DNA from: Deefgea salmonis
GTDB lineage: Bacteria > Pseudomonadota > Gammaproteobacteria > Burkholderiales > Chitinibacteraceae
Reading direction: 5' to 3'
Length of the DNA stretch: 64,000 bases
NCBI RefSeq assembly: GCF_020531905.1
Contig: NZ_JAJAWG010000002.1
Location: 62,001-126,000, forward strand
The translations under genes were made by a program, and so were the position numbers. A model generated the notes under the pieces. That model worked only from the letters and a program-made list of their open reading frames with translations, made no database searches and was not told where the DNA came from. Shown here piece by piece: positions 1 through 64,000 of this stretch (its first letter is position 1; every line of letters starts with the position of its first letter).

Positions 1-912
1 CAAAGCTATTGGCCCAATGGCCCGGGGTTTAACCAAAATCTATTTGGTGCCGCATGGCCGTATCGTGCTTGGGGTAGTGTGAGTGATTTTGCGATTAGCA
101 CCGAAAAACTTGATCAATTACGCGCGCAGCTGTTCGGCAATCCAGCGCAATTGCGGATGGTGTTGACCGGCGTTGCCGATTTGGCGCAGGCCAAAGACTT
201 GGTTGAGCGCTATATCGCCAGCATTCCGCCAGCCAAGCCAACGGCAGTGACCTTGTTACCGAGCAAAATTGAACCCAAAGTCCAATCGTTGTCGAACACC
301 GTGCTCAGTGAACGCTTGAAAGAGTCGCTGAAGACATTTACGTTTCATGATGATAAGTATACTGTCTGGAGCGTTGCGCTAGAAGGCGTAGCGGCCAATA
401 CCCAGAATGCCTTCTTGCAAGAAGGCTTAAACGATGTGATTAAACAGCGCTTGTTGACCACATTGCGCGAGCAGGCCGGTGATTCTTATACCGTAAATGC
501 CTGGGGTGAAATGTCGCAATACTTTGGCCCAACACTGGGTTTGGAGTACAGCGTAACGCGTGAAAAGTGCGGTCAGGCTTTAGTGCTGGCCGCGCAGGAA
601 TTGCGAAAACTCAGTCAAAACTCAGTGACCGATACCGAGCTCAAAGCGATGCATGAATTCATGCAAAAAGGCCTTGATAACGGACCTAAATATCCCTACT
701 GGTATGCGTATTCGCAAATGTTTCACTGGGTTTATAACCATGACTTGAGCTGGGTGAATCCAAAACCCGAGCAGATTTTGACCCGTGCCAACGTCGATGC
801 GGCTGCCAAAAGCTGGTTTGTGCCGGAAAAATGGATTGTGGCTGCCGACGCCTGCAAAACCTTGCCCGATTTAACTGTGCTCGATCAAACGGTGACTGCG
901 GCGAGCCATTAA
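1..912 (+). CDS. M16 (insulinase/pitrilysin-like) peptidase, C-terminal part
   Basis: The reading frame is open from base 1 and ends at TAA 910-912, so the gene begins outside the window. The GTG at 79 is internal. The roughly 303 visible residues resemble the C-terminal M16 domain of pitrilysin-type zinc proteases: mixed alpha/beta, with a stretch near NAWGEMSQYFGPTLGLEYSV and a terminal part where M16 proteins carry their inactive second domain. The zinc motif HxxEH is not in the visible part and would be in the missing N-terminal half, so activity cannot be judged. M16 proteins of this size class in Proteobacteria are usually periplasmic or membrane-attached and degrade peptides. The gene converges with the next one on a shared hairpin terminator. 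Family assignment is likely; the exact subgroup (PqqL-like or other) is not resolved. Confidence 0.7.
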   Translation, partial: QSYWPNGPGFNQNLFGAAWPYRAWGSVSDFAISTEKLDQLRAQLFGNPAQLRMVLTGVADLAQAKDLVERYIASIPPAKPTAVTLLPSKIEPKVQSLSNTVLSERLKESLKTFTFHDDKYTVWSVALEGVAANTQNAFLQEGLNDVIKQRLLTTLREQAGDSYTVNAWGEMSQYFGPTLGLEYSVTREKCGQALVLAAQELRKLSQNSVTDTELKAMHEFMQKGLDNGPKYPYWYAYSQMFHWVYNHDLSWVNPKPEQILTRANVDAAAKSWFVPEKWIVAADACKTLPDLTVLDQTVTAASH

Positions 913-923
913 TCCGTAAAAAT

Positions 924-961
924 AAAAAAGCCACTGCCAGATTGATTGCAGTGGCTTTTTT
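924..961. terminator. Bidirectional intrinsic terminator
   Basis: The arms are AAAAAGCCACTGC and GCAGTGGCTTTTT, a perfect hairpin with an 11-nt loop, A-run before and T-run after. It serves the M16 gene on + and the YkgJ-type gene on -, whose stop codon lies at its right edge. Confidence 0.9.
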
Positions 962-1260
962 TATTGGCGACAGTGGCGTTGCGGTGCAGTGGCGATTTCA
1001 AGCTGCGTTAAATAAAACATCGCTTGCGGGGTGTTCTCACCGCACATTTCTAATGACGGTTGCAGCCCAGCGCAGACGGCTGGGCGCGATTCGAGCCCAA
1101 ATAATTCACAGCGAAAATCAGCCAGCAAATGTAAGCAGGCTTCTCCTGCAGCTTTGCCCTGAGGGTGTTTGGGGGTTGGGCTGGATATCGATGGGGCAAT
1201 ACAACAGGCCCCACAGTAAGCACGACATTGCATCGTATTTTGATCTTTTAATTCGGACAT
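961..1260 (-). CDS. YkgJ-family cysteine-cluster protein
   Basis: A 99-residue protein with an N-terminal cysteine cluster CRAYCGACC and further cysteines (EACLHL, FRCELFG, AVCAGL, EMCGEN, RHC), in the arrangement of the CxxCxxCC zinc/iron-chelating YkgJ family (UPF0153). Molecular function is unproven for the family; metal binding is predicted from the cysteines. The start is ATG at 1260, and the length is normal for the short members. It stands alone, convergent with the M16 gene and divergent from the LysE-type gene. Its context gives no clue to a partner. Confidence 0.8.
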   Translation of the reverse strand: MSELKDQNTMQCRAYCGACCIAPSISSPTPKHPQGKAAGEACLHLLADFRCELFGLESRPAVCAGLQPSLEMCGENTPQAMFYLTQLEIATAPQRHCRQ

Positions 1261-1519
1261 GGCGCAATGATACGTGATTGGGGGGAGTTAGCGTCGAGGA
1301 ATCGTATCGCTTTTGATTGCGTGAAATTTAAAATATTTTTTGTGGCAACAATGGTAATGATGGCAAGTAGTTTTCGGATGTTGTTGATAATTTTCCTATG
1401 GTGCTTTAATGTTTGAATCCTTTCATGCATCTTTCGGTTCGTATTTTTTTTCGCAAGCCATATTGATGTAATGACAAGTATTCGCATGATTCATAATTAA
1501 TTTTTTAAATGGATTTGAA

Positions 1520-2179
1520 ATGGAAATTAATTTATTCGCCATATTTGCCACTGTTGCATTAGCCCATTTCATTGCTTTACTTAGTCCCGGGCCTGATTTT
1601 TTGCTGGTGGTTAAAAGTGCAGTTAAAAATAAAAAACAAGTTGCAATTGGGGTCGCCATCGGTATTGCGTCAGCAAATGCAGTTTATATCGCTTTATGCC
1701 TGATTGGTGTGGGGGCCATTTTGGCTAGTTCAATTGTAATTATGATGGCGATTAAGCTTGCTGGAGGAGTGTTTTTAATATATCTAGCGGTTATGGCACT
1801 CAAAGCCAAGAAAAGTGATTATTCTTTTTTAGCTAATGCTGTGGATGTTAAAGAAAGTAATGAATCAACTATAGCAAAAGAATTTGTTACTGGTTTTTTG
1901 TCTGGAATTTTAAACCCGAAAAATCCTCTTTTTTATCTTAGTTTATTTACTTTGGTTTTGAATGGTGATGTTGGATTAGGGTTTAAAATCGCACTTGGTG
2001 TTTGGATGGCATTGATCGTTTTCTTGTGGGATGCATTTATTATTCTTGTTCTATCGCATAAAGATATACGTAGCATATTTAATCGCTCTGCATTTTATGT
2101 TGATAAAACAGCGGGGGTAATTTTAGGTGCCTTTGGTCTGACTCTTATATATTCGGCTATTTTTAAGGCTAATAAATAA
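1520..2179 (+). CDS. LysE/RhtB-family amino acid exporter
   Basis: A 219-residue membrane protein with about six hydrophobic segments and the family N-terminus (ALAHFIALLSPGPDFLLVV, with the SPGPDFL motif) followed by a long GVAIGIASANAVY helix. LysE/RhtB proteins export amino acids or homoserine lactones across the inner membrane; the substrate here is unknown. The gene and its flanks (about 1270-2270) are visibly richer in A+T and use more A/T-ending codons than all neighbours, suggesting recent acquisition. No recombinase or repeat flanks it. No strong Shine-Dalgarno is visible before the ATG at 1520. It converges with the large GT-C gene on the terminator at 2270-2309. The 1261-1519 upstream stretch is AT-rich with no recognised site. 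Confidence 0.88.
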   Translation: MEINLFAIFATVALAHFIALLSPGPDFLLVVKSAVKNKKQVAIGVAIGIASANAVYIALCLIGVGAILASSIVIMMAIKLAGGVFLIYLAVMALKAKKSDYSFLANAVDVKESNESTIAKEFVTGFLSGILNPKNPLFYLSLFTLVLNGDVGLGFKIALGVWMALIVFLWDAFIILVLSHKDIRSIFNRSAFYVDKTAGVILGAFGLTLIYSAIFKANK

Positions 2180-2269
2180 TTGAAATTTACATGTGATCTT
2201 AATTAAGACAACGCCCTTAAGTTTTAATAAAATTAGCAATTTCAATCTTTTTTTTTTGTGAAGATCAAC

Positions 2270-2309
2270 GCCCAATAAAAAACGACCCGCAGGTCGTTTT
2301 TTATTGGGC
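2270..2309. terminator. Bidirectional intrinsic terminator
   Basis: Arms GCCCAATAAAAAACGACC and GGTCGTTTTTTATTGGGC are fully complementary around a CGCA loop (18-bp stem). It sits between the convergent LysE-type and GT-C genes, 7 bp from the stop of the latter. Confidence 0.9.
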
Positions 2310-2316
2310 TGAGCAT

Positions 2317-5300
2317 TTAAAAATACAAAGCAATCGGTCCATAGCTGATGAATTCGAGCCAGCCTCGGGGGACGGGTAGGCCGCTGATGGCGGGGAAGTA
2401 GGCGATAAACAAGATCAGGGCGACGCCAAAGACACTCCACGGCAGATATTTGGCCCAAGTGCGGTTGGCATTGTTGAGCTGCACGGCTTGCAGCAACCAC
2501 ACCAGCGCCAAAATAATGAACGGTACCGAGGCAAAAAAGTGATAGATAAACACCAGTTTGCGCGGGATGACCGCCCAAGGTAAAAACTGCGCCAAGCCGG
2601 CAATCAGGATAAAGCCCATCGCCATTTTTTGCTGCGCGCTGAGCGTCCAGAGTGCGGCGCTGGTTTTGGCATTGCTCAGTAGCAAGCGCCAGCCGAGCAG
2701 CACTAAAAACGCCAAGGTGCCCAAATACCAAGTGATTGGGTTGCCAAAAGCACTAATGGTGGAGACTTTGGCCGGGCCAGTCCATTCGCTGCCGCCGTAA
2801 TACCACATCGGTTTGACCATCGTCGGCCATTCATACCAGAACGAGCTAAAGGGGTGGGTGGCTTTTAGCTGGCTATGGTATTGCAACATGCTGCTTTGGT
2901 TGGCGAGCATGCCGCCAATGCCTTGGCCAGTGGCTTGCATGAGCGGAATATACGCAGCGGTATAAATCAGTAGCGGAATCACAATAAAGCCCAGTACCGA
3001 AACCAATAGCGTTTGGATCAGCCATTGTGCATAGCCGCGCTGATCGGGTAGCGCCGGTGGCAATTGGCGCGCGACTTGGGCTTGTCGCCATAGGTGCCAG
3101 CTATAAAGTGCCGCGAGGCCAACGCCGTGATACAGCACAATCCACTTGCTGGCCGCGCCTAGGCCAAACATCGTGCCACAGAGTAATAGCGATTTGATGT
3201 CGGTTTGCCAGTGGTTTTTGGCTGGCTCATTTTGCATAAAGCGCAACATCCAATAGGCGCTGGCGAGGATGAAAAACACGCCATAGGTGTCAATGGTGGC
3301 AATTCGCGTTTGCGTGAAATGCATAAAATCGACCGCCAGCAGCGCGGTGGCCAAGAGTGCAAATGGCTCGGAGCGTAATAGCCGCCGCGATAGACCAAAA
3401 AACACTGGCAGCATCAAAATCCCAAAGGTCACGCCCATAAAGCGAAAGCCAAAAGGATTCATGCCAAAAATCGCCACGCCGATGGCGATGATGATTTTGC
3501 CCAAAGGCGGGTGGGTGTTTTCGGTGGCATCAATGCCTTGCAGGATTTCCCAAGCGCTGTGCGCGTGATACACCTCGTCAAAATACATGCCATTGAGCGC
3601 AGTCGATAGCGTGACAGTTTTGTCTGGTTCGTCAATCAAGGCATTGGCTTGGCTTGGCCCGCTAATTTGCTGTAGCGCCAGTAATTGCCCTTGATGGTCG
3701 CGCAGCGCCAGCTCGTTCATTTGCAAGGCGCCGGTGCTGAGATTGACCTTCAAATAGCGCGCAGGCAGATTAACCGGCAGGGTGCGCCAGCGAAATTCGG
3801 CAAAGCGATTATCAACAATAATCCCTGCGCGATTCACCCAGTTTTGCCCATCAGTCGACCAAGCGAGTGCATATTCACCCGTACCTAAACCATGGTGGTA
3901 TTGCACGCTAGCGACCGATTTGATTTGGCCCAAGTCATATACTACCGATTCCGTACCAATATTGGGCTGCCAGAATTTTTGCGGAGAAGCAAAATTGCCC
4001 AAATAGGTAAAGGCGGCAATGCTGTACAGCAGGCAAATTCCCGCCAAGGCCAACCACGCGGAACGACTCACTGGCGCTAAAGGTAATGGCTCGACCAGAT
4101 CAGCGCGCGGCGTTTGCTGTTGTGTCTGAGCGGCTGGATCGATGGCTTCAGTTTGATCGGTATCGGTATATGTTTTGATTTGGCCACGCCAAAAAATATC
4201 GTAGCCAATGCGCAAGGTTTGGATCAGTAAAATCACATTCAGCAAACTGCAGAGCAGCATAAAACCATTGCTATTGGGGACTTGCGAGCTTTGTAGCCGC
4301 GACATCATATCGAGCGTCACCAGCGTATTGGCAAAGGTTGTTATGCTGGCGGTAATGGCCAACCACAATACGCGCTTATCACCGATGACCAAAAATGCCG
4401 TTAAACCCATAAAGGCTGCGGGGAATAAATAGCGCTCGTGCATTTTGGGGCCAAGCACAAAAAACAGCACAAAAATGGCAAAAGCGCCGTACAAGAATCG
4501 GCCAGTGGCTGGGCCGCGTTGCGGGCTGGCAATGACGCCCCAGCAGACGGCAGCCAAGGCGCTTAATGTCAGCCCCCAAGCCCAAGTACTCACTTGCAAA
4601 CCCAGAAACAGCGTTTCATTCGGTAGCCAATTTTGGCCTAGTAGCGCGTAAAGATTAAATGCATTCAGCGTGAGGTAGTTGTAGCTGGCGAGCGTGCCGC
4701 CATACAGACTGAAAATCCATAAGGGTTCGCGTGAAATGGTAAACGGCAGTGACAGCAAAATAAAAGTGCCGACGGCGGCAGCGAGCGCTTTGAGCTGTAA
4801 AGTCCGATCACGCAGCGACAATAGCGCGATCAAGGCAATCGGCCCGACCAATAAAGCCTGCGGCTTAAACAGCACGGCAACGGCGTATAAACTGGCAGCC
4901 AAGACGATGCGGCGACGCTCGAGCATTAACAATGACGCGGCTAAAATCAGCGTAAAAATGCTGTCGACCTGTCCCCAAAATGCGGAGGTAACGATGGCTA
5001 AAGGATTGAGTAACCATAACAGCGCCGCGATCAGCGCCCATGCGCGATGTGGCTCGCGCGCCACGTAGAGTAAAAACACCACTCCGGCGATATCGGCCAG
5101 CATGGCCGGCATTTTGAGTAACACCAAAAATCCCGGCGTGCCGTAATGAATGCCAAAGGTGTTGGAGATCGCGCCAACCAGCCACAGTACGGTGATATAG
5201 CCGGGTGGATAATCGGCAAAATAACCCGGTTGATAAAAGCCAGCAAAGCCACGGCTATACATATCCAGCGCCCATGCGCTAAATGTGCCAACGTCTTGGG

Positions 5301-6135
5301 TGTAGCCAAGGTATGACCCCGCGCCCCATGCTTTCGCCAAAATCACCAGGGCGATTAAAGCCAGTACTGGCGCAGTTTGCTGCCAAGAACGCGTGCCATC
5401 GGCCAACGCAGCAAAGCGTTGATTGAGTGCGCTACGGTTTTGGATGGCGAGCCATGCTAAGAGTAAAAAGGCCAAGCTCGCACCGATGACCACGCTATTG
5501 ACCAGCGCCGCAGAGGGGCTGGTAGTGGCCGCAGGGGCTGGCGGTGGCGGCGTAAAGCTGATGATTTTTGCGCCCGCTGGCGGCTCGCTTTGGCTTAGGC
5601 TGATATCGTCAAACCAGACGGTGCCGGTGGCTAAACTGCCGTAAAAGCCTAGCCGAGCGGCGACTTTGATTTCTTTTTGCTCAGGGCCAGTTTTGCCCCA
5701 AGCGACGATCTGTTGCCAGTCTTGATCGCCTTTGATGTCGCCAACAAACTCCATTGCGTCAATGATGCTGAGGTTAGCGCCAGTTTTGACTGCATTGGGA
5801 ATGCCGGCGGTTTTTACCCAAGCCGATAACCGATACCAGGTATTGGGTTCAACCGGCACGGCTTGGATTAGCTTGCCATCATCGCCTTGCGGCAGGCTGA
5901 TTTTGAGCGATGCGCTGCCGCTATGGCTGACCGTGCTGTCGCGGCTGGCCTGACTGGCGGGCTCGCCTTGCGTCCAGTGGTCAAAATTCCAGCCCGCAGC
6001 GTTGCCCGATGGGCTGCTCGTTTCGGCGTCGGCATTGTGCAATAAATTGGCCGCAGTTTCGGCATGCGCAAGGCTGCTGAGGATTGGGAGTAATAATCCC
6101 AGCAGAATAATCATCGCCCATTGGCGGGTGAGCAT
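2317..6135 (-). CDS. Double GT-C glycosyltransferase with lectin-like domains
   Basis: About 1270 residues (1286 if the TTG at 6177 is used). Numbering below is from the TTG. A cleavable signal or signal anchor ends at AHA (about 39). A jelly-roll CBM4/9-like domain follows (about 42-198), then a TM segment (about 228-246). A first multi-TM GT-C module (about 270-680) has an acidic loop YTQDVGTF (about 293) and FADYPPGY (about 323), as in Gpi18-type mannosyltransferases. Next is an F5/8-type discoidin-like domain (about 725-850). The second GT-C module is of GT39/PMT type, with DEVYHAH (about 866) and THPPLGK (about 890). GT-C enzymes use polyprenyl-phosphate sugars and act outside the inner membrane. 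ATG 6135 is chosen because it gives a clean signal peptide; ATG 6156 and TTG 6177 remain possible, and none has a clear Shine-Dalgarno. The divergent GT2 and GtrA genes are the expected donor-making partners. Acceptor unknown. Confidence 0.82.
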   Translation of the reverse strand: MLTRQWAMIILLGLLLPILSSLAHAETAANLLHNADAETSSPSGNAAGWNFDHWTQGEPASQASRDSTVSHSGSASLKISLPQGDDGKLIQAVPVEPNTWYRLSAWVKTAGIPNAVKTGANLSIIDAMEFVGDIKGDQDWQQIVAWGKTGPEQKEIKVAARLGFYGSLATGTVWFDDISLSQSEPPAGAKIISFTPPPPAPAATTSPSAALVNSVVIGASLAFLLLAWLAIQNRSALNQRFAALADGTRSWQQTAPVLALIALVILAKAWGAGSYLGYTQDVGTFSAWALDMYSRGFAGFYQPGYFADYPPGYITVLWLVGAISNTFGIHYGTPGFLVLLKMPAMLADIAGVVFLLYVAREPHRAWALIAALLWLLNPLAIVTSAFWGQVDSIFTLILAASLLMLERRRIVLAASLYAVAVLFKPQALLVGPIALIALLSLRDRTLQLKALAAAVGTFILLSLPFTISREPLWIFSLYGGTLASYNYLTLNAFNLYALLGQNWLPNETLFLGLQVSTWAWGLTLSALAAVCWGVIASPQRGPATGRFLYGAFAIFVLFFVLGPKMHERYLFPAAFMGLTAFLVIGDKRVLWLAITASITTFANTLVTLDMMSRLQSSQVPNSNGFMLLCSLLNVILLIQTLRIGYDIFWRGQIKTYTDTDQTEAIDPAAQTQQQTPRADLVEPLPLAPVSRSAWLALAGICLLYSIAAFTYLGNFASPQKFWQPNIGTESVVYDLGQIKSVASVQYHHGLGTGEYALAWSTDGQNWVNRAGIIVDNRFAEFRWRTLPVNLPARYLKVNLSTGALQMNELALRDHQGQLLALQQISGPSQANALIDEPDKTVTLSTALNGMYFDEVYHAHSAWEILQGIDATENTHPPLGKIIIAIGVAIFGMNPFGFRFMGVTFGILMLPVFFGLSRRLLRSEPFALLATALLAVDFMHFTQTRIATIDTYGVFFILASAYWMLRFMQNEPAKNHWQTDIKSLLLCGTMFGLGAASKWIVLYHGVGLAALYSWHLWRQAQVARQLPPALPDQRGYAQWLIQTLLVSVLGFIVIPLLIYTAAYIPLMQATGQGIGGMLANQSSMLQYHSQLKATHPFSSFWYEWPTMVKPMWYYGGSEWTGPAKVSTISAFGNPITWYLGTLAFLVLLGWRLLLSNAKTSAALWTLSAQQKMAMGFILIAGLAQFLPWAVIPRKLVFIYHFFASVPFIILALVWLLQAVQLNNANRTWAKYLPWSVFGVALILFIAYFPAISGLPVPRGWLEFISYGPIALYF

Positions 6136-6619
6136 AGGTGCAGCAGATCGAGGCATGTCAGGCTGACTCAGTTTCAAGCAAAGTGAGCACTATAGCGACT
6201 CTAAATCCTTACGCCTAGCACGGCATTCAGAATCATTTGGCGCGGATCGCTGGCCATCATGATTGAGAAACCGCGCTTTTCTTACAAAATGAAGCCCGCT
6301 ATGGTTTGGCTGCGATACTGCAATGCAATATCAATCACCCTATATCAGTGAACGCTAAAGTGTTTGCTGGCTTGGCTTTGTCGTGTAATTGCATCACTCT
6401 GCGCGGCGGACTCGCAAAAAACAAAACCACAACTCTGCTTGAGGCGAACTGGGCTTTCCAAGGTCTCGGTGATGCTGTAAGGTCGTGAATCGTTGGTCTG
6501 ACAATATAAAAATTAAAAATAGCCTTAGAGTCTGTCGATATTTGGTTTTTCGCCATATCAATACGGTTGGCAACGTCAACAGACCCTATGCTGAGCGCCA
6601 TTTGAGCGCAGGAGGGGAC
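6136..6619. other. Divergent intergenic region
   Basis: About 480 bp between the GT-C gene and the GT2 gene. A frame open from GTG 6485 runs into the GT2 gene but lacks a Shine-Dalgarno and family similarity in its first 45 codons, so I treat it as non-coding. Promoters for both directions must lie here; I could not assign convincing -35/-10 pairs. No repeats were seen. Confidence 0.5.
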
Positions 6620-7564
6620 ATGCAACAACGTTTATCAGTGGTCATTCCGTGTTACAACGAAGAAGAGGTCATTGCCGAAACACTGCGGCGTTTGGCCGAG
6701 TTTCGCGCCATGGTGGTGGATATGGATTGCGAGTTTATTTTTGTCGATGACGGCAGTAAAGATCGGACTCGCGCTTTATTACTCGCGGCACAGGCCGAAA
6801 ACCCAGAGATGCGCGTGATTGGTTTTGCGCGTAATTTTGGTCATCAAACCGCGGTCACCGCGGGCATTGATGCCGCCAGCGGTGACGCGGTGGTGTTAAT
6901 CGATGCCGACTTACAAGATCCACCCGAAGTCATTACGGAAATGATTGCGTTATGGCGTAACGGCTATCATGTGGTCTATGGCACGCGGGTTGATCGCCCT
7001 GGCGAATCGGCGTTTAAGCTAATTACCGCCAGAGCATTTTATCGGGTGCTCAATCAACTCTCTGATGTGCCGATTCCGCTGGATACTGGCGACTTTCGTC
7101 TAATGGATAGACAGGTGGTCGAGGTGCTCAAAGCCATGCCGGAGCGCGATCGCTTTGTGCGCGGAATGGTGAGCTGGGTGGGGTTTAAGCAGGTGGCATT
7201 GCCTTATCGCCGCGCCGAGCGTTTTGCTGGTGAAAGTAAATATCCGCTGCGCAAAATGGTGCGTTTTGCCACCGACGGGATTTTGTCTTTTTCGACCAAA
7301 CCTTTGCAGCTGTCGATCACGATTGGTTTAGTCGCGTCATTTTTGGCTTTGATCGGGATTATCAATACGCTGATTGTGCGTTTAACCACCACCGATTGGG
7401 TGGCCGGTTGGGCCGAGATTATGGTGGCGATTCTGTTTATTGGCGGGGTGCAATTGCTATGTATCGGTATTTTGGGTGAGTATATCGGCCGGATTTATAA
7501 CGAAATAAAACGCCGTCCTTTATACGTGGTGCAAGATCGAATTGGTTTTCCACCGAAAGAATAA
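6620..7564 (+). CDS. GT2 polyprenyl-phosphate glycosyltransferase (GtrB/DPM1-like)
   Basis: A 314-residue protein. The GT-A nucleotide-sugar domain (LSVVIPCYNEEEVI, then FVDDGSKD, DADLQDPPE, and GDFRLMDR) fills the first 230 residues, and two TM segments form the C-terminus (about 235-260 and 270-295). GtrB/ArnC/DPM1 enzymes transfer a sugar from NDP-sugar to undecaprenyl or dolichyl phosphate on the cytoplasmic face. ATG 6620 is the start because AGGAGGGG lies 5 nt before it and homologues start at this point; an upstream GTG (6485) would add 45 unrelated residues. GtrA follows 165 bp downstream, and the GT-C transferase lies divergently. Together these form a make, flip and transfer set. 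The sugar cannot be told from sequence. Confidence 0.92.
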   Translation: MQQRLSVVIPCYNEEEVIAETLRRLAEFRAMVVDMDCEFIFVDDGSKDRTRALLLAAQAENPEMRVIGFARNFGHQTAVTAGIDAASGDAVVLIDADLQDPPEVITEMIALWRNGYHVVYGTRVDRPGESAFKLITARAFYRVLNQLSDVPIPLDTGDFRLMDRQVVEVLKAMPERDRFVRGMVSWVGFKQVALPYRRAERFAGESKYPLRKMVRFATDGILSFSTKPLQLSITIGLVASFLALIGIINTLIVRLTTTDWVAGWAEIMVAILFIGGVQLLCIGILGEYIGRIYNEIKRRPLYVVQDRIGFPPKE

Positions 7565-7729
7565 TGTTGAATTGGGCTCTGTTGACGTTGGATTTAGCCG
7601 CGTCCACTGAGCTTAGCTGCCGCAAAAGTGGTTTTGCATCGTGATCTTGCCTTGTCGTACTCGAAGTACGGTCTATGGCTTTGGCGCTTTGCCATCGCCA
7701 TATTGCACCAATACGGATTGGGCTCATCG

Positions 7730-8134
7730 ATGCACCGCACGGTCAAAAAATTCTTCATCTTTGCCGCTGTGGGCGTTTGCGGCACGGCGATTCAATATTT
7801 GGTGCTCTGGCTGGGCGTTGAGTTATTGGCGCTCAAAGCGGCCGTGGCATCAGGCATTGGCTATGCGCTGGGCTCGGTGGCGAATTATTTATTAAATTTC
7901 TTCTTCACGTTTAAACAGCATGGTCAGTCGCATCGAGAAGCCATCAGTAAGTTTTACACCATTACCGGCATCGGCTGGTGTATCAATACTGGCTTGATGG
8001 TGCTCTTAGTGGGGCATTGGCTTTGGGGCTATTGGCCAGCGCAATTATTGGCCACGGGGATTGGTTTGGTATGGAATTTTAGCGGTAGCCATTGGTGGGC
8101 GTTTCGACAAAAGCGAGCAGGGGGTATTGGGTAG
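7730..8134 (+). CDS. GtrA-family flippase-like protein
   Basis: A 134-residue membrane protein with four predicted TM segments in the GtrA pattern (KKFFIFAAVGVCGTAIQYLV, then NYLLNFFFTF). GtrA proteins are thought to flip polyprenyl-phosphate-linked sugars made by GtrB-type enzymes. ATG 7730 is preferred by homology; GTG 7628 would add 34 residues, and neither has a strong Shine-Dalgarno. The last codons (Gly-Ile-Gly-stop, GGTATTGGGTAG) lie inside the 47-bp repeat at 8123-8169, so the repeat sets the C-terminus. Confidence 0.88.
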   Translation: MHRTVKKFFIFAAVGVCGTAIQYLVLWLGVELLALKAAVASGIGYALGSVANYLLNFFFTFKQHGQSHREAISKFYTITGIGWCINTGLMVLLVGHWLWGYWPAQLLATGIGLVWNFSGSHWWAFRQKRAGGIG

Positions 8135-8169
8135 CTAGTATTGTAGAGTATGACTTGGAGTTATATACC
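8123..8169. repeat. 47-bp palindromic element, copy 1
   Basis: Begins GGTATTGGGT and ends ATATACC, 47 bp. The interior is poorly self-complementary. It covers the last four codons of gtrA including TAG, between convergent gtrA and yidB. The 36-bp repeat starts 29 bp beyond its end (arm extended from 8195). Confidence 0.75.
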
Positions 8170-8194
8170 CACGTATTTTTTGCTCTTTTGATTC

Positions 8195-8238
8195 GGGTGT
8201 TGATGGTTTTAAGTGCTTGCGGCACAGCATCAACACCC
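8195..8238 (-). repeat. 36-bp hairpin repeat, copy A (44 bp with extended arms)
   Basis: Outer arms GGGTGTTGATG and CATCAACACCC (11 bp perfect) enclose a small inner hairpin GTGC-CGCAA-GCAC on the minus strand. On the minus strand the 36-bp core GTTGATG...CATCAAC differs from copy B (62645-62680) at only two positions. It may also act as terminator for gtrA or yidB, though it lacks a T-run. Confidence 0.75.
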
Positions 8239-8258
8239 AATCTGAACATCAGCTGCAA

Positions 8259-8657
8259 TTAACCGAACAATTTACCTTTGATTAAATTCATCGCCGCACC
8301 CATCACATCAGGGCTGCCGGCTTCGATTTGGCCGTTTGGCGTTAAGCCATCGATTAATTGTGGCAAGAGTGTCGAGATTTGTCCTGCGGCAGTGGCTGGA
8401 TCAATGCCTAATTTACCAGCGATGCCGGCGACGGTTTCATTGCCGAGTACTGCTTCAATTTGCTCGCTGGAGATCGGTAGGTTTTGCCCGCTGGCCACCC
8501 ATGATTGTGCGATTTCACCTAAACCGCCATTTTGAAATTTTTCCACCACGCCAGCAACGCCGCCTTGTTGCTCAAGTAAGGTGCTGAGCATGCCCATTGC
8601 ACCTTCGCTATTGCTGCCACCGAGAAATTGACCAGCTAAAGAATCGAGTAAACCCAT
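8259..8657 (-). CDS. YidB-family protein (DUF937)
   Basis: A 132-residue soluble protein beginning MGLLDSLAGQFLGG, with a Gly/Gln-rich helical body (GGLGEIAQSWVASGQNLPIS, then LGNETVAGIAGKLGIDP) typical of YidB proteins. Function is unknown for the family. ATG 8657 is preceded by AGGA at suitable spacing. It stands alone between repeat copies on one side and the PAS-GGDEF-EAL gene on the other. Confidence 0.9.
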   Translation of the reverse strand: MGLLDSLAGQFLGGSNSEGAMGMLSTLLEQQGGVAGVVEKFQNGGLGEIAQSWVASGQNLPISSEQIEAVLGNETVAGIAGKLGIDPATAAGQISTLLPQLIDGLTPNGQIEAGSPDVMGAAMNLIKGKLFG

Positions 8658-8791
8658 GATATTTTCCTATGAAAGTGAAGGTGAAGAGCGCAACGCATGA
8701 TCTTGCTTGCGACTTATTCTTATGGAGGGGATCGATAAAAACAAGTTAAATTTTAGATTAGCTAGTGCGAGTTCAGCCAAGCATTGGCAAT

Positions 8792-10867
8792 TTATATTGT
8801 GGGTTTGGACTGATAGTGTTCAAAATTGCATTTAAATAAAACGGCAAATTCATCGGCGGGAATTGGGCGGCTTAATAAATAACCTTGAATTTGATCGCAC
8901 GCTGTTTTTTGTAAAAAGATTAATTGATCCGCGGTTTCTACGCCTTCGGCAATCAGGCGTAAATTCAAACTGCTGGCAATGCCGCAAATGGCGTTTACAA
9001 TCCCAGCGCTGCCGGGATTATCGGGCAGACCACGAATAAAGCTTTGGTCGATTTTAAGGTAGTCGAGCGTAAAGCGTTGTAAATACGATAAATTGGAATA
9101 GCCCGTGCCAAAGTCGTCAAGCGCCAAAGAAAACCCTGCGGCTTTTAGATTCAGCAAGAGACTGAGTGTCGCCTCGTCATTTTTCATCAGCATGGATTCG
9201 GTGAGTTCTAGTTCAATACGCTGGGCTTGAATTTGGTGTTGTTTTAGTTTACTCAGTAAGAGCTCGGTTAAATTGGCTTTAAATTGTTGCGCTGATAAAT
9301 TGATCGATAAACGATTGAGCTCGATTCCAGCTTGATCCCATTGCGCTAATTGCCCAATGGCTTCGGATAACACCCATTCGCCAATCGGTACAATGAGCCC
9401 GGTTTCTTCGGCAAAAGGAATAAATTCTGCGGGAGAAATAAAACCACGAATCGGATGCTGCCAGCGAATTAAAGCTTCAGCGCCCACAATATGGGTATTT
9501 TGCGTGTCGTATTGTGCCTGGTAAAATAGCTTTAATTCATTGCGCTCTAAGGCATGATGCAATTCGCTAGAGAGCTTTAAACGCGCCATTGAGCGTTGAT
9601 TCATTTCGGGCGAATAAAACAATAAATCTTGCTGCGCTTGTTTACCGCGATGCAGGGCCACGGCGGCTTGATTGATGAGCTTTTCGGCGTCGCGACCATC
9701 GTCCGGATAAATACTGATGCCGATATACGATTTGAGGAGTATTTCTTCGTCAGAGAGGACAAAAGGCTGGCTAATTTTAAGCAAAATTCTTTGCGCCACC
9801 ATCGCCGCATCATCACGGTGGCGAATATCAAATAAGCCAATATAAAACTCATCAGCCGCAAAGCGCGAAACCACGTCTTCATCGCGTAAGCTAGCGCGTA
9901 TTCTTTGGCCAACTTCGATTAAGACTTGGTCGGCGGCGGTATGGCCAAAAGAGTCGTTGAGCGCTTTAAAGCGGGCAATGTTAAAGCACAATAAAGCGCC
10001 ATGATGATGATTGCGGCGCGCCTCGCTGAGCGCTTGCTCAAGCAAAGTAAAGAGCATGGTGCGATTGGGGAGGTTGGTCAGCGGGTCAAAATAGGCGAGG
10101 CGATGCAATTGAGCTTCGGCGTGTTTTTTTTCTGTCAGGTCGGAAAAAATCGCAAAATAATGCGTCAGATCGCCTCGTTTATTTTTAACGCCGCTGATGG
10201 CCAAATGAATCGGATAGCGCTCGCCTGAGCCGCGCTCATCCCAAAGCTCACCTTCCCAGTGACCAATACGTCCCAGTAAATCGTACATCTGCTGCAAAAT
10301 TGACGATTCTCTTTGCTGCGCCAGCATAAAACTGGGCAGTTGCCCCAGCGTTTGCTCTAATTTTCGCTCAGTAATGTGGTGATACGCCGCATTACAACCC
10401 ACACAGCTAAAGCGCAAATTGGTAATCACAATCGCATCAGGCGCTTGCTCGAGAATGTGGCTATACAGCTGGTTTTTTTCTTCGACGGCCAATTGTTCGG
10501 TGATGTCGGTTAGGTAACCAATCATGCGAATGGGTTTTTGCTCGTCATTACGAATGAGCGTCAGGTGAATATTGGCCCAGAATACCGCGCCATTTTTTTT
10601 GCGGCGTAAAACTTCCATTTGCGCGTGGCCACTCATCATCACGGCATGCAGTAGCTCACTGTCGTCGCCGCTTTCATCGGCATACAGCATCAAAATATGC
10701 CGGCCCAGCACATCGTCGGCGGTATAGCCAAATAGCTGTTCAGCGCCTTTATTCCAGCCGGTAATATAGCCTTGTAAATCCAGAGTAATTAAGGAGGCAG
10801 CCAGATCATTAACAATCAAGCTGCTGGGGCCCAGTTCATTGAGCGTGGACACCTTACAGCGACTCAC
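8792..10867 (-). CDS. PAS-PAS-GGDEF-EAL protein, probable c-di-GMP phosphodiesterase
   Basis: A 691-residue cytoplasmic protein: PAS 1 (about 15-125, GWNKGAEQLFGYTADDV), PAS/PAC 2 (about 135-255), GGDEF-type domain (about 260-420), EAL domain (about 430-680). The GGDEF signature reads RFAADEF, so both glycines are alanine and cyclase activity is unlikely; an RDED I-site-like motif lies five residues before it. The EAL domain keeps EALIRWQHP, NLSAQQF, ELTES, DDFGTGYSNL, LKIDQSF and AEGVET, so c-di-GMP hydrolysis is expected, with the dead GGDEF possibly regulatory. The start is GTG 10867, overlapping the upstream HDOD gene by 14 bp, so the two are probably translated from one mRNA. Confidence 0.9.
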   Translation of the reverse strand: MSRCKVSTLNELGPSSLIVNDLAASLITLDLQGYITGWNKGAEQLFGYTADDVLGRHILMLYADESGDDSELLHAVMMSGHAQMEVLRRKKNGAVFWANIHLTLIRNDEQKPIRMIGYLTDITEQLAVEEKNQLYSHILEQAPDAIVITNLRFSCVGCNAAYHHITERKLEQTLGQLPSFMLAQQRESSILQQMYDLLGRIGHWEGELWDERGSGERYPIHLAISGVKNKRGDLTHYFAIFSDLTEKKHAEAQLHRLAYFDPLTNLPNRTMLFTLLEQALSEARRNHHHGALLCFNIARFKALNDSFGHTAADQVLIEVGQRIRASLRDEDVVSRFAADEFYIGLFDIRHRDDAAMVAQRILLKISQPFVLSDEEILLKSYIGISIYPDDGRDAEKLINQAAVALHRGKQAQQDLLFYSPEMNQRSMARLKLSSELHHALERNELKLFYQAQYDTQNTHIVGAEALIRWQHPIRGFISPAEFIPFAEETGLIVPIGEWVLSEAIGQLAQWDQAGIELNRLSINLSAQQFKANLTELLLSKLKQHQIQAQRIELELTESMLMKNDEATLSLLLNLKAAGFSLALDDFGTGYSNLSYLQRFTLDYLKIDQSFIRGLPDNPGSAGIVNAICGIASSLNLRLIAEGVETADQLIFLQKTACDQIQGYLLSRPIPADEFAVLFKCNFEHYQSKPTI

Positions 10868-11801
10868 GGACTAAGCGATGCACCCAAGCAATGGCTTGAA
10901 TTTCACTATTGACCCACGCTTGCTGCTTGGCGAGCAAGGGGCTGAGTAGGGCGTGCTGCGCATCGCCGGCTTCGAGTGCGCCAAGTTGCGCCAAGGCCGC
11001 GCCTAAAACACCATCGCCATCGATCAATGCTGCGCGTAAATTTTCATCCAGTGGCAATGGCGCGAGTAATTGCTGTAAAGGCTCACCAAACAGTCGATCC
11101 AGCAGCGACAGCATGCCGCATAAAAAAGCTTCGTCGGCGGGTGTATTGCCAAGCCAGCCGTGCTCGGCCCATTGCGCCATGCGTTTGCCACGCAGCGCTG
11201 CGGCTATCAAAAGAGCGGGCTTGCTGTTTTCACCGTATTGCTCGGCATAGATCAGTAGTTGTAGCCAGCGTTGCAGTTGGCGACGCCCCAGTAGGGTAAT
11301 GGCCTGGCGGATACTGCGTGCGGGCGTTGCGCTCCCCATACCCACTGAGTTGACTAAACGCAGTAAGTTCAGCATCAGTTGTGGGGCTTTAGCCAGTGCG
11401 GTTTCAAGTTGGGAAATTTCAGCATCGCTGACGATCAAGCTCAGCACTTCAAGTAGCACGGGTCGGCTTGGATTGCTGGTGCTGCTATGGCTTGATGCTT
11501 CGGTAAACCAAGGCCCGCAAACGGCATCATTGGCTTTGAGCTGATTTAAGTCTGCGGTATGTTGCACGTTAAAATACAGATGCCCGCCTTGTGGCAGTGC
11601 AATACCGTGTTCATCACGGATTAATGCGATCAATGGAGACGGGGTTGGTATGGCAGTTTCTTCGAGTAGCATGCACGGCAAGCTATGTAATTCATAGGTG
11701 TGGCAGGCCTCGCTGAGCGCATCGGCAGCATGTTGTGCGTGATGGGCAAAGAGTCCAGTCCAATTTTGCTGTGTATCCCAAACTAGCTCAAAAAAAATCA
11801 T
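10854..11801 (-). CDS. HDOD-domain signalling protein
   Basis: A 315-residue protein. The C-terminal half is an HDOD domain (about 125-310; VLLEVLSLIVSDAEISQLE, LMLNLLRLVNSVGMG, ITLLGRRQLQRWL). The N-terminal 120 residues look like the degenerate EAL-like half of YuxH-type proteins, without catalytic residues. HDOD proteins are non-catalytic and take part in signalling, often with c-di-GMP enzymes. ATG 11801 is used, with GAGAA about 9 nt upstream; TTG 11819 would add six residues. The gene overlaps the PAS-GGDEF-EAL gene downstream, so they are likely partners. Confidence 0.85.
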   Translation of the reverse strand: MIFFELVWDTQQNWTGLFAHHAQHAADALSEACHTYELHSLPCMLLEETAIPTPSPLIALIRDEHGIALPQGGHLYFNVQHTADLNQLKANDAVCGPWFTEASSHSSTSNPSRPVLLEVLSLIVSDAEISQLETALAKAPQLMLNLLRLVNSVGMGSATPARSIRQAITLLGRRQLQRWLQLLIYAEQYGENSKPALLIAAALRGKRMAQWAEHGWLGNTPADEAFLCGMLSLLDRLFGEPLQQLLAPLPLDENLRAALIDGDGVLGAALAQLGALEAGDAQHALLSPLLAKQQAWVNSEIQAIAWVHRLVRESL

Positions 11802-12135
11802 CGACTGCGTTCTCAACAATGTGTTTTTTTAAGGCTAGGACTTGGATCTACTTACGGCAAGATTTACTTTTTTGTATTTTGCTTTTGTTTTTATTGACAC
11901 CGAGTGGTAGATTCTATGGGCTTATTCGACGGCAAGCCATTTGAATCATGGCGATGGATTTGTTCTTGCGGCCGGCGTATTGGCACAAGCGCGTGTCGAT
12001 ATCGTATTTCTAATGACCTTGTACAGGTGTGAGTAAGGGATTGCCGGCGGTTTGGTTTTAGCGCCTGCAGTGAGCGACTTTCAAACTAAGATAAAGCGTC
12101 TGCAGCCTGACGGCGCGTAACGGAAGTGACTCATC
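11802..12135. other. Divergent intergenic region
   Basis: About 330 bp between the HDOD gene and the LOG gene. A TTGACA at 11894-11899 is the only good promoter-like hexamer, but no matching -10 at 16-18 bp is convincing. No repeats or small ORFs are supported. Confidence 0.4.
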
Positions 12136-12879
12136 ATGATTAATGAATATAACAAACCCATCGGCACGATTGACGATGAAGAGGCGCTGGATATTGTGGG
12201 TTCAGCGGTTTTAAAGCTTTGGGATGCGGTGGATGATTTATCGCGTCTGCGGCCCGCGCATACGCCAGATTATCATGTGACCATTTTTGGTTCGGCCCGA
12301 ATTGAAGACAATACGCCAGCGTATGAAGCGGTGAAGCAGTTGGCTTCGCAACTGGCTGCCATGGGCTGCCATATTGTAACCGGCGGTGGTCCAGGCTTAA
12401 TGCAAGCGGCCAATGAAGGCGCGAGTCAAGGTGCGCCCAATAAGCCAGAGGCGTCGGTGGGGATTCGGATTGATTTGGATTTTGAGCAGAATGTGAATGA
12501 TTTTGTGGGGCGTGTTTTTGAACATAAAACGTTTTTTTCGCGCTTACATCATTTTATTATGCGCTCGAATGCGTTTATTGTGACGCCCGGCGGGATTGGC
12601 ACTTTGCTTGAATTGTCGATGGTTTGGCAGTTGATTCAGGTGCGAAAACTCTACGATACGCCGATTATTTTGGTCGGCGAAATGTGGCATGAGCTGGTCG
12701 ATTGGGCGCAGCGACATATGGTCGACAATAACGCCGGTTTGGCCAGTCCCGTGGATATGCAAATTCCGATTGTGGTGGATTCGATCGAAGACGCGGTGCA
12801 GTTAATTCGTGAGCATCATGCGCGCTGGCAACAAGTCGATGGCGAGCTCAAGCAAATTCGAACTTCGCCACCGCGTTAA
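12136..12879 (+). CDS. LOG-family protein (TIGR00730 type)
   Basis: A 247-residue Rossmann-like protein with the LOG signatures GGGPGLMQAANEGA and TPGGIGTLLE. LOG enzymes cleave the N-glycosidic bond of nucleoside 5'-monophosphates (cytokinin riboside-5'-monophosphate phosphoribohydrolase or AMP nucleosidase activity). The length, with a 50-residue N-terminal extension, fits the longer bacterial type. ATG 12136 has CGGAAG 8 nt upstream. It converges with hemG over a hairpin. The physiological substrate is not predictable. Confidence 0.9.
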   Translation: MINEYNKPIGTIDDEEALDIVGSAVLKLWDAVDDLSRLRPAHTPDYHVTIFGSARIEDNTPAYEAVKQLASQLAAMGCHIVTGGGPGLMQAANEGASQGAPNKPEASVGIRIDLDFEQNVNDFVGRVFEHKTFFSRLHHFIMRSNAFIVTPGGIGTLLELSMVWQLIQVRKLYDTPIILVGEMWHELVDWAQRHMVDNNAGLASPVDMQIPIVVDSIEDAVQLIREHHARWQQVDGELKQIRTSPPR

Positions 12880-12884
12880 TCTTA

Positions 12885-12914
12885 AGCGCCAAACGGCTAC
12901 AGCGGTTTGGCGCT
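12885..12914. terminator. Hairpin between convergent genes
   Basis: Arms AGCGCCAAAC and GTTTGGCGCT (10 bp perfect). The TAG of hemG (12897-12899) lies in the loop. There is no T-run, so this is probably a weak or factor-assisted terminator. Confidence 0.55.
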
Positions 12915-13436
12915 CGCCGCTTCTTGTTGGACATAACGACGCACGGTGTCGGCAAAGTCGGCAACGTGCTGCCAATTGGTGTATTCAACGCAGCATTTTC
13001 CATCGCTCGGGCCGTCTGTCATTTTCATGATCAGGCGCATCATCTGCCGATCTAGCCAGCCATAACGCGGGTAATCCAAACGTCCAGCGACTGACATTGC
13101 GGTAAACGGCTGCAGGTGGTGCTGCGCGAGTAGTTTTTTTAAATAGCCATTCGGTGTGCCATCCCCTTTGCGGGCATTTAAGCTGACCGACATCACCGCC
13201 AATGGCGCAAGCAGTGTGTGGTGCTCAAAAAATTGTTGCACTTCGGCGTGATGCCGACCGTAGCGAACGGAGGCGACGACGATGATCGCTTGCCAGCTTT
13301 TGCTCATATTGGGCGGTGATTTTAAGTCGGCGAGTTCGCTATGCACGGCTTGTTGCGCTAAATGTTGCTGCAGCGTTTGCGCAATGTGTTTGGCTTGGCC
13401 ATCGCGGCTGGCGTAAAGAATTAAAGTCGGTTTCAT
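12897..13436 (-). CDS. hemG: Menaquinone-dependent protoporphyrinogen oxidase (HemG type)
   Basis: A 179-residue flavodoxin-fold protein starting MKPTLILYASRDGQA, with the FMN phosphate loop YASRDGQAKHIA and SVRYGRHH, then a C-terminal KMTDGPSD typical of HemG. It oxidises protoporphyrinogen IX to protoporphyrin IX using FMN and the quinone pool, in haem synthesis. ATG 13436 is preferred over TTG 13457 since homologues start at the first beta strand. No other haem gene is nearby. Confidence 0.88.
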   Translation of the reverse strand: MKPTLILYASRDGQAKHIAQTLQQHLAQQAVHSELADLKSPPNMSKSWQAIIVVASVRYGRHHAEVQQFFEHHTLLAPLAVMSVSLNARKGDGTPNGYLKKLLAQHHLQPFTAMSVAGRLDYPRYGWLDRQMMRLIMKMTDGPSDGKCCVEYTNWQHVADFADTVRRYVQQEAASAKPL

Positions 13437-13533
13437 CCGCGCAAGTATAAGTGACAAGACGACGCTCGATATTGAGCGGCATCAGTTCGGCTCGTTCGCG
13501 TCGCCTTATTTTGAGCTGCGTTGACTGGCCGAT

Positions 13534-16203
13534 TTAGGGGCTTTTTTGCCCGCTGCTACGCTCTTGTCGCGGCGGTAGTGGTGAAAAATAACCCATAAAC
13601 AGCAGCAATATCCCGACTGCGATAAAAGCAACGATGCGCTCAATGCCGCTGATTTGCGACAGGTCAAAAACAAAAAGCTTAACGACGACGACCGTCAATA
13701 AGCTGGCGCCGACTAGCCATACATCACGTCTTAATTGCCGCGTTGCCAGCAGCATCAAGCTTAAGGCGAGTACGGTCCAGAAAATGGTTAAGCTCATTTG
13801 CACTTGCATTGAATGCATCAGCGCATCAAATTGATACGCAATGTGTTGGCTGTGATGCAGTGTTCTCAATAAAACCGCGTTCAGCCAGACAAAAATAGAC
13901 ATTCCTGCTGCTGCGAAGATGGCGCGATTTGGCCATGGATAATCAGGCCAAGTGGCTTTTAACTGTCGTAACCATAAAGCCAAACTGGCCAATGCCACGC
14001 ACTGCATTAAATCGATCGGATTCAATAGCGGTAGATAAAAGCCGGTTTGGGTATCGCCACTGGCCAGTGCGCTATCAAAACCCCATAGCCATAAAAAACC
14101 AGTGATGGGCAGCGCACCAATCAGCCAATAGATCAATTTAAAATCATGAATCGGCCAGCGGAGGCCTAATTTAATCAATAGCAGTAGAGCGAGAGTCGCG
14201 AGTAATGCCCACGCTGAAATAGACCACGTTCCATTGGGTATATGGCTGTTAACTATTAAATTAAAGTCATGTACGAATATACCCATGATTAGCCAGAGAC
14301 TGATTAAGTGTAGGCTGGCGGTAAAGCGTGGCATTGAGCGATCTTTGTCGTAGCGATGCAGCAGCCAATAATTGACTAGCAAAGCGACAGGCCAAACCAG
14401 ATGACTTAAGAAATAGCCCATTTGATCTAAGGCGATCAGGACTAGCCCAATCGGTAAGACTTGAGCTGGCCAGCGTGCGGTGTGCCAATAGCCGCGCCAA
14501 TAAATCCAGTTAAAAATCAGACTGGTCATTAGCGCAAACAGCAGCATGACTTGATTTTGCTGCTGCCAGCTCACAAAGCGATCAATCTCTGCGGCATACG
14601 TGCCCAGCCACCATAGCCAACCACCCAGCACAAACAGCCAGCCGACAATGCGTAATTTGTTTTGCGCCTGTGGCCAGTGCGACTGAACGTTGCGTTGTAA
14701 GCACCAGGCACTGAATAAGCTGCTGATGGCAATGATGTTGCCGCCGATAAATCCGGCATTCAAGATGGGCGTTGCGCCAAAATAATGCCCATCAATTAAA
14801 AAGCCAATACTCGCGAGCATTTGGAGTAATAAACCAAACGCCAGTGGCAGGCGGCGCTGTTGCAAAACACTGATCCAAACCACGCCAGCGCCTTCGATTG
14901 CCCAAATGGCGCTGCTTAGATGTGCATCAAAAGCGAGCGGCACTGCGAGGCTGGCAAAAATAACTCCAAGAGCAGTAAATGATTCGCCAATGCGTTTAAG
15001 TCCGCTATGGCGGCGTAAGGCATATGCCAGAACCCAATAAAATAAAGCCAGCGCCACCGCCGAATAGGCCAAGCCGTAACTCGTGTTTTGCAGCAAACAC
15101 CCTTGCAGGGCAAAGCAGACGATGGGCGTGCCAAATAGCAAAGTAGCATCGGTTGACGATGGATTTGGGCTGGGTTGGTGCCGCGCATATAAGACGGTGA
15201 TGGCGACATAAAATAAGAAAAATAAGATCAAAAACGGCTCAGTGCTGTTGAAAAACGCACTGCGATAAGTCAGCGTGCCCCAAAGCGTCGCAATGGCAAA
15301 GGTAAAGAAAAATCCGATTAAATTGAGCGAGCGCCAGGCTTTAAACCATGCCATCGCAAAAATACTGGCGTTTAAAATCGCGTAATAACTAAACAGCATG
15401 ACATGATTGCCGCTGCCATTAGCAACCAAAATCGGCGCTAAAAAGCCTCCACAAATGCCCATTACTGCCAATGAGCGCGCATTTTGTTTGAGTGCTAAGT
15501 AAGCCGAAACGATGCCGATAATCACCAGTAAAGTAAGGGTGAGTAACTCGGGCAAGAGTTGATACAGCTTGAGCGCGGCAAACGTCGTCATATACAGAAT
15601 GCCTATTGCGCCGCCTTGTAAGATTAAGGCGTAGGCGGTGTTTTTAAAGCGTAAACGCCAGCCAATACCCAGTAAGGCGCTGGCGCCGAGCACTAAGCCA
15701 CACAGCCGATATTCGATGGGCAGTAAATGATTATCGCTGGCGTATTTGAGCAAAAAACCAACGCCAAAAAATAAGATGACAATCCCCAGCCGAACAACGG
15801 TATTGCCACCGAAAAGCCAGGCTTGCAGTTGTAACGTTATTTTGGAGAACCAGCCGGGTAGGGCCATCGATTGAGTGCTCTCGCGGGTATTGTCGCCAGA
15901 GACCGTTGCGATCGTTTTGGCCGGAGGTGGTGTTGGTGTTGGGGTTGGGGTTGGGATTGCAGTGATCTCGGCGACCGTGGTTTGCTCAGTCTGAGCCCGC
16001 AATTGTTGCACTTCGAATTCGAGTTTTTGGATGCGATCTTGTAGTTGTTGTAATTGTTGCTGCCAATTAGGGACTGCTGCATTGGGGCGCTCGATGACAT
16101 AGCCAATCGCATAAGCGATGGCCGCGAGGACCAGTGCTAAAGGCCATTCAAAGAATTGCCAGCCCAAAATGAAACCGATTACAACAAGAAAAAACCGCAG
16201 CAT
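13534..16203 (-). CDS. DUF2339 polytopic membrane protein
   Basis: A protein of about 889 residues. Two N-terminal hydrophobic segments are followed by a short coiled coil (NWQQQLQQLQDRIQKLEFEV), a Pro-Thr linker with alternating PT residues, and about 20 or more TM segments to the end. This is the DUF2339 architecture, whose function is unknown. ATG 16203 has AAAGG 5 nt upstream; TTG 16218 is an alternative. The linker is encoded by a G/T-rich simple repeat at about 15927-15957, where length change by slippage is possible. Single gene, downstream of the sRNA region. Confidence 0.88.
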   Translation of the reverse strand: MLRFFLVVIGFILGWQFFEWPLALVLAAIAYAIGYVIERPNAAVPNWQQQLQQLQDRIQKLEFEVQQLRAQTEQTTVAEITAIPTPTPTPTPPPAKTIATVSGDNTRESTQSMALPGWFSKITLQLQAWLFGGNTVVRLGIVILFFGVGFLLKYASDNHLLPIEYRLCGLVLGASALLGIGWRLRFKNTAYALILQGGAIGILYMTTFAALKLYQLLPELLTLTLLVIIGIVSAYLALKQNARSLAVMGICGGFLAPILVANGSGNHVMLFSYYAILNASIFAMAWFKAWRSLNLIGFFFTFAIATLWGTLTYRSAFFNSTEPFLILFFLFYVAITVLYARHQPSPNPSSTDATLLFGTPIVCFALQGCLLQNTSYGLAYSAVALALFYWVLAYALRRHSGLKRIGESFTALGVIFASLAVPLAFDAHLSSAIWAIEGAGVVWISVLQQRRLPLAFGLLLQMLASIGFLIDGHYFGATPILNAGFIGGNIIAISSLFSAWCLQRNVQSHWPQAQNKLRIVGWLFVLGGWLWWLGTYAAEIDRFVSWQQQNQVMLLFALMTSLIFNWIYWRGYWHTARWPAQVLPIGLVLIALDQMGYFLSHLVWPVALLVNYWLLHRYDKDRSMPRFTASLHLISLWLIMGIFVHDFNLIVNSHIPNGTWSISAWALLATLALLLLIKLGLRWPIHDFKLIYWLIGALPITGFLWLWGFDSALASGDTQTGFYLPLLNPIDLMQCVALASLALWLRQLKATWPDYPWPNRAIFAAAGMSIFVWLNAVLLRTLHHSQHIAYQFDALMHSMQVQMSLTIFWTVLALSLMLLATRQLRRDVWLVGASLLTVVVVKLFVFDLSQISGIERIVAFIAVGILLLFMGYFSPLPPRQERSSGQKSP

Positions 16204-16389
16204 AAAAACCTTTGCCAATGAAGTCGTGTGGGGTAGTGTAAGGTGTCGTTTCGAGGTTAAAAGTTAATGAGTCTAATGTCGCTCTATATGAAGAAAAAGT
16301 CTATTTTTTCAAAGTAAAGAACTTTTTATTTTGGTGGTAAAAATACAACGAATTTTGTTTTTGGGTGGCGTAATATCCATATATGGGAT

Positions 16390-16457
16390 GCGCCTTGAAC
16401 ACGCTACCAAAAGATATAACCACCGAATGCCCCGTACTGAACAGCGGGGCATTTTTA
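16390..16457 (+). ncRNA. Candidate sRNA 1 of a tandem sibling pair
   Basis: A putative promoter TTGTTT (16355-16360), 17 bp, CATATA (16378-16383) leads to a transcript of about 68 nt. It carries GAACACG near its 5' end (16397), an unpaired middle containing AACCACC, and an intrinsic terminator with arms AATGCCCCG / CGGGGCATT plus TTTTT (16426-16457). No ORF is present. The same layout recurs at 16600-16666 with an almost identical terminator loop (TACTGAACA). Ends are estimates. Confidence 0.55.
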
Positions 16458-16599
16458 CATTCAGCGTTTATGTTTTTCGTAAAAATAAATAGCGCACTCG
16501 CTTTTATATGCGTTTATTCTGTAAATTAGTACACTCTAATTATGGCAAAAATGCAGAGAAGCGATGGTTTTTGCTCGGTATGATGATTTCAAGTTAACG

Positions 16600-16666
16600 C
16601 TTTGAACACGTTGACTTATACGAGAGTAAGGCCCCAATGCCCCGTACTGAACAACGGGGCATTACT
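16600..16666 (+). ncRNA. Candidate sRNA 2 of a tandem sibling pair
   Basis: A second unit with GAACACG (16604), a 25-nt divergent middle containing GAGAGTAAGGCCCC, and a terminator with arms AATGCCCCG / CGGGGCATT (16636-16663) that is identical in stem and differs by one base in the loop from unit 1. TATGAT at 16579-16584 is a possible -10; no good -35 is seen. The T-run is poorer (ATTACTTTAT). Ends are estimates. Confidence 0.5.
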
Positions 16667-16710
16667 TTATCTGAATGCTAGATTCCTTGTGTAATTGACC
16701 TTATTGACGA

Positions 16711-16740
16711 AAAAAAAGCCACTCAATCGAGTGGCTTTTT
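16711..16740. terminator. Intrinsic terminator of ctpA (bidirectional)
   Basis: Arms GCCACTC and GAGTGGC with an AATC loop, A-run before and T-run after. It ends the ctpA-envC-gpmI group on the minus strand. Confidence 0.9.
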
Positions 16741-16752
16741 GCTAGGCGCGAA

Positions 16753-18204
16753 TTATTTTTTCACGCTGGGCTTGTCTTTATTGAGCATTAATTGCTGCAC
16801 TTTGAGCACATTGAGCGCCTGCTGCAATTGGAAGTCCGATTTAGAAACTAGTTCACGCGGATTTTCATCCGGATCAACGCCACTGGCATTAATTTTGGCT
16901 GGTTTTTTGATTTCGGTTTTAACGACCGCTGGCGTAGCTTCAGTTTTGCCGGCGTCTTTATCACTTGGATTATCTAAATGCTTGCCCAAATCAGATTCAC
17001 GCAAGCGTAAGCCAAAGTCTTCTTTACCGTTGAGTGTTGCGTCTTCAACGATAATATCAGGGGTAATGCCCTTGGCCTGAATTGATCTGCCGTTTGGCGT
17101 GAAATACCGTGCAGTAGTGAGCTTGAGCGCACTCTTGGCATCAATCGGCAAAATCGTTTGTACCGAGCCTTTACCAAACGTTTGCGTGCCAACCACTAAA
17201 GCGCGTTTATGGTCTTGCAAGGCACCGGCAACAATCTCTGAGGCCGAGGCTGAGCCACCATTGACCAGCACCACCAGCGGTACATTTTTGATGTCAGCAG
17301 GTAGGTCTTTGAAAAAGTCTTTTTTGCTATCGCGCTGATAAAACTGCGGATTCGCAGTTAAGCGAATTTTAGAATCAGCAACACGACCTTCGGTGTAAAC
17401 AACTAAAGCGTCTTTAGGTAAAAACGCGGCTGAAACGCCGACTGCGCCATCGAGTAAGCCACCTGGATCATTGCGTAAATCCAACACAATGCCTTTGAGT
17501 GGCGCTTTGTTTTCTTTGTAAAGCGCTTCAATGGCTTGGCCGAGGTTTTCGCTAGTATGTTCTTGGAATTGTGTTACGCGGATATAGCCATAGCCTGGTT
17601 CTGCGAGTTTGTATTTAACCGATTGCACTTTAATAATCGCGCGTTTTAGCGTCACGACGATCGGTTTGCTTTCGCCTTTTCGGAGCAAGGTGAGGGTGAC
17701 CGGTTCGCCCACTTTACCGCGCATTTTGGCCACGGCTTCATTAAGGGTTAAACCTTGCACTTGGGTGTCACCAATTTTGGCGATAAAGTCACCCGGTTTT
17801 ACGCCTGCACGATAGGCGGGCGTATCTTCGATTGGCGAAACTACGCGCACTAAGCCGTCTTCCATATTGACTTCAATACCTAAACCGCCAAATTCGCCTT
17901 GGGTATTGACTTTGAGCTCTTTAAAAGCGGCTTCATCCAGATAGCTTGAGTGTGGATCTAACCCGGCCACCATGCCTTTTATGGCTTCATTAATGAGCTT
18001 TTTGTCTTCAACGGGCTCAACATAACTTTGCTTAATAACACCAAAAACGGTTGAGAAGGCACGAAGCTCATCAATCGGTAATGGATTGCTTACGGAATCT
18101 TTATCTGCCGATGCATTGAATGAAAGGCTAAGAGCTACGCCGAGGCCAGCGCCTGCAGCGAGAAGGCTGACTTTTTTCCAGCGACTGTAAGGCTTGTGCG
18201 ACAT
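16753..18204 (-). CDS. ctpA: S41 C-terminal processing peptidase (CtpA)
   Basis: A 483-residue periplasmic serine protease. A signal peptide is at about 12-33, followed by an N-terminal helical domain, a PDZ domain (about 95-180, GGLGIEVNMEDGLVRVV) and an S41 catalytic core with NGGSASASEIVAGAL (nucleophile Ser) and GTQTFGKGSVQ (Lys general base). C-terminal processing peptidases trim or degrade periplasmic proteins, including cell-wall hydrolases and their adaptors. It is last in the leftward gpmI-envC-ctpA group, 50 bp after envC, matching the known association of CtpA with envelope hydrolase control. Confidence 0.95.
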   Translation of the reverse strand: MSHKPYSRWKKVSLLAAGAGLGVALSLSFNASADKDSVSNPLPIDELRAFSTVFGVIKQSYVEPVEDKKLINEAIKGMVAGLDPHSSYLDEAAFKELKVNTQGEFGGLGIEVNMEDGLVRVVSPIEDTPAYRAGVKPGDFIAKIGDTQVQGLTLNEAVAKMRGKVGEPVTLTLLRKGESKPIVVTLKRAIIKVQSVKYKLAEPGYGYIRVTQFQEHTSENLGQAIEALYKENKAPLKGIVLDLRNDPGGLLDGAVGVSAAFLPKDALVVYTEGRVADSKIRLTANPQFYQRDSKKDFFKDLPADIKNVPLVVLVNGGSASASEIVAGALQDHKRALVVGTQTFGKGSVQTILPIDAKSALKLTTARYFTPNGRSIQAKGITPDIIVEDATLNGKEDFGLRLRESDLGKHLDNPSDKDAGKTEATPAVVKTEIKKPAKINASGVDPDENPRELVSKSDFQLQQALNVLKVQQLMLNKDKPSVKK

Positions 18205-18254
18205 CCGATTATTCCTGTTTTGAATCGTTAAGGCTCATTAAGGCCTCTAAATAA

Positions 18255-19622
18255 TTATTTTACCCAAGCCGCAGGGTCAAGCGGGCGGCTGTTTTGGCGT
18301 ATTTCAAAGTATACGCCGGAATCTGCCATTCCGCCGCTATTGCCTGCGTTGGCAATAAGGTCGCCAGCTTTCACCGAATCGCCAACACGTTTCAGCAAAC
18401 TTTCATTAGCACCATAGAGGCTCATGTAGCCACCACCATGATCAATGATCATCAAATTACCAAAACCACGCAACCAATCAGCAAAAACAATGCGCCCTGT
18501 GGCGACGGCATGCACCGATTCACCGGTGCTGGTGCGAATAAATAAACCTTTCCAGCTGCCACCCTCACCGCGTTGCGCGCCAAATCGGCCAATGATTTCG
18601 CCTTTGGCCGGTAAACGCATCTTGCCTTTGAGTGTCGCAAATGCAAGCCCCGCTTGGCTAGCGTCTGGCACGGTATTATTAACTTCATTGTCACTTTCAG
18701 GCTTGCTCTTAGGTTCGGGCGGCGGTGTTGGTACCGGTTTGCCGGCGGCTTTGGCCGCTTGCGCCAATTTGGTTTGCTGTGCCGCGCGCTCGGCTTTGGC
18801 TTTTTCTGCAGCCTTTTTCGCTGCGATCTGTGCCGCTTTGCGCGCTGCGGCTTGTTTGGCTGCCGCTTTGGCTCTAGCGATTTCTTGTTGTTTGATAATG
18901 GCGTTTAAGCGTTCAATCAATTGAGTGATGCGCTTTTCATCGGCGGCTAATTTTTGAATTTGATTGCGTTGGCTGCTGATGGTCTCTGAGAGTTGGCTGT
19001 ATAGCTGTTTTTTCTCTTGTTGCTGTGAAACCAAAGCTTGACGCTGGCGTTGCTTGTCACTGGCGATTTCTTGCAAGGATTGGTTTTTTTCTTGAATTTC
19101 ATTGGCCAGCAGATTGAGCTCACTGAGTTGAACTTCGAGCTGTTTGGCGAGTTCTTGTTGGGATTTGGCAATATAGCGGTAGTAGCTTAAGTCACGCGTG
19201 GCTTGGCTAGGGTCTTTTTGGTTGAGTAGCAAGCGCCAAGCATCCACATTGCCGGTTTTGTAGCGGCTACTGAGTAAATCACCGAGGCGTTTTTGGCTCT
19301 CGCGAATGTGATTGCGTGTATTGCTAATGTCTAAATTGAGTTTGGCTAGCTCATCGGCGGTGAGTTGGCGTTGATTATCTAATTCTCTAAGGACGCGATT
19401 GGCTTCGGAAATCGAGCTTTCCGCATTTTTAAGCGCATCAGCGGCTTCATTGCGGTTGGATTCGTTGGCTGAAAGGTCTTTTTGCAGCGATTTGATTTGG
19501 CCGCGCAATTCTTGCAGTTCGGCTTGTTGTTCTTGGGTATTGCTGGTATTGGGCGCTTTGGGCGCAGCTACAGCAAGGCCGACCATGCTGGTCGTTAGGA
19601 TAAAGAATAGTCGTCGCAACAC
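18255..19622 (-). CDS. envC: EnvC-type murein hydrolase activator
   Basis: A 455-residue periplasmic protein: signal peptide (about 1-19), long coiled coil (about 28-250), a low-complexity Ala/Lys and Pro linker (about 250-320) and a C-terminal LytM/M23 domain (about 335-453). The LytM domain has lost metal ligands (GANESL where an active enzyme has an H-x-H type site; YFEIRQ at the end), as in E. coli EnvC, which activates AmiA/AmiB amidases at septation without cutting murein itself. Start is GTG 19622. Position between gpmI and ctpA is the conserved order in Proteobacteria. Confidence 0.93.
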   Translation of the reverse strand: MLRRLFFILTTSMVGLAVAAPKAPNTSNTQEQQAELQELRGQIKSLQKDLSANESNRNEAADALKNAESSISEANRVLRELDNQRQLTADELAKLNLDISNTRNHIRESQKRLGDLLSSRYKTGNVDAWRLLLNQKDPSQATRDLSYYRYIAKSQQELAKQLEVQLSELNLLANEIQEKNQSLQEIASDKQRQRQALVSQQQEKKQLYSQLSETISSQRNQIQKLAADEKRITQLIERLNAIIKQQEIARAKAAAKQAAARKAAQIAAKKAAEKAKAERAAQQTKLAQAAKAAGKPVPTPPPEPKSKPESDNEVNNTVPDASQAGLAFATLKGKMRLPAKGEIIGRFGAQRGEGGSWKGLFIRTSTGESVHAVATGRIVFADWLRGFGNLMIIDHGGGYMSLYGANESLLKRVGDSVKAGDLIANAGNSGGMADSGVYFEIRQNSRPLDPAAWVK

Positions 19623-19742
19623 AACATCGACTCGAGTAAAGAATGATCAGAACCGCTACTGTACTCGATTCATTGCAACGACTAAACCTTTAGCTGAAAT
19701 TGCGGCGTGATTCAGGCTGAATTACGCCGCTTTTGCGACTTT

Positions 19743-21275
19743 TTACAAAAACTGAATCAAAGAATGGCCTGTCATTTCGCTTGGTTGCGACACGCCCATC
19801 ATGGCCAATAGCGAAGGCGCGATATCTTTTAACGCACCACCCGCACTTAAACGCGCTTTACGACCGATATAGCAAAATGGCACCACATCAGTGGTGTGTT
19901 GGGTATGCGGTTGATTTGAATCGCGGTCATACATCATTTCACAATTACCATGATCGGCCGTGATAATGACTTCACCGCCAGCGGCGAGCATGGCATCTAC
20001 AACTTGGCCAACGCAATGATCGAGGGTTTCAACGGCCTTGACTGCCGCATCAAAAATACCGCTATGGCCAACCATATCGCCATTGGCGTAATTACAGATA
20101 ATGGCGGCATATTGTTGGCTGTTGATCGCGCCAATCAATTTTTCGGTCACTTCATGCGCAGACATTTCTGGTTTTAAGTCGTAAGTGGCCACTTTAGGCG
20201 ATGGCACCAAAATACGATCTTCTCCGGCGTATTCACTTTCTTCGCCGCCAGAGAGGAAGTAAGTTACATGCGGGTATTTTTCGGTTTCGGCAATACGTAA
20301 TTGTTTTAAGCCCAAACTCGCCACATATTCGCCAAAGCCGTTTTGTACTTTCGGTTTGGTGTATGCCACAGGGAGGTCATAAGCCGAACCGTAATCGGTG
20401 GCGGTGCAGAAATAGCCAAACTGCGGTTGACGCTGTGGGTGTTCAAAACCTTGGAAGTCTTTGGCGGTGAGGGCGGTGGTTAATTGACGCGCACGATCAG
20501 CACGGAAATTCATAAAGATTACCGCATCGCCATCGGCCATTTGGCTTGGCTCGCCAATCACGGTGGCAGAAACGAATTCATCGTTTTCATCGCGCAAATA
20601 AGCTTCTTTCAGGCCTTCGATTGCCGTTGGTGCGCTGTAAAGACCAACACCATCCACAATCAGTTTGTACGCTGGTTCAACACGCTCCCAGCGATTGTCA
20701 CGATCCATCGCCCAGTAACGACCGACGATGCCGGCGATTTTTGCGCCATTGGTATCGCAAATGGCTTGCAGGCGGTCGATATAACGTTCGGCACTACGCG
20801 GAGGGGTGTCGCGGCCATCAAGAAAGGCGTGAACGCGAATATCTTGTACGCCGTATTCGTGTGCAGCTTTGATTAAGGCAAAGACGTGGGCTTCATGGCA
20901 ATGCACGCCACCATCGGACATTAGGCCCATGATGTGGAGCGCTTTGTGATTGTTTTTGGCTGAGTCCATCGCGGCTTTGAATACCGGATTATCTTTCAGT
21001 GTATTTTCGGCGACATCGCAGTCGATGCGGCTAATGTCTTGCTGTACGATACGGCCAGCGCCGATGTTTAAATGGCCGACTTCTGAATTACCAAATTGGC
21101 CAGCAGGTAAACCCACAAATTGTTCTGAGGCGTTGATGGTGGTAAATGGGTATTGGCTAAACAAACGATCGAAATGCGGTTTACGAGCGTGTAATATCGC
21201 ATTGTCATTGCCGCCGGTACGGTAACCAAAGCCATCTAAAATAAGTAGTAGTACAGGCGTGATTTTTTGCGTCAT
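19743..21275 (-). CDS. gpmI: 2,3-bisphosphoglycerate-independent phosphoglycerate mutase
   Basis: A 510-residue cytosolic enzyme interconverting 3- and 2-phosphoglycerate with Mn. Phosphatase-fold signatures are DGFGYRTGGNDNAI (first metal Asp), FGNSEVGHLNIGAG (phosphoserine nucleophile), the substrate loop DGRDTPP, and ITADHGNCE near the end. Full length for the family. AAGGA precedes ATG 21275. It is the first gene of the gpmI-envC-ctpA group, divergent from the ArsR gene. Confidence 0.97.
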   Translation of the reverse strand: MTQKITPVLLLILDGFGYRTGGNDNAILHARKPHFDRLFSQYPFTTINASEQFVGLPAGQFGNSEVGHLNIGAGRIVQQDISRIDCDVAENTLKDNPVFKAAMDSAKNNHKALHIMGLMSDGGVHCHEAHVFALIKAAHEYGVQDIRVHAFLDGRDTPPRSAERYIDRLQAICDTNGAKIAGIVGRYWAMDRDNRWERVEPAYKLIVDGVGLYSAPTAIEGLKEAYLRDENDEFVSATVIGEPSQMADGDAVIFMNFRADRARQLTTALTAKDFQGFEHPQRQPQFGYFCTATDYGSAYDLPVAYTKPKVQNGFGEYVASLGLKQLRIAETEKYPHVTYFLSGGEESEYAGEDRILVPSPKVATYDLKPEMSAHEVTEKLIGAINSQQYAAIICNYANGDMVGHSGIFDAAVKAVETLDHCVGQVVDAMLAAGGEVIITADHGNCEMMYDRDSNQPHTQHTTDVVPFCYIGRKARLSAGGALKDIAPSLLAMMGVSQPSEMTGHSLIQFL

Positions 21276-21467
21276 ATCTCGATCCTTGAGGTTTAAATAG
21301 AAGAATGGAATTGCTTGGCGCGCAATTAATAGGTGAGTGCGGTTGGAATCAAATTCAATAGTAGGTAGTATTCTAACCTATGCAGGTATTATGCCGTGTG
21401 CGTTTGGTCTTTTTGCTGATGGAAAGCAGAAAACATAAAGTTAGATTTAATAAAAAAGATAAGAGAC

Positions 21468-21773
21468 ATGATGGATTCTATTGCATTAATGGGCGATGAG
21501 CATATTGATCAGGCTTCACGAGCGATGAAGGCAATGTCGCATCCGCTGCGCTTGAAAATTTTATGCGTATTGGCCGATCAGGAAGTGAGCGTGCAAGATA
21601 TCGTTGAGCGTGTGGGTACTACGCAATCGAATATTTCTCAGCACTTGGCTTTGATGCGCGAAAAAGGCGTGCTGCGAACGCGTAAAGACGCTAACCGGGT
21701 CTATTACCGCGTCGGCGATCAGCGCACTTTGGATGTGGTGGCGATGATGCGCGACGTATTTTGCGGTTTTTAA
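21468..21773 (+). CDS. ArsR/SmtB-family transcriptional regulator
   Basis: A 101-residue winged-helix protein (MSHPLRLKILCVLADQEVSV, recognition helix TTQSNISQHLALMREKG, wing RKDANRVYYRVGD). Metal-sensing ArsR proteins carry a CxC in the third helix; here only one Cys (ILCVLAD) is present, so a metal sensor role is uncertain and redox or other sensing is possible. RBS AAGAGA precedes ATG 21468. The upstream region holds TAGGT-9-ACCTA (about 21362-21380), a possible but unproven operator. TAA (21771-21773) abuts the 47-bp repeat directly. Confidence 0.88.
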   Translation: MMDSIALMGDEHIDQASRAMKAMSHPLRLKILCVLADQEVSVQDIVERVGTTQSNISQHLALMREKGVLRTRKDANRVYYRVGDQRTLDVVAMMRDVFCGF

Positions 21774-21820
21774 GGTATATGACTCTAGCCTTTATTTAAT
21801 AAAGGCTGGATTAATATACC
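21774..21820. repeat. 47-bp palindromic element, copy 2
   Basis: Begins GGTATATGAC, ends ATATACC, with a centre CTTTATTTAATAAAG. Folding it on itself pairs 21 of 23 positions (one of these G-T). It begins at the base after the arsR stop and contains the stop and last two codons (Val-Tyr) of tlpA. Flanking TAA/TTA extend the palindrome by three bases on each side. It sits between two convergent genes and is a likely terminator-like structure. Confidence 0.8.
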
Positions 21821-22302
21821 TTAGATATTGAAGCCGGTTGACTGAATGAACTCAATACGCGATCAAGCTGTTCTTTCTTGATTCGGCCTAATTGTACGGC
21901 GATTTTTTGTCCTCTGGCATCGAAAATCACTGTAAAGGGCAAGCCAGCATGCAAATTGCCCTGTCTGCGCATCATCTCCATGGCACTATTGCCACCGATT
22001 AAGATTGGATAGTTCACGTTCAGCGGCCGTATAAAAGCGTTAACGGCGGCGGCATCATCTATCGCGATGCCAATCAACTGCACTTTTCCTTGGTATTTTT
22101 TTTGTAGTTCAATGAGGTCAGGTATTTCTTGGCGGCATGGGCCGCACCATGTTGCCCAATAATTAATCACTAGCGGTCGACCCTGCCACTGAGATAGTGC
22201 TTGCGGCTGCCCAGCCAAATCGTTTAACTGGATATTAGCGAGGTCATTGGCGGCAAAACTGGTGGCATGCAGTAAGAGCAGCGCGATTAAGGCTTTTTTC
22301 AT
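21811..22302 (-). CDS. TlpA-family thiol-disulfide oxidoreductase
   Basis: A 163-residue thioredoxin-fold protein with signal peptide (about 1-18) and active site WATWCGPCRQEIP. TlpA-type proteins are periplasmic reductants, usually fed by DsbD. Its ATG overlaps the dsbD stop (ATGA), so the pair is translationally coupled and functionally linked. The last codons AAG GTA TAT TAA run into the 47-bp repeat. Confidence 0.92.
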   Translation of the reverse strand: MKKALIALLLLHATSFAANDLANIQLNDLAGQPQALSQWQGRPLVINYWATWCGPCRQEIPDLIELQKKYQGKVQLIGIAIDDAAAVNAFIRPLNVNYPILIGGNSAMEMMRRQGNLHAGLPFTVIFDARGQKIAVQLGRIKKEQLDRVLSSFSQPASISKVY

Positions 22303-23846
22303 TGCTGAAGCTCGATGCGATTGAGTGTTTGCAGAAAGTCGCGAGAATTTTGAAAGCCGATGACGCGCGGTTTTAATTCTTGCCCAGTTGATGAGTAAAA
22401 AATCAACGCAGGCGGCCCGTATAAACCAAAGCGGGCCAAAAGGGCCGCATCATCACGACTATTTTGAGTGACATCGACCCGAATCAATACGATTTTTTCT
22501 AGTTTGGCTTGTATGGCTTTATCACTTAATGTTTCGCGTTCAAATTCAATGCAGCTCACACACCAATCAGCATAAAAATCGACCATGACAGGTTTGCCTC
22601 GTGCGGCCAGTAGCGCTTGATCGAGCTGGCTCGATGAGGCCACAGTAGTAAAGTTAAGCTGGTGCGCCGCTGGGCGCAGATACACTTCCCACAATGGGCG
22701 CGATACCCACAGCGCCATCCCCAGTAGTGCAATCCCAAAAGCGATTTTAATGCCACGCATGATGCGACCAGAAAGTCGCGGCAAGATGGTTGAACCAAAT
22801 GCCCCGATGAGCAGTAACGGCACGCCGAGTCCGAGCGCCATCACATACAGTGCTGCGCCACCGAGGAGTAAATCACCCGTTGTACCTAGATAAGCTAGTG
22901 CTGCAGCCAGTGGTGGCGCAATGCAAGGACCCACCAATAACGCAGACAATAGCCCCATTACAAACACCGATAGCCAGCGGCCACCGGGTAAGCGATTGGC
23001 AAGGTTATTGATAAAATTATGCGGGCCTTGCGGGAGTTGCAGATGAAAAACGCCGAGCATGGCCAGCGCCATCATGACAAAAAACAAGGCAAAGGCCGCA
23101 ATCACAATCGGTTGCTGCAAGAACACCACTAATAAAGTACCGGTTGCCGCTGCCGCAATCCCAATCGCGGTATAGGCCAGTGCCATGCCTTGCACGTAAA
23201 TAAAGGTCAGAGCAAAGGCTTGCCAGCGTTGCGGCTTAATTTGTTTGGCGTTATGGCCAATGACAATGCCCGATACAATCGGGATTAGCGGATACATGCA
23301 GGCGGTGAGTGCCAGGCCAATGCCGGCCAAAAAAAACACGCCCAGCGTACCGAGAAAACTGCCCGCAAAATAATCTGGTTCTTCTGGAGTATTGACCGAG
23401 TTGTTATTGCCAAATAAGTTGGTAATGGCTTTGTTTTGGGTATTTTTCCCAGCTTGTAAAATTTGGGTTTGTGGCGGGTAGCAAATTCCCGCATCGGCAC
23501 AACCTTGATATTTGAAGATAATAGGGAGCGTTGCGTCGACGGCTTGTTTGAATTTCAGCACAATGCGGGTATCGTGTTTATAGACTTCAACTCGACCAAA
23601 GCTTGGGTCTTCTTTGATCTCCCCTTGGGGAAATACCGTTTCGATCTCGTGACCGTTCGCGGCAAAACTGATTCGATCACGATACAAATAATATTGTGGT
23701 GCCACGGTAAAATCGGCGGCTAAAGTTTGCGGATCGAGCTGAATCAATTTAGGAACAAATGCTTGATCCGGAGCCAATAGCTCGGTTTGGGCTTGCGAGC
23801 CGAAAGAAATGAAGATTAAAACAATGAAGCTTAAAAATCGATGCAT
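22299..23846 (-). CDS. dsbD: Thiol:disulfide interchange protein DsbD
   Basis: A 515-residue protein with signal peptide, N-terminal periplasmic domain with the reactive pair in QGCADAGICYPP, an eight-TM domain with the paired cysteines GLALTACMYPL and VGPCIAPPL, and a C-terminal thioredoxin domain with YADWCVSCIEFE. It moves electrons from cytosolic thioredoxin to periplasmic reductants. Slightly shorter than the E. coli form (565) because of a short linker. Its ATG directly abuts the cutA stop, and tlpA follows with a 4-bp overlap. Confidence 0.96.
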   Translation of the reverse strand: MHRFLSFIVLIFISFGSQAQTELLAPDQAFVPKLIQLDPQTLAADFTVAPQYYLYRDRISFAANGHEIETVFPQGEIKEDPSFGRVEVYKHDTRIVLKFKQAVDATLPIIFKYQGCADAGICYPPQTQILQAGKNTQNKAITNLFGNNNSVNTPEEPDYFAGSFLGTLGVFFLAGIGLALTACMYPLIPIVSGIVIGHNAKQIKPQRWQAFALTFIYVQGMALAYTAIGIAAAATGTLLVVFLQQPIVIAAFALFFVMMALAMLGVFHLQLPQGPHNFINNLANRLPGGRWLSVFVMGLLSALLVGPCIAPPLAAALAYLGTTGDLLLGGAALYVMALGLGVPLLLIGAFGSTILPRLSGRIMRGIKIAFGIALLGMALWVSRPLWEVYLRPAAHQLNFTTVASSSQLDQALLAARGKPVMVDFYADWCVSCIEFERETLSDKAIQAKLEKIVLIRVDVTQNSRDDAALLARFGLYGPPALIFYSSTGQELKPRVIGFQNSRDFLQTLNRIELQQ

Positions 23847-24182
23847 TTAGTTGCTCTCAGCGGTAGCGGTACGAACCCAATCGAGATAAGCAGGTAAGCC
23901 TGCGGTAACGGGAGTGGCGATAATTTCAGCGATTGTATAAGGGTGATGAGTTTGTAACCAGTTTTCAAGTTGGCAATAATTGGCGCGGGTGGTTTTGATC
24001 ATCAGCGGAACTTCTATCGCATTTTCTAACCTATTCTCCCAATGGTAAATCGATTCCACTGCAGGTAAAACATTCACACAAGCCGCCAGTTTTTCTTTAA
24101 CCAAACCCGATGCCAATTGCTTGGCAGTGGCAAGATCGGGGCAGTTGCACCACACGATTAAAATTTCAGTTGGAGTTGTCAT
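23847..24182 (-). CDS. cutA: CutA divalent-cation tolerance protein
   Basis: A 111-residue trimeric-type protein with KEKLAACVNVLPAVESIYHW and the terminal HPYTIAEIIATPV motif. CutA is linked to copper tolerance and, in E. coli, sits beside dsbD as here. ATG 24182 overlaps the fxsA ATG on the other strand (24181) by two bases; AAGG lies just upstream. Full length for the family, so moving the start inward would remove the first strand. Confidence 0.94.
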   Translation of the reverse strand: MTTPTEILIVWCNCPDLATAKQLASGLVKEKLAACVNVLPAVESIYHWENRLENAIEVPLMIKTTRANYCQLENWLQTHHPYTIAEIIATPVTAGLPAYLDWVRTATAESN

Positions 24183-24594
24183 GCCTTACCTTTTGTTCGG
24201 ATGCCTGTTGGCTTATCCTTTTCTTGAAGTCATGTCTTTGATTTGGCTTGCCGATACCATCGGCACTTTTTGGACGCTGATTTGGGTTATCGCATCATTT
24301 TGCTTGGGTATTTTGATGTTACGTCATCACCGCTTGGCAGTCGGTTTAAAGCTGATGCACGATGTTCGCACTGGCCAAGTCGGAATTAATAGTTTACTAG
24401 GCATTGCGCGCTATTTTATTGCTGCGGTGTTGTTGCTGATTCCGGGTTTAATCAGCGATGCAATCGCTTTGGTTTTGCTTTTGCCGTGGAAAAACAAATC
24501 CACCATCGGCCAGCCTAGGCCAGACGATGGCATCATTGAGGCCGAGTATCGCCGAGTTGATCCGGTCGATACCACGCCACGTATTGATCGCTAA
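24181..24594 (+). CDS. fxsA: FxsA-family membrane protein
   Basis: A 137-residue protein with 3-4 TM segments and the family motif around LLLIPGLISDAIALVLLLP. FxsA overproduction in E. coli blocks exclusion of phage T7 by F plasmid; its normal role is unknown. ATG 24181 with GGAG 6 nt upstream is chosen; a longer frame (from 24121) lies antisense to cutA and is not family-like. A hairpin AAGCTAA / TTAGCTT (24593-24613) overlaps its stop and separates it from the convergent DUF167 gene. Confidence 0.88.
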   Translation: MPYLLFGCLLAYPFLEVMSLIWLADTIGTFWTLIWVIASFCLGILMLRHHRLAVGLKLMHDVRTGQVGINSLLGIARYFIAAVLLLIPGLISDAIALVLLLPWKNKSTIGQPRPDDGIIEAEYRRVDPVDTTPRIDR

Positions 24595-24595
24595 G

Positions 24596-24889
24596 CTAAG
24601 CTGGGTTTAGCTTCTCGGGCGATACCTTGCTTCCAGTGATGGTGAAAACTTTATTTTGTGTGTTTTCACCACTACTGAGCCCCACTTGCTGTGGACGAAC
24701 GCCAAATTGATCAGCCAGCCAAGTGACCAAACACACATTCATTTTGTGGCTAACAGGTGGCGTTGCCACTCTGATTTTTAAGGCATCCCCATAATAACCA
24801 AGACATTCGGTTTTTTTGCCACTGGCTTGTACGTGTAAACGTAAAATGAGGGTTGTTCCGTTTTGAGTGAACCAGCGATTGTGCGCCAT
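24596..24889 (-). CDS. DUF167 (YggU-family) protein
   Basis: A 97-residue protein with the family pattern GTTLILRLHVQASGKK, YYGDALKIRVATPPV and SSGENTQNKVFTI. No biochemical function is established. Its ATG overlaps the TAA of yggT by one base (TAATG on the minus strand). Last gene of the yggS-proC-yggT-DUF167 operon. Confidence 0.9.
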   Translation of the reverse strand: MAHNRWFTQNGTTLILRLHVQASGKKTECLGYYGDALKIRVATPPVSHKMNVCLVTWLADQFGVRPQQVGLSSGENTQNKVFTITGSKVSPEKLNPA

Positions 24890-25476
24890 TATGCAGTTAC
24901 CACGACTTGTTGAAGAATCATCGGCTCCATTTGTGCGACAAACACATTGAGTAGGAGCTGAATGAATAAGATAAGAATAAATGGTGTGATATCAATCCCA
25001 CCAATCGGATGAATCACTTTTTGAATCGGCCGTAAAAACGGCGCAGTCAAGCCGGTTAAAATCGCCATAAATGGATTGTAAGGCGATAGCCAGCTCATTA
25101 AGGCTTGGCCAATTACGGCGGCAAACAATAGATAGAGCGACATTTTGAATAACTCAAGTGTCGCAATCAGTGCCAAAGCTAAAATTGAATTGCCCGACAT
25201 AAAGTTAAACGGCCAAGGGCTAATCGCCAAAAGTAAGGCATGCATGGCCAGCGCAAACAGCCAAGCCAAACCTAAGCTCGTGCTGTCATAGCCTTTAAAT
25301 GGCGGAATAAAACGGCGAATCGGTAGCACAATCCAATTGGTGAGCGCCAGCGCAAATTGGCCGATCGGATTGCGAAATGAAACCTGGGCTGCTTGTAAAT
25401 AAAATCGAACCAGCAGCAGTAAAATAAAAAAATCGAGTACATTGCGTAGTAAAAAATCGAGTACGCTGGTGAGCAT
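24889..25476 (-). CDS. yggT: YggT-family membrane protein
   Basis: A 195-residue protein made of two YggT repeats, each with paired TM segments (LLLVRFYLQAAQVSFRNPIG and QALMSWLSPYNPFMAILTGL). The family is linked to osmotic stress tolerance and, in Gram-positives, to cell division. ATG 25476 is preceded by a perfect AGGAGG at 4-nt spacing, which decides the start over the upstream ATG at 25530. Confidence 0.92.
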   Translation of the reverse strand: MLTSVLDFLLRNVLDFFILLLLVRFYLQAAQVSFRNPIGQFALALTNWIVLPIRRFIPPFKGYDSTSLGLAWLFALAMHALLLAISPWPFNFMSGNSILALALIATLELFKMSLYLLFAAVIGQALMSWLSPYNPFMAILTGLTAPFLRPIQKVIHPIGGIDITPFILILFIQLLLNVFVAQMEPMILQQVVVTA

Positions 25477-25501
25477 AAAGCCTCCTAATTTATTATTCTG
25501 A

Positions 25502-26317
25502 TTATTCTGGGTTTCGGCCGAGCTCATCACCTAGCTCGACTGAGCGCGCTGCAGCTGCGGCGGCGGCGGCAATCAATGTTGCGCGTACATTGTGCGTTTG
25601 CAAGGTTTGAATCGCTCGCTCTGTCGTTCCCCCTTTAGAAGTCACTTTGACTTGTAAAGTTCCGGCGTCATCTGGGCTAGCTAGCGCCAGTTTGACCGCA
25701 CCAGCAAAAGTTTGGTAGGCCAGTTTATTGGCGATGTCGGTATCAAAGCCTTGCGCTACTGCCGCTGCTTGCAACGCTTCCATTAAATAAAACACATACG
25801 CCGGGCCACTGCCAGAAATCGCGGTAATCCCATCCATTTGTGATTCATCGTTAACCCAAACTTGCTCACCAATGGACGCTAAAATACGCGTGGTTAAGGC
25901 CTTATCCGTTTCGGTGACGTGTTCTGTGGCATACACCCCAGAAATCCCCGCTTGAACTAAAGCCGGAGTATTGGGCATCACGCGAACAATGCGTTGATAG
26001 CCCGCTAGCCATTGGCTGATGGTCGCCGCGCGAATGCCAGCGGCAATGGAAATCACTAACGCTGTGTTCAGTTGCGGCAAGATGCTTTGTGCAACTGCCC
26101 GAAATTGTTGCGGTTTAATGGCGAAAATAATCGCTTGGCTGGCTGGCAACGCTTCATCCGGTGCGCTGCAGCTAATACCATATTGCTGCGCAAGTTCTGC
26201 GCGTTTATTGGCATCGGGCTCAACCACGTGGATGTCTTGCCCTTTAAAGCCTTGTGACAACATGCCGCCAATCATCGCGCTGGCCATATTGCCACCGCCG
26301 ATATAAGTAATTTTCAT
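25502..26317 (-). CDS. proC: Pyrroline-5-carboxylate reductase
   Basis: A 271-residue NAD(P)H-dependent enzyme making proline. N-terminal Rossmann motif IGGGNMASAMIGGML, then MPNTPALVQAGISG and the C-terminal signature around VTSKGGTTERAIQTL. Normal length. It follows yggS by 49 bp in the widely conserved operon, with yggT 25 bp downstream. Confidence 0.97.
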   Translation of the reverse strand: MKITYIGGGNMASAMIGGMLSQGFKGQDIHVVEPDANKRAELAQQYGISCSAPDEALPASQAIIFAIKPQQFRAVAQSILPQLNTALVISIAAGIRAATISQWLAGYQRIVRVMPNTPALVQAGISGVYATEHVTETDKALTTRILASIGEQVWVNDESQMDGITAISGSGPAYVFYLMEALQAAAVAQGFDTDIANKLAYQTFAGAVKLALASPDDAGTLQVKVTSKGGTTERAIQTLQTHNVRATLIAAAAAAAARSVELGDELGRNPE

Positions 26318-26366
26318 GGTTATTTGCTGTCCTGATCAAACCGTGTGCCTGAGCATCGTACGGCGT

Positions 26367-27062
26367 TCATGATGAATAATGTCGCTGGCCAAAAATGGCG
26401 CTACCAACACGCACTAAAGTGGAGTCAGCGGCAATGGCCGACTCTAAATCGTTCGACATCCCCATCGAGAGGGTGTCTAAGGCGTATCCGCGTGCTTGGA
26501 GTTGCGCTTTTAATTGCACTAAAACTAAAAATTGCTGTGCCAGTATCTCTGAATCATGGCTTGATTCAGGGATACACATCAAGCCACGTAAGCAAAGTTG
26601 CGGTAATTTGGCCACTTGCTCAGCCAAAGCCAAGACTTGCTCTGGTGCGACGCCTGATTTTGTTGTTTCGCCCGAGACGTTCACTTGCAGACAAATATTA
26701 ATTGGTGGCAAATGTGTCGGTCGTTGAGCAGACAAACGTTCGGCAATTTTAAAGCGTTCAATTGTATGCACCCACGCGGCGTTTTCAGCGACTAAACGGG
26801 TTTTATTGCTCTGCAAAGGACCAATAAAATGCCATTCAATGTCGTTATATTCCGCCAGAATTTGGCATTTATTGGCCAGTTCTTGCGCATAGTTTTCACC
26901 GAATGCGCGCTGACCGAATTGATAGAGAGCTTGAATATCGGCAGCAGGAAAGGTTTTACTCACCGCTAACAGCTTCACTGCTGCGGGGTTTCGCCCGACA
27001 GCTGTGCACGCAGTGTCAATCCTCGCCTGTACGTCTTGCAATGCAGTAAAAATCGTTGCCAT
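26367..27062 (-). CDS. yggS: YggS/PLPBP-family pyridoxal phosphate homeostasis protein
   Basis: A 231-residue single-domain fold type III PLP protein: LLAVSKTFPAADIQALY (PLP lysine), FGENYAQEL, WHFIGPLQSNK, SMGMSNDLESAI. It binds PLP and keeps vitamin B6 balance, with no clear enzymatic activity. First gene of the proC operon, divergent from pilT over 88 bp. Confidence 0.96.
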   Translation of the reverse strand: MATIFTALQDVQARIDTACTAVGRNPAAVKLLAVSKTFPAADIQALYQFGQRAFGENYAQELANKCQILAEYNDIEWHFIGPLQSNKTRLVAENAAWVHTIERFKIAERLSAQRPTHLPPINICLQVNVSGETTKSGVAPEQVLALAEQVAKLPQLCLRGLMCIPESSHDSEILAQQFLVLVQLKAQLQARGYALDTLSMGMSNDLESAIAADSTLVRVGSAIFGQRHYSS

Positions 27063-27078
27063 AATGGGAAAATTAACT

Positions 27079-27114
27079 CAAAAGCCCAAGCCCATACTTA
27101 ATGATGGGCTTTTG
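27079..27114. repeat. Overlapping alternative hairpins before pilT
   Basis: CAAAAGCCCA (27079-27088) pairs with TGGGCTTTTG (27105-27114), while an inner AGCCCAT (27089-27095) pairs with ATGGGCT (27104-27110). The two foldings are mutually exclusive. Located between divergent yggS and pilT, 37 bp before the pilT ATG. Confidence 0.5.
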
Positions 27115-27150
27115 TTGGGCCAATTTGATGGATAAGAGGAAGAATTATAA

Positions 27151-28194
27151 ATGGAAATCTCAGAACTCTTAGCCTTTTCGGTAAAGAATAAAGCCTCCGA
27201 TTTACACCTTTCCGCTGGTTTGCCACCGATGATTCGGGTTCATGGCGACGTTCGGCGCATTAACTTACCGGCAATGGAGCATAAAGACGTCCACGATATG
27301 GTGTACGACATTATGAATGATGGCCAGCGAAAAATTTACGAAGACACCCTCGAATGTGACTTTTCCTTTGAAATTCCTAACTTAGCGCGCTTTAGGGTGA
27401 ATGCCTTTGTGCAAAATCGCGGCGCTGGCGCGGTATTTCGGACGATCCCATCCAAAGTCTTATCACTTGAAGAATTAGGCTGTCCCAAAGTCTTTCAGGA
27501 CATCGCACAAAACCCACGTGGTTTGGTATTAGTCACCGGCCCTACAGGCTCGGGTAAATCAACCACACTCGCGGCCATGGTTAACTTCATTAATGACAAT
27601 GAATATGGCCATATTTTGACGGTGGAAGACCCAATCGAGTTTGTGCATCAATCTAAAAAATGCCTCATCAATCAGCGTGAAGTCGGCCCACATACGATGT
27701 CGTTTTCGAATGCATTACGCAGCGCCTTACGGGAAGATCCGGATGTGATTTTGGTCGGTGAAATGCGCGATTTGGAAACCATTCGTTTGGCACTCACCGC
27801 CGCAGAAACCGGGCATTTGGTGTTTGGTACTTTGCATACCACATCGGCCGCAAAAACCATTGACCGGATTGTTGACGTTTTCCCTGCGGCAGAAAAAGAA
27901 ATGGTTCGCTCGATGCTGTCTGAATCATTGCGTGCGGTGATTTCGCAAACCTTATTAAAAACCAAAGATGGACAAGGCCGCGTTGCCGCGCATGAGATCA
28001 TGATCGGGATTCCGGCGATTCGAAATTTAATCCGCGAAAATAAAATTGCGCAAATGTATTCATCGATTCAAACCGGCTCCCAATATGGCATGCAAACCTT
28101 GGATCAATGTCTGCAAAATCTAGTGCAACGTAATGTGGTGTCAATTATCGATGCGCGTGGTAAAGCGGCGATTCCAGATAATTTTAAGGGTTAA
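27151..28194 (+). CDS. pilT: Type IV pilus retraction ATPase PilT
   Basis: A 347-residue hexameric ATPase: N-terminal PAS-like domain, Walker A GPTGSGKSTT, Asp and His boxes (ILTVEDPIEFVH, LREDPDVILVGEMRD, TGHLVFGTLHT) and the PilT-specific IPAIRNLIRE. It powers pilus retraction and twitching at the inner membrane base. RBS AGAGGAAG precedes ATG 27151. pilU follows after 12 bp. Confidence 0.97.
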   Translation: MEISELLAFSVKNKASDLHLSAGLPPMIRVHGDVRRINLPAMEHKDVHDMVYDIMNDGQRKIYEDTLECDFSFEIPNLARFRVNAFVQNRGAGAVFRTIPSKVLSLEELGCPKVFQDIAQNPRGLVLVTGPTGSGKSTTLAAMVNFINDNEYGHILTVEDPIEFVHQSKKCLINQREVGPHTMSFSNALRSALREDPDVILVGEMRDLETIRLALTAAETGHLVFGTLHTTSAAKTIDRIVDVFPAAEKEMVRSMLSESLRAVISQTLLKTKDGQGRVAAHEIMIGIPAIRNLIRENKIAQMYSSIQTGSQYGMQTLDQCLQNLVQRNVVSIIDARGKAAIPDNFKG

Positions 28195-28206
28195 TTTCAG
28201 TCGATT

Positions 28207-29343
28207 ATGGAAAAAGAACAAGCAGCCAAGTTTATGCATGATTTATTGCGGCATATGCGCAGTAAAAATGCTTCGGATTTATTTATCACCGTTGATTTTC
28301 CGCCAGCAATGAAAATCGATGGTCGAGTGACCCCTGTTTCAAATCAGCAACTCACTGCACAACACACCAAAGAATTAGCGCGGGCGATTATGAATGATCG
28401 TCAAGCCGAAGACTTTGAAGCCAATAAAGAATGTAATTTCGCGATTAGCCCCGGCTCAATGGGGCGTTTTCGGGTGAATGCATTTATGCAGCAAGGCCGT
28501 GTTGGCATGGTGTTACGGACGATTAATTCAGAAATTCCCAAATTAGAAGAATTAAACCTGCCGCCAGTATTGCGGGATATTGCGATGACCAAGCGCGGTT
28601 TAGTGATTTTTGTTGGCGGGACGGGTTCAGGTAAATCAACGTCGTTGGCGGCCATGATTGGGCATCGGAATGAAAATGCCTATGACCATATCATTACCAT
28701 TGAAGACCCGATTGAATACGTGCATGAGCATAAAAATTCGATTATTACGCAGCGAGAAGTGGGCGTAGATACTGATTCTTGGATGGCGGCGCTGAAAAAC
28801 ACCTTGCGCCAAGCGCCGGATGTGATTTTGATTGGCGAAGTGCGCGATCGTGAAACCATGGACTACGCGATTGCTTTTGCCGAAACCGGCCATCTTTGTA
28901 TGGCGACCTTGCACGCCAACTCGGCCAATCAGGCACTGGATCGGATTATTAACTTTTTCCCTGAAGAGCGCCGTTCTCAGTTATTGATGGATTTATCGCT
29001 TAACTTAAAGGCCTTTGTATCGCAACGTTTAGTGCCGCATTTATCCGGTAAAGGCCGCGTTGCCGCCGTTGAAGTGATGCTCAATTCGCCATTGATTTCC
29101 GAGTTAATCTTTAAAGGCGAAGTTCACGAGATTAAAGAAATTATGAAAAAATCGCGTGAGCTGGGTATGCAAACATTTGACCAATCGCTATTTGATTTAT
29201 TTGAAGCCAATCGCATTAGCTATGAAGACGCCTTGCGTAATGCCGACTCGGTGAATGATTTACGCTTGCAAATCAAATTAAATGGCACGGAATCGAAAAA
29301 TCGTGACGTTTTGTCGGGTTTAGATCATCTTGATATTGTATAA
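28207..29343 (+). CDS. pilU: PilT-dependent retraction ATPase PilU
   Basis: A 378-residue paralogue of PilT with Walker A GGTGSGKSTS, ITIEDPIEYVHEH, LRQAPDVILIGEVRD and a longer C-terminal tail. PilU aids PilT in retraction under load. The TTG-free start ATG 28207 lies 12 bp after pilT, so they are co-transcribed. A GC-rich hairpin (29381-29409) follows the stop. Confidence 0.96.
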   Translation: MEKEQAAKFMHDLLRHMRSKNASDLFITVDFPPAMKIDGRVTPVSNQQLTAQHTKELARAIMNDRQAEDFEANKECNFAISPGSMGRFRVNAFMQQGRVGMVLRTINSEIPKLEELNLPPVLRDIAMTKRGLVIFVGGTGSGKSTSLAAMIGHRNENAYDHIITIEDPIEYVHEHKNSIITQREVGVDTDSWMAALKNTLRQAPDVILIGEVRDRETMDYAIAFAETGHLCMATLHANSANQALDRIINFFPEERRSQLLMDLSLNLKAFVSQRLVPHLSGKGRVAAVEVMLNSPLISELIFKGEVHEIKEIMKKSRELGMQTFDQSLFDLFEANRISYEDALRNADSVNDLRLQIKLNGTESKNRDVLSGLDHLDIV

Positions 29344-29380
29344 ATTTAAGCCTTAATCGATTGGCATTATTTTTATCCTG

Positions 29381-29409
29381 CTGCGGCGCAATTTTATATT
29401 GCGCCGCAG
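29381..29409. terminator. GC-rich hairpin after pilU
   Basis: Arms CTGCGGCGCAA and TTGCGCCGCAG with loop TTTTATA; 11-bp perfect stem 38 bp after the pilU stop. No T-run follows, so it may protect the mRNA 3' end or assist termination. Confidence 0.6.
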
Positions 29410-29520
29410 AACTGGATATCGCCATACTGAGGCTGTGGATATCAACGATTTGCATTTAAACTGAGCAATAACAAATGCATTACGCTTATTTCTATTAAAA
29501 TACGCCAAGATATAGGTAAT

Positions 29521-29547
29521 AGGGCACGACTGATCGTGCTCTTTTTG
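29521..29547 (+). terminator. Intrinsic terminator
   Basis: Arms AGGGCACGA and TCGTGCTCT (9 bp, one G-T pair), loop CTGA, then TTTT. It could end pilTU read-through or a small RNA starting in the AT-rich stretch upstream. Confidence 0.75.
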
Positions 29548-29713
29548 CTTTCTCGAATTGATCAAAGCTGAAGATCGACATCGTGAGGCTTGGCTGGTTT
29601 ATTTCGCATGGGTTACTTGGTTTTTTAGAATGATTGTTTGAGGTATCGTGTTATTATTTTTACCGTGCTACGGTATTGATTGATTTGTAATTAGATGTTC
29701 CTATGAAAAAATA

Positions 29714-31723
29714 ATGATAAGAAAATTGCATCGCCTTCTGCGTTTATCTCCGTTTATTTTTGCCCTGAGTGCAATGTGTATGCTTGCGGGTGGGGTGCAT
29801 GCTGCAATGTTGGGCGATATCCGAGTGTATTCTGCATTGGGTGAAAAATTTTCGGCCAGTATCTCTGTGGCGGCATCAGAGGAAGAAGAACTCAGTAGCG
29901 CCTGTTTTCGGCTCGTTGGCTTGCATGGCGGCGAAGAGCAAAATGTATTGCGCCGTGCCAAATTGGTTTTTCAGCAAGATGGTGCAGGCGGCCGCGTTTT
30001 GATTTATGGCCTTGATGCTTGGCAAGAGCCACTACTGAATTTAGCGGTTAGGGTCAAATGCCCGGGAGAAGAAAACCGAGTTTTTCAGCGTGATTACAGT
30101 GTGCTACTCGATCCACACGAATACCAAGCCGCCAATAAAAAACGCCATCAGCCGATCACTACCCCCATCAATCTACGTACTTTGCCACGTTTAGGCGCGG
30201 TATGGTGGACTGAAGAGGGCGATACCGTCGCCAATATCGCGCGCCGTTATTATCCGAATCAAGCGCAGCAACGCGCTCAGTTTGTTGAGCGTATTTTTGA
30301 TCTGAACCCAGATTTGCCACAAGGCTCGACGGTGCGCTTGGGAAATCAATGGCGATTGCAATTGCCAGCACCGATAGCCAAAGCAAAAGCACCGGCAGCA
30401 CCGCGGATTGAGACTTTGCCAGCCGAGGCGAGGCTTAGCTTATCGCCTGCCAGTACTGCCGTCGATGCGATTGAATCTGCTGCGAGCGCGACGGCGAGCG
30501 CGGATGAATTTCGTTTGCGCTTATCATTGCCGACGCTGGATTTAAAACAAAAAAATAACTTGTCACCAGCAGAAATTTTGCGTTTGCGAGAGCGTTTATT
30601 GTCGCTTGAATCGGACGAACAAGCGGCACAAATGCTGCAACTCAAAGATCAGATCGTTCAATTAGAGCAACAATTAAATCGGGTTAATACCACCAATTCG
30701 CCAGCCAAAGGCGCGGCCAAAATGGAAGATGATGCTTCGTTTTCTTGGCAATGGTGGTTGTTCTTGGGCTTGACCTTGCTGGCGATTTTGGTGGTGATTT
30801 GGCGGCAACGATTGCGCGTTACCGCCGATAATTCGTACTCGGCGCTGGGAATTGCCACTTTGCATGGCAATCCAACGACGATCTTGGCGCAAAGAACGCC
30901 GAGTCATTTTCCGCATTCGCAAACACGAACCAGTGGCTTTGCCACGCCCGCGCCGACGCCCGCGCCAGAGTATGACAACACCGATTGGCATGGCGTGGAC
31001 GTTGTTTCGCCGGCTTCAGTGGCAGAAGAAGCGCAGTTATTACTGGACTACGGCATGACGGCGCAAGCGATTCAGTTACTCAGTGCCGAAGTACTTGATC
31101 GCCCGCATTCATTGGCTTTGTGGATGAAGCTATTAGAAGTCTTTGCGCAAGAACAGATGCTGGAAGCGTTTCAAGAACGTGCGGTGGCGTTTCGCTTGCA
31201 TTTTGCCAGCGATTCATTGTGGCAGCAGGTGCAAAGCATGGGACAGAAAATCGACGCTAATAATCCTTTGTATCAATCGATCGATGCGCGATCAGCGCCC
31301 AGCGTCGCGGCGCCAACGACGGTGATTCATAATGCCAATTTAGCGCAGACTTTAGGCGTGATGCCGCTGCAATCCAATCCCCCAATTGTGAGTGGCGATC
31401 ACGATGCGTTTCATTTTGATTTAGATTTGTTGCCCACCGCCCATGAACGAGGCGCGGATCAGCTGAGCGTTTTTGCCGCTCAGCAAGATCGCGACCCCGA
31501 GACGAATACGCCATCAATCGCTCACCCGCGCCGGCAGTTTTCGGCGAAAGACTTTGTTTCTGATGATGCAACGTTGCAAGAGATTGCCGCCTTAATTGCC
31601 GCCGATCAACGCCGTGAAGCGTTTGAACGCTTAGAAATGCTCTTGTATAAAGGCACCATGCCGCAGCGTTTAAGTGCGTCCAAATGGCTGGATAAATTAC
31701 TCAGCCACTACGGCCAGCCCTAA
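29714..31723 (+). CDS. fimV: FimV/TspA-family pilus-associated protein
   Basis: A 669-residue inner-membrane protein. Signal peptide ends near HAA (about 31), followed by the FimV N-terminal domain (MLGDIRVYSALGEKFSASIS), a LysM-like murein-binding region (about 155-215, TEEGDTVANIARRYYPNQ), a coiled coil (about 290-325), one TM (about 343-361), and a cytosolic part with TPR-like helices and the terminal FimV helix (FERLEMLLYKGTMPQRL). FimV organises polar type IV pilus assembly and c-di-GMP/cAMP signals, fitting its place after pilTU. ATG 29714 overlaps the stop of a three-codon ORF (ATG AAA AAA TAA from 29703); no clear Shine-Dalgarno is seen for it. Confidence 0.9.
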   Translation: MIRKLHRLLRLSPFIFALSAMCMLAGGVHAAMLGDIRVYSALGEKFSASISVAASEEEELSSACFRLVGLHGGEEQNVLRRAKLVFQQDGAGGRVLIYGLDAWQEPLLNLAVRVKCPGEENRVFQRDYSVLLDPHEYQAANKKRHQPITTPINLRTLPRLGAVWWTEEGDTVANIARRYYPNQAQQRAQFVERIFDLNPDLPQGSTVRLGNQWRLQLPAPIAKAKAPAAPRIETLPAEARLSLSPASTAVDAIESAASATASADEFRLRLSLPTLDLKQKNNLSPAEILRLRERLLSLESDEQAAQMLQLKDQIVQLEQQLNRVNTTNSPAKGAAKMEDDASFSWQWWLFLGLTLLAILVVIWRQRLRVTADNSYSALGIATLHGNPTTILAQRTPSHFPHSQTRTSGFATPAPTPAPEYDNTDWHGVDVVSPASVAEEAQLLLDYGMTAQAIQLLSAEVLDRPHSLALWMKLLEVFAQEQMLEAFQERAVAFRLHFASDSLWQQVQSMGQKIDANNPLYQSIDARSAPSVAAPTTVIHNANLAQTLGVMPLQSNPPIVSGDHDAFHFDLDLLPTAHERGADQLSVFAAQQDRDPETNTPSIAHPRRQFSAKDFVSDDATLQEIAALIAADQRREAFERLEMLLYKGTMPQRLSASKWLDKLLSHYGQP

Positions 31724-31740
31724 TCAGCAAATTGAAAGAC

Positions 31741-31777
31741 AAAAAAACCGCCAATCGATTGTTGGCGGTTTTTTTTG
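31741..31777. terminator. Bidirectional intrinsic terminator
   Basis: Arms AAAAAACCGCCAA and TTGGCGGTTTTTT around TCGATTG, shared by convergent fimV and uvrA. A copy of the 47-bp element starts 5 bp later. Confidence 0.9.
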
Positions 31778-31781
31778 ATTG

Positions 31782-31828
31782 GGTATCTTACTCTGGCGCT
31801 TTATTTAAAGAGCGTGCAAGGTAATACC
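31782..31828. repeat. 47-bp palindromic element, copy 3 (inside the uvrA 3' end)
   Basis: Begins GGTATCTTAC, ends TAATACC, with a centre CGCTTTATTTAAAGAGCG. About 41 of its 47 bases lie within uvrA and encode its last 13 residues and stop. Flanks G/CC extend the terminal arms. Confidence 0.7.
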
Positions 31829-34643
31829 CCGTATGGCTATGTGGATTTTTAGCGACTTCCTCAGGTGTACCGGTGGCAATAATTTGTCCACCACCTGCAC
31901 CGCCTTCAGGGCCTAAATCAATTACCCAGTCAGCGGTTTTAATCACGTCCAGATTATGCTCAATAACGACAATTGAATTGCCATGGCCTGCCAAGCGCTG
32001 CACCACGGTCAGCAGCAGGTCGATATCGTGAAAATGCAAACCCGTGGTCGGCTCATCCAAGATATACAAGGTGCGGCCGGTGTCGCGTTTGGAGAGCTCC
32101 AGCGCCAATTTCACGCGCTGTGCTTCGCCGCCCGAGAGCGTGGTGGCGCTTTGCCCGAGGCGAATATAGCCCAAGCCCACGTCCATTAAGGTTTGCAACT
32201 TTCTGGCGACGGTGGGCACGGCGCTAAAGAAGGCCAGCGCGTTTTCCACCGTCATTTCCAATACTTCCGTAATGTTTTTGCCTTTGTACAAGACTTCCAG
32301 CGTTTCACGGTTATAGCGTTTGCTATGACACACATCACACGGTACATACACATCGGGCAAGAAATGCATCTCGACTTTAATCACGCCATCGCCTTGGCAC
32401 GCTTCGCAGCGACCGCCTTTAACGTTGAACGAGAATCGCCCCGGCCCATAACCGCGTTCGCGGCTCATCGGCACGCCAGAAAACAGCTCACGAATCGGCG
32501 TAAATAGCCCGGTATACGTTGCAGGGTTCGAGCGCGGGGTGCGGCCAATTGGCGATTGATCGACATTAATGACTTTGTCTAGATGCTCAAGCCCGTGCAC
32601 GCTGTGATATGGCGACGATTCGATCCCAGCGCCATTGAGTTCACGGGCGGCAATCGCATACAAAGTGTCGTTAATCAGCGTGGATTTACCCGAGCCAGAA
32701 ACGCCGGTAATGCACACCATCATGCCCAGCGGCAAATCCAGATCGACGTCTTTTAAGTTATTCCCGCTGGCGCCTTTGATATGCAGCCAGCGGCCTTCGG
32801 TCGGCACACGGCGGGTGGCGGGCATCGCAATTTTGCGTTTGCCAGTCATAAATTGGCCGGTGACAGAATTCGGATTGTTAAACACGTCTTCAGGCTTGCC
32901 GTAGGCGATGACTTCGCCACCGTGTACGCCAGCGCCCGGGCCCATATCAATCAGCCAATCGGCAGCTCGCATCGCGTCTTCATCGTGCTCGACGACAATT
33001 ACCGTATTGTCCAAATCGCGCAGATGAATCAAAGTGCCGATTAAGCGGTCATTGTCGCGCTGATGCAGACCAATGGAGGGCTCATCGAGCACATACATCA
33101 CCCCAGTAAGGCCAGAACCAATTTGGCTGGCTAAGCGAATGCGTTGTGCTTCGCCGCCCGATAGGGTATCGGCGCTGCGTTCAAGGCACAGGTAGTCGAG
33201 GCCCACGTTGACCAAAAAGCCAAGTCGTTCGCTGACTTCTTTGACGATTTTTTCGGCAATCTGCGCTTTGGCGCCTTCTAAATGTAAACCAGTAAAAAAC
33301 AGCAGTGTATCTCGCAAAGCCATTTTGGATATGGCGTGCAGGGTAATACCCCCAACTTGCACATGGCGTGCTTCGGTGCGTAACCGCGCGCCATTGCAGC
33401 TTGGGCAAACTTGATTATTTTGATATTTGGCGAGCTCTTCACGCACCGCCATTGAATCGGTTTCTTTGTAGCGGCGCTCTAAATTCGGAATAATCCCTTC
33501 AAAAGCATGGGCGCGCTCGAATTTATTGCCGCGTTCATTGGTATACATAAACGCGATTTCATCGCGCCCCGAGCCTTGCAAGATCGCGTCTTGCACTTCG
33601 CTACTTAATTCATTCCACGCGGTATTGATATCAAAGCCGTAATGTTCGGCAATGCTCATCAGCATTTGGAAATAAAACTGATTGCGTTTATCCCAGCCTT
33701 TTACTGCGCCGGCGGCCAAGCTCAGATCAGGATGCGCCACGACGCGTTTGGGATCAAAAAAGGTACGGTGACCGAGTCCATCGCAGGAAGGGCAAGCGCC
33801 CATTGGGTTGTTAAACGAGAACAAACGCGGTTCGAGTTCAGGCAAGCTGTAGCTACAAATCGGGCAAGCAAATTTGGCCGAAAACCAATGCTCTTTGCCG
33901 GTGTCCATTTCAACCGCAATGGCGCGGCCTTCGGCGTGGCGCAAGGCGGTTTCAAAGCTTTCGGCAAGTCGTTGCTGAATGTCGGCATGTACTTTCAGCC
34001 GATCAATGACGACGTCAATGGTGTGTTTTTTGTTTTTGTCCAGTTTCGGCGTTTCGTCGAGCTCGAACACTTCGCCGTCGATGCGAACGCGAACAAAACC
34101 TTGCGCGCGCAGCTCTTCGAGCAAGTCGGCGTTTTCGCCTTTTTTGCCCATAATCACTGGCGCTAAAATCATCAGTTTGCTGTCTTCGGGCAGCGCCAAC
34201 ACATGATCCACCATTTGGCTGACGGTTTGGCTTTGCAGCGCTTGCTGGTGTTCAGGGCAAAATGGCGTGCCAACGCGGGCAAATAACAGCCGTAAATAAT
34301 CGTGAATCTCGGTCACCGTGCCCACGGTGGAACGCGGATTGTGGCTGGTGGCTTTTTGTTCAATCGAAATGGCTGGCGACAGCCCTTCAATCAAATCGAC
34401 ATCGGGTTTTTCCATTAATTGCAAAAACTGCCGTGCATACGCCGAGAGCGATTCAACATAGCGGCGTTGTCCTTCGGCATACAAAGTGTCGAAAGCCAAC
34501 GACGATTTACCCGACCCAGATAAGCCGGTGATCACAATCAGCTTGCCACGCGGCAAGTCTAAGTTGACGTTTTTGAGGTTATGGGTACGGGCTCCGCGAA
34601 TGCGGATCATCGGGATGTCAGTTTGTTCAGTCGCACGATACAT
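31788..34643 (-). CDS. uvrA: Excinuclease ABC subunit A
   Basis: A 951-residue damage-sensing ATPase of nucleotide excision repair. Two ABC modules with Walker [15 protein letters not shown] and [14 protein letters not shown] and signatures LSGGEAQR; zinc-binding pairs CPICS...CPSC in the insertion and CEAC...CDVC in the second module. Length is near the family norm. The last residues ([12 protein letters not shown]) differ from the usual UvrA tail and are encoded by a 47-bp repeat element, which supplies the stop codon. ATG 34643, with AGAGA upstream. Convergent with fimV. Confidence 0.98.
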
Positions 34644-34845
34644 TAGCAGTCTCTTTTGAAGCAGCGCACCAATTTAAGGGGACTTTAATCATCGCAAGGG
34701 CGGGGTGGTGCCGATCGATCGCTCATCGTTCTTTTGATCGGCGTTGCGATTGGGAGACCTTTTGATTAAAGCCCACGTTCACTGTCGAGATACGCAAGGC
34801 AATCAAGTAATATACCCTAAACCCATCTATTTGAGACTTCTTGCG

Positions 34846-35793
34846 ATGGAAACTTCCGTCTATCAAGCGCCGGCATTGGCTTTTGCTGCACAAGCGGGCC
34901 TAGTTAATTTACAAGTGACACAAGAAATTCCGTCTTTTTATGGCCATGTCGTATTTTTGCAAGCCGAACAGGGTGAATTTGTCGTTAAGTTTTCTCGGCA
35001 AGCAGGGCGTTTGGCCTCTGAAATTGTGGCCTTGAATCGCTTACGCCCGCATAGTCTGTTGCCGATGCCCGAGGTTTTAGTGCATCGCGAGATTTTGGGC
35101 GAGCATGGCAAGCTCGACGCCTTGTTGATGCCGCGCTTATTGGGTATTCCAGCTTGGGAGTTGCCTAATCCTTTGCCAAATCCGACACCAACGGCGCAGC
35201 GGATTGTTGAGCAAATGTTGGCGTGGCATGCCGTGAGTGATGCGCGTGGCTTTGAACATGCCAATGGCGAATTCACCTTGGCATTTTTACCTGCTTTTGA
35301 ATCGTGGACGCGGCCGTTGTTGGCTGGCTTGAATGCCGAGAATTCGCCGTTTTCTACTCAATTACGCAGCGCGTTTGCCAAGCTGTGGGCTGAGCGTGAA
35401 CGCGTATTGGCGCCGATTACAGGGCCATCGTCACTGTGCCACGATGATCCGCACGCGTGTAATTTTTTATATGACGCCAGCGGCTTACCGATTGCTGCCA
35501 TTGATCCGTGTGATGTGGCATTTCGCCATCGTGAGCAGGATATTTTTCATTTGGCGGATGCGTTTCCTGATTGGCGTTTATTGGAAAGCTATATCGAGCA
35601 GCAGCCATTAGCCGATGGCTTTGCGGCGCGGCGCTGGTTTTTTTCTTTGTGGGACGATGTAAAGCATAGCCAAAATGTCGCTTGGTACGATGCAACGTGG
35701 TTTGCAAATAAATTCGCACAATTGGCGCAAGTGGATGCCGATTTTCAAAGCGTGGCCGATGTCGCCAGTACCGCACATCCAGCATCAGCTTAA
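34846..35793 (+). CDS. APH-like phosphotransferase family protein
   Basis: A 315-residue kinase-fold protein. The catalytic loop reads LCHDDPHACNFLYD (HxDxxxxN form) and the metal-binding part reads AAIDPCDVAF; the N-lobe has GEFVVKFSR with the ATP lysine. This is the aminoglycoside phosphotransferase/choline kinase superfamily, which also includes sugar and homoserine kinases, so the substrate is open and a resistance function should not be assumed. ATG 34846 with GAGA 10 nt upstream is preferred over the frame start at 34744, whose 34 extra residues are not family-like. Stands alone, divergent from uvrA. Confidence 0.75.
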   Translation: METSVYQAPALAFAAQAGLVNLQVTQEIPSFYGHVVFLQAEQGEFVVKFSRQAGRLASEIVALNRLRPHSLLPMPEVLVHREILGEHGKLDALLMPRLLGIPAWELPNPLPNPTPTAQRIVEQMLAWHAVSDARGFEHANGEFTLAFLPAFESWTRPLLAGLNAENSPFSTQLRSAFAKLWAERERVLAPITGPSSLCHDDPHACNFLYDASGLPIAAIDPCDVAFRHREQDIFHLADAFPDWRLLESYIEQQPLADGFAARRWFFSLWDDVKHSQNVAWYDATWFANKFAQLAQVDADFQSVADVASTAHPASA

Positions 35794-35804
35794 GCTTCAA
35801 TTCT

Positions 35805-35838
35805 TGGCGATGGCGATGGCGATGGCGATGGCGATGGC
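35805..35838. repeat. TGGCGA hexanucleotide tandem repeat
   Basis: Five full TGGCGA units plus TGGC directly after the phosphotransferase stop codon (12 bp away). Intergenic; a place for slippage, but not in a coding frame. Confidence 0.9.
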
Positions 35839-36013
35839 TGCGGTGTACGCGGTGATAGCGCGGTGGTGTCGTTGAACGTTGGTGGCGGATGCTGCGTTAC
35901 AAAGCGCTAGCGTAAAATGATGACGCGGCGCTGTGTGCTTGGCCTCAGACCAAAAGCCGCGTAAACGCGGCTGGCAAATCAAACGTCAACAGGCCTTAGG
36001 ATATTAACCCATA

Positions 36014-36060
36014 GGTATTGAGCTGTAGGCTTTGAATTTAATGCGCTTTGGTGATATACC
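36014..36060. repeat. 47-bp palindromic element, copy 4
   Basis: Begins GGTATTGAGC, ends ATATACC, with GTAGGCTTT and an ATTTAAT centre. Interior pairing is imperfect. It lies about 125 bp upstream of the MFS gene, in a same-strand gap. Confidence 0.75.
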
Positions 36061-36184
36061 CTTTGAATATGGCTGGGCTTGATTTGGATACTCTGAAGGT
36101 ATTCTTGATCAATCGCAAAGCAAACACTGCCATCCTGAGGCTGAGCTGTTAAAATCGATCCTCCTTTTGTTGATGTGGCTGCTG

Positions 36185-37579
36185 ATGTCTGCTTCTCCTA
36201 CTATGTCGGCGTTAGAATTACGCGCCGCCAGCAGCCTAGCTGGGCTGTATGCGCTTCGCATGCTGGGCATGTTTTTGATCTTGCCAGTGTTTGCCGTTTA
36301 CGCCGGGCATTTACCCGGCGGTGAAAATCACACCATGGTCGGTTTGGCCTTTGGCGCTTATGGCTTAACGCAAGCCTTGTTGCAATTGCCGTTTGGCATG
36401 TGGTCGGATCGCGTTGGCCGCAAAAAAGTCATTTACATTGGCTTGGCCTTGTTTGCCGTTGGCTCGATCATGTGTGCCATGGCGGACCATATTGCGTGGC
36501 TGATTGTCGGGCGTGCAGTGCAGGGCGCAGGGGCGATTTCGGCGGCGGTCACTGCGCTATTGGCGGACTTAACCCGCGAAGAGCATCGCACCAAAGCGAT
36601 GGCGATGATTGGCGCTTCGATTGCGTCAACCTTTGCTATTTCTCTGGTGGCCGCGCCCAAACTCGCCGAATGGATTGGCTTGCCGGGGATTTTCTTACTC
36701 ACTGCCGGGCTGACGATTGCGGCCTTGGTGGGCGTGTGGAAAGTAGTCCCCAATCCGGCCGTGTCGCGCTTTCATTCAGATGCCGAAACCAATACCAGCC
36801 GCTTACCGCAAGTATTAAAAGACCCGCAATTACTGCGCTTAAATTACGGTGTTTTCGCGCTGCATGCCTCACAAATGGCGATGTTTACCGTGATGCCCTT
36901 GTTGCTCAATCAAATTGGTGGCATCGATGTGGCTCATCATTGGTGGGTGTATTTGCCGGTTGTGTTGATCGGCTTTGTGTTAATGGTGCCGGCGATTATT
37001 TATGGTGAGAAAAAAAATCACCTCAAAGAAGTGTTTTTATTTGCCATCGCCCTGATGTTTGTCGCGCAGCTGGGCATGACCTTGTGGATGCCGAGCTTAA
37101 CGTGGATTGTGGTGTGGCTGGGGGTGTATTTTATTGCCTTTAATATTTTAGAAGCCACCCAACCGTCGTTGATTTCTAAAATCGCCCCCACCGCTGCCAA
37201 AGGCACTGCGATGGGCGTTTACAATACCTGCCAAGCGGCGAGTATGTTTATGGGCTCGGCTTTAGCTGGGTATTTATACCAAGAATTTCAAAGCCCAATG
37301 CCGGTGTTTGCGCTGTGCGCATTACTCATGGCCGTTTGGCTTTTAGTCTCTTGGGGAATGCAAGCGCCGCTGCCGGTTAAAACCAAAATGTGCCACATTG
37401 GTGAGCAATGGTCAGGCGATGTAGGGCGACTGTCTGCTAAACTAGGCGCCATTGACGGTGTAAAAGAAGCCGTGGTTTTGATCGACGAGCGTGTCGCCCT
37501 GCTCAAAGTGATGCAAGCGGGCTATGACGAAGCGGAAGTGGATCGACTCATCGCTGAAACCAATATCGCTACGACATAA
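36185..37579 (+). CDS. YajR-like MFS transporter with C-terminal YAM domain
   Basis: About 464 residues: 12 TM segments with the MFS motif GMWSDRVGRKKVIYIG between TM2 and TM3, then a soluble ferredoxin-like YAM domain (about 400-464, WSGDVGRLSAKLGAIDGVKE...VLIDERVALLKV) as in E. coli YajR. Drug or proton-coupled export is likely; the substrate is unknown. Several starts are possible (TTG 36167, ATG 36173, 36185, 36203). 36203 gives the N-terminus most like relatives (MSALELRAASSLAGLYALRM), and none has a clear Shine-Dalgarno. ssb follows 58 bp downstream. Confidence 0.88.
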   Translation: MSASPTMSALELRAASSLAGLYALRMLGMFLILPVFAVYAGHLPGGENHTMVGLAFGAYGLTQALLQLPFGMWSDRVGRKKVIYIGLALFAVGSIMCAMADHIAWLIVGRAVQGAGAISAAVTALLADLTREEHRTKAMAMIGASIASTFAISLVAAPKLAEWIGLPGIFLLTAGLTIAALVGVWKVVPNPAVSRFHSDAETNTSRLPQVLKDPQLLRLNYGVFALHASQMAMFTVMPLLLNQIGGIDVAHHWWVYLPVVLIGFVLMVPAIIYGEKKNHLKEVFLFAIALMFVAQLGMTLWMPSLTWIVVWLGVYFIAFNILEATQPSLISKIAPTAAKGTAMGVYNTCQAASMFMGSALAGYLYQEFQSPMPVFALCALLMAVWLLVSWGMQAPLPVKTKMCHIGEQWSGDVGRLSAKLGAIDGVKEAVVLIDERVALLKVMQAGYDEAEVDRLIAETNIATT

Positions 37580-37637
37580 ATGATGCGGCGCATGGCGTCG
37601 TAAAAATTGAATTGATTTAAAAAACTGGAGCAAATAA

Positions 37638-38153
37638 ATGGCCTCATTAAATAAAGTATTATTAATTGGTAATTTGGGTAAAGACCCAGAAACACGCTTT
37701 ATGCCCAACGGCAACGCGGTATGTAATTTTTCGATTGCCACCACTGAAAGCTGGAAAGACAAGCAAACCGGCCAAAAACAAGAAAAAACCGAATGGCATA
37801 ACATCAGCATGTATGGCCGCTTGGCTGAAATTGCCGGTCAATACTTAAAAAAAGGCAGCAGCGTGTATATCGAAGGTCGTTTGCAAACTCGCAAATGGCA
37901 AGATAAGCAAACCGGTGCTGATCGCTACACCACTGAAATTATCGCCGATGAAATGAAAATGCTCGGCGGGCGTGGTGATACTGGTGGTAACGCCGGTGGT
38001 GGTTACAACCAACAAGGCGGTGGCGATGATTTCAACCAAGAATACAGCGCCCCAGCCCAACAGCAACAACAAGCCCCACGCCAAGCACCACCACAAGCAG
38101 CTGCGAAACCGGCGCGTAATTTTGACGACTTTGAAGACGATATCCCGTTCTGA
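37638..38153 (+). CDS. ssb: Single-stranded DNA-binding protein
   Basis: A 171-residue tetramer-forming protein: OB-fold (1-110, [17 protein letters not shown]), a Gly/Gln/Pro-rich linker and the acidic tip DDFEDDIPF that recruits repair and replication enzymes. Shine-Dalgarno CTGGAG precedes ATG 37638. A strong terminator follows. Confidence 0.98.
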
Positions 38154-38183
38154 ACCGAGTCGGTTTAGCGAGTCGTTAATTTA

Positions 38184-38228
38184 GCCATAAAAAATCCCCT
38201 CGAATGTTTTGAGGGGATTTTTTATGGC
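38184..38228. terminator. Intrinsic terminator after ssb
   Basis: An 18-bp perfect stem from GCCATAAAAAATCCCCTC to its complement, with a 9-nt loop and a T-run in the right arm; works in both directions. Confidence 0.92.
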
Positions 38229-38280
38229 CAATCGATAGATGTCGCCAATATTTGCCGCTATCTATTTAACAGTTTATGCA

Positions 38281-38327
38281 TGTATATGGCTGTAGCTATT
38301 ATTTAATAATGCTTGCAGTCATATACC
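38281..38327. repeat. 47-bp palindromic element, copy 5
   Basis: Begins TGTATATGGC (first base T instead of G), ends CATATACC, with a centre TATTATTTAATAAT. It folds along nearly its full length with several G-T pairs and one internal mismatch. It lies between convergent ssb and the OsmC-YcaO gene, 20 bp from the latter's stop. Confidence 0.8.
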
Positions 38328-38346
38328 TATAGAATATGCCTAAGGC

Positions 38347-40554
38347 TTAAGCGTTTGACATTCCCGCTGCGGTTGCGCGTGCGGTGTGTAGTTTTTGGTA
38401 GCTGTCGATCACGCGCTGGTGGCGATCTAGCCCTTCTAGTTGCATGCTGGTCGGGGTTAAGCCGTAAAAGCGACTGGTGTCGTTGATTGAGGCGATGACG
38501 GCGTCGATCCTTTCGTTGCCAAACATGCGGCGAAAGTTAACCTCATAGTCGGCCAGTGCCATTTCATCGTCCATTTCAACTTCAAGCACCGCATTCATTG
38601 CTTGATAGAACAACACGCGATCCAGAGTGTTGTCGTTGTATTGCAAGAAAGCGCCGACCAGCTCATGCGCTTCAGGGTATTGATGCAAGGCCAGATGAAT
38701 CAATAGTTTGAGTTCAAGTACGGTGAGTTGACCCCAGACGGTATTTTCATCAAAAGCAATGCCAATCAAGTCCGCAATCATCGAGTAATCGCCCAGCTCG
38801 TTGTCTTCTAAACGCTCCAGCAGGGCCACCAGACGCACATCGCTTAGGCGATGCAGGTTCAAAATATCTTCGCGGAACAGCAGTGCTTTATTGGTGTTGT
38901 CCCAAACTAGATCATCCACCGGATAAATTTCTGAATAGCCGGGGACCAAAATACGGCAGGCGGTGGCGCCCAAATCGTCATAGACCGCCATATAGGCTTC
39001 TTTGCCCATGTCGGCCAAAATGCCAAACAAGGTGGCCGCTTCATCGGCATTGGCGTTGTCGCCTTGGCTGGCGAAATCCCACTCCACAAATTCGTACTGC
39101 GCTTTGGCACTGAAAAAACGCCAAGACACAATGCCGCTCGAATCAATGAAATGCTCAACAAAGTTATTCGGTTCAGCCAGTGCTTGGCTTTCAAAGGTTG
39201 GGCGCGGCAAATCATTTAAGCCTTCAAAACTGCGGCCTTGCAGCAGTTCAGTCAGGCTACGTTCAAGCGCCACTTCTAAACTCGGGTGCGCGCCAAATGA
39301 GGCAAATACGCCGCCAGTGCGCGGGTTCATTAGCGTGACGCACATCACCGGATACACGCCGCCGAGCGACGCGTCTTTCACGATAACTGGAAAACCTTGC
39401 GCTTCGAGGCTTTGAATGCCCGCTAAAATGCTCGGGTATTTGGCAATCACTGCGGGCGGCACATCCGGCAGCGTGATTTCGCCTTCTAAAATCTCACGTT
39501 TGACGGCGCGCTCAAAGATTTCTGATAGGCATTGCACTTGCGCCTCCGCTAGCGTATTGCCGGCGCTCATGCCATTACTCACAAACAGGTTTTCGAGCAG
39601 ATTACTCGGGAAATACACCGTTGCGCCGTCTGACTGGCGCACAAATGGTAAGCAGCAAATGCCGCGTGCGGTATTGCCGGAGTTGGTGTCAAACAGGTGT
39701 GAGCCGAGTAATTCGTCATCGGGGTTAAAAATCGGCAGGCAATAGTCATCAAGGATGTCTGTTGGCAATGCATTGTTGGGCCCAGGCTGAAACCAGCGCT
39801 CGCTCGGGTGATGCACAAACTGCGCATTGGCGATGTCTGTGCCAAAGAAATGCCCCGCGTAGAAAAAATTGCAACTGAGTCGCTCGATAAATTCACCCAA
39901 GGCCGAGGCCAAGGCGCTTTCTTTGCTCGCGCCTTTGCCATTGGTAAAGCACATGGGCGAGTGCGCGTCGCGGATATGCAGTGACCACACATTGGGCACA
40001 ATATTGCGCCATGAGGCGATTTCAATCTTCATGCCGAGTTTGGCCAATAGGCCAGACATATTGGCGATGGTTTGCTCGAGCGGTAGATCTTTGCCAACGA
40101 TATAGGTGGCGGCGTCCGCCTCTGGATTGAGCGTTAGCAAAGCTTGTGCATCGGCGTCGAGGCTTTCGACTTCTTCAATGACAAACTCGGGCCCGGTTTG
40201 CACCACTTTTTTGACCGTGCAGCGTTCAATCGAGCGCAAAATGCCTTGCCGATCTTTGGCTGAAATATCGGCGGGTAACTCAACCTGAATCTTAAAAATC
40301 TGCTGATAGCGGTTTTCTGGGTCAACAATATTGTTTTGCGATAGACGAATATGCTCGGTCGAAATGCCGCGTGTTTCGCAGTACAACTTGACAAAATACG
40401 CCGCGCACAACGCCGATGACGCCAAAAAGTAGTCGAACGGTCCCGGTGCTGAGCCGTCGCCCTTATAGCGGATGGGCTGATCGGCCACGACGGTGAAGTC
40501 ATCGAACTTGGCTTCAAGACGAAGCTTATCGAGAAAGTTAACCTTAATTTCCAT
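38347..40554 (-). CDS. OsmC-YcaO fusion protein
   Basis: A 735-residue protein. The N-terminal OsmC-like domain (about 1-135) has a cysteine in SALCAAYFVKLYC. The YcaO domain (about 150-570) carries ATP-binding acidic motifs (GEFIERLSCN, AQVQCLSEIFERAVKREI, ELLQGRSFEG). A helical C-terminal region with TPR-like repeats follows. YcaO domains activate amides with ATP; the E. coli homologue is linked to RimO-dependent beta-methylthiolation of ribosomal protein S12. There is no precursor peptide gene or TOMM partner nearby, so a housekeeping role is more likely than a natural-product role. ATG 40554 with AAGGA upstream decides the start; the upstream in-frame start at 40578 is rejected. Confidence 0.9.
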   Translation of the reverse strand: MEIKVNFLDKLRLEAKFDDFTVVADQPIRYKGDGSAPGPFDYFLASSALCAAYFVKLYCETRGISTEHIRLSQNNIVDPENRYQQIFKIQVELPADISAKDRQGILRSIERCTVKKVVQTGPEFVIEEVESLDADAQALLTLNPEADAATYIVGKDLPLEQTIANMSGLLAKLGMKIEIASWRNIVPNVWSLHIRDAHSPMCFTNGKGASKESALASALGEFIERLSCNFFYAGHFFGTDIANAQFVHHPSERWFQPGPNNALPTDILDDYCLPIFNPDDELLGSHLFDTNSGNTARGICCLPFVRQSDGATVYFPSNLLENLFVSNGMSAGNTLAEAQVQCLSEIFERAVKREILEGEITLPDVPPAVIAKYPSILAGIQSLEAQGFPVIVKDASLGGVYPVMCVTLMNPRTGGVFASFGAHPSLEVALERSLTELLQGRSFEGLNDLPRPTFESQALAEPNNFVEHFIDSSGIVSWRFFSAKAQYEFVEWDFASQGDNANADEAATLFGILADMGKEAYMAVYDDLGATACRILVPGYSEIYPVDDLVWDNTNKALLFREDILNLHRLSDVRLVALLERLEDNELGDYSMIADLIGIAFDENTVWGQLTVLELKLLIHLALHQYPEAHELVGAFLQYNDNTLDRVLFYQAMNAVLEVEMDDEMALADYEVNFRRMFGNERIDAVIASINDTSRFYGLTPTSMQLEGLDRHQRVIDSYQKLHTARATAAGMSNA

Positions 40555-41011
40555 GGAAGAGTTCCTTAAATAGCGCATAGTGATTTAGGCCGCATTATCC
40601 GGATTTTTGCTGCCCTAGTCCTGCGCTTCGCAGTAATACCGCTCACTGGCTAGGTCAAACTGAAAGCCAATCGAAGTTTTGAGCAGATTGTTCGCTGATC
40701 GCCGTTGTGGATTGCTTTGCAACGAATGCATTGAAAAATGAACGATTTTAAGCCGATGATGGTCAATGCACTGACTGAACGTCGATGGGCTGGCGTATTG
40801 CATTGCGATATTTGTGTTTGTTTTGCCGACTTGTAAGCTATTGGCTTGTTTTTTGTAATGGCTAATGATTGAATGCCCGATCTTAATTGTAAAAATTAAG
40901 CATTCATTGATTTAGCACCTTGCATTGTGAAATACGCGGGCATCATTTTTAGTTGTTACCGTTGATCGAGTTACTATTTCATTTATTGATTAATTGAGTC
41001 TTGGAGTTTGC
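40555..41011. other. Divergent intergenic region
   Basis: 457 bp between the OsmC-YcaO and diguanylate cyclase genes. It becomes AT-rich toward the cyclase and holds one imperfect palindrome (40870-40906). A short minus-strand frame (40615-40803) lacks support. Confidence 0.5.
40870..40906. repeat. Imperfect palindrome
   Basis: TGAATG ... CATTCA enclose CTTAATT / AATTAAG, with a 6-nt bulge on the left side. About 105 bp before the cyclase gene; a possible regulator site or remnant. Confidence 0.35.
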
Positions 41012-42058
41012 ATGTTATCCGCCCCCATCCCGAGTAATGAAGACGATAGAATTGCTTCATTGCGTAAGATGTTATTGCTGTCTACGCCCGATGAAGAGGG
41101 GTTTGATCGCGTCGTGCGCATGACCAAGCGGGTGTTTAATGTGCCGATTGTTTTGGTGTCGCTCATTGATGAAAACCGGCAATGGTTTAAGTCGTGCATG
41201 GGCTTGCCGGTGAGAGAAACTGGGCGGGATATTTCTTTTTGTGGCCATGCCATTCTGGGCGATGATTTATTTGTGATTCCCGATGCGCGCCAAGATATTC
41301 GTTTTGCCGATAATCCGCTGGTGCTGGATGCGCCTTACGTTATTTTTTATGCCGGTCGGCCGTTAAAAAATGCCGATGGGCATAATGTCGGTACCTTATG
41401 CATTATTGATCACAGCCCACGTGAGCTCTCTGACGATGAGCGCTGTTGCCTGAAGGATTTAGGTAGCTGGGTCGAGCAAGTATTTTTAACCCGAGAGCTG
41501 AGCGAATCGCAGCAAATGATGTTCGACGAGTTATGTGAAGTCAAACGCGCTTCGTTGCTCGATCCTTTACTCAATATTTGGCATCGTGGTGCCATTATGG
41601 ATTTGCTTAAGCGCGAAATGGCGCGCGCTGGGCGCAGTCATATGCCTTTGGCTTTGATGATGGTGGATGTGGATTATTTTAAACACATTAACGATGAGTA
41701 CGGCCATCCGGTCGGTGATCAGTTATTGATTGAATTTGTGCGAATGATTAAGTTTTGCTTACGTTCTTATGATCATTTAGGTCGCTATGGCGGCGATGAA
41801 TTTATTATTGTCTTGCCCGATATCCAGCATGAACATGCGATTGAAAAAGCCAATGCGATTTTGCGTTTGATTCAAAATTCGCCCTTATTGATCAATCAGC
41901 AATCGATTGTTATGTCGGCCAGCATTGGCTTGGCCACCATGGCGGCCGAGGCATCATGCAGTGCGAATGATTTCATTCAGCGGGCCGATGATGCCTTATT
42001 GCTGGCCAAAAAGCAGGGCCGAGGGCGAGTTGAAATCGCTCAATCAGTCAAACACTAA
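41012..42058 (+). CDS. GAF-GGDEF diguanylate cyclase
   Basis: A 348-residue cytosolic protein: GAF domain (about 20-165, ISFCGHAILGDDLFVIPDAR), then a GGDEF domain (about 180-345) with intact RYGGDEFIIVLPD and the inhibitory I-site RSYD five residues before it. It should make c-di-GMP from two GTP and be product-inhibited. The GAF ligand is unknown. ATG 41012 follows GGAG at 5-nt spacing; a TTG at 40994 is rejected. Confidence 0.93.
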   Translation: MLSAPIPSNEDDRIASLRKMLLLSTPDEEGFDRVVRMTKRVFNVPIVLVSLIDENRQWFKSCMGLPVRETGRDISFCGHAILGDDLFVIPDARQDIRFADNPLVLDAPYVIFYAGRPLKNADGHNVGTLCIIDHSPRELSDDERCCLKDLGSWVEQVFLTRELSESQQMMFDELCEVKRASLLDPLLNIWHRGAIMDLLKREMARAGRSHMPLALMMVDVDYFKHINDEYGHPVGDQLLIEFVRMIKFCLRSYDHLGRYGGDEFIIVLPDIQHEHAIEKANAILRLIQNSPLLINQQSIVMSASIGLATMAAEASCSANDFIQRADDALLLAKKQGRGRVEIAQSVKH

Positions 42059-42138
42059 AGCATAAATCCTTATATTTAGTCTTGCGATGGATGGTCTCGG
42101 AAAAATACCGCAGTGCCGTGTCTTTTCTTATGCTTATA

Positions 42139-42161
42139 AATATGTATAATAAATGCATCTT
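42139..42161. promoter_or_regulatory. NsrR-type operator and -10 of hmp
   Basis: Half-site AATATGTATAA, one base, half-site AAATGCATCTT: the right half matches the 11-bp NsrR half-site known from enterobacteria exactly, and the left half matches at 7 of 11. TATAAT (42145-42150) lies inside it, 34 bp before the hmp ATG. Repressor binding would block the promoter, so nitric oxide should induce hmp. Confidence 0.7.
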
Positions 42162-42184
42162 TATGAACTGATGTAGGAATAACC

Positions 42185-43381
42185 ATGCTTGATTTGACTG
42201 ATCGTGATTTAGTTCGTGCCACCGCGCCGATTCTTAAACAGCATGGGGTGGCGCTCACCACGCATTTTTATGCACGTATGTTTCAGCATAATCCTGAACT
42301 CAAGCAGATTTTTAACGAAGGTAATCAGCAGTCTGGTGCCCAGCAACAAGCCTTGGCGATGGCGGTGGCGGCGTATGCCGAACACATCGATAACCCCAGC
42401 GTATTAGCGCCAGTACTCACGCGCATTGCCAATAAACACATTAGTTTGGGCATTCGCCCTGAGCATTATCCGATTGTCGGCCATCATTTATTGGCTTCGA
42501 TCCGTGAGGTGTTGGGCGCTGCGGCCACCGATGAGTTGATTGCCGCTTGGGCGGCCGCTTATGGCCAACTGGCTGATGTGCTGATCGCCGAAGAAGCGCA
42601 ATTGTATGCCGCAGCGGCATTTAAAAACGGCGGTTGGACCGGCTGGCGCGGTTTTGTGGTGGCAAAAAAAGTAGTCGAAAGCAGTGAAATCACGTCATTT
42701 TATTTGCGCCCAGCCGATGGCGGCACCGTGCCGGATTATTTGCCAGGGCAATATATTTCGGTGCGGATGTTTGTGCCTGAATGGCAATTGATGCAGCCAC
42801 GGCAGTACAGTTTGTCGGATGCGCCGGGGCAAGATTATTTGCGCATTTCAGTCAAGCGTGAGCAAAACCAGCAAATCATCGGCCAAGTCTCGAACCTATT
42901 GCACAGCACGATTGAAGTGGGCGATGTGATTGATGTGGCACCACCGGCCGGCGATTTTGTCTTGCATACCGAGCGCAGTGGCCCTGTGGTATTGATGAGT
43001 GGTGGCGTTGGGATTACCCCGATGATGGCGATGCTGCAGCATTTGCATGCCACAGGCAGTGCGCGCCAAGTGAGCTTGATTCATGCTTGCCGCAATCCGG
43101 AAGTGCATGCTTTTAAACAGCAGGTGCAGCAATTGACTGCAGCCAAGGCTAATTTCGCCGCGACGGTGTTTTATGATCAAGCCGATCCCGCAGCCAGCCA
43201 TCACCTTGGCCCAATTGATTTGGCCAAGCTCGCTGATCGGGTGATTTTGCCGGATGCCGATTATTATTTGTGTGGCCCTTTGGCGTTTATGCAGGCACAG
43301 ATTAAATCGCTGCAGGCATTGGGTGTACAGAGTGAACGAATTCATGCCGAAGCATTTGGCACGGGCGGCGTGAGCGTTTAA
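42185..43381 (+). CDS. hmp: Flavohaemoprotein, nitric oxide dioxygenase
   Basis: A 398-residue cytosolic enzyme converting NO to nitrate using O2 and NAD(P)H. Globin domain (1-140; KHISLGIRPEHYPIVGHHLL holds the proximal His), FAD-binding domain (RQYSLSDAP) and NAD-binding domain (VLMSGGVGITPMMAML, CGPLAFMQAQ). Full length. Controlled by the NsrR-type box upstream. DUF779 follows 34 bp downstream. Confidence 0.96.
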   Translation: MLDLTDRDLVRATAPILKQHGVALTTHFYARMFQHNPELKQIFNEGNQQSGAQQQALAMAVAAYAEHIDNPSVLAPVLTRIANKHISLGIRPEHYPIVGHHLLASIREVLGAAATDELIAAWAAAYGQLADVLIAEEAQLYAAAAFKNGGWTGWRGFVVAKKVVESSEITSFYLRPADGGTVPDYLPGQYISVRMFVPEWQLMQPRQYSLSDAPGQDYLRISVKREQNQQIIGQVSNLLHSTIEVGDVIDVAPPAGDFVLHTERSGPVVLMSGGVGITPMMAMLQHLHATGSARQVSLIHACRNPEVHAFKQQVQQLTAAKANFAATVFYDQADPAASHHLGPIDLAKLADRVILPDADYYLCGPLAFMQAQIKSLQALGVQSERIHAEAFGTGGVSV

Positions 43382-43415
43382 TTGACGCAGCGCTAAAGCC
43401 GTATTTTCCCAGCGC

Positions 43416-43784
43416 ATGACTGCAAAACGCCATGCGCTGCAGTTAATTGATTCGCTAGCGCAGCGCTATGGTGCTTTGTTGTTTCATCAATCGGGCGGCT
43501 GCTGTGATGGCAGCGCACCGATGTGTTTTTCGCGTGCTGAGTTTCAGGTTGGCGCTGGCGATGTATATCTGGGCGATATTGGCGCTGCGCCGTTTTATAT
43601 GAGTGCTTCGCAGTTTGAATACTGGCAGCACACGCAATTAAACATCGATGTGGTGGCAGGAATGGGCGGGATGTTTTCTTTAGAAAGTGGCACCGGCCGC
43701 CGATTTTTAACGCGTTCTCGCTTGTTTACTGATGATGAATGGCAATGGCTGACTGCGCATCCAGTGACATTTGCAGCGGATTAA
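43416..43784 (+). CDS. DUF779 protein
   Basis: A 122-residue protein with the family motif HQSGGCCDGSAPMCF and GDVYLGDIG. Function unknown; in many bacteria the gene sits beside an aldehyde dehydrogenase gene, and here an aldehyde dehydrogenase gene follows convergently. It probably shares the hmp transcript. The double cysteine suggests metal or redox binding. Confidence 0.88.
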   Translation: MTAKRHALQLIDSLAQRYGALLFHQSGGCCDGSAPMCFSRAEFQVGAGDVYLGDIGAAPFYMSASQFEYWQHTQLNIDVVAGMGGMFSLESGTGRRFLTRSRLFTDDEWQWLTAHPVTFAAD

Positions 43785-43790
43785 CTGGTT

Positions 43791-43830
43791 AAAAAAAACC
43801 ATCAGGGCTTACTGGTCCTGATGGTTTTTT
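43791..43830. terminator. Bidirectional intrinsic terminator
   Basis: Arms AAAACCATCAGG and CCTGATGGTTTT with flanking A- and T-runs, between convergent DUF779 and gabD. Confidence 0.9.
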
Positions 43831-43857
43831 GGGTTAATTCAAGTGCTTTTTAGCGAC

Positions 43858-45312
43858 TTACAAGCCAGCAATACATAGATATTTGAGTTCAACATAATCA
43901 TCGAGACCAAAGCGCGAGCCTTCTCGGCCTAGACCGGATTGTTTGATGCCGCCAAATGGGCCGACTTCATTCGAGATTAAGCCGGTATTGATGCCCACCA
44001 TGCCGGACTCCAGCGCTTCGGCAACGCGGAAAATTCGGCCAATATCGCGGCTATAAAAATACGCAGCTAAGCCAAACTCGGTGTCATTGGCCAAATCAAT
44101 CGCTTCGCGCTCGTTGTAAAAACGAAATAGCGGTGCCACCGGGCCAAAGGTTTCCTCGTGGGCGATTTTCATCGCGGTGGTGACATGGCTGAGCAAAGTC
44201 GGTTGGAAAAAACGGCCACCTAAAGCATCCAGACCGCCGCCGAGCAAGAGCTGTGCGCCATGCTCGAGTGCATCGCTCAGGTGTTCTTGGACTTTAGCAA
44301 TCGCTTTATCGTCAATCAAAGGTCCGAGCATGACGTCTGAATCCATGCCATTGCCCACTTTGAGGGCTTGCATTGCGACGCGCAGCTTGTGGCTAAATTC
44401 GTCATACACCGCATCGTGCACCAATATCCGGTTGGCACAGACGCAGGTTTGTCCGGCATTTCTAAATTTGGCAATCATCGCCCCGGCCACTGCGGCATCC
44501 AGATCTGCATCTTCAAACACAATAAATGGCGCATTGCCACCCAGCTCTAACGACACTTTTTTAATGGTAGCGGCGCATTGCGCCATTAAGGCTTTGCCGA
44601 CGACAGTGCTGCCAGTGAAGCTGAGTTTTCGCACAATTGGATTACGCGTGAGCTCGCCACCGATGTCGCTGGCCTTACCGGTAATCACATTAAACACCCC
44701 AGCCGGAATGCCGGCGCGTAATGAGAGCTCGGCCATGGCCAAAGCGGTGAGTGGCGTTTGGCTGGCGGGTTTAACCACCATGCTGCAGCCCGCAGCCAGC
44801 GCTGGTCCGGCTTTACGCGCAATCATGGCGGCGGGGAAATTCCACGGGGTAATCGCTGCTGTTACGCCAATGGCTTGGCGGAGGACCAAAATGCGTTTAT
44901 CCGCTTGTGGATGCTGCAACACATGGCCATCGAGCCGCTTGGCTTCTTCGGCAAACCATTCGATAAAGCTGGCGGCATAGGCGATTTCGCCTTTGGCTTC
45001 GGCCAAGGGTTTGCCTTGCTCGGCGGTCATGATTTTGGCGAGATCGGTTTGATGCTGCATGAGTAAATCAAACCAGCGGCGCAAGATAATCGATCGCTCT
45101 TTGCCCGACCGCGCGCGCCATTCGATTTGTGCCGCTTGCGCAGCAAAAATGGCGCGTTGCGTCTCAGCAACGCCCATGCAAGGCACCAAGGCCACTAGCG
45201 AATTATTCGCCGGATTAGTCACGGCCAGCGTAGCGCCATCGTCGGCCGATTGCCACAGCCCGTCGATCAGTGCGTGTTCGCGCAGCAGGGTTGGATCATC
45301 AAGTTGCAACAT
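43858..45312 (-). CDS. gabD: Succinate-semialdehyde dehydrogenase
   Basis: A 484-residue aldehyde dehydrogenase: ITPWNFPAAMIARK, SFTGSTVVGKALM, LELGGNAPFIVFEDAD (general base Glu), NAGQTCVCANRI (nucleophile Cys). It oxidises succinic semialdehyde to succinate with NAD(P). Last gene of the leftward polyamine/GABA operon; its ATG lies 14 bp inside gabT, with AAAGGGG as Shine-Dalgarno. Confidence 0.94.
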   Translation of the reverse strand: MLQLDDPTLLREHALIDGLWQSADDGATLAVTNPANNSLVALVPCMGVAETQRAIFAAQAAQIEWRARSGKERSIILRRWFDLLMQHQTDLAKIMTAEQGKPLAEAKGEIAYAASFIEWFAEEAKRLDGHVLQHPQADKRILVLRQAIGVTAAITPWNFPAAMIARKAGPALAAGCSMVVKPASQTPLTALAMAELSLRAGIPAGVFNVITGKASDIGGELTRNPIVRKLSFTGSTVVGKALMAQCAATIKKVSLELGGNAPFIVFEDADLDAAVAGAMIAKFRNAGQTCVCANRILVHDAVYDEFSHKLRVAMQALKVGNGMDSDVMLGPLIDDKAIAKVQEHLSDALEHGAQLLLGGGLDALGGRFFQPTLLSHVTTAMKIAHEETFGPVAPLFRFYNEREAIDLANDTEFGLAAYFYSRDIGRIFRVAEALESGMVGINTGLISNEVGPFGGIKQSGLGREGSRFGLDDYVELKYLCIAGL

Positions 45313-46585
45313 CGGTATTCCCCTTTAGTGCCGCTTCTAAAATATCCAGCGCTTCAGCAAAGACCGTGTCTTCGATGGTCAGTGGAAATAAAAAGCGGAT
45401 TACATTGGCGTAAGTACCACAGCTTAGCAGAATTAAACCTTGAGCTAAGGCGTGCGCTTGAATGGCCTTGGTTTTGGCAACGTCAGGCTCACCGGTTGCG
45501 GGGTCAATTAATTCTATGGCCACCATCGCACCCAAGCCACGGATTTGCGCGATCTGCGGCACGGCGCTGGCGATGATTTGCAAGCGCGCTTGGAGTCGAT
45601 CACCGAGTTGATTGGCGCGCAGATTGAGTTGTTCTGTCTCGATCACATCTAATACCGCGTGTGCGGCGGCAATGGCCAGTGGGTTGCCAGCATAGGTGCC
45701 ACCTAGGCCACCTGGGCTGGGTGCGTCCATGATTTCGGCGCGGCCACACACGGCGGATAATGGGTAACCGCCGGCTAATGATTTGGCCAGCGTCATTAAA
45801 TCGGGCAATACATCGTAATGCTGCATCGCAAACCATTGTCCGGTGCGGGCAAAGCCGGTTTGGATTTCATCGGCAATTAGCAAAATACCGTGTTGATCGC
45901 ACAATTGCCGCAGCGCGCGTAGCCAATCTGGCGGCGCAATATAAAAGCCGCCTTCGCCTTGCACCGGCTCAAAAATAATCGCCGCCACGCGCTGCGGATC
46001 GACATCGGCTTTAAACAGCTCATTGAGTCTTTGCAGCGATTGCTCGATGCTCACGCCGTGTAAATCTTGTGGAAAAGGCGCGTGATACACCTCGCCGGGG
46101 AAGGGGCCAAAGCCGACTTTATACGGCGTGACTTTACCGGTTAGCGCCATGCCCATCATCGTTCGGCCATGAAAGCCGCCGGTAAAAGCAATCACCGCGC
46201 TGCGACCTGTGGCGGCACGGGCGATCTTGATTGCGTTTTCGACTGCTTCTGCGCCGCTAGAAAAAAAAGCGGTTTTTTTGGCGTGCGTCCCCGGTGTTAA
46301 AGCATTAATGCGTTCCGCTAACGCAATATACGATTCATACGGCACAACTTGATAACAGCTATGGGTAAAGGCGGCGAGTTGCTTTTGCACTGCGGCGCTG
46401 ACAGTGGGGTGGCAGTGCCCGGTATTGAGCACCGCAATGCCGCCGGCAAAATCAATAAAACGGCGACCTTCCACATCCCACAGCTCGGCATTGAGTGCGC
46501 GTTCAATAAAAAATGGCGCCATCACGCCCACGCCGCGCGGTGTGGCCGCAGCTTGGCGTTGGCGCAGGGTTTGATTGTTACTCAT
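45299..46585 (-). CDS. gabT: 4-aminobutyrate transaminase
   Basis: A 428-residue class III PLP aminotransferase: SSGAEAVENAIKIAR, FHGRTMMGMALTG, EPVQGEGGF, LIADEIQTGFARTG, TLAKSLAGGYPLS (PLP lysine). It converts GABA plus 2-oxoglutarate to succinic semialdehyde plus glutamate. Overlaps gabD by 14 bp. Shine-Dalgarno AGGAG before ATG 46585. A 47-bp element lies just upstream, between patD and gabT. Confidence 0.93.
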   Translation of the reverse strand: MSNNQTLRQRQAAATPRGVGVMAPFFIERALNAELWDVEGRRFIDFAGGIAVLNTGHCHPTVSAAVQKQLAAFTHSCYQVVPYESYIALAERINALTPGTHAKKTAFFSSGAEAVENAIKIARAATGRSAVIAFTGGFHGRTMMGMALTGKVTPYKVGFGPFPGEVYHAPFPQDLHGVSIEQSLQRLNELFKADVDPQRVAAIIFEPVQGEGGFYIAPPDWLRALRQLCDQHGILLIADEIQTGFARTGQWFAMQHYDVLPDLMTLAKSLAGGYPLSAVCGRAEIMDAPSPGGLGGTYAGNPLAIAAAHAVLDVIETEQLNLRANQLGDRLQARLQIIASAVPQIAQIRGLGAMVAIELIDPATGEPDVAKTKAIQAHALAQGLILLSCGTYANVIRFLFPLTIEDTVFAEALDILEAALKGNTDVAT

Positions 46586-46610
46586 CGCGATCTCCTAGTT
46601 CTTACCTATG

Positions 46611-46657
46611 GGTATTGCTTTGTTGGCTTTATAAAATATGGCTTAGATGGATATACC
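46611..46657. repeat. 47-bp palindromic element, copy 6
   Basis: Begins GGTATTGCTT, ends ATATACC, with TTGGCTTTATAAAATATGGC in the middle. It lies in the 132-bp gap between patD and gabT, inside a same-strand operon, 26 bp upstream of gabT. Confidence 0.75.
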
Positions 46658-46717
46658 TGATGGATTATTTTGATGTTGAGCACGCCATTCGTATCGCGCA
46701 CCGCCATGCTGTTTGAT

Positions 46718-48142
46718 TCACAGCTTCACCATCACATGACGCACACAGCTGTAGTCTTCCAGCGCATACATCGACAAGTCTTTGCCATAGCCAGATCGTT
46801 TCATGCCGCCGTGCGGCATTTCACTGACCAACATAAAGTGCGTATTGACCCAAGTGCAGCCGTATTGCAGTTTGGCGGCAAATTGCATGGCATGGCTCAC
46901 ATCGCGCGTCCAGACCGAGCTGGCCAAGCCATAATCGGAGTCATTGGCCCAAGCGAGCGCTTGTTCTGGCTCGGTAAAGCGGGTGATCGACACCACCGGG
47001 CCAAAGACTTCGCGGCGCACGATTTCATCGTTTTGCAAAGCGCCGGCAATGACGGTCGGCTGGTAAAAAAAGCCACGCCCTTCAACCGCTCGCCCGCCAG
47101 CGGTGACTTCAATATGCGGCAATTGCGCGGCGCGTTCGACAAAGCTGGCGACGCGGCTGCGTTGTCGCTCGGAAATCAGCGGCCCCATTTCAACGCCGTC
47201 TAAATGCTGCTCGCCGTACTTGATGCTGGCGACCGCACTGGAGAGCTCAGCGACGAGTTTGTCGTAGATTTTGGCGCCGGCATAAATGCGGCACGCTGCG
47301 GTGCAGTCTTGTCCGGCGTTGTAATAGCCAAAATTGCGAATCGCTGCGACCACGGCGTCTAAGTCCGCGTCGTCAAAAACAATCACTGGCGCTTTGCCGC
47401 CCAATTCAAGATGGGTGCGTTTCACCGTTTTGGCTGCGGCTTCCAAAAACCGCCCGCCGGTTGAGACGTCGCCAGTTAATGAAATCATGCGCACTGCGGG
47501 GTGGTTAATTAGCGGACTGCCAACGCTATCGCCACGGCCAGTAATCACGTTGACCACGCCGGGCGGCAAGATTTCAGCGATCAGTGTCGCTAATTTGAGC
47601 GTAGTGAGCGGCGTTTGCTCTGAGGGCTTGATCACCACCGTATTGCCAGCGGCAATCGCTGGCGCGATTTTCCATGCGGCCATCATCAGTGGGTAATTCC
47701 ACGGCGCGATACTGGCAACAACGCCTAAAGGATCGCGACGAATCATGCTGGTAAATCCGGGTAAATATTCGCCCGCTAACGCGCCGTGTTGATTGCGAAT
47801 CGCGCCAGCAAAAAAACGAAACACATCGGCAACCGCGGGGATTTCATCATTGAGCGCCGCCAAATAGGGCTTGCCACAGTTGAGCGACTCTAAGCGAGCA
47901 AATTCGCTGGCCGTCGCCTCAACGCGCTCGGCCAATCGCAGTAACAGCATGCTGCGATCTTTGGGCACCATCAGCGCCCAATGGGGAAAGGCGGCATTGG
48001 CGGCTGACACGGCGGCTTGGATTTGCTCTAAAGACGCCTCGGCAATGCGCTCGATGACTTCACCGGTGGCGGGATTGAGAATCTCTTCAACAGCACCTTC
48101 GCCAAGCTGAAACTGTCCATTGATGAGTAATTGTTTATTCAT
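46718..48142 (-). CDS. patD: Gamma-aminobutyraldehyde dehydrogenase (PatD type)
   Basis: A 474-residue aldehyde dehydrogenase, the length of E. coli PatD/YdcW. Motifs: [58 protein letters not shown] (Cys nucleophile). It oxidises 4-aminobutanal to GABA in putrescine breakdown. ATG 48142 has AGGAG 8 nt upstream; the longer frame from 48184 is rejected. Downstream of a YdcSTUV-type transporter, exactly the E. coli ydcSTUVW order. Confidence 0.92.
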
Positions 48143-48183
48143 CGCGCTATCTCCTGTGGGGCGGATTGTGGTTGCTGGCCGCA

Positions 48184-49014
48184 TTATTTACTGGCACCGG
48201 CGGTGTCTTCAGTGCCTTGGGTTAATCGCCAAGCCAATAAAATCGGCAGGGTGGTGAGCAACATAATGCCCAGTGCCACAACATTGGTGACTGGCACATC
48301 GCGAGGACGCCCCAGCTGATTGAGTAGCCAAATCGGTAAGGTTTGTTGTTGGCCCGCGGTAAAGGTGGTGACGATAATTTCGTCAAAGCTCAAAGCAAAA
48401 GCCAGCACCGCACCGGCGAGTAAAGAGGTTGCGAGTTGCGGCAGTAACACATAGCGAAAGGTTTGCCAGCCATCGGCACCTAAATCCATCGACGCTTCGA
48501 TGAGGCTATACGCGCTACGGCGCAGGCGAGCGACGACATTGTTATAAATCACCACCACGCAAAACGTAGCGTGGCCGATGGCGATGGTCCAAAAGCCGGT
48601 TTCGATATCGGCTAAACGAAAGGCGGAAAGCAGCGCAATCCCCGTCACAATGCCGGGCAGCGCAATCGGCAAAATCAGCACCAGCGTAATGGCTTCTTTA
48701 CCAAAGAAATTACGGCGGTATAGCGCTGCAGCCGCCATTGTGCCTAGCACTAAGGCCGATACGGTAGCGATGAGTGCAATCTGAATCGACAGCCAAACTG
48801 CATCGAGTAAATCGCTGCGCTCGCTAGCGGCAATAAACCAGCGCAAAGTAAATCCTTGCAAAGGAAAGCTAAACGCTGATTCTTCGGTATTAAACGCATA
48901 CAGCGCGACCATGATGATCGGAAAATGCAAAAAGAAAATACCGCCAACTGCCAGTGTGGTTAACCACCACGGCGCACGAGGGGTATTGGTATCTGTGGGA
49001 TTAAAGCGCATCAA
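48184..49014 (-). CDS. Polyamine-type ABC transporter permease (YdcV-like)
   Basis: A 276-residue inner-membrane permease of the PotC/YdcV type with about six TM segments and the ABC-interacting EAA loop ([20 protein letters not shown]). Overlaps the other permease gene by 14 bp and is followed 41 bp later by patD. Imports putrescine/spermidine-type cations in the family; direct substrate not proven. Confidence 0.92.
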
Positions 49015-49942
49015 AAGCTCCTAAGCGGCGGGCGATGGTCAGGTAGAGCGCAATAATCAACACCGGAACGACGGTAAACGCGGCGGCCAGCGGCATATTG
49101 CCAATCGAGCCTTGCATCGTATACACCATGGTGCCGATGTATAAACCCGATGGGCCAATCAATTGTGGAATGATGTAATCGCCCAGCGTGAGGCTAAACG
49201 TAAAAATCGAACCGGCGACAACGCCAGGAAACGCCAATGGCAAAATCACCGTGAAAAACGTTTGCCGTGGTGTGGCGCCTAAATCGGCGCTGGCTTGGAT
49301 TAAATTGGCGGGAATGCGCTCGATGGATGCCTGAATCGGCAAAATCATAAAAGGCAGCCAGATATAGGTGAATACGGTGAAACGCCCTAGATTGGACGTC
49401 GACAAAGAGTTGCCACCGATGCTGGGTAGCGCCAATAAGGCATCGATGACGCTGCTTAAACCCAGCTGGTTATAAAACCAGTACACCACGCCGCCCTTGG
49501 CCAAAATCACTGTCCACGCATAGGCTTTAACGATATAGCTCGCCCACATCGGCAGCATTACCGCCACATACATCGCGCCTTTTTGCCAGCCTTTGGCGTA
49601 GCGCGCCATATAGTAGGCAATCGGAAACCCCAAAATGGCCGCCGCCAAGGTCACCGCACACGCCATTACCAAAGTACGCAGTACCACGTCGTAATTGGCT
49701 GCATCAAATAGCGCTTGGTAGTTGGCCAAGGTCAATTGCTGCGTGACGGCCATCGTGAAGTCATCAAAGGTATAAAAACTTTGCCATAACAAGGCCAGCA
49801 AAGAGCCTAAATAGACAATGCCAAACCAAGCCAAGGGCGGCAAAAGCAGCACCAGCAACAGTAGCTTGGGTTGGCGCCAAAATAAATCTGAGAGCTGGCG
49901 TAATGGCATCCATTGGTTTGGGAATTGAGTTGGGCTGCTCAT
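49001..49942 (-). CDS. Polyamine-type ABC transporter permease (YdcU-like)
   Basis: A 313-residue permease of the PotB/YdcU type with about six TM segments and EAA loop [20 protein letters not shown]. Its ATG overlaps the TGA of the ATPase gene (ATGA). Same length as E. coli YdcU. Confidence 0.92.
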
Positions 49943-50946
49943 GATGCGGCCTCGTTGAGTAAAACCATGCTGTGCTTAGGCCAATGCACGGTGAGCGCGC
50001 TGCCGATTGCTGGAATAACGGCGCTATCGTTCGCCAGCGTGACCCAAACGCGCTCGCCGCTACTGACTTGCAAAGCCAAACGGCTGCTCGCACCAAGGTA
50101 ATGAATGTCGGCCACTTGGCCAATTAATTGTGGCTCGCTGGTGCTGGCGCCAAGGCGAATTTGCTCTGGGCGCACCGCAAATGGCTGCGTCGCCCCTGTG
50201 ATTTGCTCGGCCAGTGCGCCGCGAATGACATTGGCTGTGCCGACAAAATCAGCGACAAACACAGTTTTGGGTTGGGAATACAGCATTTTTGGCGTATCAA
50301 TTTGCTCGATTTTGCCTTGATTAAAAACCGCTACCCGATCGGACATCGACAAGGCTTCACCTTGATCGTGGGTGACATAAATAAACGTAATGCCCAGTTG
50401 TTTTTGTAACGCTTTGAGCTCCGACTGCATTTGCTCGCGTAGTTTTAAATCGAGCGCGCCCAATGGCTCGTCAAGTAATAACACCCGGGGTTGATTAACT
50501 AAGGCGCGGGCGAGCGCCACACGCTGGCGCTGTCCGCCTGACATTTGGCCGGGTTTTCTGGCGCCAAATCCGCCCAGCGCCACCATCTCTAAAGCGGCTT
50601 CGGCTTGCCGATAGCGCTCCGCTTGGCCAATGCCTTTGACTTTGAGCCCGTAGGCGACGTTATCGAGGATATTCATATGTGGAAACAGCGCATAGTCTTG
50701 AAATACGGTGTTGACGTCACGCCGATAGGGCGGCAAACCTTGCGCGCTCACGCCGTGAATGAAGATGGCTCCGGCACTGGCTTGCTCAAAGCCGGCAATC
50801 AGTCGTAAACACGTGGTTTTGCCTGAGCCAGAAGGCCCGAGCATTGAGAAAAACTCGCCATCCATGATTTGTACGCTGACCTCATCGACCGCGCGCACGC
50901 CGCCAAAATGACGACTCACCTGCTGAAATTCGACGGCAATGTGCAT
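49939..50946 (-). CDS. Polyamine-type ABC transporter ATPase (YdcT/PotA-like)
   Basis: A 335-residue ATPase: Walker A GPSGSGKTTCLR, signature MSGGQRQRVALARAL, Walker B LLLDEPLGALD, C-terminal TOBE domain. ATG 50946 with AAGGA upstream is used; the frame start at 51054 would add 36 unrelated residues. Confidence 0.93.
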   Translation of the reverse strand: MHIAVEFQQVSRHFGGVRAVDEVSVQIMDGEFFSMLGPSGSGKTTCLRLIAGFEQASAGAIFIHGVSAQGLPPYRRDVNTVFQDYALFPHMNILDNVAYGLKVKGIGQAERYRQAEAALEMVALGGFGARKPGQMSGGQRQRVALARALVNQPRVLLLDEPLGALDLKLREQMQSELKALQKQLGITFIYVTHDQGEALSMSDRVAVFNQGKIEQIDTPKMLYSQPKTVFVADFVGTANVIRGALAEQITGATQPFAVRPEQIRLGASTSEPQLIGQVADIHYLGASSRLALQVSSGERVWVTLANDSAVIPAIGSALTVHWPKHSMVLLNEAAS

Positions 50947-51070
50947 ATTTTGTCCTTGCGGGTGGCGCAGCCCGATGCGCCGCCGCGTGTATCGGGCGGC
51001 GAATGGTGCACCATCCATTGAAAAAACCAGCGAGGCGCTCGGCTTGCCTAACAAGCCGAGTCATAGCGCG

Positions 51071-52219
51071 CTAACGACCGCCCATAATGGCGATGTAGTC
51101 TTTGGTCCAGCGGCTATAAGGGACGCATTGCGTTTGGCTGCGGCATTGCGCTTGAGGTGTTTTCCAAAAAGCGATTTGCCCAAAACGCTCAAAGCCATTG
51201 CTTTTACAAAAATCACTGCCGCCGGGGGCTTTTTCGGTACAGGCTTTGCTCACCACCGGATTTGAGCCAAACCATTCGGCCAAGCCCGATTGCAGTTTTG
51301 GATTGAGTGAATGCGCCATCCATTTGTAAGCACAGCTAATGTTTTTTGCTTCGCTATGCAGCATGGTGGTATCGGCCCAGCCGGTAGCGCCTTCTTTGGG
51401 AATCACCGCTGCGATCGGGAATTTTTCTCCCTGCAGTGCATTGATTTGGTAGCCCCAAGCGCTACTGGCGGCTATGCCTTCGTTTTTAAAATCATTCATT
51501 TGTACGGTGACATCGTGCCAATAGCGATGACTAAGCTGCTTTTGTGCGCGCAGTAATTTGAGCACTGCTTGGTATTGTTTTTCATTGAGCTCGTACGGAT
51601 CTTTAATGCCTAAGGCTGGATTTTTCTGCATTAAATACAGCGCGGCATCGGCGATATAAATGGCGCCGTCGTAGGCTTGAATTCGGCCTTTATTGCTTTT
51701 GCCATCGGGGAGTTTTTGCTCTTCAAATACCACTGACCAGCTGTCTGGCGCTTTGCCCGCAAATATTTTGCTGTTATAGGCCAAGAAATTCGCGCCCCAT
51801 TGATAAGGCACCCCATAGTGTTTGCCATCAACGGTATGCCAAGCGCCATTGCTTAAACGCGGATCGAGCGTATTCCAGTTGGGAATCAGCGCGGGATTGA
51901 TTTCTTGGACTTTCTTCCCGTAAATCAGTCGCAAACTGGCGTCGCCTGAGGCGGTGACTAAATCGTAACCGCCTTGATTCATTAAGCTGACCATTTCATC
52001 GGAGGTGGCGGCGGTTTTTACGCTGACTTTACAGCCGGTTTCTTTTTCAAACTGCGTCACCCAATCGTATTTTTTATCCGACTCGCCGCGCTCGATATAA
52101 CCGGGCCAAGCAATGATATTGAGCTTGCCTTCGGGTTTACCCAAGCTGCTTGGTGGATTGGCAATGGTGAATGAGCTGGCGACTAATAGGCTGATAGCAA
52201 TCGGGCTAAACCGTTTCAT
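51071..52219 (-). CDS. Polyamine-type ABC transporter substrate-binding protein (YdcS-like)
   Basis: A 382-residue periplasmic binding protein with signal peptide (about 1-20). The mature part starts near KPEGKLNIIAWPGYIERGES, with YDLVTASGDASLRL and WAHSLNP-like segments as in YdcS/PotD proteins. E. coli YdcS is 381 residues. ATG 52219 with GGAG upstream is preferred over 52288. First gene of the ydcSTUV-patD-gabT-gabD operon; upstream lies a TTGGC-ATT-GCCAA dyad (52276-52288), possibly a LysR-type site. Confidence 0.9.
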   Translation of the reverse strand: MKRFSPIAISLLVASSFTIANPPSSLGKPEGKLNIIAWPGYIERGESDKKYDWVTQFEKETGCKVSVKTAATSDEMVSLMNQGGYDLVTASGDASLRLIYGKKVQEINPALIPNWNTLDPRLSNGAWHTVDGKHYGVPYQWGANFLAYNSKIFAGKAPDSWSVVFEEQKLPDGKSNKGRIQAYDGAIYIADAALYLMQKNPALGIKDPYELNEKQYQAVLKLLRAQKQLSHRYWHDVTVQMNDFKNEGIAASSAWGYQINALQGEKFPIAAVIPKEGATGWADTTMLHSEAKNISCAYKWMAHSLNPKLQSGLAEWFGSNPVVSKACTEKAPGGSDFCKSNGFERFGQIAFWKTPQAQCRSQTQCVPYSRWTKDYIAIMGGR

Positions 52220-52797
52220 GATGGCGCTCCAAGAGGTGGTTAACTGATTGTAGGCAATGCCTGGGGCGCGACTAGTTGGCATTGCCAATCGACACTATCG
52301 AAAAAACCGATAGCGTGGCTGGCCATATTGGGGTTGCGGCAGCGGCAAATGAGTCAGCGCGGCTTGGCAGGGTGGTTTTGCATCGCGAATGCGGTAGCTG
52401 CTCGGCGTTGGTCTTGAGGCTAATGCATCAATTCAAAGTCAATTGCGGTGTATTGCTCGCAAGGTTGAAGTGAATTAGTTTTTAATTTTTTATTGGGTAT
52501 ATAGATCTAGCTTTTGATATGTATTACTTCTATTGATATACCTGCAATATATTTAGGTTTGGTTTTAGCGTAGTGATCGGCTGATCTTGCTGGCGTGGGC
52601 AATGCTTGGCTTTCGCTGTGCGGAGTTGTTGGGCGTTAAACTGCCGTGTTGCGCTGCGTAATGCCCGCCGTAGCGGCAGGGGGTGCTTAGTGCTGTGCCA
52701 TCGATTTATTAGAACGCACAGCAGCAGAATTCTTTTTTTTGGATTGCAAAGTGCCAAGTCGATACTGCAAATCAATGTGGAATCAATGCAACAGACC
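52220..52797. other. Intergenic region upstream of the polyamine operon
   Basis: 578 bp. Holds the TTGGC-ATT-GCCAA dyad (52276-52288), a small CTATCG/CGATAG hairpin (52295-52312), AT-rich sequence and 47-bp element copy 7 (52496-52542). A frame at 52606-52827 is unsupported. Confidence 0.5.
52496..52542. repeat. 47-bp palindromic element, copy 7
   Basis: Begins GGTATATAGA, ends GATATACC, with TCTAGCTTTTGATATG inside. Terminal seven bases pair perfectly, interior weakly. Between the LysR gene and ydcS. Confidence 0.75.
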
Positions 52798-53730
52798 CTA
52801 GGACGGATCAATCCGCGCGGCAGGTAGCCCGCGAGAGCGGGCGAATTCTCTGGCAATCAGTAAGAAATTTTGTGCCGCTTCAGACAGCGGGCTACCACGT
52901 CGCCATGCCACACCGATTTCAAGCACCGGCATGCTCTCTTGAATCGGCCGCACCTCCAGCCGATCACCATCTAATGACCATGGCCGATACAGCATTTCGG
53001 GCAAAATCGATAAACCCGCCCCGGTGGCCACCAAGCTACGTACTGCTTCGACCGATTGCGTTCGCATGGCCACGCGCGGCTTTAATCCAGCGGCGCGCCA
53101 AAACGCGGTGGTGTTGTCGTCAAGCTCATCGAGCTTGAGCATAATCATCGCTTCATTGGCGATTTCTTTTAAATTAATGCTCCCCAGCTCTAATAGCGGG
53201 TGATTGCTAGGCAGCCAAATTCGCCACGGCGCAACTTGTAATACTTCGACTTCCAGTGCCAAGCGGTTTTCGATATTGGACGTCAGCACAATGGCGAGAT
53301 CCAGCTCGCCATTCACTAGCAAATGCTCGAGATAACCACGTTCGTCTTCAACAATACGCACTTCGACCTTGGGCAAAGTGCGGCGAAAACGATCGAGTAA
53401 ATACGATAAAAAATACCCCGACATTAAACCGGTTACGCCCAGATTAAGCTGGCCAGTCATCGCATCGGGCCGCGCATTGAGCGCTTGTTGCGCGTTACGC
53501 ACCACCGCCAAAATTTCATGCGCATGGCGCAAAAATTGATGCCCAGCATGGGTCAGCACCATGCCGCGCGCATGACGCTGAAACAGTGGCACGCCCAAAT
53601 CGGCCTCGAGTGATTTAATCGCTTCGGTAATCACCGATTGAGAAATATTCAGTGTTTGCGTTGCGCGGGTCACCGACTCCGCTTCGGCCACTGCAATAAA
53701 ATACCGAACATTGCGAAACGAAAAACTCAT
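52798..53730 (-). CDS. LysR-family transcriptional regulator
   Basis: A 310-residue regulator: N-terminal winged helix (MSFSFRNVRYFIAVAEAESV, recognition region TLNISQSVITEAIKSLEADL) and a periplasmic-binding-like effector domain (about 95-300). ATG 53730 follows GGGGA; 53796 is rejected. Same strand as and upstream of the ydcS operon, so it may control it, but the 578-bp gap makes that only a guess. Confidence 0.92.
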   Translation of the reverse strand: MSFSFRNVRYFIAVAEAESVTRATQTLNISQSVITEAIKSLEADLGVPLFQRHARGMVLTHAGHQFLRHAHEILAVVRNAQQALNARPDAMTGQLNLGVTGLMSGYFLSYLLDRFRRTLPKVEVRIVEDERGYLEHLLVNGELDLAIVLTSNIENRLALEVEVLQVAPWRIWLPSNHPLLELGSINLKEIANEAMIMLKLDELDDNTTAFWRAAGLKPRVAMRTQSVEAVRSLVATGAGLSILPEMLYRPWSLDGDRLEVRPIQESMPVLEIGVAWRRGSPLSEAAQNFLLIAREFARSRGLPAARIDPS

Positions 53731-53891
53731 CTTGTCCCCAAGCAGCGTGAAGGGTTGGCGTGTTTCAAACGGGTATCGCTCAAACGTTGTGAGCATGATG
53801 CTATCACAAGCACTTTATGCCGCTGGGCTGGCTTGGCAAGTTGGGTCAGTCGCGATAAATTTTGTCGTAAATTTGGCCTAGTGGCGGCCAT

Positions 53892-53922
53892 AAAAAAAGC
53901 CAGACAAAATCTGGCTTTTTTT
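53892..53922. terminator. Intrinsic terminator (bidirectional)
   Basis: Arms AAAAAGCCAGA and TCTGGCTTTTT with CAAAA loop. It lies downstream of hdeA (minus strand). Confidence 0.88.
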
Positions 53923-53962
53923 GCAGTGCGATTACGATGACTATTGCGATGACATATCGCGA

Positions 53963-54295
53963 TTACATATCGGCTTTGACTTTCGCCCAGCTAGATTTTA
54001 CTTTGCTCCAGAACGACGATTTAGGATCTTTTTTGCATTCTTGAATCACCATTGGCACAATTTTTTCAATGCCATCGACGTCCATCACTGAATCAACCGG
54101 TTTGTTTTTCTTATTAAAGCCTTCAGCAAAATACACCGCTTTAGGCTGATAGCTTTCATCGATAGCGAGAAAGTCTTCGCACATCCATTTAGACACGGGT
54201 TTTTTGGCACTCGCCGTACTGCTGGCGGTGGCCGCAACAGCGCCTTGTGCAGCAATAGCGATTAATACCGCAGCAGTGAGGGTTAGTTTTTTCAT
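53963..54295 (-). CDS. hdeA: HdeA-family acid-stress chaperone
   Basis: A 110-residue periplasmic protein: signal peptide (1-21), then a domain with WMCEDFLAIDESYQPKAVYF, DVDGIEKIVPMVIQECKKDP and the paired cysteines of HdeA. HdeA is a small chaperone that unfolds at low pH and keeps periplasmic proteins soluble. AAGGA precedes ATG 54295. No hdeB, hdeD or gad genes are in the window. Confidence 0.88.
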   Translation of the reverse strand: MKKLTLTAAVLIAIAAQGAVAATASSTASAKKPVSKWMCEDFLAIDESYQPKAVYFAEGFNKKNKPVDSVMDVDGIEKIVPMVIQECKKDPKSSFWSKVKSSWAKVKADM

Positions 54296-54611
54296 CGCAA
54301 CATCCTTATTTAAAAAAAGAAATATTCAGCAACAAAGTTCATCGAAAAGGGCAGACCAGAAACGGGCGCTGCCTGCCTGTAGACTAGACGATGGGCGGCG
54401 ATAGCGTCGTGAAAATGTGATTTTTACCCGTTTAAGCGCTTGGCTAAGCAAAAAAATCGCAGTCTGAGCGACTGGATTGCTTCTGTGCGATGGGCTGCCA
54501 CTTTGGGTGGATGACAGCGCGTGGTTAAAAATCGACGATGGTGTTGTCATTTTTGTTTCGTCTAGACGTCATCTTCGCACCGTATAATGGCGCAGACTGA
54601 AGAGGATAACT
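54296..54611. other. Divergent intergenic region, hdeA-phnR
   Basis: 316 bp with the phnR promoter (TATAAT 54583-54588) and the operator at 54559-54568. A lone CTAGAC half-site occurs near 54383-54388. No gene seen. Confidence 0.5.
54559..54568. promoter_or_regulatory. Putative PhnR operator at the regulator's own promoter
   Basis: CGTCTAGACG, a perfect 10-bp palindrome, covers the -35 position of the promoter whose -10 is TATAAT (54583-54588). The HutC-type GntR consensus resembles GTxTAxAC. Predicts autorepression. Confidence 0.65.
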
Positions 54612-55322
54612 ATGCCAAAGACGCCGCCTAAATGGCAACAAATTGCCACCTTGCTGGCTGAAGAAATCGCCCAAAAAACCTTACGCGGCCAATTGCCGGT
54701 GGAGCCGATCTTGGCGCAGCGCTTTGCCGTGAACCGGCATACTGTACGCCGTGCGGTGCAAGCTTTAGAAAGCCAAGGCTTGGTGCGGATCGAACAAGGG
54801 CGCGGCACTTTTGTGCAAGAAGATTTAATTGATTATCAAATGGGACGGCGTGGGCGCTTTTCGCACAGCTTGGCAGCGCAAAGCTTGAGTGGCGCAAGCC
54901 AAATTTTACGCAGTGACGTCATCATTGCCAGTGATGAGGTGTGCCAGCAACTCGAAATTGCCGCCGGTAGTGAAGTGTTAAAAATCGAAGCGCTGGATTT
55001 TGTTGCCGAACAAGTGGTTGGCGTTTGCACCGAATACCTGCCTTTGCCACGCTTTGCTGGTTTTAATCTGCTGCTGGCCGAGCATGGCGCGATGAGTGAA
55101 GCGTTGCGCGCCGCTGGTGTTGCCAGTATGAACAGAAAATCGTCCAAAATTACTGCCCGAATTCCGCGCGCTGAAGTCGCCGCGCAATTGGCGCAACCCA
55201 AAAGCCAGCCGGTACTGTATGTCGAGAGTGTTTATCAAGACGATCACGGGCAAGTGATTGAATACGGCATCACGCGGTTTGCCGCCAATGCGATTCAATT
55301 GGTGATTACGCCAGAAATATAA
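54612..55322 (+). CDS. phnR: GntR/HutC-family regulator of phosphonate use (PhnF/PhnR-like)
   Basis: A 236-residue regulator: N-terminal winged helix (LAQRFAVNRHTVRRAVQALESQGLVRIEQGRGTF trimmed here to its key part HTVRRAVQALESQG) and a C-terminal UTRA effector domain (about 90-230). HutC-subfamily PhnF/PhnR proteins control phosphonate operons. Location beside the AEP genes and three shared palindromes support that role. AGAGGA precedes ATG 54612. Ends 3 bp from the convergent membrane protein gene. The name is by role, not proven. Confidence 0.85.
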   Translation: MPKTPPKWQQIATLLAEEIAQKTLRGQLPVEPILAQRFAVNRHTVRRAVQALESQGLVRIEQGRGTFVQEDLIDYQMGRRGRFSHSLAAQSLSGASQILRSDVIIASDEVCQQLEIAAGSEVLKIEALDFVAEQVVGVCTEYLPLPRFAGFNLLLAEHGAMSEALRAAGVASMNRKSSKITARIPRAEVAAQLAQPKSQPVLYVESVYQDDHGQVIEYGITRFAANAIQLVITPEI

Positions 55323-55325
55323 TTC

Positions 55326-55670
55326 CTAACGCGGGATTTTCATCGACCAATACGCCAAAGCCCAAACGCCATACATCGCAATAAAATAAGCGGTAATGAG
55401 CTTGATGGTCAGCGCCAAATGGCCGGCCAAACTCGCGCTTGGCCAACTGGCGGTGACGGTATTCACCGCGATTAAAATCAGCACCGACAGCGCCAATTGC
55501 CATAAAAACAACCAGCGATAGGCTATGCCATTGGCATTGCGATAAGCAAACCCAGCTGGATCAGCGCGCTGGATTTCGACATACGCCGGAATGATCAAAT
55601 ACCAAAACAGCTGGCGAATAATCGGTTGATCCCAGTGGGTGACGATGGTTTTGGCGGTAGTAAGATTCAT
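55326..55670 (-). CDS. Small membrane protein of unknown function
   Basis: A 114-residue protein with a cytosolic or amphipathic N-terminus (about 1-45) and two to three TM segments (about 50-70, 82-105). I do not recognise a family. Codon usage matches its neighbours. It follows the AEP oxidoreductase gene by 210 bp on the same strand, with a 47-bp element between, so it could be a last gene of that operon or an independent unit. Confidence 0.6.
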   Translation of the reverse strand: MNLTTAKTIVTHWDQPIIRQLFWYLIIPAYVEIQRADPAGFAYRNANGIAYRWLFLWQLALSVLILIAVNTVTASWPSASLAGHLALTIKLITAYFIAMYGVWALAYWSMKIPR

Positions 55671-55779
55671 GATCTGTCTGTGGGTGCAAAGTCAGCTCGA
55701 GTGTGCCACAGGCCTTGCCGCAACGCTTGCTTTAGCGCAACTTCCGCGTGCGCAAACTCCGTTTGCCCCCTCTGTATGG

Positions 55780-55826
55780 GTATATTGCCATGAGTATTGA
55801 ATACAATGCGATGGCAGTAAATACCC
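55780..55826. repeat. 47-bp palindromic element, copy 8
   Basis: Begins GGTATATTGC, ends AAATACC, flanked by G and CC. Interior stems TTGCCAT / ATGGCAGTAA (offset by two) and GTATTGAATAC. In the 210-bp gap between the oxidoreductase stop and the small membrane protein gene. Confidence 0.75.
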
Positions 55827-55880
55827 CGGTAGGGTGTGCAAATCGTTAAGATTTGCTCACGCGGTAGATCCATGGGTGAT

Positions 55881-57284
55881 TTAGGCTTTGTCCGACTTTC
55901 CGGCGGCGTTGGCAAAGCGGGCGAGGATTTTGTCAAAAAACATCGGGCGTTGATCGTTGTCTTCGCAGGCTTCTTTGCGGCGGATGGCGTTGCGTACCAA
56001 CATACTGCCTAGCCAGCGTATTGGCTCGGGCGGAAAGTAACCCAGTGGCCCACTGACCAAGGCGCATTGCGCCCAACCGTCTTTTTCCCCTCGCACCATA
56101 CTGCTTAAAATTTGCCCGCCCAAATAGCACGTGCTCACGCCGTTGCCAGAATAACCAAAGCCGTAGCAAATATTGGGCTGTTGATCCAGATAGCCAAAAA
56201 ACGGCAAACCGGTGACGGAACGATCGGACGCACCATTCCACGAGGCGGCAATTGGCACCTCAGCCAAACGCGGGAAAAAGTCGTGCAGCGTTTGTTTTAG
56301 CTGGTTTTGGTAGCGGCTAGCTTGGTCAAATTCGGCGAGCATTTTGCCGCCAAAAGCAAAGGTATTGCCGCCTTTGCCCAGCATTAAACGGCCATCGCTG
56401 GTGCTGCGATAGTAATGAACAAATATCCGCGAATCGCAAATCGCCGCGCCATGCGTGAGGCCAAGCGCTTGGATTGCTTCGGGGCAGGGCTCGGTAATCA
56501 CCATATCGGACGACACAATCGCAATGCTGCGCGCAAATTGGCGGAACTGGCTGGCCATCCACGCATTCATCGCCAACACCACTTGCTGGGCAACCACTTC
56601 GCCATCGGTGGTGATCACGCGCGCAGGCTGGCCGTATTCAATGCGCTGCATGGCGGTGTTTTCATAAATCAGCACACCCAAGGATTCGGCAACGCGCGCC
56701 ATGCCGCGTACCAACAGTCCCGGATGCACGCTGCCCGCAATTGGCGAAAATTCTCCGGATAAATGCCGAGTTGAACCGGCGATTTTTTGTACTTCATCGC
56801 GCGGTAAGGTCTGCCAGCTATTGATGTCATGCGCGTTGAGCGCCGCCAATACGCCATCCATACTGCCGCTTTGTGCGCGATTAGTGGCGGTATACAGCGC
56901 GCCGTCAATACGCAGATCGGCTTGCAGCTGATACTGCGCACAAAAGTCCCGAATCGCGTAAACAGCGGCTTCTGAGGCTTTGACAATTTTGACGGCTTCA
57001 GCGGCACCAAATAGCCGCGTCAGCGTGCTTAATTTGGGGGCTAAAGTTAGCACGCAACCGCCATTGCGCCCCGATGCGCCACTGCCGCACAGGCCTTTGT
57101 CGATGATGACAATCTGCAGCTCGGGCTGCTGTTGTTTGAGTAAAATCGCCGTCCACAAACCGGTATAGCCGCCGCCGACAATGCACACATCAGCGTGGCG
57201 CTTGCCATTCAAGCTTGGCCGTGGCGGGCGGTTTTCTTGCGCTAGCGCGTCGGCAAACCACCAAGGTTGAAAAGTCTCACTCAT
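55881..57284 (-). CDS. FAD-dependent aminophosphonate oxidoreductase
   Basis: A 467-residue DAO-fold flavoprotein: N-terminal ADP-binding [15 protein letters not shown], then [17 protein letters not shown] and the C-terminal FAD contact [18 protein letters not shown]. Matches the proteins annotated as putative aminophosphonate oxidoreductase found with phnW/phnX. In related clusters, such enzymes oxidise N-alkylated or native AEP to phosphonoacetaldehyde, widening the substrate range. Its ATG overlaps the phnX TGA by 4 bp, so it is co-translated. Substrate is inferred from context. Confidence 0.82.
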
Positions 57285-58108
57285 GGCCGCTGGCCTTGGG
57301 CTAATGCGTGTTCGATTTGCGTGATCACGCTAGGTAAATCAGCGATGCTGTCGATGACAAAATGCGCGCCAGCGGCGCTGAGTTTGGCCGTGGCTTGTTC
57401 GCGCAACGGCGCTTGCTCGCTGGGCGTGAGCGCCAGCCATTCTTTTTCTGTGAGGCCAACTTCATTGCCGCTAATGGCTAAACCGACGGTCCACATGCCC
57501 GCGTTTAAACCCTCAGCAATGCCCGGCACGGTGTCGTCGACTTTAACGCAGGCGGCAACATGGCTGATGCCGAGCTCAATCACATTGGCCAGCGCCATCC
57601 ATGGCCCCGGGCGTGCGCCGGCTTTAAGGTCATCGGCAGCAACGGTGTAATCGGGGGTAAAGCCGTATTGCGTAGCGATTGGCTGTAACGCGTTCATCAC
57701 TGCGCGTGGGTAGCCGGTGCAACTGCCGATTTTAAGGCCGCGCTCACGCAATTGGTTAATGGTGCTGATGGCGCCAGTGATCGGTCGCGAAAACTCGCCC
57801 ACATGCGCAATTTGCAGCGGCATAAACAGCGCATAAATCTGGTCCACGTCGGCGTCGTTCATGTCGCGACCATATTGAGCTTGCCAGCGCGCAGCTACGC
57901 TTGGCATTTGGCCAACGGCTTTGATGTGATCCCACTTGGCTAAGCCCATTGGACCCCGTGCTTCGGCCATGGTGAGCGTGATGCCACATTGCGCAAAAGC
58001 TTCAACCAAGACTTGGGTGGGGGCGAATGAGCCAAAATCGAGCACGGTGCCAGCCCAATCAAAAATAACCGCTTGCAAAGGACCGGTATAAGCGTGTGTG
58101 TTGAGCAT
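57281..58108 (-). CDS. phnX: Phosphonoacetaldehyde hydrolase
   Basis: A 275-residue HAD enzyme that cleaves the C-P bond of phosphonoacetaldehyde to acetaldehyde and phosphate. Nucleophile Asp in [13 protein letters not shown], substrate Schiff-base Lys in [21 protein letters not shown], and [12 protein letters not shown]. Starts 11 bp after phnW, AAGGA before ATG 58108. Confidence 0.96.
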
Positions 58109-58119
58109 GTTGGATTTCC

Positions 58120-59253
58120 TTATTGGATAGTTGAGTGATTAGGTTGGCTGTTTAACCAACCCAATTGAGTGAGGACGTCGATGATGGCGTGCGCGGCTTG
58201 TTGCAACTGCGCGGGGTCAATGGCGCCAATGCAGCCAACGCGAAAGGTTTCTACCGTGGTGAGTTTGCCCGGATAGAGTAAAAATCCGCGCTGGCTCATT
58301 GCTTGATAAAAAGCGGCAAATTGATATTCGGGATGGCGCGGTGCGTGGAAGGTCAAAATAATTGGCGCTTGTAACTCTGGCGCTAAAAATAAAGCTAAAC
58401 CGGCTTGGCCTAATGCGCTGATTAATACGTTGGCATTGGCGGTATAGCGCGCCAAGCGAGTAGGGCGGCCGCCTTCAGCTTGATACTGGTCAATCGCGGC
58501 GCGTAATGCCGCCACCACATGAGTCGGCGGCGTAAAGCGCCATTGCCCTGTGCGCTGTAAATAATCGTATTGATCAGCCAAATCGAGCGCCAGCGATGGA
58601 CTATTGCCATGGGCTAGCGCGATGGCGCTGGTTTTGGCAATCACAAAACCCATGCCGGGAACGCCTTCTAAACATTTGCCCGAGGCGGCGATGAGCGCGC
58701 AAATCGGCATCTGTGCTAAATCAATGTCCAGCGCGCCAAATGACGACATCGCATCCACAATCAGCTCAGCGCCATGGCCGGCGACGATGTCGGCGATCTC
58801 GCTTAAGGGGTTTAAAAGGCCGGTGGCGGTTTCGCAATGAATCAGGCCCACGTAACCAATGCTGGGATCAGCGCTCAGCGCCGCATCGAGCGCAGTTGGA
58901 TCGACAGGCACGCCGTCTGGCCAGCGCAGTGTCGCGACATTTAAGCCGATTTTCTGCGCGATTTTATGCATTCTTTGCCCGTAAGCACCGTTGTCGAGCA
59001 CCAGTATTTTGCTGCTCTTATTTACCAGCGTGCCGATAGCCGCTTCAACGGCAAAAGTGCCCGAGCCTTGCAATGGAATGCAGCAGTGCTGCGCTTGGCC
59101 GTTGGCAATCGCCAATAGATCAGCGCACACTGATGCGGTTAGGGCGTTAAAGTCGCCATCCCATGAGCCCCAGTCTTTGAGCATTGCGGTGCGCGTTGCC
59201 AAGCTGGTGCTCAGTGGCCCGGGGGTGAGTAAGATTTTTTCTTGGCGCATCAT
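58120..59253 (-). CDS. phnW: 2-aminoethylphosphonate:pyruvate transaminase
   Basis: A 377-residue class V PLP enzyme: [38 protein letters not shown] and [14 protein letters not shown] (PLP lysine). Converts AEP plus pyruvate to phosphonoacetaldehyde plus alanine. Two adjacent ATGs (59253 and 59250) follow AAAGG. A CATCTAGATG palindrome ends 9 bp upstream and overlaps the leader. First of the phnW-phnX-oxidoreductase operon. Confidence 0.96.
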
Positions 59254-59260
59254 AGTCCTT

Positions 59261-59272
59261 TCATCTAGATGA
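59261..59272. promoter_or_regulatory. Putative PhnR operator in the phnW leader
   Basis: TCATCTAGATGA, a perfect 12-bp palindrome followed by ATTTTTAT, identical in its CATCTAGATGAATTTTT part to the site before phnS. Close to the ATG, where a bound repressor would block elongation or RNA access. Confidence 0.65.
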
Positions 59273-59307
59273 ATTTTTATCCCCGAAAAAAGCGCATAAA
59301 GCGCTGG

Positions 59308-59354
59308 GGTATTGCTGTGTGATTAATATTTAATAAAGCTGGTAGTTAAATACC
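59308..59354. repeat. 47-bp palindromic element, copy 9
   Basis: Begins GGTATTGCTG, ends TTAAATACC, with an ATATTTAAT centre. Ends pair over six bases; interior largely unpaired. Confidence 0.72.
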
Positions 59355-59401
59355 TACTGGTTCTGATCAGGTGTTAATGCTGGTTAAAGCATCGCGGCAT
59401 T

Positions 59402-59496
59402 CCCTCTCCCTTGATGGGAGAGGGTTAGGGTGAGGGTGAAACTACGGCGTGCAGCTCAACACCCCCATCCCAGCCTTCCCCCATCAAGGGGGAAGG
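59402..59496. repeat. REP-like double hairpin
   Basis: Hairpin 1: CCCTCTCCC-TTGAT-GGGAGAGGG (59402-59424). Hairpin 2: CCTTCCCCC-ATCAA-GGGGGAAGG (59474-59496). GGGTGAGGGTG and CACCCCCATCCC between them make the whole 95 bp an imperfect palindrome. This is the pattern of a widespread class of intergenic proteobacterial repeats. Confidence 0.85.
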
Positions 59497-59582
59497 AGCT
59501 ACAGTCCCGCGACTCAAACGACTGTGATTTAACGTATCAACATCAAATCTGAACAAAACCCAAAGGGTTTGCGCGCTGATCA

Positions 59583-59618
59583 GGTACCGTGCCACAGGCA
59601 CTTAAAACCACGAATACC
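59583..59618 (+). repeat. Degenerate copy C of the 36-bp hairpin repeat
   Basis: The central CCGTGCCACAGGCACTTAA matches copies A and B, but the outer arms are GGTA and TACC instead of GTTGATG/CATCAAC. Confidence 0.6.
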
Positions 59619-59664
59619 TAAGCCAAGCCAAACCGTTGCTACGCTGAGATTGAGCCCTGCCTCC

Positions 59665-61359
59665 TCATTCTTGTCGCCGCCAGCGTTGGCTGCGATGTTG
59701 TAAAAAATGACTGATCACTGCAAAAACAGCGCAGGCGGCGGCGGAGCTGATGACGATTAATGTCGCCATCGCTGCTGAAGCGGCGGTATCGCCAGCGTCG
59801 TCCATATTGAGCACCGCCACCGAGGCCAGCATGGTGTCGGAGGTGTAAATAAACACCACTGCCGAGACGGTGGTCATGGTGGCAATAAAGAAATAACGCG
59901 CAATTTCTAGGGCTGCTGGTAGGCAAATCGGCAGCGTCACTCGCCAAGCGGTGATCCAAAACGGCACTTTGAGCGAGGCGGCGACCAATTCAAACTCTGC
60001 GTCCAGTTGCTTGAGTGCGGTGACGGCAGTGAGATGCGCGGTGGTGTAAAAATGCGCGATCGAGCACAGCACCAAGATCGACATCGTGCCGTAGAGCGCA
60101 TGGAGCGGATTGCTCGGATGATTAAAAAAGAACACATAACCCAAACCCAGCACCAACCCTGGTACTGCCATCGGCAGCATGGCTAATAAATGCAAGATGG
60201 GTCGCCAGCCACGGCAAGTGGCGACTTTTTCGGTGAGCCACGCGCCGGTAAACACCAAAATCGAGCCAAATAGTGCGGTATACGCCGACATTTTTAAGCT
60301 ATTGCTAAACGCGCTCCAGCCACCACCGTCCATATCGTCAAAATTAAAATGCTGTAAAGACAGTTGCATTTGATACGGCCATTGCTTAATCAGCGCCGCC
60401 GCGATGGCGGTGCCAAGGATCAGTAGCAAGGCGCCGCTGACGACGAGGCAAAACAATAAAGCGCAGCGATCTAGCCATGGGGTGGCCTTGATATGCAGCG
60501 TTTGCGCTCGCGCCGTGAGTAGCGCTTGCTGCTTTTTTTGTGCGTAATGATCCAGCACAAAAGACAAGACCGCCGGCACCAAGAGCAGCAAACCAATGAC
60601 TGCGCCGCGCGAGAAGTTTTGCTGACCGATCACTTGCTTATACGCTTCAAGCGCCAGCACATTAAACGAGCCGCCGATGACTTTGGCCACGCCAAAATCA
60701 GTCATCACCAAGGTAAACACCACCACTGCCGACGACAGCACGCCGTAGCGAACGCTAGGCAAAGTGACGCTGAACCATTGCCGGCAGCGGCCTGCGCCGA
60801 GCGCGCTCGCCGCTTCGTATAAGCGGCCATCGGCAACGCGCAAAGCGGTAAGTAAAATCATCATTGCGTGCGGAAAAGTAAAAAACACTTGGCCGATCAC
60901 AATCCCCCAAAAGCCATAAATACTGCCGTCAGGAAACCACGACTTCAGCAAACCTTGATTGCCAAATAAATACACCAGCGCAATCCCCGGTAGCAGCGAC
61001 GGTGCTAATAGCGGAATCAAGGCCAACATTCGCAGCACGCCTTTGGCCGGCATGGCCGAGCGGGTGAGCGCGGCGGCGTATAAATACGCCAGTGGAATCA
61101 CAATCAGCGTGCTCATTAGCGCTAATTTGACGCTATTGAATAAGCTTTGCAGCAAGCTGGGCGAATCGAGTACCGCTTCAATACTGCCCCAGCCCCATTG
61201 CTGAGTTTTAGGATCAAACAAAGCTTGGCTTAAAATCGCCAATAAGGGCCCAGCTAAAATCAGTAGCAAAATCAGCACAATGCCGCCAGCAATCAGCGTG
61301 GCCCAGTATTCATTGCGCCAGCGCGCGTGCGGTGCTTCGAGGGTGAGGGTTGGGTTCAT
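59665..61359 (-). CDS. phnUV: 2-aminoethylphosphonate ABC transporter permease (fused PhnU-PhnV)
   Basis: A 564-residue permease with two six-TM halves joined by a TM segment around 290-320, each with an EAA loop (EAASALGAGRCRQWFSVTLP, VAASLKVPFWITAWRVTLP). This fused form is normal for this AEP transporter type. ATG overlaps the phnT TGA by 4 bp. A frame antisense to the phnT start is absent. Imports AEP with phnS and phnT. Confidence 0.92.
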   Translation of the reverse strand: MNPTLTLEAPHARWRNEYWATLIAGGIVLILLLILAGPLLAILSQALFDPKTQQWGWGSIEAVLDSPSLLQSLFNSVKLALMSTLIVIPLAYLYAAALTRSAMPAKGVLRMLALIPLLAPSLLPGIALVYLFGNQGLLKSWFPDGSIYGFWGIVIGQVFFTFPHAMMILLTALRVADGRLYEAASALGAGRCRQWFSVTLPSVRYGVLSSAVVVFTLVMTDFGVAKVIGGSFNVLALEAYKQVIGQQNFSRGAVIGLLLLVPAVLSFVLDHYAQKKQQALLTARAQTLHIKATPWLDRCALLFCLVVSGALLLILGTAIAAALIKQWPYQMQLSLQHFNFDDMDGGGWSAFSNSLKMSAYTALFGSILVFTGAWLTEKVATCRGWRPILHLLAMLPMAVPGLVLGLGYVFFFNHPSNPLHALYGTMSILVLCSIAHFYTTAHLTAVTALKQLDAEFELVAASLKVPFWITAWRVTLPICLPAALEIARYFFIATMTTVSAVVFIYTSDTMLASVAVLNMDDAGDTAASAAMATLIVISSAAACAVFAVISHFLQHRSQRWRRQE

Positions 61360-62456
61360 GCGCTCACCTCGGGCAAAAAGCAGCGCAGCTTGTCGGCAGG
61401 CAAATAAATCGGAATCAGTTGCTGCTCGGCAAGGCGCAATTGCGCCATTTCGCGATGGCTAATAATGACTTCGAGCTCAATGCCATCCCAATCATTGACC
61501 AACAGCCGCAGTCGGTAAACGCTGCCTAACAGCTCAAGCTGCAGTAACTTTCCTAAACCCACTTGCGGATCATTGCGCCATTGCGGCAATAGCTCAATGT
61601 CTTCTGGGCGAATAAACACATCGTAGTGTTGGCCTTGCACCAAAGCATTGGCGCGATGCGTGGCCAGCGTGTGCCGACCTAATTGCACCTGATGCGGGCT
61701 GACCGCAAGGGTGTTGAGCCAGTTGCAATGGCCGACAAAGCTGGCGACAAAACGGCTAGCAGGGTGTTGATAGATTTCAGCTGGCGTGCCAATTTGCTCG
61801 ATGACGCCGTGATTCATCACGACGATCCGGTCGGCCATGGTGAGCGCTTCTTCCTGGTCGTGCGTCACCATGATGGTGGTGATGCCCAGTTGCTGCTGCA
61901 GCGCTTTGATTTCGCCGCGTAAATGCGTGCGAACTTGTGCGTCGAGCGCCGAGAGCGGCTCGTCAAGTAACAGTAAATTCGGTGAGGTAGCCAAAGCGCG
62001 CGCCAGCGCAACGCGTTGTTGTTGGCCACCAGAAATTTGTGACGGATACTGTTCGGCCAAAGCCGAAAGGCCGATTAAATTGAGTAATTCGCTGACGCGG
62101 CGTTGCTGATCTTCAGAGCGACCTTTGAGGCCATAGGCGATATTGCGTGCGATCGTGAGATTGGGAAACAGTGCATACGATTGAAACACAATGCCGTAAT
62201 CGCGTTGATTGGGGGCGGCGTGGGTGATATCGCGGCCCGCTTGAGCGATTAGCCCGCGATCACACGATTCAAGCCCGGCAATGATGCGCAGCAAAGTGGT
62301 TTTGCCGCAGCCAGACGGCCCCAATAAGCAAACAAATTCGCCTTTATTCACGGCCAGCGAGATATCGCGCAAAGCGCTAAATGCGCCAAAATTTTTATTC
62401 ACGCCATGAATGGTCAATTCAGCGTGCTGGGTGGCGATGGCGGGTGCTCGGTTCAT
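61356..62456 (-). CDS. phnT: 2-aminoethylphosphonate ABC transporter ATPase
   Basis: A 366-residue ATPase: Walker A GPSGCGKTTLLR, signature ISGGQQQRVALARAL, Walker B LLLDEPLSALD, C-terminal TOBE-like domain. AAGGA precedes ATG 62456. The 258-bp gap to phnS holds two hairpin repeats. Confidence 0.93.
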   Translation of the reverse strand: MNRAPAIATQHAELTIHGVNKNFGAFSALRDISLAVNKGEFVCLLGPSGCGKTTLLRIIAGLESCDRGLIAQAGRDITHAAPNQRDYGIVFQSYALFPNLTIARNIAYGLKGRSEDQQRRVSELLNLIGLSALAEQYPSQISGGQQQRVALARALATSPNLLLLDEPLSALDAQVRTHLRGEIKALQQQLGITTIMVTHDQEEALTMADRIVVMNHGVIEQIGTPAEIYQHPASRFVASFVGHCNWLNTLAVSPHQVQLGRHTLATHRANALVQGQHYDVFIRPEDIELLPQWRNDPQVGLGKLLQLELLGSVYRLRLLVNDWDGIELEVIISHREMAQLRLAEQQLIPIYLPADKLRCFLPEVSA

Positions 62457-62569
62457 ACGAAGTCCTTACGGTGGCTGGCCTTTCATGCAGTAGACCCAAA
62501 ACAATGCTGCCCTACACTTGCTGGTACAGGATGTTGTTGCGCGGTGGCGCGGGTTAAATGATTTGTAGG

Positions 62570-62616
62570 GGTATCTCCATGTATCTCATATTTCAAATGA
62601 GATACATGGAGATACC
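62570..62616. repeat. 47-bp palindromic element, copy 10 (perfect hairpin)
   Basis: Begins GGTATCTCCATG, ends CATGGAGATACC. Two 20-bp arms pair without a mismatch around a 7-nt loop ATTTCAA. Located 98 bp after phnS (minus strand) and 113 bp before phnT, within the same operon. Confidence 0.85.
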
Positions 62617-62644
62617 TATGCAATTTGCTGGTGTTCATACTGAG

Positions 62645-62680
62645 GTTGATGCCGTGCCGCAGGCACTTAAAACCATCAAC
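62645..62680 (+). repeat. 36-bp hairpin repeat, copy B
   Basis: Outer arms GTTGATG / CATCAAC, inner hairpin GTGC-CGCAG-GCAC. Starts 28 bp beyond element copy 10 and 35 bp from the phnS stop; compare copy A beside element copy 1. Confidence 0.75.
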
Positions 62681-62714
62681 ACTCAATCGGAACACCTGCC
62701 GCCAAGCTACTGGC

Positions 62715-63734
62715 TTACTTTTTCGGCTCTGATTTGCTGTCGTAGCGCTTGGTCCACTCGGCGAGGGTTTTGTCGCGCATGGCGGCCGAAACGCGTAGGT
62801 CTTGTTTGATCAAGCGTTGTTCGTAGTCAGCAGGAATATGCGCATTCGGTTTGGCAATACCTGGCATGGCGACGATGGCGAAGTTCTTTTCATACAGCTC
62901 GTTGGCCGATTTTGATGCTGACCAATCGGCGAGTTTTTTTGCCGCATCGAGGTTTTTAGTGCCTTTCATAATTGCGGTGGCTTCCAAATCCCAGCCTAGG
63001 CCTTCTTTTGGAAACACCAAATCAATCGGCGCGCCGCCTTCTTTGATTTTGGCCGCGCGGTATTCAAATGAAATACCGATGGGGAATTCGCCGGCAGCGG
63101 CTTGCTTGCAAGGTTTTGAGCCGGAGTGGGTGTATTGCGCGATGTTATCGTGCAATTTATCCATATACGCCCAGCCTTCTTTTTCGCCCATCATTTGCAA
63201 CCATGCGCTCACGTCAAAATAACCGGTGCCACTTGAAGCGGGATTGGGCATAACGATTTTATTTTTGTATTCAGGCTTGGTCAGGTCTTTCCAGCTTTCG
63301 GGTTTTTTAATGCCTTGTTTGGCCGCCTCAACGGTGTTAAAGCAAATCGCCGCGCCCCATACATCCATGCCTACCCAAGCTGGTGGCGTGCGATCATCCA
63401 CGTAGGCTTTACTGAGTAGCTCTACGCCTTTAGGCGCGTAAGGTTGTAGCATGCCGTCTTTTTCAAAAATCAATAATGACGATGCGGCTAGGCCCATCAC
63501 CACATCGGCTTGTGGATTGGCTTTTTCAGCGAGTAATTTTGCGGTAATAATGCCGGTAGAGTCGCGCACCCATTTGATTTTGATGTCTGGATTTTCGGCT
63601 TCAAATTTGGTCTGATACGCTTTGAGCTGATCGGCTTCCAGCGCGGTATATACCGTCAGAGTGGTTTCAGCTAAAGCCAGTGGTGCCGTCAAGAGTAGCG
63701 ACAGAGCGAGCGACAGCGAGGTGAGGGTTTTCAT
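62715..63734 (-). CDS. phnS: 2-aminoethylphosphonate ABC transporter substrate-binding protein
   Basis: A 339-residue periplasmic binding protein: signal peptide ending LALAE (about 22), then ETTLTVYTALEADQLKAYQ and WVRDSTGIITAKLLAEKA as in PhnS-type proteins. ATG 63734 with AAGG about 8 nt upstream is chosen; the upstream frame to 63884 would add 50 residues before a clear signal peptide. First gene of the phnS-phnT-phnUV operon. Confidence 0.92.
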   Translation of the reverse strand: MKTLTSLSLALSLLLTAPLALAETTLTVYTALEADQLKAYQTKFEAENPDIKIKWVRDSTGIITAKLLAEKANPQADVVMGLAASSLLIFEKDGMLQPYAPKGVELLSKAYVDDRTPPAWVGMDVWGAAICFNTVEAAKQGIKKPESWKDLTKPEYKNKIVMPNPASSGTGYFDVSAWLQMMGEKEGWAYMDKLHDNIAQYTHSGSKPCKQAAAGEFPIGISFEYRAAKIKEGGAPIDLVFPKEGLGWDLEATAIMKGTKNLDAAKKLADWSASKSANELYEKNFAIVAMPGIAKPNAHIPADYEQRLIKQDLRVSAAMRDKTLAEWTKRYDSKSEPKK

Positions 63735-63802
63735 TGCACAAGCCTTATTGCGTGGGTTTAAAGTGGCGCTATTATGCTCAGCGCAACGTGACAAACCGAT
63801 TA

Positions 63803-63812
63803 CATCTAGATG
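63803..63812. promoter_or_regulatory. Putative PhnR operator upstream of phnS
   Basis: CATCTAGATG followed by AATTTTTT, the same sequence as before phnW. It lies 69 bp from the phnS ATG, just upstream of a possible -35 (TCGGTT on minus, 63794-63799) with CATAAT as -10 17 bp later. Confidence 0.6.
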
Positions 63813-63934
63813 AATTTTTTGTGCGTGTGGCATTGCGGGCAAATCCAATTGATTGTTGCTGGCGCTTGATCTTTCGCTCGGCAAATGGCCGATTCTGTGT
63901 ATTATGGATTCTCAATTTTTCGCAAGGAGGCGTA

Positions 63935-64000
63935 ATGCGTCTGAATGTATTTACCGACTATTGCTTACGCACGTTGATTTATGTGGCGGTACAAAATGGG
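63935..64000 (+). CDS. Rrf2-family regulator (NsrR-like), N-terminal fragment
   Basis: The window ends 22 codons into a gene starting at ATG 63935 with AAGGAGG 4 nt before it. The residues MRLNVFTDYCLRTLIYVAVQ match the first helix of Rrf2 proteins such as NsrR and IscR (FTDYGLRxLIY pattern). Only part is visible, so NsrR versus another Rrf2 protein is open. The NsrR-type box before hmp (42139) makes NsrR attractive. Confidence 0.7.
   Translation, partial: MRLNVFTDYCLRTLIYVAVQNG

Follow-up and report, generated by a model that had tools for sequence, protein, structure and literature searches.

What keeps a family of short palindromes at one fixed length while their interiors diverge, and what reads them? 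The window analysed here, a stretch of 64,000 nucleotides from Deefgea salmonis, was said in a preliminary description to carry ten such elements, each running over exactly 47 bp from GGTAT (TGTAT once) to ATACC, with a protein, a recombinase or transposase, or an RNA fold suggested as the source of constraint. All ten copies are present, with the ends and the length claimed for them. One start given as 55780 should read 55779, and the TGTAT-ended copy is that at 38281. The list was incomplete: ORF 13534-16218 contains a further exact copy, at 14237.

The site and its copies in the window

The window contains GGTAT-N37-ATACC 10 times, and every other spacing of these ends from 0 to 150 gives 0 or 1. 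The shorter core, GTAT-N37-ATAC, was counted 17 times (Table 1), where other spacings averaged 0.63 and never exceeded 4; two or three of the in-gene copies (56889, 58441 and perhaps 3897) have chance-like interiors.

Table 1. Core matches in the window, with the score of the interior and the state of the site in relatives G001, G002 and G005
Class	Position	Ends	Location	Interior score	Relatives and remarks
Copy	8123..8169	exact GGTAT-N37-ATACC	overlaps 3' end of + strand gene	13.5	core kept in G001, G002, G005
Copy	14237..14283	exact	inside ORF 13534-16218	15.9	core kept in G005; G001/G002 without aligned region
Copy	21774..21820	exact	overlaps gene 3' end	25.3	near-perfect hairpin; core kept in three relatives
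Copy	24580..24626	CGTAT..ATACC, core exact	at gene 3' end	8.8	kept in three relatives
Copy	31782..31828	exact	overlaps uvrA 3' end	17.3	
Copy	36014..36060	exact	intergenic	22.9	core kept in three relatives despite strongly diverged flanks
Copy	38281..38327	TGTAT..ATACC, core exact	intergenic, downstream of YcaO gene	22.4	TGTAT kept in three relatives, both arms changed
Copy	46611..46657	exact	intergenic	25.5	kept in G001, G005; G002 without alignment
Copy	52496..52542	exact	intergenic	19.9	core kept in G001, G005
Copy	55779..55825	exact	intergenic	14.2	kept in G001
Copy	59308..59354	exact	intergenic	15.2	kept in G001, G002
Copy	62570..62616	exact	intergenic	20.6	perfect 20-bp palindrome arms; kept in G001, G002; left arm differs in G001
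Weaker in-gene copy	356..402	AGTAT..ATACC, core exact	in gene	3.9	above in-gene null 95% point (0.8)
Weaker in-gene copy	48717..48763	GGTAT..ATACG, core exact	in gene	3.2	
Doubtful in-gene core match	3897..3943	core exact	in gene	0.9	edge of null
In-gene core match, probably chance	56889..56935		in gene	-5.2	within null
In-gene core match, probably chance	58441..58487		in gene	-1.0	within null

The true invariant of the site is the 8-bp core, whereas the outermost G and C are merely preferred (67-71% per end). Each half-site follows the consensus R-GGTAT-n-K-nnn-T-n-Y-A-R-S-C-Y-W-T, which leads into an A/T-rich centre and then its mirror image, giving a symmetric logo with rigid spacing and a total span of 47-49 bp. 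The strongest contact patches, namely GGTAT, the T..YAR block and the centre, are spaced at roughly one turn of the helix, and four turns separate the two GGTAT ends, a geometry in which a symmetric pair of proteins could recognise the site from a single face. Interior positions 8-9 are low in information while the core is fixed, and the interior preferences differ slightly by genus in the manner of dialects. The exact length held nearly always, the exceptions being two 48-bp sites (spacing 38, strong arms) in the relative G001; these rare variants apart, wider sampling gave no variable-length copies. Some half-sites that appear solitary in fact belong to 48-bp sites, or to sites whose other half is damaged. 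Cores with a single mutation and a good interior were scarce, amounting to ~7-11% of intact ones after background. Rigid spacing, a symmetric logo and a core unchanged between species bear out the suggestion that a protein constrains the length despite divergence, and as read from its letters each copy is a dyad-symmetric DNA recognition site with a putative protein reader.

Abundance, placement and origin of the sites

The excess over chance extended to the whole genome, where GGTAT-N37-ATACC was found 387 times vs 2 for a reversed-pattern control, far from the chance-level count that would have dissolved the family. In a 508-kb sample of the same genome the core occurred 124 times vs 4.8 at other spacings, which extrapolates to ~770 per genome; densities were ~170-240 sites per Mb. 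Among 43 genomes of the family, the ten-base pattern was present in 259-542 copies in 15/15 genomes of three genera (labelled g1, g6 and g11) and in 0-8 copies in the other 28. Viral contigs held at least 80 matching loci, one place each, which is about the chance expectation.

The sites are not confined to the spaces between genes or to gene ends, as had been supposed: 49/124 core sites in the own-genome sample fell inside coding sequence, as called by a home-made gene caller trained on codon usage. The in-gene fraction was 34-46% of sites, spread along the genes. By interior score, 20-34% of in-gene core matches stayed at or below the 95% point of the null; part of these matches are coding coincidences, and the in-gene examples in ligA and nusA may be among them. 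Divergent gaps were seldom occupied (3/60, 2/61 and 1/44 in three genomes) and convergent gaps were preferred, with 37-41% occupied in three genomes and 27% in G016.

Accessory DNA was poor in sites. In the small sample available, the own segment had 1 site in 30.6 kb vs 47 in 213 kb of shared DNA; among relatives, G002a had 3 in 33.7 kb and G001a, a less clear case, 2 in 14.8 kb. Close pairs under 1 kb were too few (G000a, 3 vs 8.4 expected; G001a, 4 vs 9.2), and site counts per 20 kb were under-dispersed, with a variance/mean of 0.58-0.98. Along two complete chromosomes, the ten-base form had a density of 1-5 per 20 kb in G011 (20 stretches sampled) and of 0-4 in G001 (18 stretches), and these stretches contained no region-wide gap.

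Between species, the core showed 0 substitutions in 768 base comparisons, and the interior 271/1850 in intergenic and 138/1702 in in-gene copies (8-15%). Ortholog comparisons numbered 258, covering sites further than 800-900 bp from a segment end; 66 were without an alignable ortholog, many as the matching DNA lay outside the sample, and in the alignable remainder the site was kept in 192/192, both directions counted. Empty sites, which the preliminary description had proposed to look for, were thus absent from the alignable comparisons with relatives.

Two genes record how the site arose. For nadC the comparison covered 24/30 loci, the six from g6 being set aside for want of a match in the motif search; the 26-residue segment is gapless, with one length shared by the 7 g1 genomes and the 17 genomes from genera lacking the site. 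Over the site, Tyr is found in 6/7 g1 genomes and G-N-T in 7/7; the others have Tyr in 0/17 and G-x-A in 17/17. The core has been lost by one change in G005, a counter-example to absolute fixity. In phoH, the protein segment is again gapless and the site is present in 14/14 examined site-bearing genomes vs 0/16 others; all carriers use ACG-TAT where the others have ACC or ACT, and the GAT-AC end occurs in all carriers and in 2/16 others. For these two genes, alignment showed the site to have been made in place by base substitution, a term that here covers point mutation and short recombination tracts alike.

At the 3' end of uvrA, the start of a core site falls no more than 53 bp from the stop in 5/5 g1 and 4/4 g6 genomes examined, vs 0/18 other family genomes (2 g11 included) and 0/3 from other families. 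The UvrA tree contains one implausibly long branch, that of row G021, probably a wrongly cut ORF. Although g11 lacks the uvrA site it has the phoH site, and its positions are rarely common with those of g1 and g6 (in-gene, 0/6 and 2/5). The history of the site across genera may be one of common origin with turnover, or of partly independent gain.

Candidate readers of the site

The reading that we prefer, tentatively and at somewhat less than an even chance, is a palindromic DNA signal of uptake type with a putative role in uptake. According to this model, the natural-transformation machinery would have a receptor on the cell surface that prefers DNA carrying the site and grips the two half-sites symmetrically, and the A/T-rich centre would act as the hinge at which the double strand bends into the pore. 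Preferred uptake, together with recombination between relatives, would spread new sites and repair damaged ones. Hundreds of copies far above chance and specific to a lineage, conserved, located in the core genome and scarce in newly acquired DNA, are what uptake signals display; in-place origin, core conservation, few close pairs and genus dialects also speak for it.

Neisserial DUS offer a close likeness. PMC2397512 describes their very high conservation, with near-invariant copies that number hundreds to thousands, some of them in genes, at permissive places of the core genome and absent from recently acquired genes; as a point against the likeness, it reports that many new DUS arose by recombination rather than point mutation. 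Elsewhere, 35-65% of uptake signals are placed inside ORFs (PMC1939737), and DUS pairs with dyad symmetry, taken as a hint of dimer recognition, are reported from Simonsiella and Kingella (PMC3630211), a further point of likeness. If the site-bearing family is, as it appears, the Chitinibacteraceae, both systems belong to the same bacterial order. USS resemble the site in that their motif is longer, combines a strong core with A/T-rich segments set off by turns of the helix, and is made by point mutation, not insertion (PMC7811141 and PMC12616744); they are non-palindromic, however, with an unrelated core and about one copy per kb (PMC7811141). DUS are likewise non-palindromic as units and only 10-12 bp long, whereas here two half-sites are joined at one rigid spacing. 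Five neisserial DUS-type 10-11-mers gave 0-2 matches each in the G000, G001 and G011 samples. Both DUS and USS are short motifs (~9-12 bp, the extended USS longer), and because the present site is a 47-49 bp dyad we do not file it as either, only as working like one.

The uptake machinery itself gave a mixed answer. ComEC matches were found in 43/43 family genomes (42 over the cut-off) and also in 12/14 control genomes; pilins matching the ComP_DUS model were found in 43/43 family genomes and 0/14 controls. Both are equally common in the 28 site-less genomes, which counts against a role in uptake. Of 116 pilin matches 70 were taken, one of which yielded no ORF; the tree of the other 69 had no clade uniting the three site-bearing genera to the exclusion of others, but it did contain small two-genus clades, g1 with g6 (5 rows, 89/86) and g11 with g1 (3 rows, 95/88). 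Further points against uptake are a density several times below that of USS, the few singly mutated cores with good interiors, a palindromy more typical of the site of an intracellular dimer, and an excess of palindromic pairing in intergenic copies that uptake leaves unexplained. To our knowledge, a strong preference for convergent gaps is no mark of known uptake signals. We found no precedent for a 47-bp fixed-spacing palindrome as an uptake signal, and the titles and abstract openings searched, mostly outside subscription journals, contain no description of this element.

A close second to uptake is that the sites are bound by a chromosome-organising protein peculiar to the lineage, which would sit on the 47-49 bp as a tetramer or dimer of dimers and bridge or bound DNA every ~4-5 kb chromosome-wide; we give this perhaps one chance in three. 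The symmetric, helically phased logo, the rigid spacing, the conserved core, the under-dispersion and the absence of a region-wide gap in the G011 and G001 stretches all suit such a protein, as does the avoidance of divergent and preference for convergent gaps, expected if occupancy disturbs promoters. Accessory blocks of 15 and 26 kb with 0 and 1 site would be odd, however, if sites were needed every few kb, and direct selection would have to build hundreds of long sites singly, each with eight fixed core bases and many preferred ones. A candidate binding protein was not found, and seven divergent-gap sites in the G000, G001, G002, G011, G005 and G004 stretches, inspected for an autoregulated promoter, indicated no regulator. 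The sites of matS, parS, Noc and SlmA measure ~13-20 bp, number tens of copies or fewer and are often regional. They share with the present site a palindromic form and a dedicated DNA-binding protein, here putative, but differ from its ~47 bp and its several hundred copies spread over the chromosome. The fuller claim, that several hundred positionally conserved, near-invariant palindromes let a dedicated protein fold or partition the whole chromosome and bend the codons and amino acids of phoH and nadC, we rate only slightly lower.

It is improbable that the site belongs to some other DNA-acting system, whether as a signal to a nuclease or defence system that protects or marks self, or as one for replication or repair. 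Lineage restriction, scarcity in accessory DNA and the evident pressure to build sites in genes would fit, but no candidate system was found, and a signal read in one direction, such as Chi, would not be expected to be palindromic.

Less probable again is a device at gene ends that acts in transcription or as RNA, whether a bidirectional terminator, a roadblock or a processed mRNA hairpin. The occupancy of convergent gaps favours it, and so does the finding that the two arms of intergenic copies pair more than the consensus alone accounts for (z 3.5, 3.0 and 4.3 at positions 6, 8 and 10). Against this, a large share of the sites lies along genes, where copies have no pairing excess, and the core letters are invariant without compensating changes; an RNA fold finds no support as the main constraint. 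T-runs showed no clear excess, either toward sites (49/402 flanks vs 80/754 control) or away from them (57 vs 82), and their frequency beside intergenic sites disfavours an intrinsic terminator, a hairpin followed by a U-run. Rfam gave 0 matches above the gathering score in the window.

Decayed miniature mobile elements, with ends conserved for reading by a transposase or recombinase, would explain inverted-repeat ends, hundreds of copies and a near-fixed length, but are very improbable: flanking duplication in 53 copies was not above chance (2 bp, 5 vs 3.4 and 6 vs 4.8 expected; 3-10 bp, 0 or 1), the nadC and phoH sites are gapless against site-less genera and built from codons, the alignable orthologs held no empty site, and weakly informative positions 8-9 beside a fixed core are unlike decay from one ancestor. 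The earlier suggestion of a recombinase or transposase is likewise not supported, and an insertion sequence, MITE or RAYT-linked repeat was rejected since there was no sign of moving as a unit (target duplication, empty sites). REP/BIME/REPIN, Correia and dRS3 repeats, the last with conserved ends and a variable middle, are copied or moved as units or descend from such repeats. The present sites resemble them in being short, palindromic and numerous in each genome, for the most part between genes, and differ in the in-situ origin of the copies tested and in the many that fall inside genes.

Meaning for the genome

If the sites are uptake signals, they would be a new, long and truly palindromic kind, and the threading of double-stranded DNA by a dimer grip and a hinge would be directly testable. 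If they are architectural, they would amount to a genome-wide folding code, for which we know of no bacterial parallel. Either way, 47-bp sites in housekeeping genes have steered the choice of codons and amino acids, a demand at the level of DNA prevailing over freedom at the level of protein.

The 47-bp site and its invariant core

All ten copies listed in the preliminary description were found in the window, nine as GGTAT-N37-ATACC and the copy at 38281 as TGTAT..ATACC; nine of the positions were exact and one was off by one (55779), and a further copy, at 14237, had been missed. When GGTAT was paired with ATACC across the window, the spacing of 37 gave 10 pairs and every other spacing from 0 to 150 at most one. 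The expectation that the pattern would exceed chance genome-wide was borne out, with 387 copies in the whole genome versus 2 of the reversed pattern. Because mismatches concentrate at the outermost base (47 of the 63 one-mismatch sites in the G000 sample), the real invariant of the element is the eight-base core GTAT-N37-ATAC. This core occurred 124 times in 508 kb of the Deefgea salmonis genome (G000; mean 4.8 at other spacings), and in the relatives 131 times in 600 kb of G001 (6.6), 34 in 180 kb of G002 (2.0), 99 in 400 kb of G011 (3.7) and 76 in 440 kb of G016 (1.9). The resulting density of ~170-240 per Mb extrapolates to 600-870 sites per genome. Seventeen core sites lie in the window; judged by their interiors, two or three of them resemble chance matches.

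The symmetrised logo reads R-GGTAT-n-K-nnn-T-n-Y-A-R-S-C-Y-W-T on either side of an A/T-rich centre. It is near-identical in the three site-bearing genera (g1, g6 and g11), with slight interior preferences by genus (e.g. CCATTT-like in g11). Successive blocks of the logo (around positions 3, 13-14 and 24) are separated by roughly one helical turn, and its two ends by four; positions 8-9 are poorly informative (0.05-0.20 bits). The strengths of the two arms are correlated (0.48). Beyond full sites, the sampled stretches of G000 and G001 held 28 strong half-sites (score >15) versus 3 in the reversed control, most high-scoring ones lying within genes and some being arms of damaged or of 48-bp sites. 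The length, proposed to be fixed, proved nearly but not perfectly so, since two strong G001 sites have a longer spacing (see table).

Locations of variant sites and of other features outside the window
Feature	Location	Genome
Strong site, spacing 38 (48 bp)	L178:18546	G001
Strong site, spacing 38 (48 bp)	L169:15210	G001
15-kb block with zero sites	C19:175224-190158	G000
ComEC match, first piece	C1:1328768-1329103	G001
ComEC match, second piece	C1:1376755-1378275	G001

The nearest named YcaO relatives and the sizes of the genera point to Chitinibacteraceae (Neisseriales) as the family. Among its 43 genomes, the ten-base form was present in 259-542 copies in 15 genomes (seven of g1, six of g6, two of g11) and in 0-8 copies in the remaining 28, which belong to eight other genera; no other lineage exceeded 8 copies among 399 genomes sampled from the order. 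A form with four extra fixed positions was found 83 times in the own genome and 0 or 1 times in each of 273 further genomes sampled from the class. A UvrA tree built from 30 genomes grouped g1 and g6 as a clade (100/99) and placed g11 elsewhere, without resolution.

Conservation, turnover and origin in place

Orthologous sites were compared 96 times among G000, G001 and G002, whose aligned blocks are mostly 85-96% identical. None of 768 core bases had changed, and the interior had changed at 271 of the 1850 positions compared in intergenic sites and at 138 of the 1702 compared in sites within genes. Limiting the analysis to sites with good interiors (50 intergenic and 23 in-gene comparisons) left core changes at 0/584. 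The site was kept in all 192 alignable ortholog comparisons (both directions counted; 66 of 258 lacked an alignable ortholog and were excluded). Fixity is nevertheless imperfect: one change abolished the nadC core in G005, and sites that combine a good interior with a single core mutation amount to ~7-11% of the intact number. Turnover is visible between genera. Counted directionally, with G000 and G001 both included, g6 and g1 had in common 10 of 22 testable in-gene sites and 16 of 36 sites at 3′ ends; the figures were 0/6 and 6/23 for g11 versus g1, and 2/5 and 2/9 for g11 versus g6.

The nadC site is present in 6 of 7 g1 genomes, and the 26-residue segment containing it aligns without gaps to 17 genomes of site-less genera, reading G-N-T in all seven g1 genomes and G-x-A in all 17 others. 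The phoH site, in the conserved segment GPAGTGKTYLAV..DALERD, was found in every one of the 14 genomes of the three genera that were examined, and in none of 16 others. Carriers have ACG-TAT at the place of an ACC or ACT in the 16 others, and their site closes with GAT-AC, found in just two of those 16. The gapless segments and codon differences show that both sites were made by substitution within reading frames. A mobile element is rejected on this ground and because flanking direct repeats were no more frequent than chance in 53 copies. The element is very probably a non-mobile DNA site that evolved in place and is read by a protein.

Intergenic copies show arm-to-arm pairing beyond consensus expectation, uninformative positions included, and 11 of 16 paired positions changed on both sides were still paired (species pairs overlap, making these non-independent). 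In-gene copies show no pairing beyond consensus. Hairpin formation is dispensable for the site, because in-gene sites are equally conserved without the extra pairing, for which template-switch repair acting on quasi-palindromes where the DNA is unconstrained would be a sufficient cause. The window copy at 62570-62616 has perfectly complementary arms in G000 and nearly so in G002; in G001 the left arm differs and the right is similar, a pattern that template-switch correction of a single arm would be expected to leave.

Genomic context and candidate functions

Core sites fell within genes in 49 of 124 cases in G000, 58/131 in G001, 46/99 in G011 and 26/76 in G016, distributed along gene length. 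Sites were held by 37-41% of convergent, 10-13% of tandem and 2-5% of divergent gaps in G000, G001 and G011 (27%, 11% and 6% in G016). T-runs beside intergenic sites were close to the control level. The distribution of sites along the DNA is even or marginally more regular than a random one: the variance/mean ratio of counts per 20 kb was 0.58-0.98 in five genomes, falling below the 5% level in G001 alone (p = 0.04), and G000a, a segment of G000, had 3 pairs of sites <1 kb apart versus 8.4 expected. Accessory DNA is site-poor: 30.6 kb of it in G000a holds 1 site and 33.7 kb in the G002 segment holds 3, compared with 212-220 per Mb for shared DNA. The G001 segment (2 in 14.8 kb) is less clear. 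A 15-kb block of G000 with GC 0.45 (see table) is unmatched in the G001 and G002 stretches compared.

No published description of the element was found in a literature search of titles and abstract starts. The reading we tentatively favour is an uptake-type signal: the element's origin in place, tolerance within genes, near-invariance, avoidance of promoters, preference for the core genome and scarcity of close pairs resemble the traits reported for DNA uptake signals (PMC2397512, PMC7811141, PMC1939737). An intracellular architectural protein reading the sites is a close rival, held somewhat less likely; it accounts better than uptake does for the palindromic form and the even spread, and less well for the scarcity in accessory DNA.

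ComEC matches and ComP_DUS-model pilins occur in every genome of the family, which permits the uptake idea without supporting it, because genera without sites also have them and the pilin tree, of 69 sequences, contained no clade of the three site-bearing genera alone. The G001 ComEC match is in two pieces on one strand, ~47 kb apart, as if comEC were split by a large element inside the gene; matches in G017 and G047 are likewise two-piece.

Uptake signals are thought to accumulate through preferential uptake and recombination of the fragments carrying them. Recombination rather than point mutation is given as the source of many new DUS (PMC2397512), and dyad-symmetric DUS pairs are described from Simonsiella and Kingella (PMC3630211). 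Because its length and symmetry depart from the usual DUS/USS form, we do not class the element among them; it would work like one if the uptake reading is right.
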